Source: Asparagopsis taxiformis
Lineage: Eukaryota > Rhodophyta > Florideophyceae > Bonnemaisoniales > Bonnemaisoniaceae
Length of the DNA: 64,000 bases
NCBI GenBank assembly: GCA_030407315.1
Contig: JALQPE010001878.1
Coordinates: forward strand, 1 to 64,000
Reading direction: 5' to 3'
Shown here: piece after piece, positions 1-64,000 of the stretch
How the letters are laid out: every line of letters begins with the position of its first letter
Position numbering within the stretch: position 1 is the stretch's first letter
The notes under the pieces: generated by a model
Seen by the model: only the letters and a program-made list of their open reading frames with translations
Told to the model about the DNA's origin: nothing
Databases searched by the model: none
Program-made: the position numbers and the translations under genes

Positions 1-56
1 GACCCGTACTAGAGAGACTGGTCGTCCGCGTGTCGCCCTTCCGAAAAACACAGACG
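1..56. repeat. Fragment of a KDZ-type subterminal repeat
   Basis: The first ~55 bases match 12459-12513 closely (the GACCCGTACTAGAGAGACTGG start, then CGTCCGCG and the CACAGACGTT end). This is the motif family found next to the transposase element ends at 12.3-12.5 kb and 34.9-35.2 kb. It stops exactly where the 16-kb duplicated block begins at 57. It is probably the edge of another copy of that element lying left of the window. Confidence 0.6.
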
Positions 57-189
57 TTGCGACAGGGACGAGATATCATTCAATGAAAGAGAAGTTCTCT
101 TTCGTTTACTTTTTTTCTAACAAGATTCTAAACGTCTACAAACCCTATGTCGTCCGTCCGTTTTCATCCCGGAGAGATGTGGGTGTGAG

Positions 190-560
190 GTAAGACGCAG
201 TGGTGATGTCGTGTTGATTCCCACAGACGGAGGTGGAGGAGGTGGCTACGGAGGAAGCCTGGAGAACTTCTCCGGTACTGACATCTCACATTTGAACATG
301 TGAGATGTCAGTACCCATGGATGAGAAGAAAACATGTTGAGGTCCGGTTCGGATATTGCTGCCATTAACGGAGGCGGAGGAGGCGGCTACGGTGGAAACC
401 TGCAGAACATGTGACTCACATCTCGGAGATGTCAGTACCCATGGATGAGAAGAAAAGCATGTTGAAGTGCGGTTCGGATATTCGATCCATTAACGGAGGT
501 GGTGGAGGAGGCTATGGTGGAAGCCTGGAGAAGAATAGAATAGTCCTATACCCATGGATC
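190..560 (+). repeat. Gly-rich tandem repeat with splice-like borders
   Basis: Three units, with GGAGG(T/C)GG blocks starting at 229, 370 and 495, are separated by a spacer containing a palindrome (arms around TGACATCTCACAT) and an ATGGATGAGAAGAA stretch. In one frame the third unit reads SINGGGGGGYGGSLE (inside a 66-residue frame at 411-611). The block is preceded by GAG|GTAAGA at 187-195 and CCCACAG|A ending at 226, which look like a 37-bp intron. I cannot tell whether a protein is made. It lies just outside the methyltransferase-SET element. Confidence 0.55.
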
Positions 561-826
561 ACAAGAAAACGTTGTTGGGCTCCTTTCGAAGCCCATTCGT
601 CTCTTGAATAAATTTAGCACCCAAATCATATACGATTGCCGAGTTGACACCCCGTATGTCTCGTTGGTAGAAATAGCAGGGGCTCCACCACTCAGCTGAC
701 GGAAGTAGTTACTGATTATATGAGATATGGCTTAGCTCCCGCCAAAACCGATAGCTCTGGGCTCAGGTTCTCCAAATGTGGTTATACGAATGTGTTCTGA
801 CAATGCTAGAAGGCGAATATCTGCAT

Positions 827-1005
827 CCTGATTTGAATTAAAATTTGGGCTATTCTCAAAAACATGCACATGTGAACATGTTTTTGAGATGGGGGTGTGC
901 CGTACGGCACAATCGACCGCCAAATCGATGTTTTTTGCAATATTTTTTCTGCCCGAAATATTACAATTTCTGGGCTGGCCAGCAATGCATCTGAGCTGGA
1001 CATCC
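827..1005 (+). repeat. Repeat R1, left TIR (copy A)
   Basis: One of nine full or nearly full copies of a ~180-bp repeat in the window. The others start or end at 4984 (inverted), 36840, 37196, 41970, 42471, 42856, 44164 and 48322 (inverted). Shared parts are the AT-rich outer end, the hairpin with CATG-containing arms, GCCGTACGGC, and an inner end at CTGAGCTGGACATCC. Confidence 0.85.
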
Positions 1006-1355
1006 CCATGTCCAGTGGCCGTCCGGATGTTGCTCACCTGGTAAGCGTGATGCACCTGTGACAACCTATGTGACTGCAGTCACAGCCGCCATGGCGGCCG
1101 TGCAGTACAACACTCAAAGACAGGGAATCACAATCTTTTTAAACTTTTTCTCTACCACGTATCCGTCACAACTTATTACCTACACCGGTTACGGGTCTCA
1201 AGACCTTTCCAGTGCTGTGCACCCGTACACTCTGTTCCGTTCGATATCAACCAGTGTTCCTCACGAAAGAGTGCAAACGTCACGAGATACGTCGTCAAAT
1301 TTGACTGTCTCGCCGAGCGGTCGCCATCCTGTACCGAATTTCCACTCATTCCATT

Positions 1356-4300
1356 ATGACGAATAAGCGCAGGCGCAACAGCAATCCGATCGTTGACGAC
1401 GCAACCGTGCCAATTCTGCGCGAACCCGCTAGCCCTTGGGAGGATTCTAGTGACATGGGTACACGTCGAAACGTAGGTCGCGCCGCCCGCGAAACTACTC
1501 TCGCTGGCAAAGACTTCCTCCGCCTCTTGCTGGATTTATTCGCCCACTCAAGTTTCGCAGACTTGACGGACAAGCCGGGAGGTTTCACATACGCGGACCT
1601 TGGCGCTTGGGTTGCGCAGGGCACGGAAGAACAATTTGCGGCGCTGCAAGGTCGACTCAGCATGGCCTTCAGCGGTCGTTCGAAGAATGCTGGAGTCGAG
1701 GCAGATGTTGCCGAAATCGTCATGGCAGAGATGAACGTTGAGCGAGCCAAGCAGATTGTTCGTCTGGCATTACCGATTGCCGAGTTTTCAAGACAGGATG
1801 AGCGTATCGGGCAATGGGTTGAGCACTGCATCCTTTCTGGGATCGTGCCGCAGACCTTCCTTATTGGATGTAACATGCTTCCTTCGCCACTACAGGCGCC
1901 GCAGCGCGGGGAACCAAGCGCCTTCGGTCTTGCTCCACCGGAAACGTTCGAGGTATTGATGTATTTCCAAGCGTTGTCTATCATCCGAAATCACAACAAG
2001 AACCTGCCGCGTCGCCGAATAGGCGACGCGGCCGAAGAGGGGAACGAAGCCGCACGCGTCCCAGCCCATCGGAAAAGCACTAATCGAGCTTGTTACGTGG
2101 TTCAAGTTTTATACCATGCTTGGACCGATGTGGCCTTCGCCGCAAAGTTTTCCAGCTTCGAAGAGTTGATGGCGCCGTACATCATTTTCGACAGCAGTGA
2201 GCATTGGTTTGACGTGCTCGATGAAGGTCTATTCGCACCGATGGAGCAGAAGCTAGATCTCTACCACGACAAAGCTCCCCTATCTCATCCTGATGGATAT
2301 GGTGGAAAAGTAGAGACAAGAACCAGTGCGCAGCACAGTGCATTTAGGGACCTTGTGAGGAAGTTCTTCGACCGGTTGCAGTTTCTTATCGTCAACCCGG
2401 ACCTGTACACCTGGCCGGAGTCCGACCGCTGGGGGGCGCTGGAAATATACTTCTCAAGCGGAAATCCGGACAAGCTGCCAGCGTACTTTGACACCCTCGA
2501 CGAAGACGTTATGGCTGTCCTCCGCCCGGCACCACAAGCCGCGGACGCAGAAAAGGTCCCCAAGCCGGTTGATGACACTCCCACTCGTCGCAACACAGGA
2601 GGGAGAGGTTTGGTTCCGTTGACAAGACACACAACCAGGCTTCAACTTGGACCTAGGAGGACCAGTCTTACTGCCCAAGGGCCGTCTCCCCCGTCACCGT
2701 CACCCCATGCGACAGAAGAGCAGGAAAGTGAAGGGCAGGCTCTCGCAAAGGACTTTCTTTCGAAAATGAGTCAGTATTGCCGGGTGTACGACGTCCCTTT
2801 CGAAGATTTGGTCAGTGCCGACGAGAGCCGAGAACACGTGCCCATCACGGGCAACGTTCAGCTCATTCTGACTGATCCGCCTTACAATGTTCGTCGTAAG
2901 AGGAACGATTCCAACTCTTCGTACGACAGGCTAACTGCAGAAGATATGCAGACTAGCATCGAAGTGTTTGACGAGCTGTTGCGCCACGGTGACCACGGCA
3001 TCGTGTTCTGCTCCGTTTTGCAGTTCTACGAATGGTTCCATTACTTGGAAACGTACAAAGGACCGCAGTCAGAAGGCCCAACCGATGCTGCTGCCAGTGA
3101 TGACGGGTCGGATGAAGAAGAGGTTACGTCCATGAATTCGGACTCCGAAGCATCGCAGCACAGTGGCGAAGAAAGTGCGGATGAGGAGGAGGAGGAGGAC
3201 GAGGAGGAGGAGGACGTCGTTCGGAATTCAGTTTTTTTCGTTGACGAGGTACCTCTGTTGTTTGTCCGATTACCTGGGCACCTCTATCAAATGCCGGGGC
3301 GGAAGAGGTACCAACGCATGAACATGGCAGAGGTCGCTATCCACTTCTGGAAGCGAGGTGTTCCGTTCAAGACCGGAAGCGAGATGGTGGCCTATAGGAA
3401 TCACGGATACATGGACGGCACGTACCCGGCGTGGTGCAACGTCACCATCAATATGCCCGCCATCTATTCGAATGAGATGGTGTGGCGAACAAGGAGCACA
3501 ACCGGTGCTACGGTCAGAGTTCGTGCAGAGCAGAAGAGCGTCGCTCTCATGATGGAGTTCATCAGCCAGCATTCACAGCCTGGTGATATTGTTGTCGATT
3601 CATTCTCTGGCACTTTCACAACGGGAAAAGCAGCTATGAGCTTGCCTGAGCACCGTGTTTTCGTCGGCAGTGACATGGACAAATTGTGTGTGGCACGATC
3701 GCTTCCAAAGCTGTGTGCTCTCATGTCACGTGTAATTATTTCAAACAACACTGACATGAGGGTCACGACAGAAGCGAAACAGAGTGCTGAGAAGTTCTTG
3801 GCGTCCCCTCTGTCACGATGCGTACACAGAGGGAACGCAGGATCATCGAACCCCCACCTGGCCTTCCCCTGTACCAGAGGTTCCCGAAATATATTCGGCA
3901 GTACCTCTGGCAGCTGTGCCCAGAGTCGATTGCGTCGCACGAGCACATGGAAAAACCGGTACATTATTGGCCACCTTCCCTGCGCCGCTGGTTGCAAACT
4001 GAAAACCCTCGCGTGATGCGGGCACACGATTGTGTTGCGAAAAAATTGAGCGTTCGACCATCGCTGATTAAGCATCCAAATGCAGGAAGAGGGCTCTTCG
4101 CTGAACAGACATTTAATGTTGGCGACGAAGTATGTGCATACTACGGAACTGTTGTGTACTCTGATATGAGCAAGGAGTCGATGAGGTTCGCGTACGGAGA
4201 GGGTCACATGGCGATAACGAAGGAAACATTCTTGATGTATGCCATCAAGCTGTATGCAACAGCAGAGGACGACGAAAACATCGAGCATCCAATTTGGATT

Positions 4301-4558
4301 GTTCCGGCTCCGTTCTGTTCGGCGCAGTTCATCAACGACCCGCGGTATTTGCGAGGTGAGGACACTCCGGCGGAAGACACCAGGCGGATGGCCAACGTCG
4401 AGTTTGTCGAGAACTACAGCAGCGGTTCGACGGGGAAGAAGCTCAAGGCGAAGGACCTAGAAAATCCGAAGATCATTGTAGTACGTGCAATCCGCGATAT
4501 CCGTCCAGGGCAGGAGCTCTACGTTCATTATGGGACAGCGTTTAGAGCATGGAATTAG
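1356..4558 (+). pseudogene. DNA methyltransferase-SET fusion, copy A (frameshifted)
   Basis: Reading from ATG 1356, this is the same protein as the intact 1067-residue copy at 44693-47896. A run of C is one base shorter near 3807 (CCCCTCTG against CCCCCTCTG), which breaks the frame before the SET domain. The methyltransferase part ends in nonsense sequence at 4016, and the SET part continues in another frame to 4558. DPPYN (motif IV) is kept. Copy A differs at conserved places: the segment after motif IV reads RHGDHG instead of RPGGHG, and motif I reads DSFSGTF instead of DPFSGTF. The gene therefore looks inactivated, unless the frameshift is a sequencing error; the motif changes argue for real decay. 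Confidence 0.85.
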
Positions 4559-4589
4559 GGTCACGAAAGATGTTTTCATTTCGACTACA

Positions 4590-4595
4590 AATAAA
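4590..4595 (+). promoter_or_regulatory. Candidate poly(A) signal
   Basis: AATAAA lies 32 bases after the stop of the methyltransferase-SET gene, inside the element and before its right TIR. The spacing fits a eukaryotic polyadenylation signal. It is conserved at 47928 in copy B. Confidence 0.5.
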
Positions 4596-4803
4596 GCTAC
4601 GTTCCAGAGTTGAAGTATATCATATAATGCAGCATGTCCAGCCACCATTAGTCCAGGGTGAAACCTATTGAGCAGTACTCGCCTGTCAAAAACCAATCGT
4701 TCACACTCTAGGTGCACTTCGTCCGAGCAGTGAACCTGACTGCTTGGTTGCTGTTATGCGTGCAGATGCAAAATACAAGACCAAGTTGAAATGGACGCCC
4801 GGT

Positions 4804-4984
4804 GGATGTCCAGCTCAGTTGCATTGCTGTCCAGCCCAGAAATTCTACAATTCAGGGCAGAAAAAATATTGCAAAAAACATCGATTTCAGCGGGTCGATT
4901 GTGCCGTACGGCACACCCCCATCTCAAAAACATGTTCACATGTGCATGTTTTTGAGAATAGCCCAAATTTTAATTCAAATCAGG
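4804..4984 (-). repeat. Repeat R1, right TIR (copy A)
   Basis: Reverse complement of the repeat at 827-1005, including the hairpin and GCCGTACGGC. It closes the 4.16-kb element. Confidence 0.85.
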
Positions 4985-5216
4985 ACGTCTTCCGGACATA
5001 GGGGTGCTCGCGGCCTAGCTCGACAGCTGTAATTGTACCTCATTAAATACTGTTGATGACTGCCTACCGTATACAATCTGGGCTGTTGGCGTATTCTCCG
5101 GTACTTGACCTGACCTGAACGTTCATCGCAGACCGTTGTGGTTACCGACACTATACAGCAATCTTTTTGTATCTCGTGCAACTCAATCGTTCCATCGCTT
5201 CCGGGAAGGCTTCATT

Positions 5217-7501
5217 ATGCCGCCGCGTATTGCGAAGAAAGCTCCAAAGCCTCCGGGCCTCCAGAAAAACCGGTCAGCAGCTGCTGTATCGAGTGCCCGA
5301 CAATCCCGTGCGAAGAAGCGGTCTGGGCCTACCGGCAGCATTGAACCGCGGTCCGGTAGTCGCAAGACGGACCGGCGCAGAACTGGGGATCCGCAGCGAG
5401 AAAGTGAGGAAGGAGGAACGGCGCGGAGAGAGATGGGGCTTGACCGAGGCAAGCGTGCTCGCAGGGACAGTGAACATCATGATGATGACATGATAGTGGC
5501 TCAAAACATGTTGGAATTGCGGCAGAGTGCTATGGCAAAGGTAGTTCCTCCCGGGTTGGCAGATGCGGAGGTGCTGCAGACGGAGTCCCAGCCGGGGGTT
5601 CGCGAGACACTGGAGGCTGTGACCCCCACTGCGCCAACTATGCCGAGTACATCAGCCCCAGCAGGTAATGCAGTCAGTGACCCGAGGATAGCGGCAAGGG
5701 ATGTTGTTTCTGAGCAACGTTCACAGGATGCCAACTATCATCGGCGGTCAGGTGGTACTGAGGGGAGAGAGCAGCCGGAGTGCGGGCCTCGTCACAACAG
5801 ACTGTCATTGGTGCCAAATATGCGCGTAACGCCCCCGCGACGTCAGGCTATTGCCGATGGAGGACATCATAATCCCGATAGCGTGGGAGATGGGGGGACG
5901 GTGAGGGCAGAGAGGTTGCATCCGCCGGAATCCATCGATTTAATGGCGAGTCGCATCAATGCGCAGAAGAAGAAGATCGCGGAGCTGGAAAAAAGGTGTT
6001 TAGCCAGGACATAGCAAACAAGGCGCTCACCACGGAGATAGTTGCGTTGGAGGCTAAGGTGAAGACTCTGCAGGCGGAAAATGCCAGCCTTACTGCAATT
6101 GCGAGAACAGGTAGAATCAGTGATCACGGTGGCGGTAAGTCGAAAATACAGAGAGCCATTCCTGTGAAATACCTTGGAGTTCTTAGGGCGGTTGAGGAAA
6201 ACCTGACAAAGTGGTGCAAGAACGAGACTATGGAGCTGGACCCTATAGCGGAACAAACGCAGAGACGTTGGACTGGACGTACCATCGAGGTAGAGCCGGT
6301 AGAAGGGACACTTTGGAGCGAAAACGGTGTAGGATATATTGCTACCCCTCCGGGCTATATCATCAAGAATCTGCAGTGGTATACACCTTCGTACAGAGAC
6401 GAGAGTGATCTGCTGAATGACTTGGTGCGACACGTACTGCGTCAAAGTCCGTGGTGTGATGTGTTTTCCGATGAGGAGCAGCGTGTGTGCTGTCAAGAGG
6501 CTGTGGCGGGGAGCAAGGAATTGAAAGTGAAGGTGACGCAGAAACTGTCCGACGTGATGAGTGCACGGAAGCGTAATGCGAGGGACAGATTGTTCGGTTC
6601 GCTGGGGTACACGAAATTAATGTCTAGATGCACGATGCTGACGACGCGAGCTGAGATGGACGAGCGAGAGGATCAAAAGCGCGAAGCGTCTGAGAAGCTT
6701 TTGAAACGGGAAAGCAACGGTGATTTGGATATGGGGAGGTGGCGAACGGCACCGTTCTCAGAGCTGCGATACAGCAAAGGCATGGTTCCTGACAGCTTCG
6801 AAATGGAAGTGAATGGTGATGCATGGTTTAACAACCGAGTAGCTGTGAATGTGCTGGACATCTTCAGGGGTTATTCGATACGACCAGAACAAGTAATGGA
6901 CATAGAGACGAGCATACTAACGCTGGCGCGCCTGGATGCTTGGCTAGTGACTACTGTGGAGTGTTTGGATGAACCGAAGGGGAAAGGAGGTGCACGGCAG
7001 AAGGAGTTTACAAGGAGGTACAGTCAATATGTGGGGGTAGCTTTTCAGCAATTAGTTGGTATGGTGGTGTACTGCATGTCTTGTCTCCAAGGCTCGCAAG
7101 CAAGGGAAGAAACGGACGTTGTCGAGAGCGAACAGCGGACTAGTGCACAGTCACGGCATGTGTTTGCAAGCCGTACTGTGACGAGAGAGGCTGTTGAAGT
7201 GTGGCAAAGCGGAGAGGGGTCTGGAATTGTTCATGTCGTTGATGATGTAAACCGCTGCTCATCACTTGTTCTAGTGTCCGAGGATTGGATTCAATCGCAT
7301 ATTACGTCAAACCTCGGTGCTGTAATGGATTGTGTGATTGCGCAAGGACTAATTGGCGCAGAACTTTTCGTCGTTGACCCATATGCTGGACACCTGAGTG
7401 CAAACCTGAATGTAGAAATCAATGCCCCACAGTATGGGGGCATGGAGCGGCGCCATGCAGCAACTGCTGATAACAGTTTTGGCGTAATGGAGGATGGTTG
7501 A
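5217..7501 (+). CDS. Family-B coiled-coil protein with apparent -1 frameshift
   Basis: I do not recognise a named family. ATG 5217 opens a basic, disordered start (PPRIAKKAPKPPG, RQSRAKKRSG, KRARRDSEHHDDD) that suggests nuclear location. The first frame ends at 6014, inside a coiled coil (RINAQKKKIAELEK). The coiled coil continues in the -1 frame from about 5990 (ALTTEIVALEAKVKTLQAEN) and runs to 7501. The overlap contains an A-run followed by GG; copy B has a perfect A AAA AAG heptamer in the zero frame. The C-terminal part has a module (KVTQKLSDVMSARKRNARD, then LFGSLGY) that resembles the B genes at 24047 and 60387. It faces the transposase gene 77 bases downstream. Function unknown; a DNA-binding partner of the transposase is one guess. 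Confidence 0.6.
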
Positions 7502-7578
7502 AATTAGTGCAGTAAATGTGACGTTGACTAGAAGGCTTATCATGTAGTACATTATCAATAGAGTGCTGCGATTTAGAT

Positions 7579-10500
7579 TTATTCTTCTTCATTATCATCT
7601 GTGAACTGGTAATCAGTGTTGGTGTAGAAGCGGTTGAGATAGAAACGGTGGTCCGACCAGTGCATTTGTTTCGTAAATGGCTTGACTGGAAAGTTACTTC
7701 GTACGATGTGCACGGTGCCAGATATAGTAGATGCAGGAATGAGGTCAAACCAAGGACCACCTGCACTGTGGGATGCAGTGTCATTGCTGTCAACGGATCC
7801 GTTGTCCGGGTCCCATGTGGACCACTTTAAACAAATGCACCCAAGTGATTTTTCCACAGCGGTTTTTGGGGCAAAGCAGGTCATATACTGAACGAAAGCG
7901 AGTTCTAAAGGTTGAAACAGGTTTGGAGACTGCAGGCGTACCAGTGCCAGGACGCGCCCTACCCATATGGTTCTGTAGTCATCGGCAGTTCCGGAGATGA
8001 CGACAAAGGAGTACTGCGATCTCTTTGCGGGGCCGAATGATGAAGTTGCAAAGACGCGCTGCTGCTTGTGCCTCGACACGTTTGTGGGGCGAAGCATGCC
8101 ACTGTGCGGGTCAAAGTCGTCGGCATCTGGGACGTACCCTCCCATGACGTAGGCGGACTTTACCGCGGTGACGGAAATGTCCATGTCATGTATTGGAGGG
8201 CCTTCTGCCGTGGCGCGCAGTCTAGCGAGGGTGAGGAACGCTTGTGCAGCTGTGTCACCGAGTTGCTGGAATAGCGTTATGGTGCCAGACGGGAACGAGG
8301 AGTTGTGCAGAGGCAAAAGAGTGGCAGGATCGGGCTGTCCGTCGATATCTGCAACGAGGAGTGTTGCATCGGGCAGCAGGGAGGCAAAGTCGTGCAGTGC
8401 AACGGTGAATCCGTCGCGAACGAGTACTGCACCGTCTGTGGGCGATATCATGCGTGGGTTTCCCAATGTGTCCGATGGGGTGTGACCAGTTGGAGTGGCC
8501 AAGGAGAATTCCATGTGGCGAATAGTCTCTTCCATGGCTGTGGAGCGCCTTCGAGAGGTTTTCCTCTAACTCTGTTTGAACAGAAGATGCGAGTGTTCGT
8601 AGGGGCCTGTATCAATGTGTTCCAGGGCGCCATATCTCTGCAAGTCACCGGGAAGATGGTCAAGAAGATGGAACTTGAAAGTTTTGAGACCTGTGGTGTG
8701 GAATGGGCCGAGGGTGGAGAGCATTGATTGTTTGAAATAGGAAATGGAGTTCTGGAGGCTTTCGAGTTCGGCGGCAGTCCAGTGCTTGATGCGACCGCGT
8801 TTCATGACCCATGCAACGAGGTCAGAGTATTGCGTGCAGATGGAAGTGAGGGGGGCTGTCTCTACTTCGTCACAGCATGTGTCAATGAATGCTGCGATGA
8901 AAGGAACACCATGTCGACATGGTGATAGTCTTTGGCTGCGAGCATGCCGCGTATGCCGTCCTCCGTGAAGAGGCCGTTCAAATTGGTGCCCTTCTCACCC
9001 TTGGAGAAGTCGACATGAAGACCGGTGATGTAGTAGTCGCGTTCGATAGCGGACAGAATGCTGTTTGAGCCGGCGAGGATGGATTTTTTGACCTTCTTGA
9101 AGGTGCGAGGTGTCCCGGAACGGGAGGCAGTGGTGGTGGTGAGGTTTGGGGAGCTGAGGCGGTGGACAATGCACTGTTTGATGAGCTTTGAGATGCCGAG
9201 GTGGAGATTGTGCAGAGGCTCGAAGGAGAAAATTTTGTAGGGGTCTAGGGGACTGTTGCTGGTAAAAGAGCGGTCGATTCGAGGACAGAATGTTGTTCGA
9301 GGAGGGAGAGAGCTTCGAGCGGAGCAGTTGTATGCTCCTGAGCGCTCTCTTGGCGTGCAGAGCGTGTATCATCGAGGGAGCGGGGCTGGTGTGGCGCGGT
9401 GGATTCAAGTTTAGTGGCGGGGATGTAGCAGCGGTGGCAGGGATGTGTGGTGGTAGTGCTGTTGCGAGTGCATGACAGCTCTTTGGCCTCTGGAAAGTCG
9501 CAGCAATAATTGGCTAGGATGGGAAAGCATTGGCGGGCAGTTGCAGTGGAGTCTGTGCAGGGGAAACCGGAGGAGAACGCATTGGATAGGGACGAAAACA
9601 CTTTTTCGAGTGCTTTATGAAGAATATCAATTTTGCGAGCGCGACTAGCAGAACTAGAGGTTGTCGGCATTTCATCACCGAACAAAGCGTTGGACGAAGG
9701 GTTAACAATGTACGGAAGATACCCGACGATGGTGAGGCCGGTACGGATGCAGTGGCGACGGAGGGGGGCGGAGAAGTTGAGCAGTGTGACGTGTATGGGG
9801 TATGCGACGATTGCGGAGCTCTTGAGGCTTGTGCTGCTCTTGTCGGAGTACACTTGGAGGAGGCCGGCAAAGGAGGAAGGGGTGGGATCAGTTTCCTCTG
9901 CCCATACGACCTGTGGATCTTCCGAGAGCTGCACGCGCTGTCTAGTAACCTGGTGCAGCGTTTTCGCGAATTCTGTGTGTAGGGGATGAGAAAATATTGC
10001 GGTGCCGTCTGGGGCGGTCTGTGGGTAGGGGTGGAAGAGAGTATTTTGGTCGTTAGCCATTGCTAACTGCCTGCAGAGCATGTCGACTGGGTCGCGGAGG
10101 TACAGCTGTGCCGAGTACTTACCAGTTTTGTCTGGAATGATGTGGCTCTTGTAACCTTCGGTGCGGAAATGTGTTTCGACCATGGAAGCGGTAACGTGGC
10201 GACATTCTTCTACGGTGCGAACGGCGCTGTTGAACTTTTCTAGGGAGAATGCGGGGTCTTGTAGGATGGTGATGACTTCGCTCACGCGGCCAGCGCCGGC
10301 CTTGTACTCGAGGGTTGTGAGACTGGCGGCGAGGGATTGCACGAGGAGGTCTGCGCGGGAGGGGGTTGAGGTTGGTGGCAGTGGAGCGTCACAGGGTGAG
10401 TCGCTGGAGGAAGCACGACCAGATTCTGGGTCTGGGGAGCTGGGTTGCGGGGAATCATGGTCGCCGTTTCGAGCAGGCTCATGGGTGACGGCAGGGACAC

Positions 10501-10618
10501 GAGCGTTGTTGAAATGTTGGGGAGAGGGGTTGAAACGGTAGCGACACGTTCGCTCATGCAGCGCGAGCGCATAAGCATCTACGCAGTAGTAGAAGCACCC
10601 TTCATACTTGCATTCCAT
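7579..10618 (-). pseudogene. KDZ/Plavaka-like transposase, copy A (broken)
   Basis: ATG at 10618 starts a C2HC-type zinc finger (CKYEGC ... HERTC). It is followed by a disordered Ser/Pro region and a transposase core of the Plavaka/KDZ type: YSDKSST, AYPIHVTLLN, IVGYLPYI, then CDFPEAKELSC and a CHRCYIP zinc knuckle. Further on come HNLHLGISKLIKQ, KFHLLDHLPGDLQRYG, and a C-terminal domain with IWVGRVLALVR ending near 7579. These short motifs match in order what I know of Plavaka transposases. Breaks in this copy: a one-base loss near 9257 (GGTAAAAG, GGGTAAAAG in copy B), a frameshift near 8920 shared with copy B, and a TAG at 8565-8567 where copy B has TAT. It is probably inactive as it stands. 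It converges on the family-B gene. Confidence 0.8.
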
Positions 10619-10619
10619 G

Positions 10620-11215
10620 TCGAGTTTTGACGCAAAAGGGAGGATTGCGAGCTGAACAGGGGAGACTGTGCCGTCCAGATGCGACCAATTTTATTTTTGT
10701 GGTGCTTTCGAGACTTGGAATGTAACGTGTTCGTAGTTTTGTGGGTAGTAGTTTTGTGCTCACTCCAGCTGACATCCCAACGGTGGAATTTAACCGAGAG
10801 TTCAATCATTTCCAACTGTTACATCACATTGCGTGCTGGCAACGTGTGCATGGAAGGACGAACGACTGCCTGGGACATGAATTTTCAATTAATTCATTTG
10901 TAATAATAAACTTTTTTATTTCCGAACTTCGTGGAATCTGAATGTGCTTTACAGCGGATATGCCACGGATCATGTAAGGAAAGCAAATGGATTCTCATAT
11001 ACATGATTATATGTTTATATTCGTTGTTCTCGATCCGGATCTCATTGTTTGGGGATTCAGAGACCATGGCTTGGGCCATACTCAATCTCACTGCCGGCGA
11101 TGATTTCGAGTATGCACAGCAAGACTTAAGCGGACGCTGAAAGCTGTCCGGTCGACGCCGCAGGCTCCACTCCGCCCTCATCACCGACTGAGATTCTTTG
11201 ACGGCCTTTACTTTG
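10620..11215. other. Non-coding stretch behind the transposase start
   Basis: No convincing gene. It contains the upstream region of the minus-strand transposase and an A/T-rich patch near 10900-10925 (AATAATAAAC). Short frames on both strands show no recognisable motif. Confidence 0.5.
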
Positions 11216-11700
11216 TTTAGTGTAGAGGATGGACGAAGGTACGTGCGCGAATCTTGAGGGTATGCATTGAGGGAAGCGTGGGTTTTGAGTCTGACTATTT
11301 TCGTTGAGGCGATATTTTTCATTGGAAGCCTGTTGACTCATGGTGTGTATTGAGCGGAGGATGGAAGAGAGGTACGTGAAGTTTTGAAAGTATGCTGCGA
11401 GGGAAGGTTGGTTTTGAGTCTGACTGTTGTGGTTGATTCCGATGTTGTGTAGATGATGCAGGAATGGTGATGACGGAAGGTAAGTTTCACTGAGCACCAA
11501 GACTTTTTTGCGAAGATATGGACTGCTGACTTTGATTATTCATTGCAAGGTTTTTGCATCATGGTTTGTACTGTGTGTAGGATGGATGAGAGGTAAGTAA
11601 GGGAGTTTCTAGGATATCTGTCGTGGTAAGCGTTGCTTTTGAATCTGACTGTTGGGGTTGATGTTTTGTATGTGATGCAGGAGTGGTGAAGCAGGAACGG
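11215..11700 (+). repeat. Degenerate tandem repeat with splice-like motifs
   Basis: At least three imperfect units share the order TGTGTAG / GATGGA(T/A)GA(A)GAG / GT(A/AC)GTG, then GAGTCTGACT and GTTGATG, at about 11219, 11345 and 11570. Each short GATGGA block sits between an AG and a GTACGTG or GTAAGT, like micro-exons between 3' and 5' splice sites. On the minus strand the units give repeating peptides (NSQTQN ... SSILRSIHT). Whether it is transcribed is unknown. Conserved at 54557-55042 in copy B. Confidence 0.5.
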
Positions 11701-12041
11701 CAGGACTCAAGGAGAGTGAAGAAGGGATCTAGGAAGATGGGGAATGAAGCTGTGAGGTGTTTCTGGTATGTGTATATTTTCGAGCATACCATAGAAGTGA
11801 GAGTGGGTTTCAGGTGGTGTAAGATTTTGCTGACCATGTTCGTGTTTGATGTCTTGATGATTTAATGGGCTGGGGTGGTGTCGAGGAAAGCGGGGATGGA
11901 ATTGGGAAGGAGCGGATTTTTGTAATCTAGGTCGTGAGGGTTCTTGAAGTATGTGCGGATGGTGGTGCATGGCGTTCGGATGGTAGGGAGAACGCGATAT
12001 TGAGGGAGATGGGTGATCGACGATATGCTGACAGGTATTTT

Positions 12042-12172
12042 GTATTCTGGCTGGATACGTATTTCGTATTCTGGCTGGATACATATTCCGTATTCTGGCT
12101 GGATACGTATTTCCTATTCTAACCGGGTATTTATTTCCTATTCTGACCAGATATGTATTTCCTATTCTAGAG
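12042..12172 (+). repeat. 24-bp minisatellite, about 5.5 units
   Basis: Units begin at 12042, 12066, 12090, 12114, 12138 and 12162, of the form GTATTCTGGCTGGATACG plus TATTTC. The first three are nearly identical and the last three drift. Both strands stay open through it, so short frames here are repeat artefacts. Same in copy B at 55384-55514. Confidence 0.85.
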
Positions 12173-12292
12173 AGACGTATTGTATACGAGCAGTTTCGTA
12201 AATGAGAGAATAAAATACGGTCCGATATGGGCCCTGAATTTACCATCCGCTGTAATTTCTTCCCTCCCGGTTTTCGCTGATATATTGTATAC

Positions 12293-12379
12293 TGGATGTC
12301 GGGTCCTAGGATCCCGCTGTATGTACTAGAGAAAGTGGATGTCGGGCCCTAGTATTCCGCCATATGTACTAGAGAAAGT
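12293..12379 (+). repeat. Two ~43-bp direct repeats
   Basis: Two adjacent units, each TGGATGTCGGG(T/C)CCTAG... ending ATGTACTAGAGAAAG. They resemble the CTAGTA/GGACGTCC repeats at 34.88-35.16 kb by the second transposase, and are probably part of a transposon's subterminal region. Confidence 0.75.
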
Positions 12380-12380
12380 G

Positions 12381-12513
12381 GACGTCCGCATCCAAAAAAT
12401 TTTTATTTTTTTTGGACGCGGACGTTCATTTGTTCTAGTAAATCTCGGGGCCGACTAGGACCCGTACTAGAGAGACTGGACGTCCGCGTCCACTTCCGAA
12501 AACACAGACGTTA
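12381..12513. repeat. Subterminal palindrome, GGACGTCC-type
   Basis: GTGGACGTCCGCATCC and GGACGCGGACGTTCA face each other across an A/T-rich centre. CTAGTA and ACTAGAGAGACTGGACGTCC follow. The same vocabulary occurs at 1-56 and 34880-35165, each time near a KDZ-like transposase, which suggests binding sites or element ends. Confidence 0.6.
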
Positions 12514-13194
12514 CCTTTCGCATAATTGTCGAATAATGGGGTAGACTTCGCTGAACGTGTTTGTTCGTGGAACCTTTTCTGGCGAAATCGAACAACACGC
12601 GATCTTCCTGAAGGTTTGCTGCAGTGCATTTCGTCGACCCTGTCAGTTTGGCGACAGCGTACAAACGTTGTCCATTCTGTCATGTAATTGCGAGCTTTGT
12701 CTGGATTGGACGTGTTAATGATAAAGGGAGAAGAGATTAGGAGCTTCGATTCTGCCTGCCTCCTGTAGAAACAGGTCGTTGTCATCCGAATCGGAGTCGT
12801 TTGTTGCGCTGAGGTTCTCATGATGCTCGGAAGCAGCGGGATGGCACAGTTTAGTAACTGTCGTAGCAGAGGCGACGGGGTCTCTGCCGGAGGATAGTAC
12901 AATATCATCGTCGCTAGGAGTAATACAAGCTTTTTGAACTTCTGGAACAATTGTTTCAGAAGTATGCTTGAGTATATTGTTCTGCTGCCCACTATTGGCG
13001 TACGTCAAAGGGAGGGTGGTATCCACAGAATTGCTCTCAGGTCTGAAGATATCCTGTGAAGACGAGGAAGGGAGGACTGGATCTGGATCTGGGGTCTGGG
13101 AATTGGTAGCTCTGGGAGCATGGGGAAGGTTCGAAGTGCTACCATACTCTGTTGCAGGGCGAGGATGATGGGTTTCCGGTGTATTGCAGTCCAT
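12435..13194 (-). pseudogene. Unknown small minus-strand gene, frame-shifted
   Basis: ATG 13194 (MDCNTPETHHPRPATEYG) opens an acidic, Ser/Asp-rich frame (SDDDIVLSSGRDP, NDSDSDDNDLFLQE) to 12715. An overlapping frame continues from about 12760 with NTSNPDKARNYMTEW to 12435, and a third frame (KLTGSTKCTAANLQEDRVL) covers 12467-12664. The composition suggests one protein with a disordered acidic front and a basic back that has lost its frame once or twice, or contains introns. No family recognised. Identical breaks in copy B, so they predate the duplication. Confidence 0.35.
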
Positions 13195-13199
13195 TTACT

Positions 13200-13764
13200 G
13201 AACGGCAAAAGGATTTGAGACTGTTCTGGATGTCGAGCGTCTAGTCAGATTGCGGACAGGGGCGACATAGCTGAGCCGGAGCCTCAGGCCGTTCCTAGAC
13301 TTTCTCGGTCTAGCCATATCTCGATAACCTGGATTGAGGTAGCACCTGTTTGGAAGGGAGGGAAACGCTGTACGCCTCTATATTATGAGGATACAAATCT
13401 CTATAGTCTATCAATCTGTAGAAGAACGAAATTGGAAGGGGAGATCTCAAAGCCGACCGTTACAGTCGTTGCAGAGAACATGTTCTCTATTTCCAATATT
13501 TCCTGGCTTCCATCCCGCAGGATGGAAACCAGGAAATAGTGCAAAGTACTGATGAGTATACATGAAGACTGAAAACTTCAAAGAATGACGTAGTTTTTAC
13601 CAGAATCGTAATTCATCCTATAGTGTTGACTTAGCAAGAAACACGGTCAAGTAGTGAAGGAGATGCCTCTCCTTCACTACTCGACAGTGTTCCTTGCAGC
13701 TTCGCAACTGCAGACAGGGCACTCAGTGCATACGCTATACTCCATGGAGTGGCAGGGAGAAGTT
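13200..13764. other. Intergenic stretch with two palindromes
   Basis: No gene seen. It holds an 18-bp-arm inverted repeat at 13498-13515/13520-13537 (ATTTCCTGG ... CCAGGAAAT, one mismatch) and another at 13646-13685 (AGTAGTGAAGGAGA ... TCTCCTTCACTACT). Such perfect or near-perfect short hairpins fit transposon remnants. Confidence 0.6.
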
Positions 13765-14237
13765 CCAGACTAGTCTAAATTTTGGTAATTTTTGAGCCCA
13801 AAAAATTACCAAATTTTATGCCCCACTCGTAATGCCCGTATGGCTCGTACACCGACCTGCTTTGTGCTCCCGTCCATATTCCATGAAACACTCACCACCA
13901 CCGGTCAGCACTACGTGGGCAGCACCTTCTATAGTTCGGTGCAATTAGGTTTATCGACTATTGGTGCACAACTGTCTCGATGCATGACGATGACTAGATG
14001 TTCAAGATTGTATCAGGAGGGAAGTAGACGGGTATAGATGCACGTCATGGTCATACCCGTTCGGTTTTGAACAGAGCTGCAATGCGCCGTCAATGTTCGT
14101 CAACGACCATCCAGCGAAGAAGCGTAGCAGTTGGAATGTTTAGAAACATCATCAAAGCATGGAATGCATGAACTTGACGCATGCTGGGGCAGGAGCGGTT
14201 GTCCAAATCTGGTACAGGTGGGCGCCGGATGGGTCTA

Positions 14238-14355
14238 AAATTTGGTAATTTTTTGGGCTCTAAAATTACTGCAGTAAAAACTGATCTAGCAAAGTGCACT
14301 TGACTAGATCAGTTTTTACTGCAGTAATTTTTGAGCCCAAAAAATTACCAAATTT
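14238..14355. repeat. 118-bp palindrome, left end of element II
   Basis: Arms read AAATTTGGTAATTTTTTGGG ... inverted, then ATTACTGCAGTAAAAACTG and inverted back. The 28-bp apex (14283-14310) is the exact reverse complement of the apex of the palindrome at 23164-23281 (23209-23236). The two are thus one sequence in inverted orientation. Confidence 0.85.
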
Positions 14356-14810
14356 CACGCCCCTTCTTGTACTCTCTTCACGACTGTTCATTGGGTACTG
14401 ATTGATTTGAACGCAACCAGTGAGTCTTTTGGCGCGTGGGCGCGAATTTATTCGCACCCCTTTAGTTGACCTTCCAAATGTTACGTCTACACGATTTCCT
14501 GTCACTCTCCTCTGCTACTCATCTACTACTCCCTGTAGTACTCCAGCACCTCAAAGGCAATTCAGATCGTGCATCTCCCTGCTTCAGCCCAACTCCCCCT
14601 GCTTTCCAAGCTTCGCTCTTCGCATCTCTCTCTGCTTCTCCCGCTTTGCATCCATCTGTCTCCCCACAGTGACAGTGTCCCATCCCTCTCTCTCTCTTCA
14701 ATCCTTGCTCTCCCGTGCCCTCTCTTTCTCTTCACTCCCTGCCCTTTCGTGCCTACTTCACCTCTATACACCGTTCAGAGTTCAAGAGCTTGTTTATCCC
14801 ACCCACAAAC

Positions 14811-17800
14811 ATGTCTCATCGTCAACGCTCTCGTCTCGCAGCTGCATCTTCCCGCGCTCCAGCTCGGGAGCTGACAGTCCCTGCGATGCCCCGGGCTGGT
14901 AGCACGCTTGCGAACTACGAGTTCCGGCAGATGACACTTCCGATTGCGGACATTCATGTCACGGAAGAAACATCGCGCGAGGTTGATGAGTCGCATGTAG
15001 ATGTGTTGTTTCAGAAGATGGTTCTTGAAGGCTTTCAGACCTCTTCCGTGGGCTCCGTGACTGTCGTTGGTCTAGCCCACGAGTCCGACGAAACACGCTT
15101 CTACATCGCGGATGGTCTCCATCGTCGTGGCGCTCTTGTCCGAGCCAAAGCGGAAAGAGTTGAACGTCTGGCTTCTATTGTGGGCAGCGTTCCTGTTCAG
15201 GAAGCGTTCAGGCCAGATGGACAAGCCATGACGATGGAAGACGTGCTCTACCTGAGTCAGCGGCTGAACGAACTGGTGCACACGGTTTTACCGACCACCA
15301 TCCGCGACCGTATTCATGCTATCATCAGCATATACAACTGCAACTTGAAGTACGCGAAGGAAGGGGAAAGGAAACTCTCCAGTATGACAGCTTCGCAGCT
15401 GTGTAACTGGTTCTTCCAGCGTCACTTCAGTGGGATACTCAGGAAGAGTACGGTGACGTCTATCGTCAATGTGGCTCTGAACATGAGACGTTCACCACGC
15501 ACGTACGAGGCGTACAAGATGGCCTCTGGTAGGAAGGAAAATGAGGTTGGAATCAGCCTTCTAGTGCTGAAGGACACCGCGTCCACGAAGGCTGAGGACC
15601 GTGCCAGTGAACTGATGGTTAGGTGCATTCACTACCGCTCTGTGAAATTGCTCCAGTCCTTTGGTCGCATCCCAGGTCTCCAGCTCAGGGTGTATCTCAA
15701 TTACATCAGAGATTTCTACCTGGTAATCCGTGAAGTCGCACCCAAGGTTGGGATGACTACGGACGAGCTGGCAGACCTGGAGGACCTCGAACCGGATGGA
15801 ACGGACATGATCCCGACCTGGAAATCCGTGTTCAAGCGCATGGTTCAATATGAAGAAGAACCTGTGCCGAAACAGGAGAAGAACCACGAGCGTCGGCGAG
15901 AAGATTTCCGATCCTTCATCCTGCAACGTTTCAACATTGCACCGGATCGTGAGACTCCGCCCCCTCCTCCCGGAGCATCTGGCGATGCAGTGCTTGCCAC
16001 TGCGGCCAGTCAAGGCGCACAAGATGTGGGGAAGGAGAGCGAGAAAGCGGCAGAGAGCGTTCCTGCTCCTGCCCCTGTGGCATCTGCCACTCCTCCGAAG
16101 TCACCATCACAGGTGACTCGGCAGGCTCGCTCTCCGACCCAATTCGGGGAGAATATCATGGAACCTCTCCCCGTTCCCCGTCCCTCACAACCCCTTCCTG
16201 AGGACGAAATCAATCCGATGGACATTTCTCCTCCAGTGCCATCCATGGCCGACTCCCAAGCCAAGCCGGACTCAACAGCCCGCGCCCCTTCCCCCTCGAA
16301 GCCCAACTCTCCTCCCCCTTCCCCCTCCAAATCCAACTCCCCTCCCCCTTCCCCCTCACAACCCAACTCACCCCCTCGCTCCCCCATGGCCGTCTCCCCA
16401 CCCACGTCTGCTCCTGTTCCCGACTCTGCTATCGCCACGGAACAGCAGAACCCCGAAACCTCGGTTGAAGCTCCTCAACCGCATGGGTGTGGTGGGGGGA
16501 CAGTAGTTTCACGCTCTGTGCGCATTCCGCCCGATGAAACTACACCACGTCCCTTTCCCTGCTCGCTTGGATCACACTGTCGCTTCCCCGGCTATGCCGC
16601 TGTGCACAAATGCACAGCGTGCAACATTAAGCCAGTACACAATCTGTGCGACTATCCACGAGCATATCACCTCATCCCCATCAAGTACCTCAACAACGGT
16701 GAGCGAGACATGGTGTTCGTCTGCTCCCGTGAGTGCTACGATGGCCGTCAACCGGATGACCCCCTTTCTTGGATCCCTCCTGCAGGGGTCACGTTACGAG
16801 AAGCGTGGGAAGGTTATGCGTACAATCCTTTCGAAAAGGATGCGTCCTCTACCGAGTCTGCTGAAGAAAAGGATAAGCAGACTGGTGAGGCTCCGCGGAG
16901 TACGATGGGAGGGAAGGCGCCGATATCCCGGGAACCAGCCAAGAAAACTGCCTCTGGAACACCGCGGCGGGGCGAAAAGAGGAGGACAGAGCCGACCACT
17001 CCTCCTCCGACTCGGATGACTCGGTCCAAGACCAGAAGTGCCGCTATCGCCGAGCAACTCATCGCTCTCGGTAGCCCGTCTTCTCCTCCTGTCTCCCTTC
17101 CGCTTCCTGCACAGCGACCCTCATCTGGCGAAAAGGAGCGTGAAGGTGAGATAGAAGACGGTGAAACCCCTACAAAGGCGAAGGTGACTTCCAAGGGGTT
17201 TCGGGTACACAGGTACGAGGACGAGCAGCCACAGCCACCTTCCCATCTCACGGAGCAGACCATGGTTGCCGAAGCTGCTAGGTTCGTGCGTTCAATTTCG
17301 GGTCTGCTCCATCCTGAACACCGCTCTGGGTTCATGATGACGAGTGGGGAGGTGGAGGAGATCAGGGAGGATATCAACTCCGCGGCTGGTGGTACATCCG
17401 AAGAGAGGATTGTTTATTGGGAGCGGGCAAGGGCTAGTATTGATTTCGATGGATACATCGTCCTCGAAGACGTACTAGGAGCTTCCGATGTACGGTCTGC
17501 AATCCACGAACTGCTCTCTGGGTCTGCCCAAAAGTTCGATGACAATGTGGAAGGGGCGTGGGGCACGATTCTGAACTCCGGTTCAGCTGCCGAGGATGCC
17601 CGGGGTGGTGCGTCTCACCAGCGGTACATGACCCCCCGCTCGGCTGTCATTGAAGACCTCGACGGGGAGCAATCCATGTCGCTGGCTCATGACAAGGTTT
17701 CCGTGGATGTCATCATCGCAATTATAGCGGAAATGTTGCACTTGGAGGATTCCGTTTCATCTTTGAACGGATTCAAGAAAGGCTCCAAGCTGCGCTTTGG

Positions 17801-18359
17801 GAGGACAGGACTTCGGATGCTCCTGACGGGTTCCAACTGTAATCGTCAGATCCCGCATCTCGACTTCACGTACCCAGGACCGCCACGCGAGGAACCGAAC
17901 CGCTATTGTGGGACCCCTGCACCAGACCCAGACTATTCTTTCATAGCTACTGGTGCAGTTGGGTCCCCGATTTTGGTACGACCGCGGAGTCATGCCTTCC
18001 TCAACGCCCCTCGTGATGCCTTCCTGGCCATCTGGCCCCATCTCCATCCAAAATTGGTTTGGATTCCACCCTTCTCTGTTCTCGTGACTCGTGGTGACGT
18101 AGAGCACGCTGGTGCGGGATGGCAGGATTACGACTTCGTGAAGGACAAAATTTCTAAGACTGGAGTACAATACGGTCATCACATTCGAGTCCATAGCATG
18201 GCTGTACGTGATTCTTCCGAGCTAGTCAATGATGTCGTCTACGCACCGGTGCAGAGTGACGACCCCAATCGTCTGCCGAAACCTTACGAGTTCACACACG
18301 ACTTTGAGTCGGACGATGAGGTACCGTATAGTAGTGAAGATTACATCACAGTTGAGTAG
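14811..18359 (+). CDS. ParB-like / zinc-binding / 2OG-Fe(II) dioxygenase fusion
   Basis: ATG 14811 (AAACATGT context) gives 1182 residues; the frame is open upstream, but only with non-ATG starts. Residues ~40-130 resemble the ParB/Srx fold: PIADIHV near the front and YIADGLHRRGAL with DGLHR at 101-105, matching the G-x-HR core of ParB domains. A helical region and a long Pro/Ser-rich linker follow. A Cys/His cluster spans 584-642 (C584, KCTACN, VHNLC, FVCSREC) and looks zinc-binding. The C-terminal part has a double-stranded beta-helix pattern: H1016-x-D1018 (PHLDF), then GDVEHAG with H1099, and R1126 as a possible 2-oxoglutarate ligand. The substrate is unknown; oxidation of a modified base or a chromatin protein is inferred from context. 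It shares its element with a methyltransferase-SET gene. Confidence 0.75.
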   Translation: MSHRQRSRLAAASSRAPARELTVPAMPRAGSTLANYEFRQMTLPIADIHVTEETSREVDESHVDVLFQKMVLEGFQTSSVGSVTVVGLAHESDETRFYIADGLHRRGALVRAKAERVERLASIVGSVPVQEAFRPDGQAMTMEDVLYLSQRLNELVHTVLPTTIRDRIHAIISIYNCNLKYAKEGERKLSSMTASQLCNWFFQRHFSGILRKSTVTSIVNVALNMRRSPRTYEAYKMASGRKENEVGISLLVLKDTASTKAEDRASELMVRCIHYRSVKLLQSFGRIPGLQLRVYLNYIRDFYLVIREVAPKVGMTTDELADLEDLEPDGTDMIPTWKSVFKRMVQYEEEPVPKQEKNHERRREDFRSFILQRFNIAPDRETPPPPPGASGDAVLATAASQGAQDVGKESEKAAESVPAPAPVASATPPKSPSQVTRQARSPTQFGENIMEPLPVPRPSQPLPEDEINPMDISPPVPSMADSQAKPDSTARAPSPSKPNSPPPSPSKSNSPPPSPSQPNSPPRSPMAVSPPTSAPVPDSAIATEQQNPETSVEAPQPHGCGGGTVVSRSVRIPPDETTPRPFPCSLGSHCRFPGYAAVHKCTACNIKPVHNLCDYPRAYHLIPIKYLNNGERDMVFVCSRECYDGRQPDDPLSWIPPAGVTLREAWEGYAYNPFEKDASSTESAEEKDKQTGEAPRSTMGGKAPISREPAKKTASGTPRRGEKRRTEPTTPPPTRMTRSKTRSAAIAEQLIALGSPSSPPVSLPLPAQRPSSGEKEREGEIEDGETPTKAKVTSKGFRVHRYEDEQPQPPSHLTEQTMVAEAARFVRSISGLLHPEHRSGFMMTSGEVEEIREDINSAAGGTSEERIVYWERARASIDFDGYIVLEDVLGASDVRSAIHELLSGSAQKFDDNVEGAWGTILNSGSAAEDARGGASHQRYMTPRSAVIEDLDGEQSMSLAHDKVSVDVIIAIIAEMLHLEDSVSSLNGFKKGSKLRFGRTGLRMLLTGSNCNRQIPHLDFTYPGPPREEPNRYCGTPAPDPDYSFIATGAVGSPILVRPRSHAFLNAPRDAFLAIWPHLHPKLVWIPPFSVLVTRGDVEHAGAGWQDYDFVKDKISKTGVQYGHHIRVHSMAVRDSSELVNDVVYAPVQSDDPNRLPKPYEFTHDFESDDEVPYSSEDYITVE

Positions 18360-18622
18360 GTAGGATTTCACCTATAGGTTGCTCTCAACTAAAGTTTCTA
18401 TTGTTTTCTTAATGTTCCTCCATTGCTTCACCTGTAGCATAGTATACTATATACTAACAGTATACTCTTCCCCATTGCTTACTGACAACTTGTGACATTC
18501 TGTGATCTACGATATTGTTTTCCTCTCAACCCAGACTAACGAGTGCGTATCCATGAGCTAAGAGCGCTCCCGACCTCAGCAGTACATCTACTTTGTCTTT
18601 TCCAGCTGCTATTCAGGTCCTA

Positions 18623-19121
18623 AAATTTGGTAATTTTTGAGCCCAAAAAATTACCAAATTTTAGACCCATCCGGCGCCCACCTGTTCCAGATTTGGACAA
18701 CCGCTCCTGCCCCAGGCTACGTCAAGTTCATACATTCCATGCTTTACTGATGTTTCTAAACATTCCAAATGCTACGCTTCTTTGCTGGATGGTCGTTGAC
18801 GAACATTGACGGCGCATTGCAGCTCTGTTCAAAACCGAACCGGTATTACCATGACGTGCATCTATGTCCGTCTACTTCCCTCCTGATACAATCTTGAACA
18901 TCTAGTCATCGTGATGCATCGAGACAGTTTTGCACCAATAGTCGATAAACCTAATTGCACCGAACTATAGGAGGTGCTGCCCACGTGGTGCTTACTCGTG
19001 GTGGTGAGTGTTCCATGGCATATGGTCGCTGGTACAAAGTAGGACGGAGTACGAGCCATACGGTCACTACGAGTGGGGCATAGGATTTGGTAATTTTTGA
19101 GCCCAAAAAATTACCAAATTT
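18623..19121 (-). mobile_element. 499-bp MITE with palindromic ends
   Basis: Each end is a 38-39 bp palindrome (AAATTTGGTAATTTTT then GAGCCC...). The interior is the reverse complement of 13817-14237, with a few percent differences. It carries no real gene; it looks like a small non-autonomous element or the right arm of the foldback unit. Confidence 0.7.
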
Positions 19122-19500
19122 TAGACTAGTCTGGCGACCGTCTGTAGCTAATGGGGCTTGAATTTAGGTGCAGTGTCTCTGTATTATTAGTGAAGCTGGC
19201 TCAAGGTTGTGGAGATTTTGTTTAATGCACTGTCATGATACAGAATGCGCCCAAGCTGCATACCCGTTCAAAACATTGCACCCCTTCACCAATCTTCAAC
19301 AACAAAACTCCAAACTCTTTCATCATCCCGCGACCCCTCGTCAGAAATCGGGGCTTCCATAAATTCCAATTTCAAATTTTGCGGGCGCGCGGAAAAATCT
19401 CCTTGCCGTCCTGTCAGGCACATGTGCCGGATTGCATTGCAATCTTCTCTACCAATCTATCCTATTCTCTCTTCTCCCTCGTTCCCGAGCATCCCCTGAA

Positions 19501-22500
19501 ATGGCGCAGCCACAACGCCGGCACGGGCTTGTCGAAACCTACAGCGAAGATGGGCCGATGCATCCATCTGACAAGTACGGGAACGGAACCATTTTATGGG
19601 TTGATCCCGCTCGCGTTGTTTCAATTCCTGCTATCGCAGGGGCTAGCACCCCAGCCTCCGATGTCACATCCGTAGTGCATCTGGATTTCGAACGTCTCTA
19701 TCTGTACGGTAGCATTGCAGACAATGGTGACGTAACCTTGGTGGGAGGCATGGACGTGTGCGAGGGGGTATGGTCGCGCCCTCGACGGAACACATCAAGA
19801 TATTTACTTCGCATGAGCTACGAATCTATTACTACCAAACCACATACGCTTGCCTCTATTCTCTTTCATATCCTGGAGAGGGAAAGGATTATTCCGTTCT
19901 ACGAAAGTGTAACAATAGTCGCTCTCATGCGAGACTGTTGGCATGAAGCTGAGAAGAAAGAGGATCATGTGCCCCTTGCAGATCGTTCGCTCACAGCGTT
20001 TCGAAAGGCTGTGAGTAGTATGTACAAGTTTGACCTGCCAGCGAATGCTTCAATCCTTGTGGATAAATGGTTCTCGTATGCCTACCATCGTCACACCTTT
20101 AACATTGTGCAAGCAGTCCGAACCTTCACCAGTTCTGCTGGTGATGATGGTAGTGTAGACATAGACACACGGGTATGGGATCTATTCCTTACGAGCTGTG
20201 GGTTGCTGGATCTATCGGTATCCTTCTTCATTCCCGTGTTTGTCCATGAGCGTGATGAGGAATCAGCAGAGGATCCACTCAAAACCTCAGAGTCCTGGAC
20301 CACCAGTTCCAGTTCAGAAAGAGTTCTACACCGAGCATAACTTCTCCCAGTCCGCGATTGGTCGAGATGCCTTCTCAAGGCAATCACTAGCATGTCAATT
20401 CTTCGTTTCACAGACCCAGGAGCGCGCTTCGCATCAAGATAGCTGGACAACTCCGAGACTTACCACACCTTTCGAGAGGGTTGTATTTCTCATGGCATTG
20501 ATACAAATGGACCGAGATTGGAAGTTGCAGGCAGAATCCCGGCCACGCTCACGTACAAGAACGAGGTCTTCGAATAGACCCACGCCGCTTCTCAAGAAGG
20601 ACAGTCCGTGGACTGCACAGCGTCTTGGATATGGTATTCACGTGATTCTGAAGTCATGGGACGTACTGGCAAAGTCGCTAGGGGCTACCAATACAGAGGA
20701 GCTCTTGCAACCGTACCTTCTGTACGACCAGAGACTGTTCACGTACCACGTCCTGGACTCGGAAAATAGGGGTTTCTCACCGCTTCGAGAGCTGAAAACC
20801 TTGTTGCATGGCAGAGGAGCTGTTCGAAGAGTGCAACACTCGGCAAGCATTTCAAGTGCTGCTGTCCATCGTACGCTGCTGCAAGATGCTCAGATGCGCC
20901 TCTGCGCAAAGTCCTTCTGGGAGCACGTAATGACGATCTGTCGGCACAAAGGATTGTTCGACCAAACCGTTTCTTCACCGCGAGCAATATCTTTCCTACA
21001 GGGCTTCCAAGCGTCGACTGGTTCCCCAGATGCTGGGAGGTTTACGACTATTCGGGCTCTGGGTATGGTTGAAAGGCAACTCACGGCATTCAGCCTCACA
21101 GAAGAGCCACAATCAACGCCCGACCCTAATGAGGAGCTGTTCGGAGACACTGAGAGAACAGCTTCTCCAGTACGGGATTCTCCGTCCGGCGGGAACGAAA
21201 CGAGCCCGAATGCCAAACGCAGACGACTAGAGGAAAGCCCTTCTGGTGCAGGAAGCTCGAGCAGGAACAGCGGTCACAGCCGTACCGCCGAAGCGGCCAG
21301 AGCTGATATAAAATCCATGCGTGCAGAAGATGAAGTGTTGATTCCTCCACAAATGGACAACATGAAAGGATCTGTCCTGCATACTTTCAACTGCAGCTTC
21401 AGAGACCTTTTGAAGAACTATGACGCTGTTGACAATCCTCGAAAGCCGCAACTCCGGGAAGGTGCTCAGTTGGTACTCACTGACCCGCCGTACAATACGA
21501 GACGCATGTCCGGCAGAGACAACTCCGCTTACGATGTTCTCCGCCAGGAAGAAATCGTAGACACGGTGGCAGAAATTGCTAGGGTGACTCGAAAGGGTGG
21601 TCATGTCCTCATCTTCACATCTGCTGCTCTGTTCTACAATTGGGTATACGAGCTTCGCAAAGTGAAATACTCTACGGGTAGTCCTATGTTCGCGGTTGAT
21701 TCGCAGCCTATCGTCTGTACTCGGAGCCCCACCCATTTTACTTCGCCTCCGTATAGGATTACGACCAGTTTGTTAAATATGGTCGAGCTGGTTGTACATG
21801 CTACGAAGCTGGGTAAGGGTAAAGAAGGCTGGGGGATGGTGAACTACCGAAATGCAGGATACATCCCTTCTAGGTTCAAGGCTTGGACAAATGTCATCGA
21901 CAACATCCCGCGCATCACAGCGTCGGAGACAGTGAAACATTTGGACAAAGACAAGAAAAAGGTTACGTTGTGCCCCGAGCAGAAGACCGTAGCTCTCATG
22001 CAAGAGCTCATTGGACGTTTCTCAAACCAGGGAGACTTGGTCGTGGACATGTTTGCTGGCACTTTCTCTACTGCAGTTGCATGCCTTACTATGCACCACG
22101 GTCAGTACAGGAGGTTTGTGGGGTGTGAGAAGTTCGCGGACTGCTTTGAACTATCCCTTCCTAGAGTCAATCTTGCATTTCTGCAGCAGGTCTCTATTGG
22201 GAACTTTGCTCAACAGTCCACGCCCGCCCTGCAGCAGCTGGCCACTTCTCAACTGGGAACTTCCGATGAGGATTCCCACTCGAAGAACCCCTCCAGTTTA
22301 CCAAGTTCGACACAACTTCCACCCCACCTCATCAGCTTTCTAACCGCCATTTGGTGCATCCCAGACCAGCACAATGACTTGACAGACCTTCCTGTTCACA
22401 AATGGCCACAATCACTGCTGGGCTTGTTGTCTACCATGGATAGTAAAACCCTGCTTTCAATTGATGCAATGGCATACAATGTATACGTTGCAACTTCAAC

Positions 22501-22972
22501 TATACCTGCAGCTGGTGATGGACTCTTCGCAAGAGTAGATATTGATCTAGGAGATATCGTCGGGTACTATTTTGGGGCAGTAGTTTACAAGGATCTCTAC
22601 CAAGCAAAACTGAAGACGTTTGGTACGGGTCCGACTTCGTTCTCGATTGAGCGCTTCCAAAAGTACGCAGTTCAAATCAAGGACCCCAATGTCACCTGCT
22701 TGCTTCCGTCTACGTCTGGCCGCCCCATCTTCATTGTTCCATTCGACTATTGCGCTGCTTCGAAAATCAACGACCCAACGTTCGTGGATCCAGCAGAGGG
22801 AACGGATCGCCCGTCGCGAACTGCTAATGTTAGTTTCTCCTCCCCTGTACAAGAATTCATCAGTGAGAGCTCTGTGTCTAGCTACGAAGTTGTATGTGTC
22901 ACTGCTACTGAGGCTATCTCAGCTGGCTCCGAGCTGTTTATCGAATACGGTCATGATTACTTCACTGTCTAG
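19501..22972 (+). pseudogene. DNA methyltransferase-SET fusion, type II (frame interrupted)
   Basis: ATG 19501 (MAQPQRRHGLVETY) opens frame 1 to the stop at 20338-20340. The protein continues in frame 2 to 22972, with the join somewhere in 20280-20460 by frameshift or an intron. The order matches the type-I protein: SCGLLDLSVSFFIP parallels its ILSGIVPQTFLIG, and TPFERVVFLMAL parallels PPETFEVLMYFQAL. Motif IV is DPPYN (D encoded at 21482). Motif I is DMFAGTFSTA (D at 22046), with Met where type I has Pro. The C-terminal SET domain shows AGDGLFA, YYFGAVVY, KINDP, ANVSF and ELFIEYG. Beta-class order (IV before I) indicates N4-cytosine or N6-adenine methylation. It lies 1.14 kb after the ParB-dioxygenase gene. 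Confidence 0.75.
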
Positions 22973-23163
22973 CTGTTACCCTCTCACAGTCAAATTTCCC
23001 AAGTAAATCCATCTCCATTAATGTTTTCACTCTGTTTCCCATACCTTCAATTTATTTTTATCGTAATGTACTCTTTCTCCCCAAGCAAGCAATGCGAAGA
23101 AGAATTTCCTGTTTGGTACGTAATGCGTCTGCATAACGTTGGACAAGGTATATTCTGTGCGTG
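22973..23163. other. 3' flank of the type-II gene
   Basis: No feature except T/C-rich sequence and the approach to the right palindrome. No AATAAA was found within the first 100 bases. Confidence 0.5.
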
Positions 23164-23281
23164 AAATTTGGTAATTTTTTGGGCTCAAAAATTACTGCAG
23201 TAAAAACTGATCTAGTCAAGTGCACTTTGCTAGATCAGTTTTTACTGCAGTAATTTTAGAGCCCAAAAAATTACCAAATTT
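23164..23281. repeat. 118-bp palindrome, right end of element II
   Basis: Inverted counterpart of 14238-14355, with its apex at 23209-23236. The flanking GCGT/ACGC extends the symmetry by a few bases. Confidence 0.85.
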
Positions 23282-23659
23282 TACGCTGCCTTGTATGTGT
23301 TCTGGCATAGCCACAGGCACCACACAACCCTACATGGCATGTCGAAGGCTGAGGTTTGGACACCAGCCGTTCTTAGTTGTTAGCCTTGCTCCGCATGCGG
23401 ACGGTCTCCGCTTGTTCTTCAGCGCAATGTAGAGAGAAATGCTGGTACCACAACTGTCGTGTACATTGTACATCCATTCCCGCATTTCGTACATCATGCA
23501 TGTACCACACGCCGGAAAACCTGCTCAATGTACATTCCATGGGGTATGCAGTTTAACGCTTCTATAACGCTCCTAGTAACAAAACAGCCCGGAAGAACAA
23601 ACTGAGCAGTGGTCATCTACATAGTCAGCTAGTGCTGCTTACATAGTGCTGAGATTTAA
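23282..23659. other. Spacer between palindromes
   Basis: No gene seen. It includes short repeats of TGTACATT/CATGTACCA near 23455-23530. Confidence 0.4.
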
Positions 23660-23778
23660 TTTCGGTAATTTTTCTAGCTATGAAATTACTGCAGTAAAAA
23701 CTGATCTACCTATGTGCACTTGGGTAGATCACTCTTTACTGCAGCAATTTCAGCGCAAAAAAGATTACCAAATTCCTT
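23660..23778. repeat. Degenerate relative of the 118-bp palindrome
   Basis: Keeps GGTAATTTTT, ATTACTGCAGTAAAAACTG, GATCTACC and the mirrored right half, with several substitutions. It stands just ahead of the second family-B gene and could be the left end of another element of the same type (a partial relative lies at 31255-31325). Confidence 0.7.
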
Positions 23779-24046
23779 GCCCCGAATATACCTTAGCCTA
23801 CGTTCTACAAACGCATAGAGATGTAACCAAAATAACTTCTCTGGCTAATTGCATTGCTGGCTCCATTGCTTCTGGGTATGCCCAGGACCGTTACTGCCCG
23901 CAGCTTTTGTAACGGCCGTACCAATGTCCTTATCCGTTACATCTTCCGTCCATGCTCGAGACAAGTTTCCCTCTCCTCAGCATCGTTTCCAGTTCTACTC
24001 AAGTACTCTATCCTGGGCGTGAATCATTCAACAGTTTCCAGCTAAA

Positions 24047-25717
24047 ATGAGGGATGATTTATCTTTGACTAGGTTTGCAAAGTTCGAAGAACGGTTCGCA
24101 TCCCTCGAACAGTACATGCGCGATTCACTTTCGTCTATTCAATTGGAGCTAGCGTTTATTCGATACATGGCCTCCGCTGCTGCCGGAACAAACACTGTCC
24201 CTCCAGTTGTTCTGGATGAGAGATCAAGAAAATCAGGCCAAATTGCCACGCTGGTGTCTTCTCTGTTCAACAACAGGCAGGTGACATCTCGATTCGTCGC
24301 TTTCCGAACTGTTGCAGAGCTTGTTAAAACCTTTGTTGACGCCAATTTGCTCAATTGTAATTAGAGGTCTGCGACATCACCACAGGTGGATTCCTGTACA
24401 ACGTTTCTTCTTGCTGCCCTGTCGTTTTCGCAGACTTCAAGTTCAAATTCTGAGGTAAGGCAATCTAAGAAATCTCTTATCGGAACGGCAGTAGGGAAAC
24501 GACATGTGTTCTTAAAACGCTCTATTATCGGAACTGCATTTATTTCAATGGCAAACGACAGAATTGTGCGATGGAAGGACTCGACGAGCAGGAATGCTGG
24601 GTTCCTCGACCCTGGGGAGGAGGAGGACTTGAATAGCAATACTCTATCTCGAGACTGTGCACTACGCAATGCTACAGTAGTGCCCATTGAAAAGCCGTCT
24701 TGGCTGCACATTTCCCAACGAGCTCTTTTCCATGCCATGGATATTTCGATGCCCACGGAGGCAGAACGAAACGTGGAACAGTCTACGAATTTGCAGGTTA
24801 CTCTTTCAAAGCGTCGCCGACTTTCTGGTTCGAAAGAATCACGCCGTACTGGTACATCCTCTTCATCTTCTTCCGCTGTATCCAACCTCTCTCCGTCTGA
24901 CTTACAGTCTATCCCGATTATTACCTCTGCACTACGGCAGCTTACACAGTTCTTCAACTCTTCCCGGAAACAGATGAAAATGGAATTGGTCAAACAAGCA
25001 TTCTTCCTCATCCACCGAGATATGAAGGCAACTGTGGATGTTTCTCCTGCCCATGCTGTTTCCACAACAGAAATGTGTCCTCCTGACTCTATTCCGACAA
25101 CTTCGAGAGCTTACGGAACAGGAGAAGAAGCTCTCGAAGTGTATTCAAAAAATGATTCCATCTTCTCAAATTTCATTCTGAGCCGTCCTGAGCTTCACAT
25201 TCAGGTTACTTACACAGTTCAGGTGAGCGGCGATATCGATGGTGAAATCATTTCGAGTAAGCGAGTGGAGAAGTTGGCTGTCTGTTCATTCTCCTTTCTT
25301 GCTCTAGCTATGATATTGTTATGCAGTTTTTGCCAATGTACACAACTGGAGATGCTCTGTCATGAAGCCCATGCTATTCAAGCATGTTATAAGATTGCAA
25401 TATGCCTGCAAGGTTTATTTACCGAAGCCCTGAAACAGCAGCCTACATCTCATTTTGGGAAGGATGGATTCCCCTTGCGCGTTACATGGGGACATCTTGA
25501 GCTCCGGGACTACTTCATGGGAGGTGAATGCCTCACGGGGATCATTAGAAAGAAGAGAAACATCACAGCACAAGAATACGAGTCTGTCCGTTTCGTTTCA
25601 GGCTTTAGGCATACTGAGCGCTCAGATGATCACCCAGCAAACAGACCAGTTTCCAATCATGATTGTGTACCTCTCGAGGAGGATGATGAACTTGGTATTT
25701 CTTTAATTGACATGTAG
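24047..25717 (+). pseudogene. Family-B protein, second copy (in-frame TAG)
   Basis: ATG 24047 opens 105 residues with a coiled-coil start (FAKFEERFASLEQYMRDSL), then a TAG at 24362-24364. The same frame continues unbroken to 25717 (stop TAG). After the stop come a Ser-rich region, a nuclear-localisation-like LSKRRRLSGSKES, and the module ALRQLTQFFNSSRKQMKM. That module resembles ALTAVTGFMNKSRDHVRN in the gene at 60387 and the KVTQKLSDV region of the gene at 5217. Then IQVTYTVQV parallels IQVEYEVQI of the third copy. It faces the family-D gene with 126 bases between. The stop is either decay or a readthrough site. Confidence 0.55.
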
Positions 25718-25843
25718 AACTGTTCTAGGTGGAACACCGCCGTCTTCATGTGACTGTAGTAGTTCCCATTGCTTGCCTCTGCTCCGCAATGTATGCTTCA
25801 GTATAATTAAACTAGTTCTTCCATGTTCATCTCACTACCTGTA

Positions 25844-27538
25844 TCATTTTATGTACTCCTCTGCCCTTTTCTCTGACACACTATACCCCACCACATCATT
25901 GACCACATCTTCCGATATTAACTTGCCTATTCTACACGGTTCTTCCACACCACGGAATACGACATACGGCATATGAACTCTCAATGTTCCCCACAACATG
26001 TCACCAGCCCTTCCTCTTTTCCTTTGCGTCGTAGGTTCCCATTCAATGCGGAAACATTTCTTTCTTTCGCTTCTCCACCCTTCTAGACTCCCGTCACCAT
26101 CGAACCCCCCGTGCACGGCACATATCGAGGGACATTCCTGCAGCTCCATTCCATTCACATATTCACCTTGGACTACAGTACTACCGTTGCGAGCTAGACA
26201 CCATACGTTCGATTTAGATCCGGCAATGCAGAACGAGCTACTGCCAATTGCAACAGATGTCGACTGTGCTTCCATCGTTTCCGAGCACAATATCGTACCA
26301 AACAACCGCAGAGCACATGGCCTCGCTGTTCCGTTCATGTCACCACACTCTTCATTCTCCTCCCCTTCCGAGTTGCTTATGTTACGCCTGTGAACCAGAG
26401 ACTCAGTTCGCCATCTGTGCCCCAATCCTAGCAGATCCGATAGTGTTGAAAACTTGGAACACGTAATGTTCACAGCTTCTCCGCCATTTCCAGCCACTGC
26501 CGCGTGAAGCCCTGGGTACACTTTGTAATACCCCCCTCGATAGGTTTCTGCTGTTCCCTTTAGCATTTCCCGGAATAGCTCAGTGCTCAATGAGATTGGA
26601 ATCTGCACAGGTCCGCTAATAGCCGTTCCACTCGTGCAAGCACCGTCAATCTCACCATGTGGGTAGCCACCCCCTGGGGTGGACAAAGTGCTTCGATTAA
26701 CCTGTTACACAACTTTCTCTACCGCACGCTGCAAGAGCATTAACAAAACCTTACCAGCCGATACTGTTGATCCACAATTTAGAACCCTTTCGTTCCAACC
26801 AAGCCGAATCTCGCTAGCATTTCCAGAAAGCATTATATTTTCTAGTGTTCTCAGCCTTGTCTCCATACCTCTGTATGTTTTGACGTCAAGTGCTGATTCC
26901 ACTTTTTGCTTCTTCCTCTGCGGTGATATCGCTTCAGATTCTCCATCTGATTGGTCATGACATTCTACTCTCTCCGCGTTGTAATCCACAGCCTCTCCAT
27001 TGCTCGTTCGCCACGGTGTCGGGGGCTGGCCCCCCGACATCAACTTATTTCCGAGCAGAAACTTTACGTTTTCGTAGGCGACACAATGATAATTCATTTC
27101 AGGAATAGCATCGTATAACAACCTGCCTTCTGCCACTGCCCTTTCATTATGACTCGGCCTCACAGCGTCCGAATGCCGCCACGTAGTCACTTCCAAGACT
27201 GAAATCTCCTTTTCCTCCCTCGTCAACCTCACGATTGCATCATCCACATCATTTCCATTCTGCTCCACCACACCAGGCGTGTACATTCCATCTCCTCTGT
27301 CTACATCGATACGGTCTCCCACTGACGGCTTACCACTGCAGACAGGATACTGATCAGGAAGTTTCATTTCCACAACCGTAGCCTTCCACCATATTGCGTC
27401 ATCGCCAACTTGGAACCATACGTCTATTTCCGTTCCGACACATGGAAGTGCATCTACGGCAGCTGCCCGCTCACGCTCACGACCAGCTTTCGCTTTTTCG
27501 CTCTGTCGCCTAATTCGCAATGATTCACGCCTAGTCAT
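25844..27538 (-). pseudogene. Family-D Tudor-like protein (one in-frame TAA)
   Basis: ATG 27538 starts a very basic front (MTRRESLRIRRQSEKAKAG). EIDVWFQVGDDAIWWKATVV follows, which resembles the small beta-barrel of Tudor/Agenet-like readers, and then a PQRKKQKVE nuclear signal. The frame stops with TAA at 26705-26707, and the same frame goes on from QVNRSTLSTPGGG to 25844. The second half matches the intact gene at 62188-63549: TSVAIGSSSF parallels SSAFLVGSSAY, and DMLWGTLRVHMPYVVFRG parallels ETFGTLHLRLPCCIFSG. The name is tentative; the function, perhaps reading a histone mark, is inferred from the N-terminal pattern only. Confidence 0.55.
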
Positions 27539-28486
27539 AGTTCCTCCACGAAATAAAGATACTACAACGCACTATCTGCAATTTTGTTTAGGACAGGTCT
27601 TCGTCGACTTCTTCACTAGATACTACTTCACCCATGTCTGTAACGTCCAATTTTTTCATTTTTATCGTATGATACGAAATCACTACCTTGTTCCCTACTG
27701 CGTTCAAGATACTAGTAACGCTTAAAGCCAGGGCGGAACTCACTATTCAGGTCAACCTTGTGTATGCGGGAGTGACTTTATTACAAAATTTAGCGACTTC
27801 GACAGTAACTATGCCGTAGTGTCTGTGCTAAAAATCAACATAGATGGTGCCATTCTTTACTAAGTAATACTACAGAAACTAAACTCAAGTACAATTATCT
27901 ATTCTTTCGACCGTGCCCCACCTATGGTAGAACAATGACCATATCGAGATTAGCTGGTTCACGTCATACACTCTGTATCTCGCCTCTTTCATATGATTCC
28001 GCATGGACGTCCAAAACGTGACGTCATCGAAGGGTATGGCGCGTTGGAACAGTCAGTACCACTCCATCCCTCTACCGTCACTAAATTGCTACGACTGCCA
28101 CCAGTACCTCAGACCGACGTAACCATCCAAGTTCATGGTTCGAGTCCAACATGGTACTGTCATACATATGGCTCCCCCGTTCCGTCATTCCAGCATGAAA
28201 ATTATAAAAATCGTGGAATATGCCACCTCCGGTCACCGTCATGACCAACGCGACGTGTCTTTGCCCTTTCCATTGTTATTTTTCCGTACAGTAGTGGAAA
28301 ATTCCACCATGTCACGCTGCTTATACCCACTCCCACGGCGCAGTTTCATTCTACTATATTCTTTACGGTATTTCCACTACTTATCTATGGGACAGCGCCG
28401 GTAATTTCTGGGATTTTTTGATGGTTTGTCATTCCACTAATTTCTAATGGTTCAGACCATAAAATTTACTGGTTTTTCAAAAAATT
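27539..28486. other. Gene-free stretch
   Basis: No coding frame has recognisable content. Repeated short words (TTCCAC, GTGGAA, CACCGTGACG-like) occur here and again, often inverted, at 29.5-30.1 kb. This suggests subterminal repeats of an element around the captured ParB fragment. Confidence 0.4.
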
Positions 28487-29317
28487 GCTTATCCTGTGTA
28501 CGGTGCCGAAGTTTGTGACGCCGGATTACGTCGGACAAGGAGCGACTGTGTTGGTGAGGCAGCTGGTGGAACCGGCCGTGACCCTTCGCGATGTGAAAGA
28601 AGACCACGTGGAGGACCTGCGCAACAATATGTTGGCGGTGGGGTATGTGAGCTCTTCGCGTATCACTGTGACGGTGCTGAGGTCGCAGAACACGCATCTG
28701 TCCGCCGACACGCATCTGTTCCAGAATGGCAAATTCCATGCCAATGCGAACGTGACCGTGATCGACGGACTGCATCGCCTCAATGCTATGCATAGCATTG
28801 CGGATGACTTCACGCGCCTCACCCGTATGCACAGAACCAAGCTGCCACAGGAGGCAAACCGCTTGCGGTGGGTCACTCAGCCTCTGGATGTGTACTACCT
28901 TCGCCGCAAGGACGACAGTGATCTTCAGCCTCATGAGATCATCCACAAGAGTGCAGAGTCGAACCATACGACTGGGACGCAACTGGCGGAGCGCTCCCTG
29001 GTTCGAATCTTGTCGTCCATCCAGCAGTTCATCCGTACGATTGCTGTTGCAAATAACATGGAAAACGCTGGCGACTTGCGTGAGTCTGATTTCATCCGAA
29101 CATTTTTCGAGACGCAGTTCATGGGGATGATGAATTGATCGAACACGGCCCGGCGGTGGACGCGTTTGGCTATAGCAACGCTGAAGCATCCTGTTCTCGA
29201 TGACGTGTTGCGTGAGCTGAACAATTCCGAGCGCCGCAACGAGATTGGGATAACGTACCTGGACCACAAGATAGTGCGCGAGTTGCTGGAAGAAAACTTT
29301 GTCCACAGGATAAGCAA
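28487..29317 (+). mobile_element. Captured ParB fragment between 14-bp inverted repeats
   Basis: TTGCTTATCCTGTG (28485-28498) and CACAGGATAAGCAA (29304-29317) are perfect inverted repeats. They abut the exact limits of an ~805-bp segment (28499-29303) that matches the reverse complement of ~40119-40922 from the ParB-dioxygenase gene. The layout resembles gene-fragment capture by a small transposon (Pack-type). Confidence 0.7.
28499..29303 (+). pseudogene. ParB-domain fragment of the dioxygenase fusion gene
   Basis: Encodes the same ParB-like segment as the gene at 37672-41626 (VIDGLHRLNAM is kept) without start or end. The frame is stopped by TGA at 29136-29138, where the parent has TCA, and continues afterwards as AIATLKHPVLDDVL. 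It is highly similar to the parent, so the capture is recent. Confidence 0.85.
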
Positions 29318-31254
29318 AAATAGAGAAAATTCCATGAAAAATGCCGTATCGTACAGCAGAATTAGTCACTATATTTTAGCGGAATGCCCATCCCCAACGT
29401 TTAGATAAGGCCCATCGAAAAAAATGTAGAAAGTCATGGGCTGAGATCAGCACCGCGATTTTGTTTTACAGTAGGCGGGAACCAAGCAGAACTATGGTGT
29501 GGCCGTGAGGTGATGGCTGAACCATGTACGGAAGGACACGTAGAGATGGAAATGAACCACGTCCATATATGAGCAGGACGGCGGGCTGACTAGAACGGGC
29601 CAAGTCACGCAGGCGCGGATGGTTGGAGTGGAACCAGTACTGTATATGGGAATAGTTAGATATGGAGTGCACCGTGACTGTGATATGTGGTGGAAGGTGC
29701 AGAGCACTTCGTAGAAATAAACTATAAAATATAATGGGCACACCGTGACGGTCCGGTGTCTGAAACCAGGCGTAAACAGCACTCGCTGAGTGGCTGTTAC
29801 CAAAGTATGATTATTTTATTCATTGGAATAATTCCACAGTAGGCGCCGTTTTGCTCATGGGACGAGACCAAGCTGACTTGTGGCACTAGCGAAATGATAA
29901 TCTGGAAAGGGACCATTGACTGGGCATGTACGGCCCAAAGCAAAGCACGGTTGGTTTCCAGCGTACAGTACTATGTAAAGCCCGGATATACTCTACTGTC
30001 ACACCTACTCGTGACATTAAAATTATTCCACCGCGGAGCACTGTAATGGGTACGGTTCAATTCCACTGGATGCTGTGGTTCTACCGTCGGGTGGGCGTGG
30101 ACCATATTCACTGGGTAGAGTGGTTGTAACTGTAGGCGCTCTAGTTAGAAACTGAAAGGTGGAATGGACGGCACATCGCACTTTTTCGGAGAAACTGCAG
30201 GACAGATAGGTCTGACTGAAACGATATCTCGGAGAAATGGAAAACTGGGTATGGATAATGTATTAGACTAGGGTGCAGCTAGTAGCGGGCACGCAAAATT
30301 TACGATATGGTGTAGTGAATATAGAATAGGTAAATGGTCATTTAACACCAAACGTTTAACAGCAGGAAAACTATCTGTACACTGAAAGAAGTCACTATGA
30401 ACTATGCTACAATGGTAGATACTAAAGGGCAAAACGCTAGCTCTACATAAAGTAACTACAAATAGATACAGGCATGAAAAGAGAGATGAGGGGAAGTCAG
30501 AAATTTCTGTTGGTACCTGGAAGGAAAAGAATAGATGAATAAATGGTTAGTGCTAGGAATGTGATTTCATTAACGCTTGAAGCATGACTAGAAGCGAGAG
30601 AACATACCGTGGATAGTGGAGCCAGAGCTTGAGTAAGCGCATTGTAGAGAACCCAGAAAATTCTGTTGGCACATAGATGGAAAGAAATCGATGGAACCGT
30701 GGTTAGTGCTAGAAACGGGACGCTGAAAGTTCGATTAGAAGTGAGAGAACGTACCAATGACAGTAGCCCTGGAGAAAGATGAAACACAAAGTAGGAAAGG
30801 TAGAAACGTATGTTAGCAGAAGAACAACGAAGAACCGCAGAAAAAGAACATGGGAGGAATGGATAAAATACTAAATGGGCTGGAAAACCTTATCGTAGGA
30901 TGGAGGCGGCGGGGCAGAGCCACATCCGTAGGGATGCGATTGCACACCGCCGCCTCCATCCTGCGTACGTAGTGTGCTCCGAGCGACAGGCCATGGCGAT
31001 GTTGCCCAGCGGTGACGCAAGCCTTAAATACTGCTGCAGAGTGAGCCCAAAGGTCTCGTGTTTCACTTGCGTAGTGAGAAAGCGCGCGTTTTTCGAACTG
31101 ACAAATCATAGACAAATCATCGATGTTCCGGTCCATGACGTGGCCATGCATGATCACGTCATGGACTGGAACACTGGCGTGCAGCTGCACGCTTGGGAGG
31201 GGAAACGTGTATTGCAGGCTGAGGAGCCAATGATGAAAAAATTGGAAAAAAAGA
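29318..31254. repeat. Gene-free repeat-rich stretch
   Basis: No convincing gene. 30510-30625 and 30650-30765 are diverged direct copies (GGTTAGTGCTAG, then GAGAGAACGTACC). 30897-30962 is a hairpin with 15-bp arms (AGGATGGAGGCGGCG ...). 31118-31190 holds a second one (GTTCCGGTCCATGACGTG ... CACGTCATGGACTGGAAC). Confidence 0.6.
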
Positions 31255-31325
31255 CTACTTACTGCAGTAAAAAGTGATCTAGGAAGATGCATTTGCTAGA
31301 TCAGTTTTTACTGCAGTAAAAAAAC
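31255..31325. repeat. Inner half of the element-II type palindrome
   Basis: TTACTGCAGTAAAAAGTGATCTAG ... CTAGATCAGTTTTTACTGCAGTAAAA, with a different apex, and without the outer GGTAATTTTT arms except for traces (AAAATTGG, CCAAATT). Possible right end of a region beginning at 23660. Confidence 0.65.
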
Positions 31326-31610
31326 CAAATTCTCCTTTAATTTTATTGTGGTATGTTCTGCCCTGAGGAAGCTGGTTCAGGCTTGAGGCAGTTCAACGAA
31401 TGGATAAGCTGTGGAAGAAGCACGTATGGTAGACAAAGAATTAGAGATGGTTACATAAAATATAACATAGTCTCTCGCGGGTTTTGGGACAAGGGACATA
31501 AGTATGGCTAATGTGAAGGTGGATGTATGTGACCGAAAGGCTAGATTATGAGGAAGTGTGTTTACGGGAAGTAATGTGGTAGAAAATTTTGAGTACTAGA
31601 CGCTAGAGTA

Positions 31611-34600
31611 TCATGCAGTCCTTGGCGGATGCCTATCTCCTCTTGCAAAGATAGAGAAGGAACCACCATCCATGAACGAAGGACCTCCATGCGTAATTCC
31701 TCCATTCGAAGTGCCTTGCTCCACAGAACATAATGAAGGGCTACAATTGTGGAGGAGACCAACCTTACGAACCCCTGAAGTGAGAGGGAGAAACCGGGAG
31801 CCGGAATCGGTGTTCGGGGCAAACGTAGTCGGGGAGGACTTCTGCTTGATAACTGGAAGAACAATAGCGTGTGGTGGAGACAAGTTTTCTTGGGGAGATT
31901 CGTCCATGCAAACTTTTCCAGGTGAAGCAATGTTTTCATCAATAGTCAGTTCAAACACGGTGGTAACAGCCCAAAAAGAAGGCGAACAGGTCTTCTGTAG
32001 GATTCTAGAAGACGGGGAAGCTGAGTAGCAAGCTTGTACTACACAGCCAGAAGCTATTTCTTGTGGCTTTGAAAAGTCCCGAGACGCAGCAGAGGGCGAA
32101 GCTGCACAGGCAGGGTGGGCAGAACTCAAACGTGCTCCCTTGCAAGGTTTTCCACGAAGCATGACTGCATCCGAATTCTGCCCACAGGAGAAATCCTTCT
32201 GTGGTAATGAAGAGGGAACTCCTGTCCACGAGTAAAATGAATATGGAGAAGAGAAGAACGGTAAAGAAGACCTATTCAAATGTTCGAGAAGGGGTTCTTG
32301 ACAGAGGTCATGCAGCGTACTAGCCGGGAGGTTCTCCATGGATTTACAGTGCTCCCGTCCGAATAGAACACGAAGGAGAAACCGTTTAGAACGTTCTCTA
32401 TCCACAGATGCTGGAGTAGAGTTGGAGAAACTTTTCAAAGCAAGATGGAGGCTCCCCTTCCAATAGTTTCCGATTGCCGCTAACATAGCATCCAACTGTC
32501 TGTCAGCACCTCCGGAATGCTCTAGACCTCGTTTCATTTGTTGATGTGTTGCTTCGAAAGATAGCTCAGCTACCTGGCGAGCGTGTCCGAGCAGAGAAAC
32601 AGTGTGTTCAAATGCCTCGATGAGTCTGTGCAAGTTTGGCTTATTGTCAAGAATCTTCCTTGCCCGGAATCCAGAAGTCTTGTTTTCCATCTCAATGTGG
32701 TCATTATCATTCGTTACTATACCTTCTGTCTGCATCTTCCGTTTCTTAGAGACCGCTGTGCTCCGCTGTCTGGTAGGAACAGTGTTGAGCAGGTCATCCA
32801 CTAGAGTAGCATATTCTTTCGATAGATGCTGCAGACGACGGAGACTGTTGTGCGCAGAATTCCCTGTAGCTCTCTGTACTGCCTCAGAACCGTCGATATT
32901 GTTTCGTGGTAGGAAGTATGTAGCTGCAGATATAGAGGACAGGAGACGAACAAGTTCGAGAGACAGATGGCGTTGCTGTTCAGAAGCCTGGAGTGATCTT
33001 GAACCGCTACCTTCAGATGACCTTGTAGTCTGCGACTGGAATTTCAGAGAAGATCTGAAGCAGTGTTCGGCGACGAGGAGAACTGCAAATCTGTCCGAGA
33101 TTCCCATTGTATGGGTTTCACCTGCGTTGAAGTTATATATCTTGTTCTGATGTGCGAGGCCCAATACACGGAGGGCATCCACCATGAACCTGTCGGCCAG
33201 CCTTCTCACACCATCATTAGGCAAGCTTGAAAAAGCATTGTCCAGAGCATCCTTTGCCAGTCCGTGGAGAAGATGGTCAATTCCAACAAACGTGGAACGG
33301 TATGGGTCCAGAATAGCGGGCACGACAGGGATTCGTAGACCATCGTTTCCGAGTGGTGTCCCCGCTGGAACCAGCCCTTTGAACCTAGCTTCATTAAGTA
33401 ATCTTTAGATCAGAAGCAATGGAGTGTCTGTGATATCTTGCACTGTTCTCAAACCTAGATACTTCAAGATGTTTGCAGAACTTTCCGATGACTGAACAGC
33501 AGCTGTTCGCTCGGATGTGCGAAAGTGTGTATCAGAGCTCGAATGGAACCGGGTGTCGTAGCCGAACTGCGAATTCTTCCCATATTTGCCCCCTCTTACA
33601 AAGAAACACAAATGACACGGGCAGTCTGCGTTGTGCCCCATGACATCCAGCACATGAGAACAGGCAGGATAATCCGATACGAAACCAATAAAGTCCAGGA
33701 AAATTAGACATTCATTGCCGTCTGGATCGACATCACGAAACCCCGATGTACATCCTTGAATAATGTCTCTGGAGATATGTCGAAGGATGTGGTTTGTACT
33801 AACACCGGGACCTGTGAAACCGATGACGCGCACAGCAGAACTGTTCCGGCGACAGTCCAGCGGAAGACCCATTGGGAGCATATAGCATCCTCCAGCACTC
33901 CCTTTCTTACCAGAGGCTTCATTGAAGTCATCGCAGTATAAAAGAAATGGATAGACGTAGTATGTGGTACCGCAGCTGAGAACCCCACGGAGATGCGTAG
34001 GATGAATGGGGCTGGAGCTCGTGCCTGGTTTCAATAACTTGACATTGTTGATTGCACGAGTTCCGCCGACAACTTTGTATTGCCCTTCAGAGTTGACGAG
34101 AAAGAGCAGTTTTTTGTGATGGGCCTGGCGGTCCGGGAGAGCTGACGACAAGCACAATGAAGAACTGTATACCACATTTTTGAGTAGGGTTGCACTCAGG
34201 ACTGGGTGATAAAACTGTCAGGTGATCACCCGGCCGAGCATATACCCGGAACGACTCTTTCTGAAGGATGAAGTCGGACCCATATGAATGCGGGGAGACC
34301 GAAAGCCTACTATGAAATGTGGCACCGGAGTTTATCCATGAAGAAGATGTGATAGCTTTGAACGACTCATGGCTGGAAGATAGTGATTCATGTTGGAAAA
34401 GGGAACTGAGAGTAGGATCTAGAGAAGAGGCGTGCTGCACTGATGTGACATGCAGTTCCACAATACTACCACCGAAAGCAGAAACGGGAAAGCCGTCTTT
34501 TACCGCCTCTGCCCTCATCGTGTAGTTTTGTCCTTTTAAGGAGTACTCTCTGAATTTTCCTAGCTTCGACTTGCACACGTTACCATGTAAACTTATTATG

Positions 34601-35073
34601 TCATCCGAGTCGGAAGCATCCAATTGTGTGTTATCACGCCACGCAAGGTCGAATATATGTGGTGCAGTAATGTCTGCTCGTGCGTATTCGCTTGGTGGAA
34701 CGATAAGTACAGGTGCTGATTGACTAGCTTTGTTTTGTTCGACCTTGCTTCTTCGTAGAATTGCAGAAGAGGCAACACGAGCTGCACTACGCTCTGCGTT
34801 TACATGGAAGTATACGGTTTCCGAACGCAACCATGCGTTGAAGAACAGCCACGGTCTTCGTCTGTGTTCTCGGAAATGGACGCGGACGTCCACAACCTCT
34901 AGTACACCTAGTATTACTAGGCGGACGTCCATGTTCTCCAGTATTTTTGGATGTCCGCCTAGAGCCGGACGTCCATGTGGTCCAGTACGTCTAGTATTAC
35001 TAGGACGACATTCATTTTTTCTAGTACCACGGATGTCCCCCTCGGGATGGACTTCCGCCATGTCTAGGTCCAC
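31611..35073 (-). pseudogene. Second KDZ-like transposase (broken)
   Basis: Three pieces read right to left. 35073-34087 includes YARADITAPHIFDLAWRD. A frame change follows at ~34090-34175. Then comes a core with YVYPFLLYCDDFNE, GPGVSTNHILRHISRDI, FVSDYPACSHVLDVMG and the CPCHLCFF knuckle. An in-frame TAA sits at 33405-33407, and the same frame continues with RLLNEARFKGLV and DPYRSTFVGIDHLLHGL to 31611. The D-rich LLYCDDF and the DYPA...CPCHLC order fit the RNase-H-like KDZ superfamily, but this protein differs clearly from the Plavaka-like one. Its true start is uncertain because 34880-35073 is repeat sequence. It is probably inactive. Confidence 0.65.
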
Positions 35074-35165
35074 CTAGGACGGGCGCCGGTTCAGAAATTC
35101 AAAAATTTCGAGCCCAGAAATTTCTGCCGCCGTGCTCGACATGGATGTCCGCATCCATCACGGCG
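34880..35165. repeat. GGACGTCC / CTAGTA subterminal repeats
   Basis: Repeated blocks of (G)GACGTCCA, CTAGTATTACTAGG and GGATGTCCGC in both orientations, most densely at 34880-35060, overlap the start of the transposase frame. They match the repeats at 12.29-12.51 kb next to the other transposase. Likely an element end. Confidence 0.65.
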
Positions 35166-35169
35166 ACCA

Positions 35170-36180
35170 CTCTATTTTTCCTTGTCGGTCGACTCCAATT
35201 TCGTCTTTAATTTTTTTATCCTCTCGCTCACACCCCCTTCCAGTTGGTGCCCACCTCCCCCGTACTGTACCTCAAACACCCCCAATACCACTCTAGCACG
35301 CATTTTCAGCTACCTATCCCCGTTTCCACGGTGCACACCTCCATTCCATACCTACTTTTCTGCTCTACCGTACAGATTTCGTATAACCAGTCCTCATACT
35401 ACCTCAGAATAGGGAAAAACACCCCCTATATCCTCGACCATGCTCTCCCCCATCACCTTTGCAACGTATTGTTCTTCAATACCCTCTCTCCTCTACCTTC
35501 AACCCCTCTCCTTCGCCCTCTCCACAAACTTCCCCTGCAGCTTACTCTTCGAAAACCTCTCACTCCCCATCCCGTACCCAACCTGCTCCACCCCTCCCTC
35601 CCTCAGCTGCTCCATGCCCCCCACGCCATCCACATCTTCGATACCGTATACAGCACCACCACCGGCCCACGCTCCCGCTCCCCCGCCGTCTCCCCAGAAA
35701 CCTCCCCGCTCTGAACCACATATCAACCCCCCACTTCGCACCCTTCCTCCCACTCCCCTCCCTCCCCAAATACAATAACCCCCTTCTTCTCCATCACATC
35801 CCCACTCACCATAGCCAGAACAGACGCCACCCCCCTTCCCGCCTCTTTTTCCTCACTTTCCTAAAAACCCCTCCTCTCGGCGCCTTCAACCGCACCCTCC
35901 TACGGCCCCACCTAAACACCTCCTCCACTCTCACTACCCCAACACCCCGCAGCGTCTCCCCAATCCCCATAATATGCTCGTCGGCACTCCTCTCCGAATC
36001 ACACTCCAATCTAAACCCGCACTCCGTACATTTCCACTTCCCCCTGTACCATCCATAGATTCCATCCCCCCACAGAACACATCCTCATACCACAGAACAA
36101 TTTTCTTCCTCTCATACCTTATCCTTAAAACCTCCATCTGCTCCATGTAAATTTCGATGTAAATATTTTCTCCACTATGC
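35170..36180 (+). other. C-rich, pyrimidine-skewed stretch
   Basis: About 1 kb in which the plus strand is dominated by C and T. Long open frames in several phases are Pro/Ser/Leu-rich low-complexity shadows (for example 35459-36058) without domains. I see no gene. Confidence 0.6.
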
Positions 36181-36512
36181 AATCTCAAACATGTACGAGC
36201 CTATGACTTTCCGCTTTGTCAACCCTGAATATTGGTACTCATGTATTCATAAAATAGGGCCACCCACATCCCTATCCCGTTCTGCAAGCTTTACAAACCA
36301 CCAGACGCATACTCCACAACTATACAACAAACACTACTCGCTATTTCAGACGACGCGGTACACAAGTAGCGTAGTCTCAACCTTCCGTGCAGCCTTCCCT
36401 GATGCGTACAAGTGCGAAACACGTCTAGACTACTACTACTACTACGATATAGTATATCAGAAGTGACTGCGGGAATTTTCGGCACAGGAGATGCTGGGTC
36501 ACCAAATTGATT

Positions 36513-37405
36513 TTTCGGAAATTTTAGAATTTCTGGGCTGGCCAGCAGTGCAATCGAGCTGGACATCCACCGGACGTCCATTTCAGGTTGGTCGTGAGAG
36601 AGTGGGGCGGGACCATGATGAAACAAGGACCAAGACCTGTCCCTGGCGTATTGAGCCTGAAATCGACCCGTCGTGAGACGCGATTTTGGCTTACAGTTGG
36701 TGCTTATAGAAGCCAGTGATAGCCCCGATCGGGGCGGCGGCCGGTTCCGGCTTACAGTTGGTGCTTACAGACGCCAGTGATAGCCCCCGATCGGGGCGGC
36801 GGCTCCGGTTCCTGGGGCCGTTGTGGCCAAATTAGACACCCTGATTTGAATTAAAATTTGGGCTATTCTCAAAAACATGCACATGTGAACATGTTTTTGA
36901 GATGGGGGTGTGCCGTACGGCACAATCGACCGCCCAAATCGATGTTTTTGCAATATTTTTTGCCCGAAATTTAGAATTTCTGGGCTGGCCAGCAGTGCAA
37001 TCGAGCTGGACATCCACCGACGTCCATTTCAGGTTGGTCGTGCGGGACCATGATGGAACATGTCCCTGACGTGTTGAGCCTGAAATCGACCCTCGTTAGG
37101 CGCCATTTAGCCTTACAGTTAGTGCTTACAGAAGCCAGTGACAACCCCTCGGGGCGGCGGCCGGTTCCTGGGGCCGTTGTGGCCAAATTAGACACCCTGA
37201 TTTGAATTAAAATTTGGGCTATTCTCAAAAACATGCACATGTGAACATGTTTTTGAGATGGGGGTGTGCCGTACGGCACAATCGACCGCCCAAATCGATG
37301 TTTTTTGCAATATTTTTTCTGCCCGAAATATTACAATTTCTGGTCTGGCCAGCAATGCACCTGAGCTGGACATCCACCGGACGTCCATTTCAGGTTGATC
37401 GTGTA
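36513..37405 (+). repeat. Tandem array of R1 units, left of the dioxygenase gene
   Basis: One partial unit (36513-36839) and two units starting CCTGATTTG at 36840 and 37196 (356-bp spacing). Each is the R1 repeat (~180 bp) plus a linker with GGTTGGTCGTG, CAGTTAGTGCTTACAGA-like and GGGGCGGCGGCCGGT parts. Same orientation as the array at 41970. Confidence 0.85.
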
Positions 37406-37671
37406 TCGTGCACGTCCACACATTACCGGAAGCAAGTAGGCGATGAAGCACGTACAAACCCAATTGTTCTGCTATTTCTACCATAGACCATCGAGTCTAG
37501 AGATGTGAGGGAATCGTCCTGGAAATCATGCTCCAACCCACGAGGGAATGGACAATCTAGTTTGAAAGCATGGAACGGAAGTACATTATACTAGGTTCAT
37601 AGATTGAAAGTGAGAAAGGAGATGATTATATTCTCGATAATTGTTTACCAAAGTAGTAGTTGTTAAGCTAT

Positions 37672-40600
37672 CTAGCCGTTGGAAAATTGTTCTTCCTCTT
37701 CGTCCTCATCATATTCAGGATCTCCCGGCAGAATAGGCGTTATCGGCAACCGTGGAGTTGATCTGCTCAAGATGAATTCTTCACCCGCTGTGAGGGTTCT
37801 CTTCTTGGGAGCTTCTGTCGTCTTCATCCGCATGATTCCGAGCTGCCCTGTCTTCGGCCTACGATCTTTCTTGACCGGGATGGGAACAACTGTCTTGTGG
37901 CGAACGTTGACAGGTGCCGGTTGACTTTGCCTGGCAGACCGGCGCGGAGCATTGGCGATTACTTCTTCTTCGAATCCCAACCGCCTGATGAAACCAAACG
38001 AAACATTGTCGGGAATCGGATACGACGCATTCCTGAAATACGTGTGATACCTCGTTGTCGTGTGTGACACAACTCTGTCGACATGCCCTGCCCCGGCATG
38101 TTGTACATGGCCGTGACCGATGAAGACTGAACGTGGCGGAACGATTACCTTCTTCAGCTTCATCGTCTTGGCGTACATATCTAATTCCAGCGCTTTGGAA
38201 AAGACGTACTTGTGGGACCCTGGACACACCCAGATAGGGAATGGGTCATCTCCGTTGGCAATAACAAAGTAACCCGGAAGTTGATCTTTGCGGTCGCGAG
38301 GAGGAACAGGGAAATCATTGTGTGGGACCTGCCGAGGACACCCCTTTCCCGTTATCAAAAACCGTCCCCCAGATGCCGGCATGACAAGTTTTTCTCCCGG
38401 TAAACCGCACTCCTCCAGCCCTATCAGCCGGACAAGGATTCCCAACCACACATCCAGCAGGGCTCGCCGCGTCACAAACTTGAACCGGTCGATATGCGTC
38501 TCATCGTTCTCGGCATAGTCAACCAGGCAGTGGCGCGTAGACGTGAAGCGAGCCCTCCCCTCATTCCGGTTCTTCTCATCTGTTTCATCGTCCCCGTATT
38601 GACAATGGGACTCCACAGCTGCCGGTTCCCAGGGTCCTTGTGCACCTGCTCCCCCTCCCATGTTCCCAAGAAGTACCGAAACAATTCCTGGTTAGGAATT
38701 TCTTCCATGAGACCCAAGTCAAATGGGAACTTGTCCGACGCATCGAGGTAGCTTACATCCGCGAAATTGTGCATCACCGTATACCCTCGCTCGTTGATTT
38801 CCGTTCGGCAATTGTGGAAGTACGCCATACCAGTGCCGGCCTCATACGAATCCTTCCAGCTTGTAGACATTCGCGCAACCTGAGCGAAGTCCAGCCTCGA
38901 GGGTAGAAACGTCGATGTAGGCTCACACATCGCCTTGGCAGCCATCTTCCACGCTGCGAAAAACATCGGATAGATGGTGTCGATCTCGAAAACAAGATGA
39001 CGAGCCCGATGTTGTTCCGGAATATGCAGCCCCTCAAACACAGGGTCCATCGCCACTTGCTTCAAATACCTCACCTCTCTGCCCTCCTCATCGATTTCCA
39101 CACTCTCCAATAACAACCTGAGCTCAATCGGGGGCAGACAGCCAACCCTCACCGATGCGATGACGTCCGCGGGACGCTGCGCCAGATGATGCCCTTCGGC
39201 TCGGTCTTTGACTTCGAAATCGTCGGGAAGAGATGGCATACGGTCGTCGAACAGGAGGTCGTGTTCAGAAGGAGAGTCACGAACGATGTAACCGTCTTCA
39301 TCGACTTCGACTCCTTCCGGAACAGTGAGTGTAATTGTCACTTCGCGGACCCCCTTGCTTTTGACATGGCCCTCGTCTGCACTGTTGTTTTCTTCCTCGT
39401 CCGAAGCGGTATGGACAGATTCTTGGTTGGAGGGAGTCGCACCAGCACGTTGGTTATCTTGGGGGACAATCTCAACGGCAGAATCGGGGGAACGGGCGGA
39501 GTCTTCGTCACCCTCATCACCGGAAACAGTGGCTTGTTGTTGATCGGTGGGTTTATCAACAACGGCCTGCTCTTCTTCCCCGGCGGATTGTTGTACCACA
39601 ACCGGCTCTTCTTCCTCGAGGCGTGTGCTCCCCGTCGAGCGAAGTCGCTGTGAACGGCGGCGGATGCCATGCGAAGCAGGCTCATGTTCGACATTCCGCT
39701 GCTTCTTGTGAGTGAGTCTCACATTGGCAGCAGAAGGGCGGCGTTTGCGTCGAGCCTTAGTCTTCTTCTTCAATGTCGGATTGAAAAACTCTTTCAAGTT
39801 CGTTTCCAAATCCTGTAAACGCGTGGTTCTCCGTCGCATTCGAACCTCACTGCTCCGGTCGTCCCCTCTATACATTGCAATGGCATTGGTGAGATGCCAT
39901 TGCAACTCCTTCGGCTGCTTAACCGACCCAATTGCCATCTCTGTGCTCAGAAATGACTTGCGCATAATACTCTTTGGGCGCCCAAACGCAGCGTACAGAG
40001 AATTTGCTATTGCAGTCACGCGACGGACGTATGTATAGAAGTCGTTCACGTCAAAGCGTCCATCCGGACGTCCACCATGAGCAGGGTTCAAGTACTCCGA
40101 AAGACCACGCAAGACGAAGACAAAGTTTTCTTCCAGCAACTCGCGCACTATCTTGTGGTCCAGGTGCGTTATCCCAATCTCGTTGCGGCGCTCGGAATTG
40201 TTCAGCTCACGCAACACTTCGTCGAGAACAGGATGCTTCAGCGTTGCTATAGCCAAACGCGTCCACCGCCGGGCCGTGTTCGTTGAATTCATCATCCCCA
40301 TGAACTGCGCCTCGAACAATGTTCGGATGACATCAGACTCACGCAAGTCGCCAGCGTTTTCCACGTTATTTGCAACAGCAATCGTACGGATGAACTGCTG
40401 GATGGACGACAAGATTCGAACCAGGGAGCGCTCCGTCAGTTGCGTCCCAGTCGTATGGTTCGACTCTGCACTCTTGTGGATGATCTCATGAGGCTGAAGA
40501 TCACTGTCGTCCTTGCGGCGAAGGTAGTACACATCCAGAGGCTGAGTAACCCAGCGCAAGCGGTTTGCGTCCTGTGGCAGCTTGGTTCTGTGCATACGGG

Positions 40601-41626
40601 TGAGGCGCGTGAAGTCATCGGCAATGCTATGCATAGCATTGAGACGATGCAGTCCGTCGATCACGGTCACGTTCGCATTGGCATGGAATTTGCCATTCTG
40701 GAACAGACGCGTGTCGGCGGACAGATGCGTGTTCTGCGACCTCAGCACCGTCACAGTGATACGCGAAGAGCTCACATACCCCACAGCCAACATATTGTTG
40801 CGCAGGTCCTCCACGTGGTCTTCTTTCACATCCCGAAGGGTCACGGCCGGTTCCACTAGCTGCCTCACCAACACAGTCGCTCCTTCTCCGACGTAATCCG
40901 ACGTCACAAACTTGGGCACCGTAATTTGCGTCCCCTGCTGCTCACGAATGCTTTCCGCCACCTCCGGTTCGTCGTCCACCTCGGTTACGTCCTGCGTAGT
41001 AGCTTCGGTGACGTTGGAGCGAGCAGGGTGCTTCGTGCCTCCACTGGAGGGTCTTGCAGAGCGAGCAGGGCGCTTCGTGCCTCCCGAAACCGGACGGAGC
41101 GTGCTGGATGCTTCGTACCCCCCGAACCAGTGATTTCGCCTGCTGGACCGGTACTGGGCATCCGTCCCGAGCTGGCCTGGTTCGTCGCTGCGTTGAAGTT
41201 TGACGCTGCAGCAGGGGTACGAATGTCGCTAGGGCCATCCTCCGCAGCGGGGCGCATCATCCGAGTATCCCAAGGGTAAAACGCCGCGGCGTATGCTCCA
41301 CCCATCGTCTCCGGCGGTCCCTCGGCGCCATCAAACATGTACGGGAACGGGAGGTCCTTGAACTTGTCCTTAGTCGCAATGTTGCGCACGACGATATAGT
41401 CCGCCTCGTCGGTTTCCGGCAGCTTGTGGTTGTGCAGCGTGCGCGGAAGGCCAACATCGCCACCAGCAGTGCTCACCGAAGCCGTCCCAATATGCACAGC
41501 CGCACCGTCCACGTCCGCAAACAAGTCGACATCGACGCCGCGCTTGAGTCCGCGCGACTCCGCTGACGCGCTCACTTGATCGCCGCAAACCGTTGAAAAC
41601 AAACTGCTGAAATGCGTATCCGCCAT
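37672..41626 (-). pseudogene. ParB-like / 2OG-Fe(II) dioxygenase fusion, type I (frameshifted)
   Basis: ATG 41626 (MADTHFSSLFSTVCGD) gives ~1300 residues over three frames. The first changes near 41090, in a triplicated GGCACGAAGC-type stretch. The second frame (to ~38555) holds the ParB-like region with VIDGLHRLNAM (DGLHR at 40644-40658), a basic linker (KKKTKARRKRRPS) and an acidic region. The frame changes again in a G-run near 38555. The third frame carries the dioxygenase: QVPHNDF (H-x-D at 38314-38322), VCPGSHKYVF, and HVQHAGAGH (distal His near 38099). It has no zinc cluster, unlike the gene at 14811. The alignment NERGYTVMHNFADV to FDGYIVLEDVLGA shows common descent. Tandem R1 arrays flank it. 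Broken as read, or wrongly assembled at two repeats. Confidence 0.75.
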
Positions 41627-41969
41627 GGTTGTTGAGTTGGAAAGGAAAAGAGATGGTTGACGTTGACGTATTCGAGTGATGTGGATGGTATGTTTCACGT
41701 TGAAGAATGGTCGTGAACGCCAATCGCTGGAAATAATAACACAATACAACCGAAATTTTGTTAGGTACACACCTATCGTGACCGCTGGAATGCAAGAGAG
41801 GCAATCGAGATGTGAGTGTCCGTTCGGAACGGGCCCGAGTCGGGCTCTCGAAACCTGACGAGGTGGCGTGAAGCAGGCAGTGTCCTTGATGTGTAATGTG
41901 TTAAAATTACAGCTGTCAAGCTAGGCGGCTTTTGGGGCGGCTGCGAGCACCCCTTTATCCGGGGAACAC

Positions 41970-43020
41970 CCTGATTTGAGTTAAAATTTGGGCTATTCTC
42001 AAAAACATGCACATGTGAACATGTTTTTGAGATGGGGGTGTGCCGTACGGCACAATCGACCCGCCCAAATCGTTGATTTTTGCAAGATTTTTTGTGCCCG
42101 AAATTTTAGAATTTCTGGGCTGGCCAGCAGTGCATCTGAGCTGGACATCCACCGGACGTCCATTTCAGGTTGGTCGTGTGCTGCCTACATCCACGCATTG
42201 CAGCAACTAAGCAGGCGGGTTCACTACTAATATAAAGTGCACGGAATATGAGTAACGTGATGGGTGAGTATTGTTTGTGTTGAGGGAGTAAGGCGGGACC
42301 ATTATGAAACACGGAAGAAGATTTCTCCCTAGCATAACTTAGGCTTGAAGCCTGGAATCGACCCATCTTTCGGCGCCATTTAGCCTCACAGTTAGTGCTT
42401 ACAGAAGCCAGTGACAACCCCACTCGGGGCGGCGGCCGGTGCCTGGGGCCGTTGTGGCCAAATTAGACACCCTGATTTGAATTAAAATTTGGGCTATTCT
42501 CAAAAACATGCACATGTGAACATGTTTTTGAGATGGGGGTGTGCCGTACGGCACAATCGACCGCCCAAATCGTTGATTTTGCAAGATTTTTTGTGCCCGA
42601 AATTTTAGAATTTCTGGGCTGGCCAGCAGTGCAATCGAGCTGGACATCCACCGGACGTCCATTTCAGGTTGGTCGTGAGAGAGTGAGGCGGGACCATGAT
42701 GGAACAAGGACCAAGACCTGTCCCTGACGTGTTGAGCCTGAAATCGACCCGTCGTTAGGCGCCATTTAGCCTTACAGTTAGTGCTTACAGAAGCCAGTGA
42801 CAACCCCACTCGGGGCGGCGGCCGGTGCCTGGGGCCGTTGTGGCCAAATTAGACACCTTGATTTGAATTAAAATTTGGGCTATTCTCAAAAACATGCACA
42901 TGTGAACATGTTTTTGAGATGGGGGTGTGCCGTACGGCACAATCGACCGCCCAAATCAAGGTTTTTTACAATATTTTTGCTGCCCGAAATTCTACAATTT
43001 CTGGGCTGGCCAGTAATGCA
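41970..43020 (+). repeat. Tandem array of R1 units, right of the dioxygenase gene
   Basis: R1 copies start at 41970, 42471 and 42856 (spacings 501 and 385), all in plus orientation. The last is cut after CTGGGCTGGCCAGTAATGCATT. With the left array this brackets the ParB-dioxygenase gene with direct, not inverted, repeats. Confidence 0.85.
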
Positions 43021-43390
43021 TTAGCTATCTGCTCTAAACCGATTCTAACAAGCAGAAAGAATCCTCTCCTTCATGACGATGCTCTCGAATTGAGTGCAAT
43101 GCAACGGACTCCCTCCAGGAGAACGACAAAGCATCGTCTTTTGCAAGGCATTTCCGTACGAAAAATAATCGAAAAACATATTTGACTTTAACCTAACAGC
43201 TATCGCGAGCACCGTACTCAGCTATATTTCCTCTGTAATTTCCTTCCTCCAACCAATCAATAGCCGCTTGGTCACAGGCTTAAAAGCCTTCCACTATCTG
43301 TCCTATCCATCGAAGACCCTCGGAGGGTTCGATCCAGGCCTTGATCACCCATGATGGGTGTGCAACCCGAGAAATTGAAAATGGAACATA
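43021..43390. other. Unique spacer before copy B
   Basis: No gene. It contains a GGTTCGATCC word (43326-43335), which alone does not make a tRNA. It ends at the left limit of the duplicated block. Confidence 0.5.
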
Positions 43391-43523
43391 TTGCGACAGG
43401 GACGAGATATCATTCAATGAAAGAGAAGTTCTCTTTCGTTTACTTTTTTCTAACAAGATTCTAAACGTCTACAAACCCTATGTCGTCCGTCCGTTTTCAT
43501 CCCGGAGAGATGTGGGTGTGAGG

Positions 43524-43895
43524 TAAGACGCAGTGGTGATGTTGTGTTGATTCCCACAGACGGAGGTGGAGGAGGTGGCTACGGAGGAAGCCTGGAGAAC
43601 TTCTCCGGTACTGACATCTCACATGTTGAACATGTGAGATGTCAGTACCCATGGATGAGAAGAAAAACATGTTGAGGTCCGGTTCGGATATTGTTGCCAT
43701 TAACGGAGGCGGAGGAGGCGGCTACGGTGGAAGCCTGCAGAACATGTGACTCACATCTCGGAGATGTCAGTACCCATGGATGAGAAGAAAAGCATGTTGA
43801 GGTGCGGTTCGGATATTCGATCCATTAACGGAGGTGGTGGAGGAGGCTATGGTGGAAGCCTGGAGAAGAATAGAATAGTCCTATACCCATGGATC
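43524..43895 (+). repeat. Gly-rich tandem repeat, copy B
   Basis: Counterpart of 190-560, with GGAGGTGG units from 43562 and the same GTAAGA ... CCCACAG borders. Minor substitutions only (for example AAGCCTGCAG for AACCTGCAG). Confidence 0.55.
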
Positions 43896-44692
43896 ACAAG
43901 AAAACGTTGTTGGGCTCCTTTTCGAAGCCCATTCGTCTCTTGAATAAATTTAGCACCCAAATCATATACGATTGCCGAGTTGACACCCCGTATGTCTCGT
44001 TGGTAGAAATAGCAGGGGTTCCACCACTCAGCTGGCGGGAAGTAGTTACTGATTATATGAGATATGGCTTAGCTCCCGCCAAAACCGATAGCTCTGGGCT
44101 CAGGTTCTCCAAATGTGGTTATACGAATGTGTTCTGACAATGCTAGAAGACGAATATCTGCATCCTGATTTGAATTAAAATTTGGGCTATTCTCAAAAAC
44201 ATGCACATGTGAACATGTTTTTGAGATGGGGGTGTGCCGTACGGCACAATCGACCGCCCAAATCGATGTTTTTTGCAATATTTTTTCTGCCCGAAATTTA
44301 GAATTTCTGGGCTGGCCAGCAATGCATCTGAGCTGGACATCCCCATGTCCAGTGGCCGTCCGGATGTCGCTCACCTGGTAAGCGTGATGCACCTGTGACA
44401 ACCTATGTGACTGCAGTCACAGCCGCCATGGCGGCCGTGCAGTACAACACTCAAAGACAGGGAATCACAATCTTTTTAAAATTTTTCTCTACCACGTATC
44501 CGTCACAACTTATTACCTACACCGGTTACGGGTTTCAAGACCTTTCCAGTGCTGTGTACCCGTATACTCTGTTCCGTTCGATATCAACCAGTGTTCCTCA
44601 CGAAAGAGTGCAAACGTCACGAGATACGTCGTCAAATTTGACTGTCTCGCCGAGCGGTCGCCATCCTGTACCGAATTTCCACTCATTCCATT

Positions 44693-47600
44693 ATGACGAA
44701 TAAGCGCAGGCGCAACAGCAATCCGATCGTTGACGACGCAACCGTGCCAATTCTGCGCGAACCCGCTAGCCCTTGGGAGGATTCTAGTGACATGGGTACA
44801 CGTCGAAACGTAGGTCGCGCCGCCCGCGAAACTACTCTCGCTGGCAAAGACTTCCTCCGCCTCTTGCTGGATTTATTCGCCCACTCAAGTTTCGCAGACT
44901 TGACGGACAAGCCGGGAGGTTTCACATACGCGGACCTTGGCGCTTGGGTTGCGCAGGGCACGGAAGAACAATTTGCGGCGCTGCAAGGTCGACTCAGCAT
45001 GGCCTTCAGCGGTCGTTCGAAGAATGCTGGAGTCGAGGCGGATGTTGCCGAAATCGTCATGGCAGAGATGAACGTTGAGCGAGCCAAGCAGATTGTTCGT
45101 CTGGCATTACCGATTGCCGAGTTTTCAAGACAGGATGAGCGTATCGGGCAATGGGTTGAGCACTGCATCCTTTCTGGGATCGTGCCGCAGACCTTCCTTA
45201 TTGGATGTAACATGCTTCCTTCGCCACTACAGGCGCCGCAGCGCGGGGAACCAAGCGCCTTCGTTCTTGCTCCACCGGAAACGTTCGAGGTATTGATGTA
45301 TTTCCAAGCGTTGTCTATCATCCGAAATCACAACAAGAACCTGCCGCGTCGCCGAATAGGCGACGCGGCCGAAGAGGGGAACGAAGCCGCACGCGTCCCA
45401 GCCCATCGGAAAAGCACTAATCGAGCTTGTTACGTGGTTCAAGTTTTATACCATGCTTGGACCGATGTGGCCTTCGCCGCAAAGTTTTCCAGCTTCGAAG
45501 AGTTGATGGCGCCGTACATCATTTTCGACAGCAGTGAGCATTGGTTTGACGTGCTCGATGAAGGTCTATTCGCACCGATGGAGCAGAAGCTAGATCTCTA
45601 CCACGACAAAGCTCCCCTATCTCATCCTGATGGATATGGTGGAAAAGTAGAGACAAGAACCAGTGCGCAGCACAGTGCATTTAGGGACCTTGTGAGGAAG
45701 TTCTTCGACCGGTTGCAGTTTCTTATCGTCAACCCGGACCTGTACACCTGGCCGGAGTCCGACCGCTGGGGGGCGCTGGAAATATACTTGTCAAGCGGAA
45801 ATCCGGACAAGCTGCCAGCGTACTTTGACACCCTCGACGAAGACGTTATGGCTGTCCTCCGCCCGGCACCACAAGCCGCGGACGCAGAAAAGGTCCCCAA
45901 GCCGGTTGATGACACTCCCACTCGTCGCAACACAGGAGGGAGAGGTTTGGTTCCGTCGACAAGACACACAACCAGGCTTCAACTTGGACCTGGGAGGACC
46001 AGTCTTACTGCCCAAGGGCCGTCTCCCCCGTCACCGTCACCCCATGCGACAGAAGAGCAGGAAAGTGAAGGGCAGGCTCTCGCAAAGGACTTTCTTTCGA
46101 AAATGAGTCAGTATTGCCGGGTGTACGACGTCCCTTTCGAAGATTTGGTCAGTGCCGACGAGAGCCGAGAACACGTGCCCATCACGGGCAACGTTCAGCT
46201 CATTCTGACTGATCCGCCCTACAATGTTCGTCGTAAGAGGAACGATTCCAACTCTTCGTACGACAGGCTAACTGCAGAAGATATGCAGGCTAGCATCGAA
46301 GTGTTTGACGAGCTGTTGCGCCCCGGTGGCCACGGCATCGTGTTCTGCTCCGTTTTGCAGTTCTACGAATGGTTCCATTACTTGGAAACGTACAAAGGAC
46401 CGCAGTCAGAAGGCCCAACCGATGCTGCTGCCAGTGATGACGGGTCGGATGAAGAAGAGGTTACGTCCATGAATTCGGACTCCGAAGCATCGCAGCACAG
46501 TGGCGAAGAAAGTGCGGATGAGGAGGAGGAGGAGGACGAGGAGGAGGAGGACGTCGTTCGGAATTCAGTTTTTTTCGTTGACGAGGTACCTCTGTTGTTT
46601 GTCCGACTACCTGGGCACCTCTATCAAATGCCGGGGCGGAAGAGGTACCAACGCATGAACATGGCAGAGGTCGCTATCCACTTCTGGAAGCGAGGTGTTC
46701 CGTTCAAGACCGGAAGCGAGATGGTGGCCTATAGGAACCACGGATACATGGACGGCACGTACCCGGCGTGGTGCAACGTCACCATCAATATGCCCGCCAT
46801 CGATTCGAATGAGATGGTGTGGCGAACAAGGAGCACAACCGGTGCTACGGTCAGAGTTCGTGCAGAGCAGAAGAGCGTCGCTCTCATGATGGAGTTGATC
46901 AGCCAGCATTCACAGCCTGGTGATATTGTTGTCGATCCATTCTCTGGCACTTTCGCAACGGGAAAAGCAGCTATGAGCTTGCCTGAGCACCGTGTTTTCG
47001 TCGGCAGTGACATGGACAAATTGTGTGTGGCACGATCGCTTCCAAAGCTGTGTGCAGTCATGTCACGTGTAATTCTTTCAAACAACACTGACATGAGGGT
47101 CACGACAGAAGCGAAACAGAGTGCTGAGAAGTTCTTGGCGTCCCCCTCTGTCACGATGCGTACACAGAGGGAACGCAGGATCATCGAACCCCCACCTGGC
47201 CTTCCCCTGTACCAGAGGTTCCCGAAATATATTCGGCAGTACCTCTGGCAGCTGTGCCCAGAGTCGATTGCGTCGCACGAGCACATGGAAAAACCGGTAC
47301 ATTATTGGCCACCTTCCCTGCGCCGCTGGTTGCAAACTGAAAACCCTCGCGTGATGCGGGCACACGATTGTGTTGCGAAAAAATTGAGCGTTCGACCATC
47401 GCTGATTAAGCATCCAAATGCAGGAAGAGGGCTCTTCGCTGAACAGACATTTAATGTTGGCGACGAAGTATGTGCATACTACGGAACTGTTGTGTACTCT
47501 GATATGAGCAAGGAGTCGATGAGGTTCGCGTACGGAGAGGGTCACATGGCGATAACGAAGGAAACATTCTTGATGTATGCCATCAAGCTGTATGCAACAG

Positions 47601-47896
47601 CGGAGGACGACGAAAACATCGAGCATCCAATTTGGATTGTTCCGGCTCCGTTCTGTTCGGCGCAGTTCATCAACGACCCGCGGTATTTGCGAGGTGAGGA
47701 CACTCCGGCGGAAGACACCAGGCGGATGGCCAACGTCGAGTTTGTCGAGAACTACAGCAGCGGTTCGACGGGGAAGAAGCTCAAGGCGAAGGACCTAGAA
47801 AATCCGAAGATCATTGTAGTACGTGCAATCCGCGATATCCGTCCAGGGCAGGAGCTCTACGTTCATTATGGGACAGCGTTTAGAGCATGGAATTAG
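44693..47896 (+). CDS. DNA amino-methyltransferase fused to SET domain
   Basis: An uninterrupted frame of 1067 residues from ATG 44693. Residues 1-480 are a helical region without a known domain, then a Ser/Pro linker. Motif IV LTDPPYN has DPPYN at 507-511, and motif I VVDPFSGTFATG has D748; this IV-before-I order is that of beta-class N4-cytosine/N6-adenine methyltransferases. Between them lies an acidic insert of Glu and Asp (about 580-625). From ~865 a SET domain follows: GRG at 911-913, YYGTVVY, FINDP with N994, ANVEF, and a final GQELYVHYG (1052-1060). Usual SET proteins have NHS-like residues where this has NDP, and no post-SET cysteines follow. Predicted nuclear enzyme that methylates DNA and a protein lysine, perhaps histone. 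The specificity and activity of the SET part are unknown. Confidence 0.85.
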   Translation: MTNKRRRNSNPIVDDATVPILREPASPWEDSSDMGTRRNVGRAARETTLAGKDFLRLLLDLFAHSSFADLTDKPGGFTYADLGAWVAQGTEEQFAALQGRLSMAFSGRSKNAGVEADVAEIVMAEMNVERAKQIVRLALPIAEFSRQDERIGQWVEHCILSGIVPQTFLIGCNMLPSPLQAPQRGEPSAFVLAPPETFEVLMYFQALSIIRNHNKNLPRRRIGDAAEEGNEAARVPAHRKSTNRACYVVQVLYHAWTDVAFAAKFSSFEELMAPYIIFDSSEHWFDVLDEGLFAPMEQKLDLYHDKAPLSHPDGYGGKVETRTSAQHSAFRDLVRKFFDRLQFLIVNPDLYTWPESDRWGALEIYLSSGNPDKLPAYFDTLDEDVMAVLRPAPQAADAEKVPKPVDDTPTRRNTGGRGLVPSTRHTTRLQLGPGRTSLTAQGPSPPSPSPHATEEQESEGQALAKDFLSKMSQYCRVYDVPFEDLVSADESREHVPITGNVQLILTDPPYNVRRKRNDSNSSYDRLTAEDMQASIEVFDELLRPGGHGIVFCSVLQFYEWFHYLETYKGPQSEGPTDAAASDDGSDEEEVTSMNSDSEASQHSGEESADEEEEEDEEEEDVVRNSVFFVDEVPLLFVRLPGHLYQMPGRKRYQRMNMAEVAIHFWKRGVPFKTGSEMVAYRNHGYMDGTYPAWCNVTINMPAIDSNEMVWRTRSTTGATVRVRAEQKSVALMMELISQHSQPGDIVVDPFSGTFATGKAAMSLPEHRVFVGSDMDKLCVARSLPKLCAVMSRVILSNNTDMRVTTEAKQSAEKFLASPSVTMRTQRERRIIEPPPGLPLYQRFPKYIRQYLWQLCPESIASHEHMEKPVHYWPPSLRRWLQTENPRVMRAHDCVAKKLSVRPSLIKHPNAGRGLFAEQTFNVGDEVCAYYGTVVYSDMSKESMRFAYGEGHMAITKETFLMYAIKLYATAEDDENIEHPIWIVPAPFCSAQFINDPRYLRGEDTPAEDTRRMANVEFVENYSSGSTGKKLKAKDLENPKIIVVRAIRDIRPGQELYVHYGTAFRAWN

Positions 47897-47927
47897 GGTC
47901 ACGAAAGATGTTTTCATTTCGACTACA

Positions 47928-47933
47928 AATAAA
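47928..47933 (+). promoter_or_regulatory. Candidate poly(A) signal
   Basis: AATAAA 32 bases after the stop of the intact methyltransferase-SET gene, same position as in copy A. Confidence 0.5.
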
Positions 47934-48555
47934 GCTACGTTCCAGAGTTGAAGTATATCATATAATGCAGCATGTCCAGCCACCATTAGTCCAGGGTGAA
48001 ACCTATTGAGCAGTACTCGCCTGTCAAAAACCAATCGTTCACACTCTAGGTGCACTTCGTCCGAGCAGTGAACCTGACTGCTTGGTTGCTGTTATGCGTG
48101 CAGATGCAAAATACAAGACCAAGTTGAAATGGACGCCCGGTGGATGTCCAGCTCAGTTGCATTGCTGTCCAGCCCAGAAATTCTACAATTCAGGGCAGAA
48201 AAAATATTGCAAAAAACATCGATTTCAGCGGGTCGATTGTGCCGTACGGCACACCCCCATCTCAAAAACATGTTCACATGTGCATGTTTTTGAGAATAGC
48301 CCAAATTTTAATTCAAATCAGGACGTCTTCCGGACATAGGGGTGCTCGCGGCCTAGCTCGACAGCTGTAATTGTACCTCATTAAATACTGTTGATGACTG
48401 CCTACCGTATACAATCTGGGCTGTTGGCGTATTCTCCGGTACTTGACCTGACCTGAACGTTCATCGCAGACCGTTGTGGTTACCGACACTATACAGCAAT
48501 CTTTTTTGTATCTCGTGCAACTCAATCGTTCCATCGCTTCCGGGAAGGCTTCATT

Positions 48556-50839
48556 ATGCCGCCGCGTATTGCGAAGAAAGCTCCAAAGCCTCCGGGCCTC
48601 CAGAAAACCGGTCAGCAGCTGCTGTATCGAGTGCCCGACAATCCCGTGCGAAGAAGCGGTCTGGGCCTACCGGCAGCATTGAACCGCGGTCCGGTAGTCG
48701 CAAGACGGACCGGCGCAGAACTGGGGATCCGCAGCGAGAAAGTGAGGAAGGAGGAACGGCGCGGAGAGAGATGGGGCTTGACCGAGGCAAGCGTGCTCGC
48801 AGGGACAGTGAACATCATGATGATGACATGATAGTGGCTCAAAACATGTTGGAATTGCGGCAGAGTGCTATGGCAAAGGTAGTTCCTCCCGGGTTGGCAG
48901 ATGCGGAGGTGCTGCAGACGGAGTCCCAGCCGGGGGTTCGCGAGACACTGGAGGCTGTGACCCCCACTGCGCCAACTATGCCGAGTACATCAGCCCCAGC
49001 AGGTAATGCAGTCAGGGACCCGAGGATAGCGGCAAGGGATGTTGTTTCTGAGCAACGTTCACAGGATGCCAACTATCATCGGCGGTCAGGTGGTACTGAG
49101 GGGAGAGAGCAGCCGGAGTGCGGGCCTCGTCACAACAGACTGTCATTGGTGCCAAATATGCGCGTAACGCCCCCGCGACGTCAGGCTATTGCCGATGGAG
49201 GACATCATAATCCCGATAGCGTGGGAGATGGGGGGACGGTGAGGGCAGAGAGGTTGCATCCGCCGGAATCCATCGATTTAATGGCGAGTCGCATCAATGC
49301 GCAGAAGAAGAAGATCGCGGAGCTGGAAAAAAAGTGTTTAGCCAGGACATAGCAAACAAGGCGCTCACCACGGAGATAGTTGCGTTGGAGGCTAAGGTGA
49401 AGACTCTGCAGGCGGAAAATGCCAGCCTTACTGCAATTGCGAGAACAGGTAGAATCAGTGATCACGGTGGCGGTAAGTCGAAAATACAGAAAGCCATTCC
49501 TGTGAAATACCTTGGAGTTCTTAGGGCGGTTGAGGAAAACCTGACAAAGTGGTGCAAGAACGAGACTATGGAGCTGGACCCTATAGCGGAACAAACGCAG
49601 AGACGTTGGACTGGACGTACCATCGAGGTAGAGCCGGTAGAAGGGACACTTTGGAGCGAAAACGGTGTAGGATATATTGCTACCCCTCCGGGCTATATCA
49701 TCAAGAATCTGCAGTGGTATACACCTTCGTACAGAGACGAGAGTGATCTGCTGAATGACTTGGTGCGACACGTACTGCGTCAAAGTCCGTGGTGTGATGT
49801 GTTTTCCGATGAGGAGCAGCGTGTGTGCTGTCAAGAGGCTGTGGCGGGGAGCAAGGAATTGAAAGTGAAGGTGACGCAGAAACTGTCCGACGTGATGAGT
49901 GCACGGAAGCGTAATGCGAGGGACAGATTGTTCGGTTCGCTGGGGTACACGAAATTAATGTCTAGATGCACGATGCTGACGACGCGAGCTGAGATGGACG
50001 AGCGAGAGGATCAAAAGCGCGAAGCGTCTGAGAAGCTTTTGAAACGGGAAAGCAACGGTGATTTGGATATGGGGAGGTGGCGAACGGCACCGTTCTCAGA
50101 GCTGCGATACAGCAAAGGCATGGTTCCTGACAGCTTCGAAATGGAAGTGAATGGTGATGCATGGTTTAACAACCGAGTAGCTGTGAATGTGCTGGACATC
50201 TTCAGGGGTTATTCGATACGACCAGAACAAGTAATGGACATAGAGACGAGCATACTAACGCTGGCGCGCCTGGATGCTTGGCTAGTGACTACTGTGGAGT
50301 GTTTGGATGAACCGAAGGGGAAAGGAGGTGCACGGCAGAAGGAGTTTACAAGGCGGTACAGTCAATATGTGGGGGTAGCTTTTCAGCAATTAGTTGGTAT
50401 GGTGGTGTACTGCATGTCTTGTCTCCAAGGCTCGCAAGCAAGGGAAGAAACGGACGTTGTCGAGAGCGAACAGCGGACTAGTGCACAGTCACGGCATGTG
50501 TTTGCAAGCCGTACTGTGACGAGAGAGGCTGTTGAAGTGTGGCAAAGCGGAGAGGGGTCTGGAATTGTTCATGTCGTTGATGATGTAAACCGCTGCTCAT
50601 CACTTGTTCTAGTGTCCGAGGATTGGATTCAATCGCATATTACGTCAAACCTCGGTGCTGTAATGGATTGTGTGATTGCGCAAGGACTAATTGGCGCAGA
50701 ACTTTTCGTCGTTGACCCATATGCTGGACACCTGAGTGCAAACCTGAATGTCGAAATCAATGCCCCACAGTATGGGGGCATGGAGCGGCGCCATGCAGCC
50801 ACTGCTGATAACGGTTTTGGCGTAATGGAGGATGGTTGA
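48556..50839 (+). pseudogene. Family-B protein, copy B (extra frameshift, perfect slippery site)
   Basis: Same gene as 5217-7501. An A-run near 48604 is one base shorter (CAGAAAACC against CAGAAAAACC), so the frame from ATG 48556 is lost after ~17 residues. The main N-terminal frame is open again to 49352. At 49328-49334 the sequence is A AAA AAG in the zero frame. A -1 shift there joins the coiled coil (KIAELEK) to the downstream frame that ends at 50839. It is otherwise nearly identical to copy A, which has AAAAAGG at this site. Confidence 0.6.
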
Positions 50840-50916
50840 AATTAGTGCAGTAAATGTGACGTTGACTAGAAGGCTTATCATGTAGTACATTATCAATAGA
50901 GTGCTGCGATTTAGAT

Positions 50917-53900
50917 TTATTCTTCTTCATTATCATCTGTGAACTGGTAATCAGTGTTGGTGTAGAAGCGGTTGAGATAGAAACGGTGGTCCGACCAGTG
51001 CATTTGTTTCGTAAATGGCTTGACTGGAAAGTTACTTCGTACGATGTGCACGGTGCCAGATATAGTAGATGCAGGAATGAGGTCAAACCAAGGACCACCT
51101 GCACTGTGGGATGCAGTGTCATTGCTGTCAACGGATCCGTTGTCCGGGTCCCATGTGGACCACTTTAAACAAATGCACCCAAGTGATTTTTCCACAGCGG
51201 TTTTTGGGGCAAAGCAGGTCATATACTGAACGAAAGCGAGTTCTACAGGTTGAAACAGGTTTGGAGACTGCAGGCGTACCAGTGCCAGGACGCGCCCTAC
51301 CCATATGGTTCTGTAGTCATCGGCAGTTCCGGAGATGACGACAAAGGAGTACTGCGATCTCTTTGCGGGGCCGAATGATGAAGTTGCAAAGACGCGCTGC
51401 TGCTTGTGCCTCGACACGTTTGTGGGGCGAAGCATGCCACTGTGCGGGTCAAAGTCGTCGGCATCTGGGACGTACCCTCCCATGACGTAGGCGGACTTTA
51501 CCGCGGTGACGGAAATGTCCATGTCATGTATTGGAGGGCCTTCTGCCGTGGCGCGCAGTCTAGCGAGGGTGAGGAACGCTTGTGCAGCTGTGTCACCGAG
51601 TTGCTGGAATAGCGTTATGGTGCCAGACGGGAACGAGGAGTTGTGCAGAGGCAAAAGAGTGGCAGGATCGGGCTGTCCGTCGATATCTGCAACGAGGAGG
51701 GTTGCATCGGGCAGCAGGGAGGCAAAGTCGTGCAGTGCAACGGTGAATCCGTCGCGAACGAGTACTGCACCGTCTGTGGGCGATATCATGCGTGGGTTTC
51801 CCAATGTGTTCGATGGGGTGTGACCAGTTGGAGTGGCCAAGGAGAATTCCATGTGGCGAATAGTCTCTTCCATGGCTGTGGAGCGCCTTCGAGAGGTTTT
51901 CCTATAACTCTGTTTGAACAGAAGATGCGAGTGTTCGTAGGGGCCTGCATCAATGTGTTCCAGGGCGCCATATCTCTGCAAGTCACCGGGAAGATGGTCA
52001 AGAAGATGGAACTTGAAAGTTTTGAGACCTGTGGTGTGGAATGGGCCGAGGGTGGAGAGCATTGATTGTTTGAAATAGGAAATGGAGTTCTGGAGGCTTT
52101 CGAGTTCGGCGGCAGTCCAGTGCTTGATGCGACCGCGTTTCATGACCCATGCGACGAGGTCAGAGTATTGCGTGCAGATGGAAGTGAGGGGGGCTGTCTC
52201 TACTTCGTCACAGCATGTGTCAATGAATGCTGCGATGAAAGGAACACCATGTCGACATGGTGATAGTCTTTGGCTGCGAGCATGCCGCGTATGCCGTCCT
52301 CCGTGAAGAGGCCGTTCAAATTGGTGCCCTTCTCACCCTTGGAGAAGTCGACATGAAGACCGGTGATGTAGTAGTCGCGTTCGATAGCGGACAGAATGCT
52401 GTTTGAGCCGGCGAGGATGGATTTTTTGACCTTCTTGAAGGTGCGAGGTGTCCCGGAACGGGAGGCAGTGGTGGTGGTGAGGTTTGGGGAGCTGAGGCGG
52501 TGGACAATGCACTGTTTGATGAGCTTTGAGATGCCGAGGTGGAGATTGTGCAGAGGCTCGAAGGAGAAAATTTTGTAGGGGTCTAGGGGACTGTTGCTGG
52601 GTAAAAGAGCGGTCGATTCGAGGACAGAGTGTTGTTCGAGGAGGGAGAGAGCTTCGAGCGGAGCAGTTGTATGCTCCTCAGCGCTCTCTTGGCGTGCAGA
52701 GCGTGTATCATCGAGGGAGCGGGGCTGGTGTGGCGCGGTGGATTCAAGTTGAGTGGCGGGGATGTAGCAGCGGTGGCAGGGATGTGTGGTGGTAGTGCTG
52801 TTGCGAGTGCATGACAGCTCTTTGGCCTCTGGAAAGTCGCAGCAATAATTGGCTAGGATGGGAAAGCATTGGCGGGCAGTTGCAGTGGAGTCTGTGCAGG
52901 GGAAACCGGAGGAGAACGCATTGGATAGGGACGAAAACACTTTTTCGAGTGCTTTATGAAGAATATCAATTTTGCGAGCGCGACTAGCAGAACTAGAGGT
53001 TGTCGGCATTTCATCACCGAACAAGCGTTGGACGAAGGGTTAACAATGTACGGAAGATACCCGACGATGGTGAGGCCGGTACGGATGCAGTGGCGACGGA
53101 GGGGGGCGGAGAAGTTGAGCAGTGTGACGTGTATGGGGTATGCGACGATTGCGGAGCTCTTGAGGCTTGTGCTGCTCTTGTCGGAGTACACTTGGAGGAG
53201 GCCGGCAAAGGAGGAAGGGGTGGGATCAGTTTCCTCTGCCCATACGACCTGTGGATCTTCCGAGAGCTGCACGCGCTGTCTAGTAACCTGGTGCAGCGTT
53301 TTCGCGAATTCTGTGTGTAGGGGATGAGAAAATATTGCGGTGCCGTCTGGGGCGGTCTGTGGGTAGGTGAGGGGTGGAAGAGAGTATTTTGGTCGTTAGC
53401 CATTGCTAACTGCCTGCAGAGCATGTCGACTGGGTCGCGGAGGTACAGCTGTGCCGAGTACTTACCAGTTTTGTCTGGAATGATGTGGCTCTTGTAACCT
53501 TCGGTGCGGAAATGTGTTTCGACCATGGAAGCGGTAACGTGGCGACATTCTTCTACGGTGCGAACGGCGCTGTTGAACTTTTCTAGGGAGAATGCGGGGT
53601 CTTGTAGGATGGTGATGACTTCGCTCACGCGGCCAGCGCCGGCCTTGTACTCGAGGGTTGTGAGACTGGCGGCGAGGGATTGCACGAGGAGGTCTGCGCG
53701 GGAGGGGGTTGAGGTTGGTGGCAGTGGAGCGTCACAGGGTGAGTCGCTGGAGGAAGCACGACCAGATTCTGGGTCTGGGGAGCTGGGTTGCGGGGAATCA
53801 TGGTCGCCGTTTCGAGCAGGCTCATGGGTGACGGCAGGGACACGAGCGTTGTTGAAATGTTGGGGAGAGGGGTTGAAACGGTAGCGACACGTTCGCTCAT

Positions 53901-53961
53901 GCAGCGCGAGCGCATAAGCATCTACGCAGTAGTAGAAGCACCCTTCATACTTGCATTCCAT
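50917..53961 (-). pseudogene. KDZ/Plavaka-like transposase, copy B (broken)
   Basis: Same protein as 7579-10618. Here the TAG of copy A is TAT, so 52143-50917 is one open piece, and the GGGTAAAAG run keeps HNLHLGISKLIKQ in frame. Private damage: an inserted GTGAGG-type difference near 53367, and a lost A near 53025 (GAACAAGCG against GAACAAAGCG). The frame change near 52258 is shared with copy A. Between the two copies almost every segment survives in one or the other, so the common parent was nearly intact. Confidence 0.8.
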
Positions 53962-54556
53962 GTCGAGTTTTGACGCAAAAGGGAGGATTGCGAGCTGAAC
54001 AGGGGAGACTGTGCCGTCCAGATGCGACCAATTTTATTTTTGTGGTGCTTTCGAGACTTGGAATGTAACGTGTTCGTAGTTTTGTGGGTAGTAGTTTTGT
54101 GCTCACTCCAGCTGACATCCCAACGGTGGAATTTAACCGAGAGTTCAATCATTTCCAACTGTTACATCACATTGCGTGCTGGCAACGTGTGCATGGAAGG
54201 ACGAACGACTGCCTGGGACATGAATTTTCAATTAATTCATTTGTAATAATAAACTTTTTTATTTCCGAACTTCGTGGAATCTGAATGTGCTTTACAGCGG
54301 ATATGCCACGGATCATGTAAGGAAAGCAAATGGATTCTCATATACATGATTATATGTTTATATTCGTTGTTCTCGATCCGGATCTCATTGTTTGGGGATT
54401 CAGAGACCATGGCTTGGGCCATACTCAATCTCACTGCCGGCGATGATTTCGAGTATGCACAGCAAGACTTAAGCGGACGCTGAAAGCTGTCCGGTCGACG
54501 CCGCAGGCTCCACTCCGCCCTCATCACCGACTGAGATTCTTTGACGCCTTTACTTT

Positions 54557-55042
54557 GTTTAGTGTAGAGGATGGACGAAGGTACGTGCGCGAATCTTGAG
54601 GGTATGCATTGAGGGAAGCGTGGGTTTTGAGTCTGACTATTTTCGTTGAGGCGATATTTTTCATTGGAAGCCTGTTGACTCATGGTGTGTATTGAGCGGA
54701 GGATGGAAGAGAGGTACGTGAAGTTTTGAAAGTATGCTGCGAGGGAAGGTTGGTTTTGAGTCTGACTGTTGTGGTTGATTCCGATGTTGTGTAGATGATG
54801 CAGGAATGGTGATGACGGAAGGTAAGTTTCACTGAGCACCAAGACTTTTTTGCGAAGATATGGACTGCTGACTTTGATTATTCATTGCAAGGTTTTTGCA
54901 TCATGGTTTGTACTGTGTGTAGGATGGATGAGAGGTAAGTAAGGGAGTTTCTAGGATATCTGTCGTGGTAAGCGTTGCTTTTGAATCTGACTGTTGGGGT
55001 TGATGTTTTGTATGTGATGCAGGAGTGGTGAAGCAGGAACGG
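54557..55042 (+). repeat. Degenerate tandem repeat with splice-like motifs, copy B
   Basis: Counterpart of 11215-11700. A two-base loss near 54546 (GACGCC for GACGGCC context) joins two minus-strand frames into a 201-residue open frame (54842-54237). That frame is composed of the repeat peptides and is not evidently a gene. Confidence 0.45.
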
Positions 55043-55383
55043 CAGGACTCAAGGAGAGTGAAGAAGGGATCTAGGAAGATGGGGAATGAAGCTGTGAGGT
55101 GTTTCTGGTATGTGTATATTTTCGAGCATACCATAGAAGTGAGAGTGGGTTTCAGGTGGTGTAAGATTTTGCTGACCATGTTCGTGTTTGATGTCTTGAT
55201 GATTTAATGGGCTGGGGTGGTGTCGAGGAAAGCGGGGATGGAATTGGGAAGGAGCGGATTTTTGTAATCTAGGTCGTGAGGGTTCTTGAAGTATGTGCGG
55301 ATGGTGGTGCATGGCGTTCGGATGGTAGGGAGAACGCGATATTGAGGGAGATGGGTGATCGACGATATGCTGACAGGTATTTT

Positions 55384-55514
55384 GTATTCTGGCTGGATAC
55401 GTATTTCGTATTCTGGCTGGATACATATTCCGTATTCTGGCTGGATACGTATTTCCTATTCTAACCGGGTATTTATTTCCTATTCTGACCAGATATGTAT
55501 TTCCTATTCTAGAG
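55384..55514 (+). repeat. 24-bp minisatellite, copy B
   Basis: Same units and order as at 12042-12172. Confidence 0.85.
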
Positions 55515-55634
55515 AGACGTATTGTATACGAGCAGTTTCGTAAATGAGAGAATAAAATACGGTCCGATATGGGCCCTGAATTTACCATCCGCTGTAATTT
55601 CTTCCCTCCCGGTTTTCGCTGATATATTGTATAC

Positions 55635-55855
55635 TGGATGTCGGGTCCTAGGATCCCGCTGTATGTACTAGAGAAAGTGGATGTCGGGCCCTAGTATTCC
55701 GCCATATGTACTAGAGAAAGTGGACGTCCGCATCCAAAAAATTTTTATTTTTTTTGGACGCGGACGTTCATTTGTTCTAGTAAATCTCGGGGCCGACTAG
55801 GACCCGTACTAGAGAGACTGGACGTCCGCGTCCACTTCCGAAAACACAGACGTTA
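55635..55855. repeat. 43-bp repeats and GGACGTCC palindrome, copy B
   Basis: Counterpart of 12293-12513 without visible change. Confidence 0.75.
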
Positions 55856-56536
55856 CCTTTCGCATAATTGTCGAATAATGGGGTAGACTTCGCTGAACGT
55901 GTTTGTTCGTGGAACCTTTTCTGGCGAAATCGAACAACACGCGATCTTCCTGAAGGTTTGCTGCAGTGCATTTCGTCGACCCTGTCAGTTTGGCGACAGC
56001 GTACAAACGTTGTCCATTCTGTCATGTAATTGCGAGCTTTGTCTGGATTGGACGTGTTAATGATAAAGGGAGAAGAGATTAGGAGCTTCGATTCTGCCTG
56101 CCTCCTGTAGAAACAGGTCGTTGTCATCCGAATCGGAGTCGTTTGTTGCGCTGAGGTTCTCATGATGCTCGGAAGCAGCGGGATGGCACAGTTTAGTAAC
56201 TGTCGTAGCAGAGGCGACGGGGTCTCTGCCGGAGGATAGTACAATATCATCGTCGCTAGGAGTAATACAAGCTTTTTGAACTTCTGGAACAATTGTTTCA
56301 GAAGTATGCTTGAGTATATTGTTCTGCTGCCCACTATTGGCGTACGTCAAAGGGAGGGTGGTATCCACAGAATTGCTCTCAGGTCTGAAGATATCCTGTG
56401 AAGACGAGGAAGGGAGGACTGGATCTGGATCTGGGGTCTGGGAATTGGTAGCTCTGGGAGCATGGGGAAGGTTCGAAGTGCTACCATACTCTGTTGCAGG
56501 GCGAGGATGATGGGTTTCCGGTGTATTGCAGTCCAT
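55777..56536 (-). pseudogene. Unknown small minus-strand gene, copy B
   Basis: Identical in layout to 12435-13194: an acidic front from ATG 56536 and the same frame changes. Because both copies share the interruptions, they are older than the duplication or are introns. Confidence 0.35.
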
Positions 56537-56839
56537 TTACTGAACGGCAAAAGGATTTGAGACTGTTCTGGATGTCGAGCGTCTAGTCAGATTGCGGACA
56601 GGGGCGACATAGCTGAGCCGGAGCCTCAGGCCGTTCCTAGACTTTCTCGGTCTAGCCATATCTCGATAACCTGGATTGAGGTAGCACCTGTTTGGAAGGG
56701 AGGGAAACGCTGTACGCCTCTATATTATGAGGATACAAATCTCTATAGTCTATCAATCTGTAGAAGAACGAAATTGGAAGGGGAGATCTCAAAGCCGACC
56801 GTTACAGTCGTTGCAGAGAACATGTTCTCTATTTCCAAT

Positions 56840-57027
56840 ATTTCCTGGCTTCCATCCCGCAGGATGGAAACCAGGAAATAGTGCAAAGTACTGATGAGTA
56901 TACATGAAGACTGAAAACTTCAAAGAATGACGTAGTTTTTACCAGAATCGTAATTCATCCTATAGTGTTGACTTAGCAAGAAACACGGTCAAGTAGTGAA
57001 GGAGATGCCTCTCCTTCACTACTCGAC
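56840..57027. repeat. Two short palindromes, copy B
   Basis: Counterparts of 13498-13537 and 13646-13685, at about 56840-56879 and 56988-57027. Confidence 0.7.
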
Positions 57028-57118
57028 AGTGTTCCTTGCAGCTTCGCAACTGCAGACAGGGCACTCAGTGCATACGCTATACTCCATGGAGTGGCAGGGA
57101 GAAGTTCCAGACTAGTCT

Positions 57119-57697
57119 AAATTTTGGTAATTTTTGAGCCCAAAAAATTACCAAATTTTATGCCCCACTCGTAATGCCCGTATGGCTCGTACACCGACCT
57201 GCTTTGTGCTCCCGTCCATATTCCATGAAACACTCACCACCACCGGTCAGCACTACGTGGGCAGCACCTTCTATAGTTCGGTGCAATTAGGTTTATCGAC
57301 TATTGGTGCACAACTGTCTCGATGCATGACGATGACTAGATGTTCAAGATTGTATCAGGAGGGAAGTAGACGGGTATAGATGCACGTCATGGTCATACCC
57401 GTTCGGTTTTGAACAGAGCTGCAATGCGCCGTCAATGTTCGTCAACGACCATCCAGCGAAGAAGCGTAGCAGTTGGAATGTTTAGAAACATCATCAAAGC
57501 ATGGAATGCATGAACTTGACGCATGCTGGGGCAGGAGCGGTTGTCCAAATCTGGTACAGGTGGGCGCCGGATGGGTCTAAAATTTGGTAATTTTTTGGGC
57601 TCTAAAATTACTGCAGTAAAAACTGATCTAGCAAAGTGCACTTGACTAGATCAGTTTTTACTGCAGTAATTTTTGAGCCCAAAAAATTACCAAATTT
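57119..57697. repeat. MITE arm plus 118-bp palindrome, copy B
   Basis: Counterpart of 13777-14355; the long palindrome is at 57580-57697. No right-hand partner lies in this copy because the block is cut at 59480. Confidence 0.75.
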
Positions 57698-58152
57698 CAC
57701 GCCCCTTCTTGTACTCTCTTCACGACTGTTCATTGGGTACTGATTGATTTGAACGCAACCAGTGAGTCTTTTGGCGCGTGGGCGCGAATTTATTCGCACC
57801 CCTTTAGTTGACCTTCCAAATGTTACGTCTACACGATTTCCTGTCACTCTCCTCTGCTACTCATCTACTACTCCCTGTAGTACTCCAGCACCTCAAAGGC
57901 AATTCAGATCGTGCATCTCCCTGCTTCAGCCCAACTCCCCCTGCTTTCCAAGCTTCGCTCTTCGCATCTCTCTCTGCTTCTCCCGCTTTGCATCCATCTG
58001 TCTCCCCACAGTGACAGTGTCCCATCCCTCTCTCTCTCTTCAATCCTTGCTCTCCCGTGCCCTCTCTTTCTCTTCACTCCCTGCCCTTTCGTGCCTACTT
58101 CACCTCTATACACCGTTCAGAGTTCAAGAGCTTGTTTATCCCACCCACAAAC

Positions 58153-59499
58153 ATGTCTCATCGTCAACGCTCTCGTCTCGCAGCTGCATCTTCCCGCGCT
58201 CCAGCTCGGGAGCTGACAGTCCCTGCGATGCCCCGGGCTGGTAGCACGCTTGCGAACTACGAGTTCCGGCAGATGACACTTCCGATTGCGGACATTCATG
58301 TCACGGAAGAAACATCGCGCGAGGTTGATGAGTCGCATGTAGATGTGTTGTTTCAGAAGATGGTTCTTGAAGGCTTTCAGACCTCTTCCGTGGGCTCCGT
58401 GACTGTCGTTGGTCTAGCCCACGAGTCCGACGAAACACGCTTCTACATCGCGGATGGTCTCCATCGTCGTGGCGCTCTTGTCCGAGCCAAAGCGGAAAGA
58501 GTTGAACGTCTGGCTTCTATTGTGGGCAGCGTTCCTGTTCAGGAAGCGTTCAGGCCAGATGGACAAGCCATGACGATGGAAGACGTGCTCTACCTGAGTC
58601 AGCGGCTGAACGAACTGGTGCACACGGTTTTACCGACCACCATCCGCGACCGTATTCATGCTATCATCAGCATATACAACTGCAACTTGAAGTACGCGAA
58701 GGAAGGGGAAAGGAAACTCTCCAGTATGACAGCTTCGCAGCTGTGTAACTGGTTCTTCCAGCGTCACTTCAGTGGGATACTCAGGAAGAGTACGGTGACG
58801 TCTATCGTCAATGTGGCTCTGAACATGAGACGTTCACCACGCACGTACGAGGCGTACAAGATGGCCTCTGGTAGGAAGGAAAATGAGGTTGGAATCAGCC
58901 TTCTAGTGCTGAAGGACACCGCGTCCACGAAGGCTGAGGACCGTGCCAGTGAACTGATGGTTAGGTGCATTCACTACCGCTCTGTGAAATTGCTCCAGTC
59001 CTTTGGTCGCATCCCAGGTCTCCAGCTCAGGGTGTATCTCAATTACATCAGAGATTTCTACCTGGTAATCCGTGAAGTCGCACCCAAGGTTGGGATGACT
59101 ACGGACGAGCTGGCAGACCTGGAGGACCTCGAACCGGATGGAACGGACATGATCCCGACCTGGAAATCCGTGTTCAAGCGCATGGTTCAATATGAAGAAG
59201 AACCTGTGCCGAAACAGGAGAAGAACCACGAGCGTCGGCGAGAAGATTTCCGATCCTTCATCCTGCAACGTTTCAACATTGCACCGGATCGTGAGACTCC
59301 GCCCCCTCCTCCCGGAGCATCTGGCGATGCAGTGCTTGCCACTGCGGCCAGTCAAGGCGCACAAGATGTGGGGAAGGAGAGCGAGAAAGCGGCAGAGAGC
59401 GTTCCTGCTCCTGCCCCTGTGGCATCTGCCACTCCTCCGAAGTCACCATCACAGGTGACTCGGCAGGCTCGCTCTCCGACACTACGGTGTTGGGAATGA
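58153..59499 (+). pseudogene. ParB-dioxygenase gene truncated by a transposon end
   Basis: From ATG 58153 it is the same as 14811-16138 and keeps the ParB-like domain (DGLHR). It leaves the parent sequence after RSPT and stops 19 bases into the inserted element at 59499, giving 448 residues. The zinc cluster and the dioxygenase are lost. If expressed, it would be a ParB-domain-only protein. Confidence 0.85.
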
Positions 59500-59835
59500 A
59501 AAAAGACAGTAAATTTACTGTCTGAGACAGTAAAAATTACTGTCTGGCCGAGACAGTGCGCGGAGACAGTAAAATTTACTGTCTGGAAATTTCAGAATAC
59601 TGCTGCAGCAATAAACTGGCACGAAATCTGGACAGTACCAGAAATAGTAAAATTTACTGTCCAGAACAGTAAATTTTACTGTCCGGAAGTGTTGCCGCCA
59701 GACAGTATGTGCAGACAGTACATTTTACTGTCTGAGGCAGTGCATTGTATTGTATTACTGCACTGTCTTGGGAAATCTGTAGACAGTAGTGTAGATAGCA
59801 AATTGTATTGTCTGCGGGTAGTACCATGCATTGGT
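59480..59835 (+). mobile_element. CACTA-like element end with palindromic binding-site array
   Basis: The duplication is interrupted at CACTACGGTGTTGGGA, which has the CACTA start typical of En/Spm-like elements. At least six copies or near-copies of GACAGTAAATTTACTGTC follow, at about 59505, 59527, 59564, 59645, 59667 and 59714, then decayed ones. Dense subterminal repeats of this kind are normally transposase-binding sites. The right end is outside the window. Confidence 0.65.
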
Positions 59836-60386
59836 TGACAACACTGTCTGGTGGAGTGAACTTAGAGGAAATATGGAGCATAGTGTTGGTGTGAAGGTAA
59901 ATATTGGAATGGTGTGTGGTATAAGACTATAGTAATTGTGATGGTGCTTTACAGATAGTTGGTTGCGGGGAAGCTAGATGTTGAATAGGACGTTGTAGAA
60001 AGGAAGATTGGGAGAACAGAACATATCTGGTTTGTCTCACCGTAAGGAGAGAATGTACAGAGTAGACTACATTATGTTGAGTTTAGCATTTCAAATTATA
60101 CCTATCTATCTTTGCATTGAAAGTGTAGAGTAGGAGACGTCAGTCTGGTAGCGAGGTGTGGTATGCACAGGACGTGGGTGGTGGCAAAGGAAAGAATACG
60201 CACCATCTACCACTAAATTATGAAAAATAACCGTTACGGAGCACTGAGAAGCATTATTATTATATAGAGTAGACCAGGATGGATGCATCCACTGAAATGA
60301 TATTTGCTACAACACTGCTGTACTAAGCGTGACATCCTTCCTTCAAAGCAATTCTCCTTTTAGCAAACTCCAATTGCAAGGTCAAG
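59836..60386. other. Upstream region of the third family-B gene
   Basis: No gene seen. AT-rich; the promoter of the gene at 60387 should lie here, but no motif is clear. Confidence 0.4.
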
Positions 60387-61912
60387 ATGAATCCCGAAAC
60401 CTCCGTAAGCATCGCCGCATTTTCCGAAATAACGCGTGAGGGCTTTTCGAAAATCACTGCAGAGCTGAAAGCCCTGAGTGATAAAATGGATGCCGTCGAG
60501 AAGAGCACCATTCAATTACGCGAGACTCTCGGAAATGTCGCCTAGACTGTCTCCATGCTAAACACCGATATGCAGGAGGTCAAGGGCATCGTCGATGGGC
60601 TTCTGAGCCAGGGACAAGGACATCCGAAGAAGATCGCCTCCGAGAAGGACAGGGAACGTCTCCGCATTGCGCAGGATGCGGAGAAATCGTTCACGTTCGA
60701 AATGGTGTGTGCTGTGCTGTGTGCTGTTGTTCCAACGTACACGAAGGCAATGGTGGATAAGAGGGATAGGCATTTCAACGGATGCGAGCTAATCAATACG
60801 CTGATGTTCGCCAGGCAGAGCAATGAGCGAAAGGATGTGTTCAATAGGACGCTTGCCGGTCGGAACCACATTGAATTGCGCTGCCAAGTTGTGACCTCTT
60901 CAATCAAGAATACGTGTCAAAACAATTCTTTCAGAGAGGGAGGAGACAGTTCCAGCTCCAATGGAACGTCGGAAGGTATCGAACGGTGGAGGGCGCGGGG
61001 ATATGTGACTACCGGGACCATTGAGGAAACAATTCGCGGAACGGACTCTGCTCGCATGGATGGAATGTATGGGACGTCCGAGGCAAGTGATGGGGCCGCT
61101 CGAAAGCAGAAGCGAAGAAAGGTTGGTGACAATGGGCCGTTGCACAGAAAGGAGGTAGGCATCACTGTGACGAAATCGGCACTCACGGCAGTGACCGGGT
61201 TTATGAACAAGTCCAGAGATCATGTGCGAAACCGGTTCATCCGAGATCTTGGATTCGTTCTATACAGTGGGTTTCAAGGTTCAGTCCGCATGGAGCATCA
61301 TTTGCACGACGGTGGGCTGGACATTGAGTCAGTTCCAAGTCTGTACTTGGCGCAGAGGAAAATGAATGCAGCGGAGCGCGCAGCAATGGATGACAAGAAT
61401 ATGAAGATTCTTCGCGACTTCATTGCTGTGCGAAAAGAAATGGTATTCAAGTCGAATACGAAGTTCAAATAATTGGAGAACCTGACAAGAGGTTTGTGAC
61501 TAGGAGGATCAATTTAGTAGAGGTTGCACTGAACTTTGCAGTCGCCTACACGCAATGTTCTGATAGGAACATGTTCCTGCGACGTTCAGAGTACTCCTTG
61601 CAATTTATCTACATACTAGCATACGGGTTCCGAACGATTTTGAAATTTCAAAGTGGAGCAGAGGTGGAAGGAGCGCAAATCCGGGAAATCAATGAAGCAG
61701 TGAAACTGCTTCTTCCCGGGGAGCGGGTGAGTAGTCGGTTCATGAATGAGGAGGTTTTGACTATATCGCGTGATAGATATGAAGAACTGAATGTAGACGA
61801 TGGGGGGGAATCAGTGCTGGAGGAGAGCTTCAGGTCTATGGAAGAGGACGGAGGAGATGCAGAATATGTGAAGGTATTCGTCGATGATGAAATCGAGAAT
61901 GAAGGGGAGTAG
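60387..61912 (+). pseudogene. Family-B protein, third copy (in-frame TAG and a frameshift)
   Basis: ATG 60387 (MNPETSVSIAAF) begins a coiled coil (FSKITAELKALSDKMDAVE) that is broken by TAG at 60543-60545. The same frame continues with NTDMQEVKGIVDGLL to 61472. It includes a nuclear-signal-like RKQKRRKVGD and the module ALTAVTGFMNKSRDHVRN with RFIRDLGF. A one-base change near 61440 moves the frame. IQVEYEVQI, then RRINLVEVALNF and an acidic tail end at 61912; these parts match the gene at 24047-25717. It converges on the intact family-D gene. Function unknown. Confidence 0.55.
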
Positions 61913-61956
61913 TATCGGATGAAACCAGTTTCGGTGTAGTAGACGAAGAATGAAGA

Positions 61957-61962
61957 AATAAA
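61957..61962 (+). promoter_or_regulatory. Candidate poly(A) signal
   Basis: AATAAA 45 bases after the stop of the third family-B gene, followed by T-rich sequence. Confidence 0.4.
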
Positions 61963-62187
61963 ATTTCTGTTGAGTTGAATTTTGTAATAGATGGAAGTAG
62001 ATAGATACGAGACATCAGGAAACCAGCCAGACGATAGTGTCAAGTCGAAGGAATAGCGCAGAGACAGGTAGTGGAATAGTCGAAGTAGGAAGGGGCGAGG
62101 GTATCCGTCTTTACTAGAAATTGATGGCCACAGGAGCTCTAGAATGGAATACCCAGGAACAGGATAACTACGGATAGGTGTGCTTTA

Positions 62188-63549
62188 TCATTTTTGCTCC
62201 GGACTGCAGGTGGCAGGTGGAGGAGAGGGAGGGTGGGTAGTGTCTGAATCCGCATTGAAGCCAAGACGAGAGATAGCCTCATAGCCAATGTCTTCAAGCT
62301 CCTGGCATGTAATAGTACCACTGAAAATACAGCAAGGTAAGCGTAGATGTAGTGTACCAAACGTCTCTGCGGTTGAAAGAGGCTGGAAAGTGCTGTAACA
62401 AGCTCGGCGCTGAATACGTCTCCACAGTAACGAAAACGTTGCTCCATAGGTAACAGTAGCCTTATCACGTAGGTGGAAAGAGTCCACGATGCTAGACTGT
62501 GATAGTTGGCTAAGACATAGGGGATGTAAAAATGTATTGTTGACGTGGTCAAACTCGTAGGAGTCTCTGCAAAGAACTGTCATACGTTGGTCTGGGCTGG
62601 ACAGGACGTAAGCAGATGAGCCGACGAGAAATGCGGAAGAAGGAGCATCATGAGAGCAATCAACGTCGACTAGATTTCCTAAAATTCGGACAATCGATGA
62701 GCTGCCTCCATCGCGTTCCGCCCTGCTCTTCACCAATATTTTCTGGAACCCGTGTTGCGAGGTACCTATGGAGTCACATAGTGCCTGAAAGGTGGGGAAA
62801 ATGATGGAAAGATCCGACTCATTTGCAGAGGGAAAGGTGATGTCCTCAAAGGACGGCTGGAAGAGAACGTCACGATTCTCTTTCGCCTTGCATTGAATGG
62901 CAATAGTGCGGAATTGAGCAAGGGAGCAGTCGGCCTGTACTCTGACTTCTTCTTGCGATGTTTGTCGCATTCCCCTGGAGTGCTCGGATTTCGTCATCCG
63001 GAGGGAGAGGGGCTTGTCTGTGTACACACCAAGCTTCTGAAACAGAATGCTACATACAGTCAGAGCAGAGGAGGTCATGGAACTGTTGGAATCGAATGGA
63101 GGGGGTAGAGGATGTTTGGCAGCTGATTCCAGCTTTTCCAATCTTGCCAGCATTTCTGCTACGGTCTTCTTCATTTGATCCGCAGTGCAATCTTGAAGGA
63201 TGCCGCGGTGGCGGTGGCGAGTGTGGTCAATGCCGTAGTCCGGGTCTCTCTCTGCTGGGGATGGAGGTGAGTCCATACTGCGAAGCTCACCACTTCGCCA
63301 CGGGAGAACCCTTCCGGAATCCTTGTCGACGAGCTCGTTACGATCTGAAATCTTGACTTGAGAAAGGGTAGAGTCGAAACCATATTCAGCTTTGTATTCG
63401 AGCAATGCATGGAGGAATGGGTCTGTTTCAGTCTTGACCTGAGTAATTTCCTTGACGATTGCAGACCACCAGACAATTTTTCGTTTCCTCCCAAACGGCC
63501 GAAGTTGCCATTGAACTTCTATAACGTCGTTGGGAGCGAGAGGAAGCAT
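62188..63549 (-). CDS. Family-D Tudor-like protein (intact)
   Basis: ATG 63549 gives 453 residues without a break. The start (NDVIEVQWQLRP ... KIVWWSAIVKEI) has the alternating pattern of a Tudor/Agenet-like barrel, matching VWFQVGDDAIWWKATVVE in the other family-D gene. A short coiled coil follows (KKTVAEMLARLEKLESAA). The C-terminal two thirds hold conserved strands (SSAFLVGSSAYVL, TFGTLHLRLPCCIFSG) and a GYEAISRLGF end. The family is not one I can name. It faces the family-B gene with ~275 bases between, the same arrangement as at 24-27.5 kb. It sits inside the CACTA-like element. A chromatin-binding or transposition helper is inferred. Confidence 0.6.
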   Translation of the reverse strand: MLPLAPNDVIEVQWQLRPFGRKRKIVWWSAIVKEITQVKTETDPFLHALLEYKAEYGFDSTLSQVKISDRNELVDKDSGRVLPWRSGELRSMDSPPSPAERDPDYGIDHTRHRHRGILQDCTADQMKKTVAEMLARLEKLESAAKHPLPPPFDSNSSMTSSALTVCSILFQKLGVYTDKPLSLRMTKSEHSRGMRQTSQEEVRVQADCSLAQFRTIAIQCKAKENRDVLFQPSFEDITFPSANESDLSIIFPTFQALCDSIGTSQHGFQKILVKSRAERDGGSSSIVRILGNLVDVDCSHDAPSSAFLVGSSAYVLSSPDQRMTVLCRDSYEFDHVNNTFLHPLCLSQLSQSSIVDSFHLRDKATVTYGATFSLLWRRIQRRACYSTFQPLSTAETFGTLHLRLPCCIFSGTITCQELEDIGYEAISRLGFNADSDTTHPPSPPPATCSPEQK

Positions 63550-64000
63550 GTTGGGATAGCTATGGAATGGAATTGTTGTAGTAGTGGAAGCCTAACCGTT
63601 ACCTTCTGCTAAAGAGTAGTATATACTAGGAGGATTGGAAAGGTCGAGAAGAGATGTTTAGGTGGTGTCGAAATAGAATGGACAATTGACAAAATTGACA
63701 CGTCAGTGTGGATGATGTCTGCCATGACCTGATTGCAGCATAAAATTGGATGCGAATAGTCGTTCTAGAATTGAATGTCGGATGCATACGATTGGACTAC
63801 AAATATACGTTTAGAGATGTTACGGGGCCCAATAAATTGCATGGAAACAATATTTTGAGTATTACTTTAGTATTACATTGAATATTGAGCTAACAGTCGA
63901 TATAGTTAACTTGTAAAGGTTCGGAAAGGGGTGGAAAGGAAACAGCCACCGAAGTGCTACCACTCGCTGACACTTTCTTTTAAACAACCAACTTCTGCTT
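63550..64000. other. Gene-free right edge
   Basis: AT-rich; promoter side of the family-D gene. No repeat or gene is recognised. Confidence 0.4.

Follow-up and report, generated by a model that had tools for sequence, protein, structure and literature searches.

Fungal DNA transposons, including those of the Plavaka family, bear genes for TET/JBP dioxygenases, and this cargo is read as a means of escape from silencing (PMC12730594). The Plavaka giant repeats of Amoebidium are intron-poor gene clusters of up to 50 kb with database matches that include red algae, and the cargo named in the available text consists of tyrosine recombinases (PMC11244446). In bdelloids, which have no C5-methyltransferases, a captured bacterial-type permuted PF01555 enzyme, N4CMT, is encoded by a host gene along with a chromodomain and writes 4mC at transposons, and the SET enzyme SETDB1 has been proposed as its partner (PMC8885841). 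In prokaryotic viruses, we found phage relatives of the methyltransferase described below in which ParB_N is fused to PF01555 (L073 and L078, two of the five scanned from 55 loci). SETMAR represents a further link of a SET domain to a DNA transposon, which arose by host domestication.

We analyzed a stretch of 64,000 nucleotides from the red alga Asparagopsis taxiformis (the window), along with searches of the genome (141.5 Mb), which, judged by its phycobiliproteins, resembles that of a red alga. We are highly confident, from the organization of its sequence, that the window contains a 21-kb unit, the R-type element, with inverted ends, a Plavaka-type transposase, an N6/N4 DNA methyltransferase fused to a SET domain (MTase-SET) and a divergently oriented gene for a ParB-like/dioxygenase-like protein (ParB-dioxygenase). 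Its 34-bp inverted ends enclose these three genes and two further ORFs, as follows:

34859..55852: R-type element of 20,994 bp, with Plavaka-family transposase and both modifier genes; ends common to several copies
34859..34892, + strand: left terminal inverted repeat, starting CGTCTGTG
36837..37375, + strand: array of two copies of the repeat R1, downstream of the ParB-dioxygenase gene
37672..41626, - strand: ParB-dioxygenase gene, frame-broken in the window copy, whereas L055 (1367 aa) and L056 (1366 aa) keep it open
41967..43021, + strand: array of three R1 copies, in the interval separating ParB-dioxygenase from MTase-SET, the two genes being divergent
44163..44342, + strand: single R1 copy, with MTase-SET 351 bp downstream
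44693..47896, + strand: MTase-SET, 1067 aa, open; PF01555 at 57.2 bits and PF00856 at 29.6 bits
48142..48323, - strand: R1 in inverted orientation, with about 234 bp separating it from the gene downstream (48556)
48556..50839, + strand: two ORFs with no assigned function, 265 aa (size in C1706) and 501 aa, both present in C1706 and C221
50917..53961, - strand: Plavaka transposase, frame-broken in the window (pieces 96-100%), with an open 1013-aa frame in L039
55819..55852, - strand: right terminal inverted repeat, finishing CACAGACG, differing from the left one at two of 34 positions
57..12510: second R-type copy without the left part; positions 1-56, just before it, are the end of a different element

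The left end was recovered in four other copies (C2192, C2648, C2609 and C578) and the right end in seven (the same four, C1706, C221 and C430), with differing flanks, that of C430 being visible for only nine bases. Plavaka elements make target-site duplications of 2-3 bp; one of 2 bp fits two of the five copies compared, with TT on both sides in the window copy and C578, and no match at C2192, C2648 and C2609. One contiguous stretch of C1706 (L037, L013 and L038) holds a frame-broken ParB-dioxygenase, MTase-SET, the two ORFs, the transposase and the right end, and a 19.5-kb DNA query scored a single candidate. We assign the element to the Plavaka family on the basis of terminal inverted repeats that bound the unit and a transposase matching PF18759 (86 bits in L039 and 80.7 bits at 9245-10618 of the window; cut-off 26.3). 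Within the window, 57-16138 and 43391-59480 form one 16-kb duplication (99.6%); since the MTase-SET at 1356 lies inside it, together with the copy at 44693, we rejected the former as an independent second insertion.

Like the fungal elements, the algal one is a DNA transposon that combines a Plavaka-family transposase with a predicted DNA-mark gene, but it resides in a red-algal host, adds an MTase-SET gene and has a ParB-like region in place of a Tet_JBP match, and its CGTCTGTG...CACAGACG ends do not match the TGT..ACA or CATCA..TGATG termini given for PlavakaA/PlavakaB (PMC12730594). With the Amoebidium repeats it shares a large intron-poor gene cluster adjoining a Plavaka transposase, although neither MTase-SET nor ParB-dioxygenase is mentioned in the available text on those repeats (PMC11244446). 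A literature search by title or abstract opening, with few subscription journals covered, found no description of this pair of genes.

R1 is an intergenic repeat with 7,360 sites in the genome (31-mer, up to two mismatches) against none for a reversed control, and its palindrome coverage was equalled by none of 300 shuffles. These palindrome-rich repeats lie roughly 230-350 bp upstream of three genes of the R-type element. The sequence-only reading had interpreted R1 as the terminal inverted repeat of a 4.2-kb MTase-SET element, and envisaged two R1-family elements sharing terminal repeats. However, six of the seven outside copies (L010-L013, L015 and L016) run past both R1s into common sequence, and the seventh (L009) switches at one R1 directly into the end of the ParB-dioxygenase gene. 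We hence rejected R1 as a terminal repeat; it is internal, and a single element with its own ends and Plavaka transposase holds the R-type pair.

A second, P-type family in the window comprises the following:

14238..14357: palindromic repeat, situated upstream of the ParB-dioxygenase gene
14811..18359, + strand: P-type ParB-dioxygenase gene, both regions of which match the R-type protein (E 1e-18 and 5e-7)
19501..22972, + strand: P-type MTase-SET, split over two overlapping frames in the window, with open 1203-aa frames elsewhere
23162..23281: palindromic repeat downstream of the P-type MTase-SET, lying inside the repeated unit
23654..23816: additional palindromic repeat, on the upstream side of the 443-aa ORF
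24386..27273: another two ORFs of the P-type unit, one of 443 aa on the + strand, the other on the - strand, split in the window and 475 aa in C635

Here too the supposed termini, palindromes at 14238 and 23281, proved internal and were rejected as element ends: all eight loci L029-L036 extend to at least 24421, the limit of the sequence retrieved, and C635 continues to 27273. We looked for outer ends of the P-type unit and found none, and recognized no transposase among its ORFs. Retention of the pair in both families, one of them devoid of a recognizable transposase, might suggest a role in transposition itself rather than in expression, with DNA methylation and the ParB-like protein controlling or licensing the reaction. 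Given that R1 is internal and not terminal, and that the SET domain has no obvious part in such a reaction, we consider this improbable.

The pairing recurs outside the window, as the sequence-only reading had anticipated. Among the matches listed, an R-type MTase-SET or SET place is found no more than 12 kb from nine of 54 R-type ParB places (1.5 expected), and 17 of 38 P-type places are equally close to their partner (0.3 expected); these counts include the window's own pairs, without which they are 8/53 and 16/37. Among these matches the fusions are linked more often than expected, and two additional linked copies were found beyond them. Linked pairs are always divergent in the R-type and always on the same strand in the P-type (matches listed). 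Of four P-type MTase-SET copies lacking a listed partner, two show no ParB-dioxygenase in the upstream 5.5 kb or so. Identity between the R and P proteins is 24-28%, and hence the pairing looks old; its persistence in two families at this divergence indicates that it has probably long been useful. A contrary view, that the genes were captured once and simply ride along, draws on the several frame-broken copies in the window and a dN/dS of about 0.5 for the R-type ParB-dioxygenase. Yet both genes were kept despite deep divergence, and P-type dN/dS values span 0.08-0.20 (0.16 and 0.08 for two ParB-dioxygenase pieces; 0.20 for MTase-SET in four of four comparisons with near-identical partners). 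Likewise, all 43 R-type MTase-SET genes among the matches listed, which favor intact copies, are full length and stop-free, with dN = 0 in four of five comparisons, making passive carriage very improbable.

The three methyltransferase-SET genes proposed in the window, at 1356, 19501 and 44693, all match both PF01555 (53.8-57.2 bits; cut-off 26.7) and PF00856 (26.2-33.5 bits; cut-off 22.4), though in the frame-broken 1356 copy SET lies in a different frame (3818-4558). The methyltransferase displays the permuted amino-methyltransferase order, with DPPY preceding the AdoMet motif. We consider both activities likely. A search of the genome with PF00145 yielded no C5-methyltransferase. The parallel with N4CMT and SETDB1 is a bacterial-type permuted PF01555 enzyme joined to a chromatin domain in a eukaryotic genome in which, as in bdelloids, no C5-methyltransferase is found. 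The difference is that N4CMT is a host gene bearing a chromodomain (PMC8885841), whereas the algal version belongs to a transposon and is linked straight to SET. This precedent could be extended to a self-restraint role, in which MTase-SET would put silent-chromatin marks on the element and limit damage to the host, condensing the bdelloid loop into one mobile protein. We regard it as unlikely, as MTase-SET is encoded here by the transposon rather than the host, and the copy number of the element is high. SETMAR differs similarly: its SET domain was domesticated by the host, while the algal one is transposon cargo.

For the ParB-dioxygenase, the proposed genes at 14811-18359 and 37672-41626 were recovered, the latter frame-broken, and the proposed fragments were located at 28499-29303 and within 57107-59480. 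While SET surpassed its Pfam cut-off in profile searches, the dioxygenase call did not gain such support: there was no supporting match in Pfam or PDB profile searches, and no relevant one in NCBIfam. The candidate dioxygenase assignment is based on an H, D, distal H and later R (HxD...H...R) conserved between R and P types, a pattern that 2OG-Fe(II) oxygenases carry in a double-stranded beta-helix. Tet_JBP (PF12851) did not match P0002, P0016 or P0017 up to E 10, nor anything in the genome, the control genomes being equally without a match, and a Tet_JBP-type eraser was rejected. Structure models were of low confidence, with a pLDDT of 29.5 for this region and 40.5 for the ParB region, and Foldseek matched nothing to the latter at E <= 0.001. 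The ParB N-terminal domain adopts the ParB/Srx fold and has a DGxHR box as its hallmark. No Pfam ParB match was found in the ParB-dioxygenase proteins; phrog_1033 matched weakly in P0016 (7.8e-5) and P0002 (0.005), and no PHROG in P0017. Homologue searches retrieved only P0016 with P0002 and nothing at E <= 0.001 with P0017, and no ParB-dioxygenase was found in viral contigs. The phage fusions resemble the algal system in that a ParB-like region precedes an N6/N4 methyltransferase, as suggested too in P0010 and P0011, but they have no SET match; P0007 and the R-type protein P0001 gave no ParB match.

By analogy with the fungal transposons, the oxygenase could strip host-imposed marks while MTase-SET writes a permissive one, and the numerous near-identical copies suggest recent success. 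However, with no C5-methyltransferase found, the fungal substrate may be missing and a fungal-style 5mC eraser is less likely; with Tet_JBP also unmatched, we hold this anti-silencing role to be rather doubtful. We lean instead toward the broader interpretation that these red-algal DNA transposons bring along their own chromatin-control genes, a self-encoded writer and a candidate eraser. MTase-SET would methylate element DNA, with 6mA likelier than 4mC, and through its SET part a lysine of a histone or of another protein; the ParB-like protein, possibly directed by the repeats, would reverse or oxidize this mark or a host mark, and the two together would fix the element's own expression state. 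That the element itself is the target is only a tentative suggestion. More speculative still, and unlikely, is a self-addressing mobile epigenetic switch toggling a non-5mC mark. In such a switch the ParB-like module, a descendant of phage ParB-methyltransferase fusions, would read R1 or the P palindrome as the family's address, as bacterial ParB recognizes parS, and bring the DNA methyltransferase, SET enzyme and oxygenase to the element.

These observations extend beyond the erasers of DNA marks in fungi, in that one protein of these red-algal transposons seems to combine a DNA writer with a histone/other-lysine writer, accompanied by a candidate eraser, in a genome that yielded no C5-methyltransferase. 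The system allows direct testing of whether mobile elements set their own chromatin state, and points to a possible path for bacterial base-modification enzymes into eukaryotic epigenetics.

The sequence-only reading had recognized fusions of an N6/N4 DNA methyltransferase to a SET domain (MTase-SET) at 1356, 19501 and 44693 of the window, and profile searches uphold these assignments: the methyltransferase profile PF01555 exceeds its cut-off in all three genes, as does the SET profile PF00856.

Genes of the two element types in the window, with bit scores for SET (each exceeding the cut-off)
1356, broken MTase-SET copy, with SET in another frame; 33.5 bits
14811-18359 (+), P-type ParB-dioxygenase
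19501, P-type MTase-SET; 26.2 bits
37672-41626 (-), R-type ParB-dioxygenase
44693, R-type MTase-SET; 29.6 bits

In these proteins the DPPY motif precedes the AdoMet motif, which is the permuted methyltransferase order, and most of the named relatives are adenine methyltransferases, such as CcrM (under its curated cut-off) and DpnA (0.0066); of nine MTase-SET matches, the one with a named organism comes from Pyropia yezoensis. Two methyltransferase homologues, P0010 and P0011, carry a DGAHR box close to the N-terminus and are weakly matched by the ParB-like family phrog_1033 (0.014 and 0.093). When the profile of their N-terminal region was compared with that of the ParB portion of the ParB-dioxygenase, the E-value was 2.7e-4 (42% probability), dropping to 0.015 (3%) with a wider set of four methyltransferase proteins and standing at 0.35 (0.2%) for the P-type N-terminus alone. 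ParB_N-PF01555 fusions occur in two (L073 and L078) of five scanned phage relatives, these five being chosen from 55 loci. Given the weak ParB signal in the homologues and the phage fusions, we infer that the methyltransferase may descend from a ParB-methyltransferase fusion. A second subfamily of MTase-SET is suggested by some R-type SET places in the genome whose frames span about 1154 aa instead of 1084 aa.

The partner gene had been read as a ParB-dioxygenase; both parts of that call are candidate assignments. P0017, the R-type protein of 1317 aa, and P0002, its P-type counterpart of 1214 aa, are 24% identical overall and align in two regions, with E-values of 1e-18 in the C-terminal and 5e-7 in the ParB-like one. 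Weak matches to phrog_1033 favour the ParB portion in P0002 (0.005) and its homologue P0016 (7.8e-5); P0017 has no such match in this region, and the structure model of the region was too poor to match folds. The dioxygenase portion found no support in Pfam, PDB or NCBIfam profile searches, and its predicted-structure model was unusable; what favours it is residue conservation. 2OG-Fe(II) oxygenases display an HxD motif followed by a distal H and then an R. The C-terminal regions compared all retain this series, with an SH after the H-x-D and before the distal H, as one would expect of a candidate oxygenase of this class.

Linkage of the two genes was counted by script over the listed genome match places of SET, MTase-SET and ParB-dioxygenase, leaving out the 10 best SET matches, which are not R-type, joining gene pieces into one place (47 to 38 for P-type ParB-dioxygenase, 50 to 49 for P-type MTase-SET) and adding the broken copy at 1356. 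Since only part of the first-look candidates was scored (R-type, 43 of 4,134 for MTase-SET and 54 of 2,713 for ParB-dioxygenase; P-type, 49 of 3,836 and 38 of 9,228), the counts are lower bounds for pairing. Among the 54 listed places of the R-type ParB-dioxygenase, at least 9 are on the same contig as one of 168 listed R-type MTase-SET or SET places, all nine within 12 kb and divergent, against 1.5 expected under uniform placement. For the P-type, at least 17/38 are linked to one of 49 MTase-SET places (0.3 expected), all within 12 kb on the same strand, with the ParB-dioxygenase first in 16 of the 17. The proposed pairing recurs beyond chance among the listed places. Both counts take in the window's own pair, and the P-type count takes in C561, a contig 99.98% identical to the window and perhaps a second assembly of one locus. 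Cross-type linkage among listed places is 1/54 (0.45 expected) and 0/38 (1.1 expected). No listed partner accompanies 45/54 R-type and 21/38 P-type ParB-dioxygenase places. Four listed P-type MTase-SET copies lacking a listed partner were inspected. In C465 a frame-broken ParB-dioxygenase lies upstream, and C2079 has a divergent one that shares 53% identity with P0002; in C693 and C1982 the roughly 5.5 kb upstream, the side inspected, hold no such gene.

The anatomy of the R-type element (34859-55852) is well supported. Its right end at 55852 is common to C1706 and C221 when read outward, and recurs in C430, C2609, C2648, C578 and C2192; its inverted repeat forms the left end at 34859, which recurs in C2192, C2648, C2609 and C578. 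The C1706 copy is missing its left part up to the position equivalent to 36385. Of the five copies in which both ends were located, the window and C578 have TT on each side, a candidate target-site duplication; C2192, C2648 and C2609 lack it. At the 56/57 junction of the window the element ends in CG where uninterrupted copies read TA, which assigns the CG to the element. The element carries a Plavaka transposase (an open 1013-aa frame in locus L039, 86 bits), the MTase-SET, the ParB-dioxygenase and two ORFs. Another R-type element, whose right end is window 1-56, has inserted into this one at the point corresponding to 43390/43391. Reverse-strand frames at 31611-33323, 33405-34175 and 34087-35073, within or near 31611-34858, have no Pfam match; the R-type element seems to interrupt this set.

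The intergenic repeat R1 had been taken for the terminal inverted repeats of an MTase-SET element. It does flank the gene, yet six of seven copies outside the window (L010-L013, L015 and L016; L014 is the window itself and lies outside the seven) continue alike past both R1s, and we rejected it as a terminus; L009 passes at one R1 straight into the ParB-dioxygenase end. The R1 unit is roughly 180 bp, most columns being at least 95% conserved across 51 aligned rows (chosen by at most 5 mismatches to a 31-mer, with a few copies counted twice through overlapping loci), and includes an inverted repeat with 13-bp arms as well as TGTGCCGTACGGCACA, a palindrome of 16 bp. For both R1 and the P palindrome, 0/300 shuffles reached the observed palindrome coverage; the longest arm was reached by 1/300 and 9/300, respectively. 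R1 lies 344 bp upstream of the ParB-dioxygenase, 351 bp upstream of the MTase-SET and about 234 bp upstream of a 265-aa gene, a placement that suits a putative operator or promoter; that the ParB-like protein might bind it is a guess.

The P-type unit likewise does not end where the palindromes had suggested (14238-23281). Those at 14238, 23162 and 23654 are internal: all eight loci L029-L036 extend to at least 24421, the limit of the fetched DNA, and in C635 the unit runs to 27273, followed by sequence like window 59471-59961. We looked for its outer ends and a transposase and found neither. It also encodes ORFs of 403-443 aa and about 475 aa, whose window versions have no Pfam match above cut-off. 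Two 505-bp repeats (13765-14269 and 18630-19134; also 57107-57611) form an inverted pair at 91.9%, have the P palindrome arms in common and resemble a short non-autonomous element. A palindromic repeat at 31265-31320 shares the core ACTGCAGT with the P palindrome, and another at 59504-59688 has its own core. The repeated region 59480-63549 holds ORFs at 60555-61472 and 62188-63549, and C693 has a match to 59480-63275 at 97.5% next to a P-type MTase-SET.

R-type MTase-SET copies are near-identical: across 1,067 codons, five comparisons found between 1 and 8 differences. The P-type MTase-SET was compared four times, with partners that are almost one sequence, at a dN/dS of 0.20; for two pieces of the P-type ParB-dioxygenase the values are 0.16 and 0.08, at a dS close to 2 or higher. 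On these low values the P-type pair is constrained. For the R-type ParB-dioxygenase the evidence of constraint is weaker (dN/dS about 0.5 in two comparisons, one taking in a short out-of-frame tail). Window segments 57-16138 and 43391-59480 form a 16-kb direct duplication (99.6%, 43-kb period). It takes in one end of an R-type element together with the beginning of the P-type unit, and may be a segmental duplication or an assembly effect.

The assembly comprises 141.5 Mb in 3,156 contigs, the window being the start of the 196,862-base C1754; contig C469, with 11 of 13 phycobiliprotein matches, is taken as the red-algal plastid genome. A six-frame translation of this transposon-rich genome, in which an intron-split gene could escape, gave no match to the C5 cytosine methyltransferase profile PF00145, which did match 10 of the 14 controls, all of them prokaryotic genomes. 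Tet_JBP had no match in the genome and none in the controls either. A lack of C5-methylation would make N-methylated bases or methyl-lysine the likelier substrates of the candidate oxygenase.

The element would work like the transposons that carry TET/JBP genes in fungi and like the 4mC system of bdelloids, but it gave no match in the TET/JBP test and the R-type termini differ from those of PlavakaA/B. We infer the enzyme activity, substrate and purpose of the pair: the transposon would encode its own chromatin writer, the MTase-SET, predicted to mark DNA and lysine, with the ParB-dioxygenase as candidate eraser on the same element. The best reading is of a transposon with a self-encoded writer and a candidate eraser, kept in two families.
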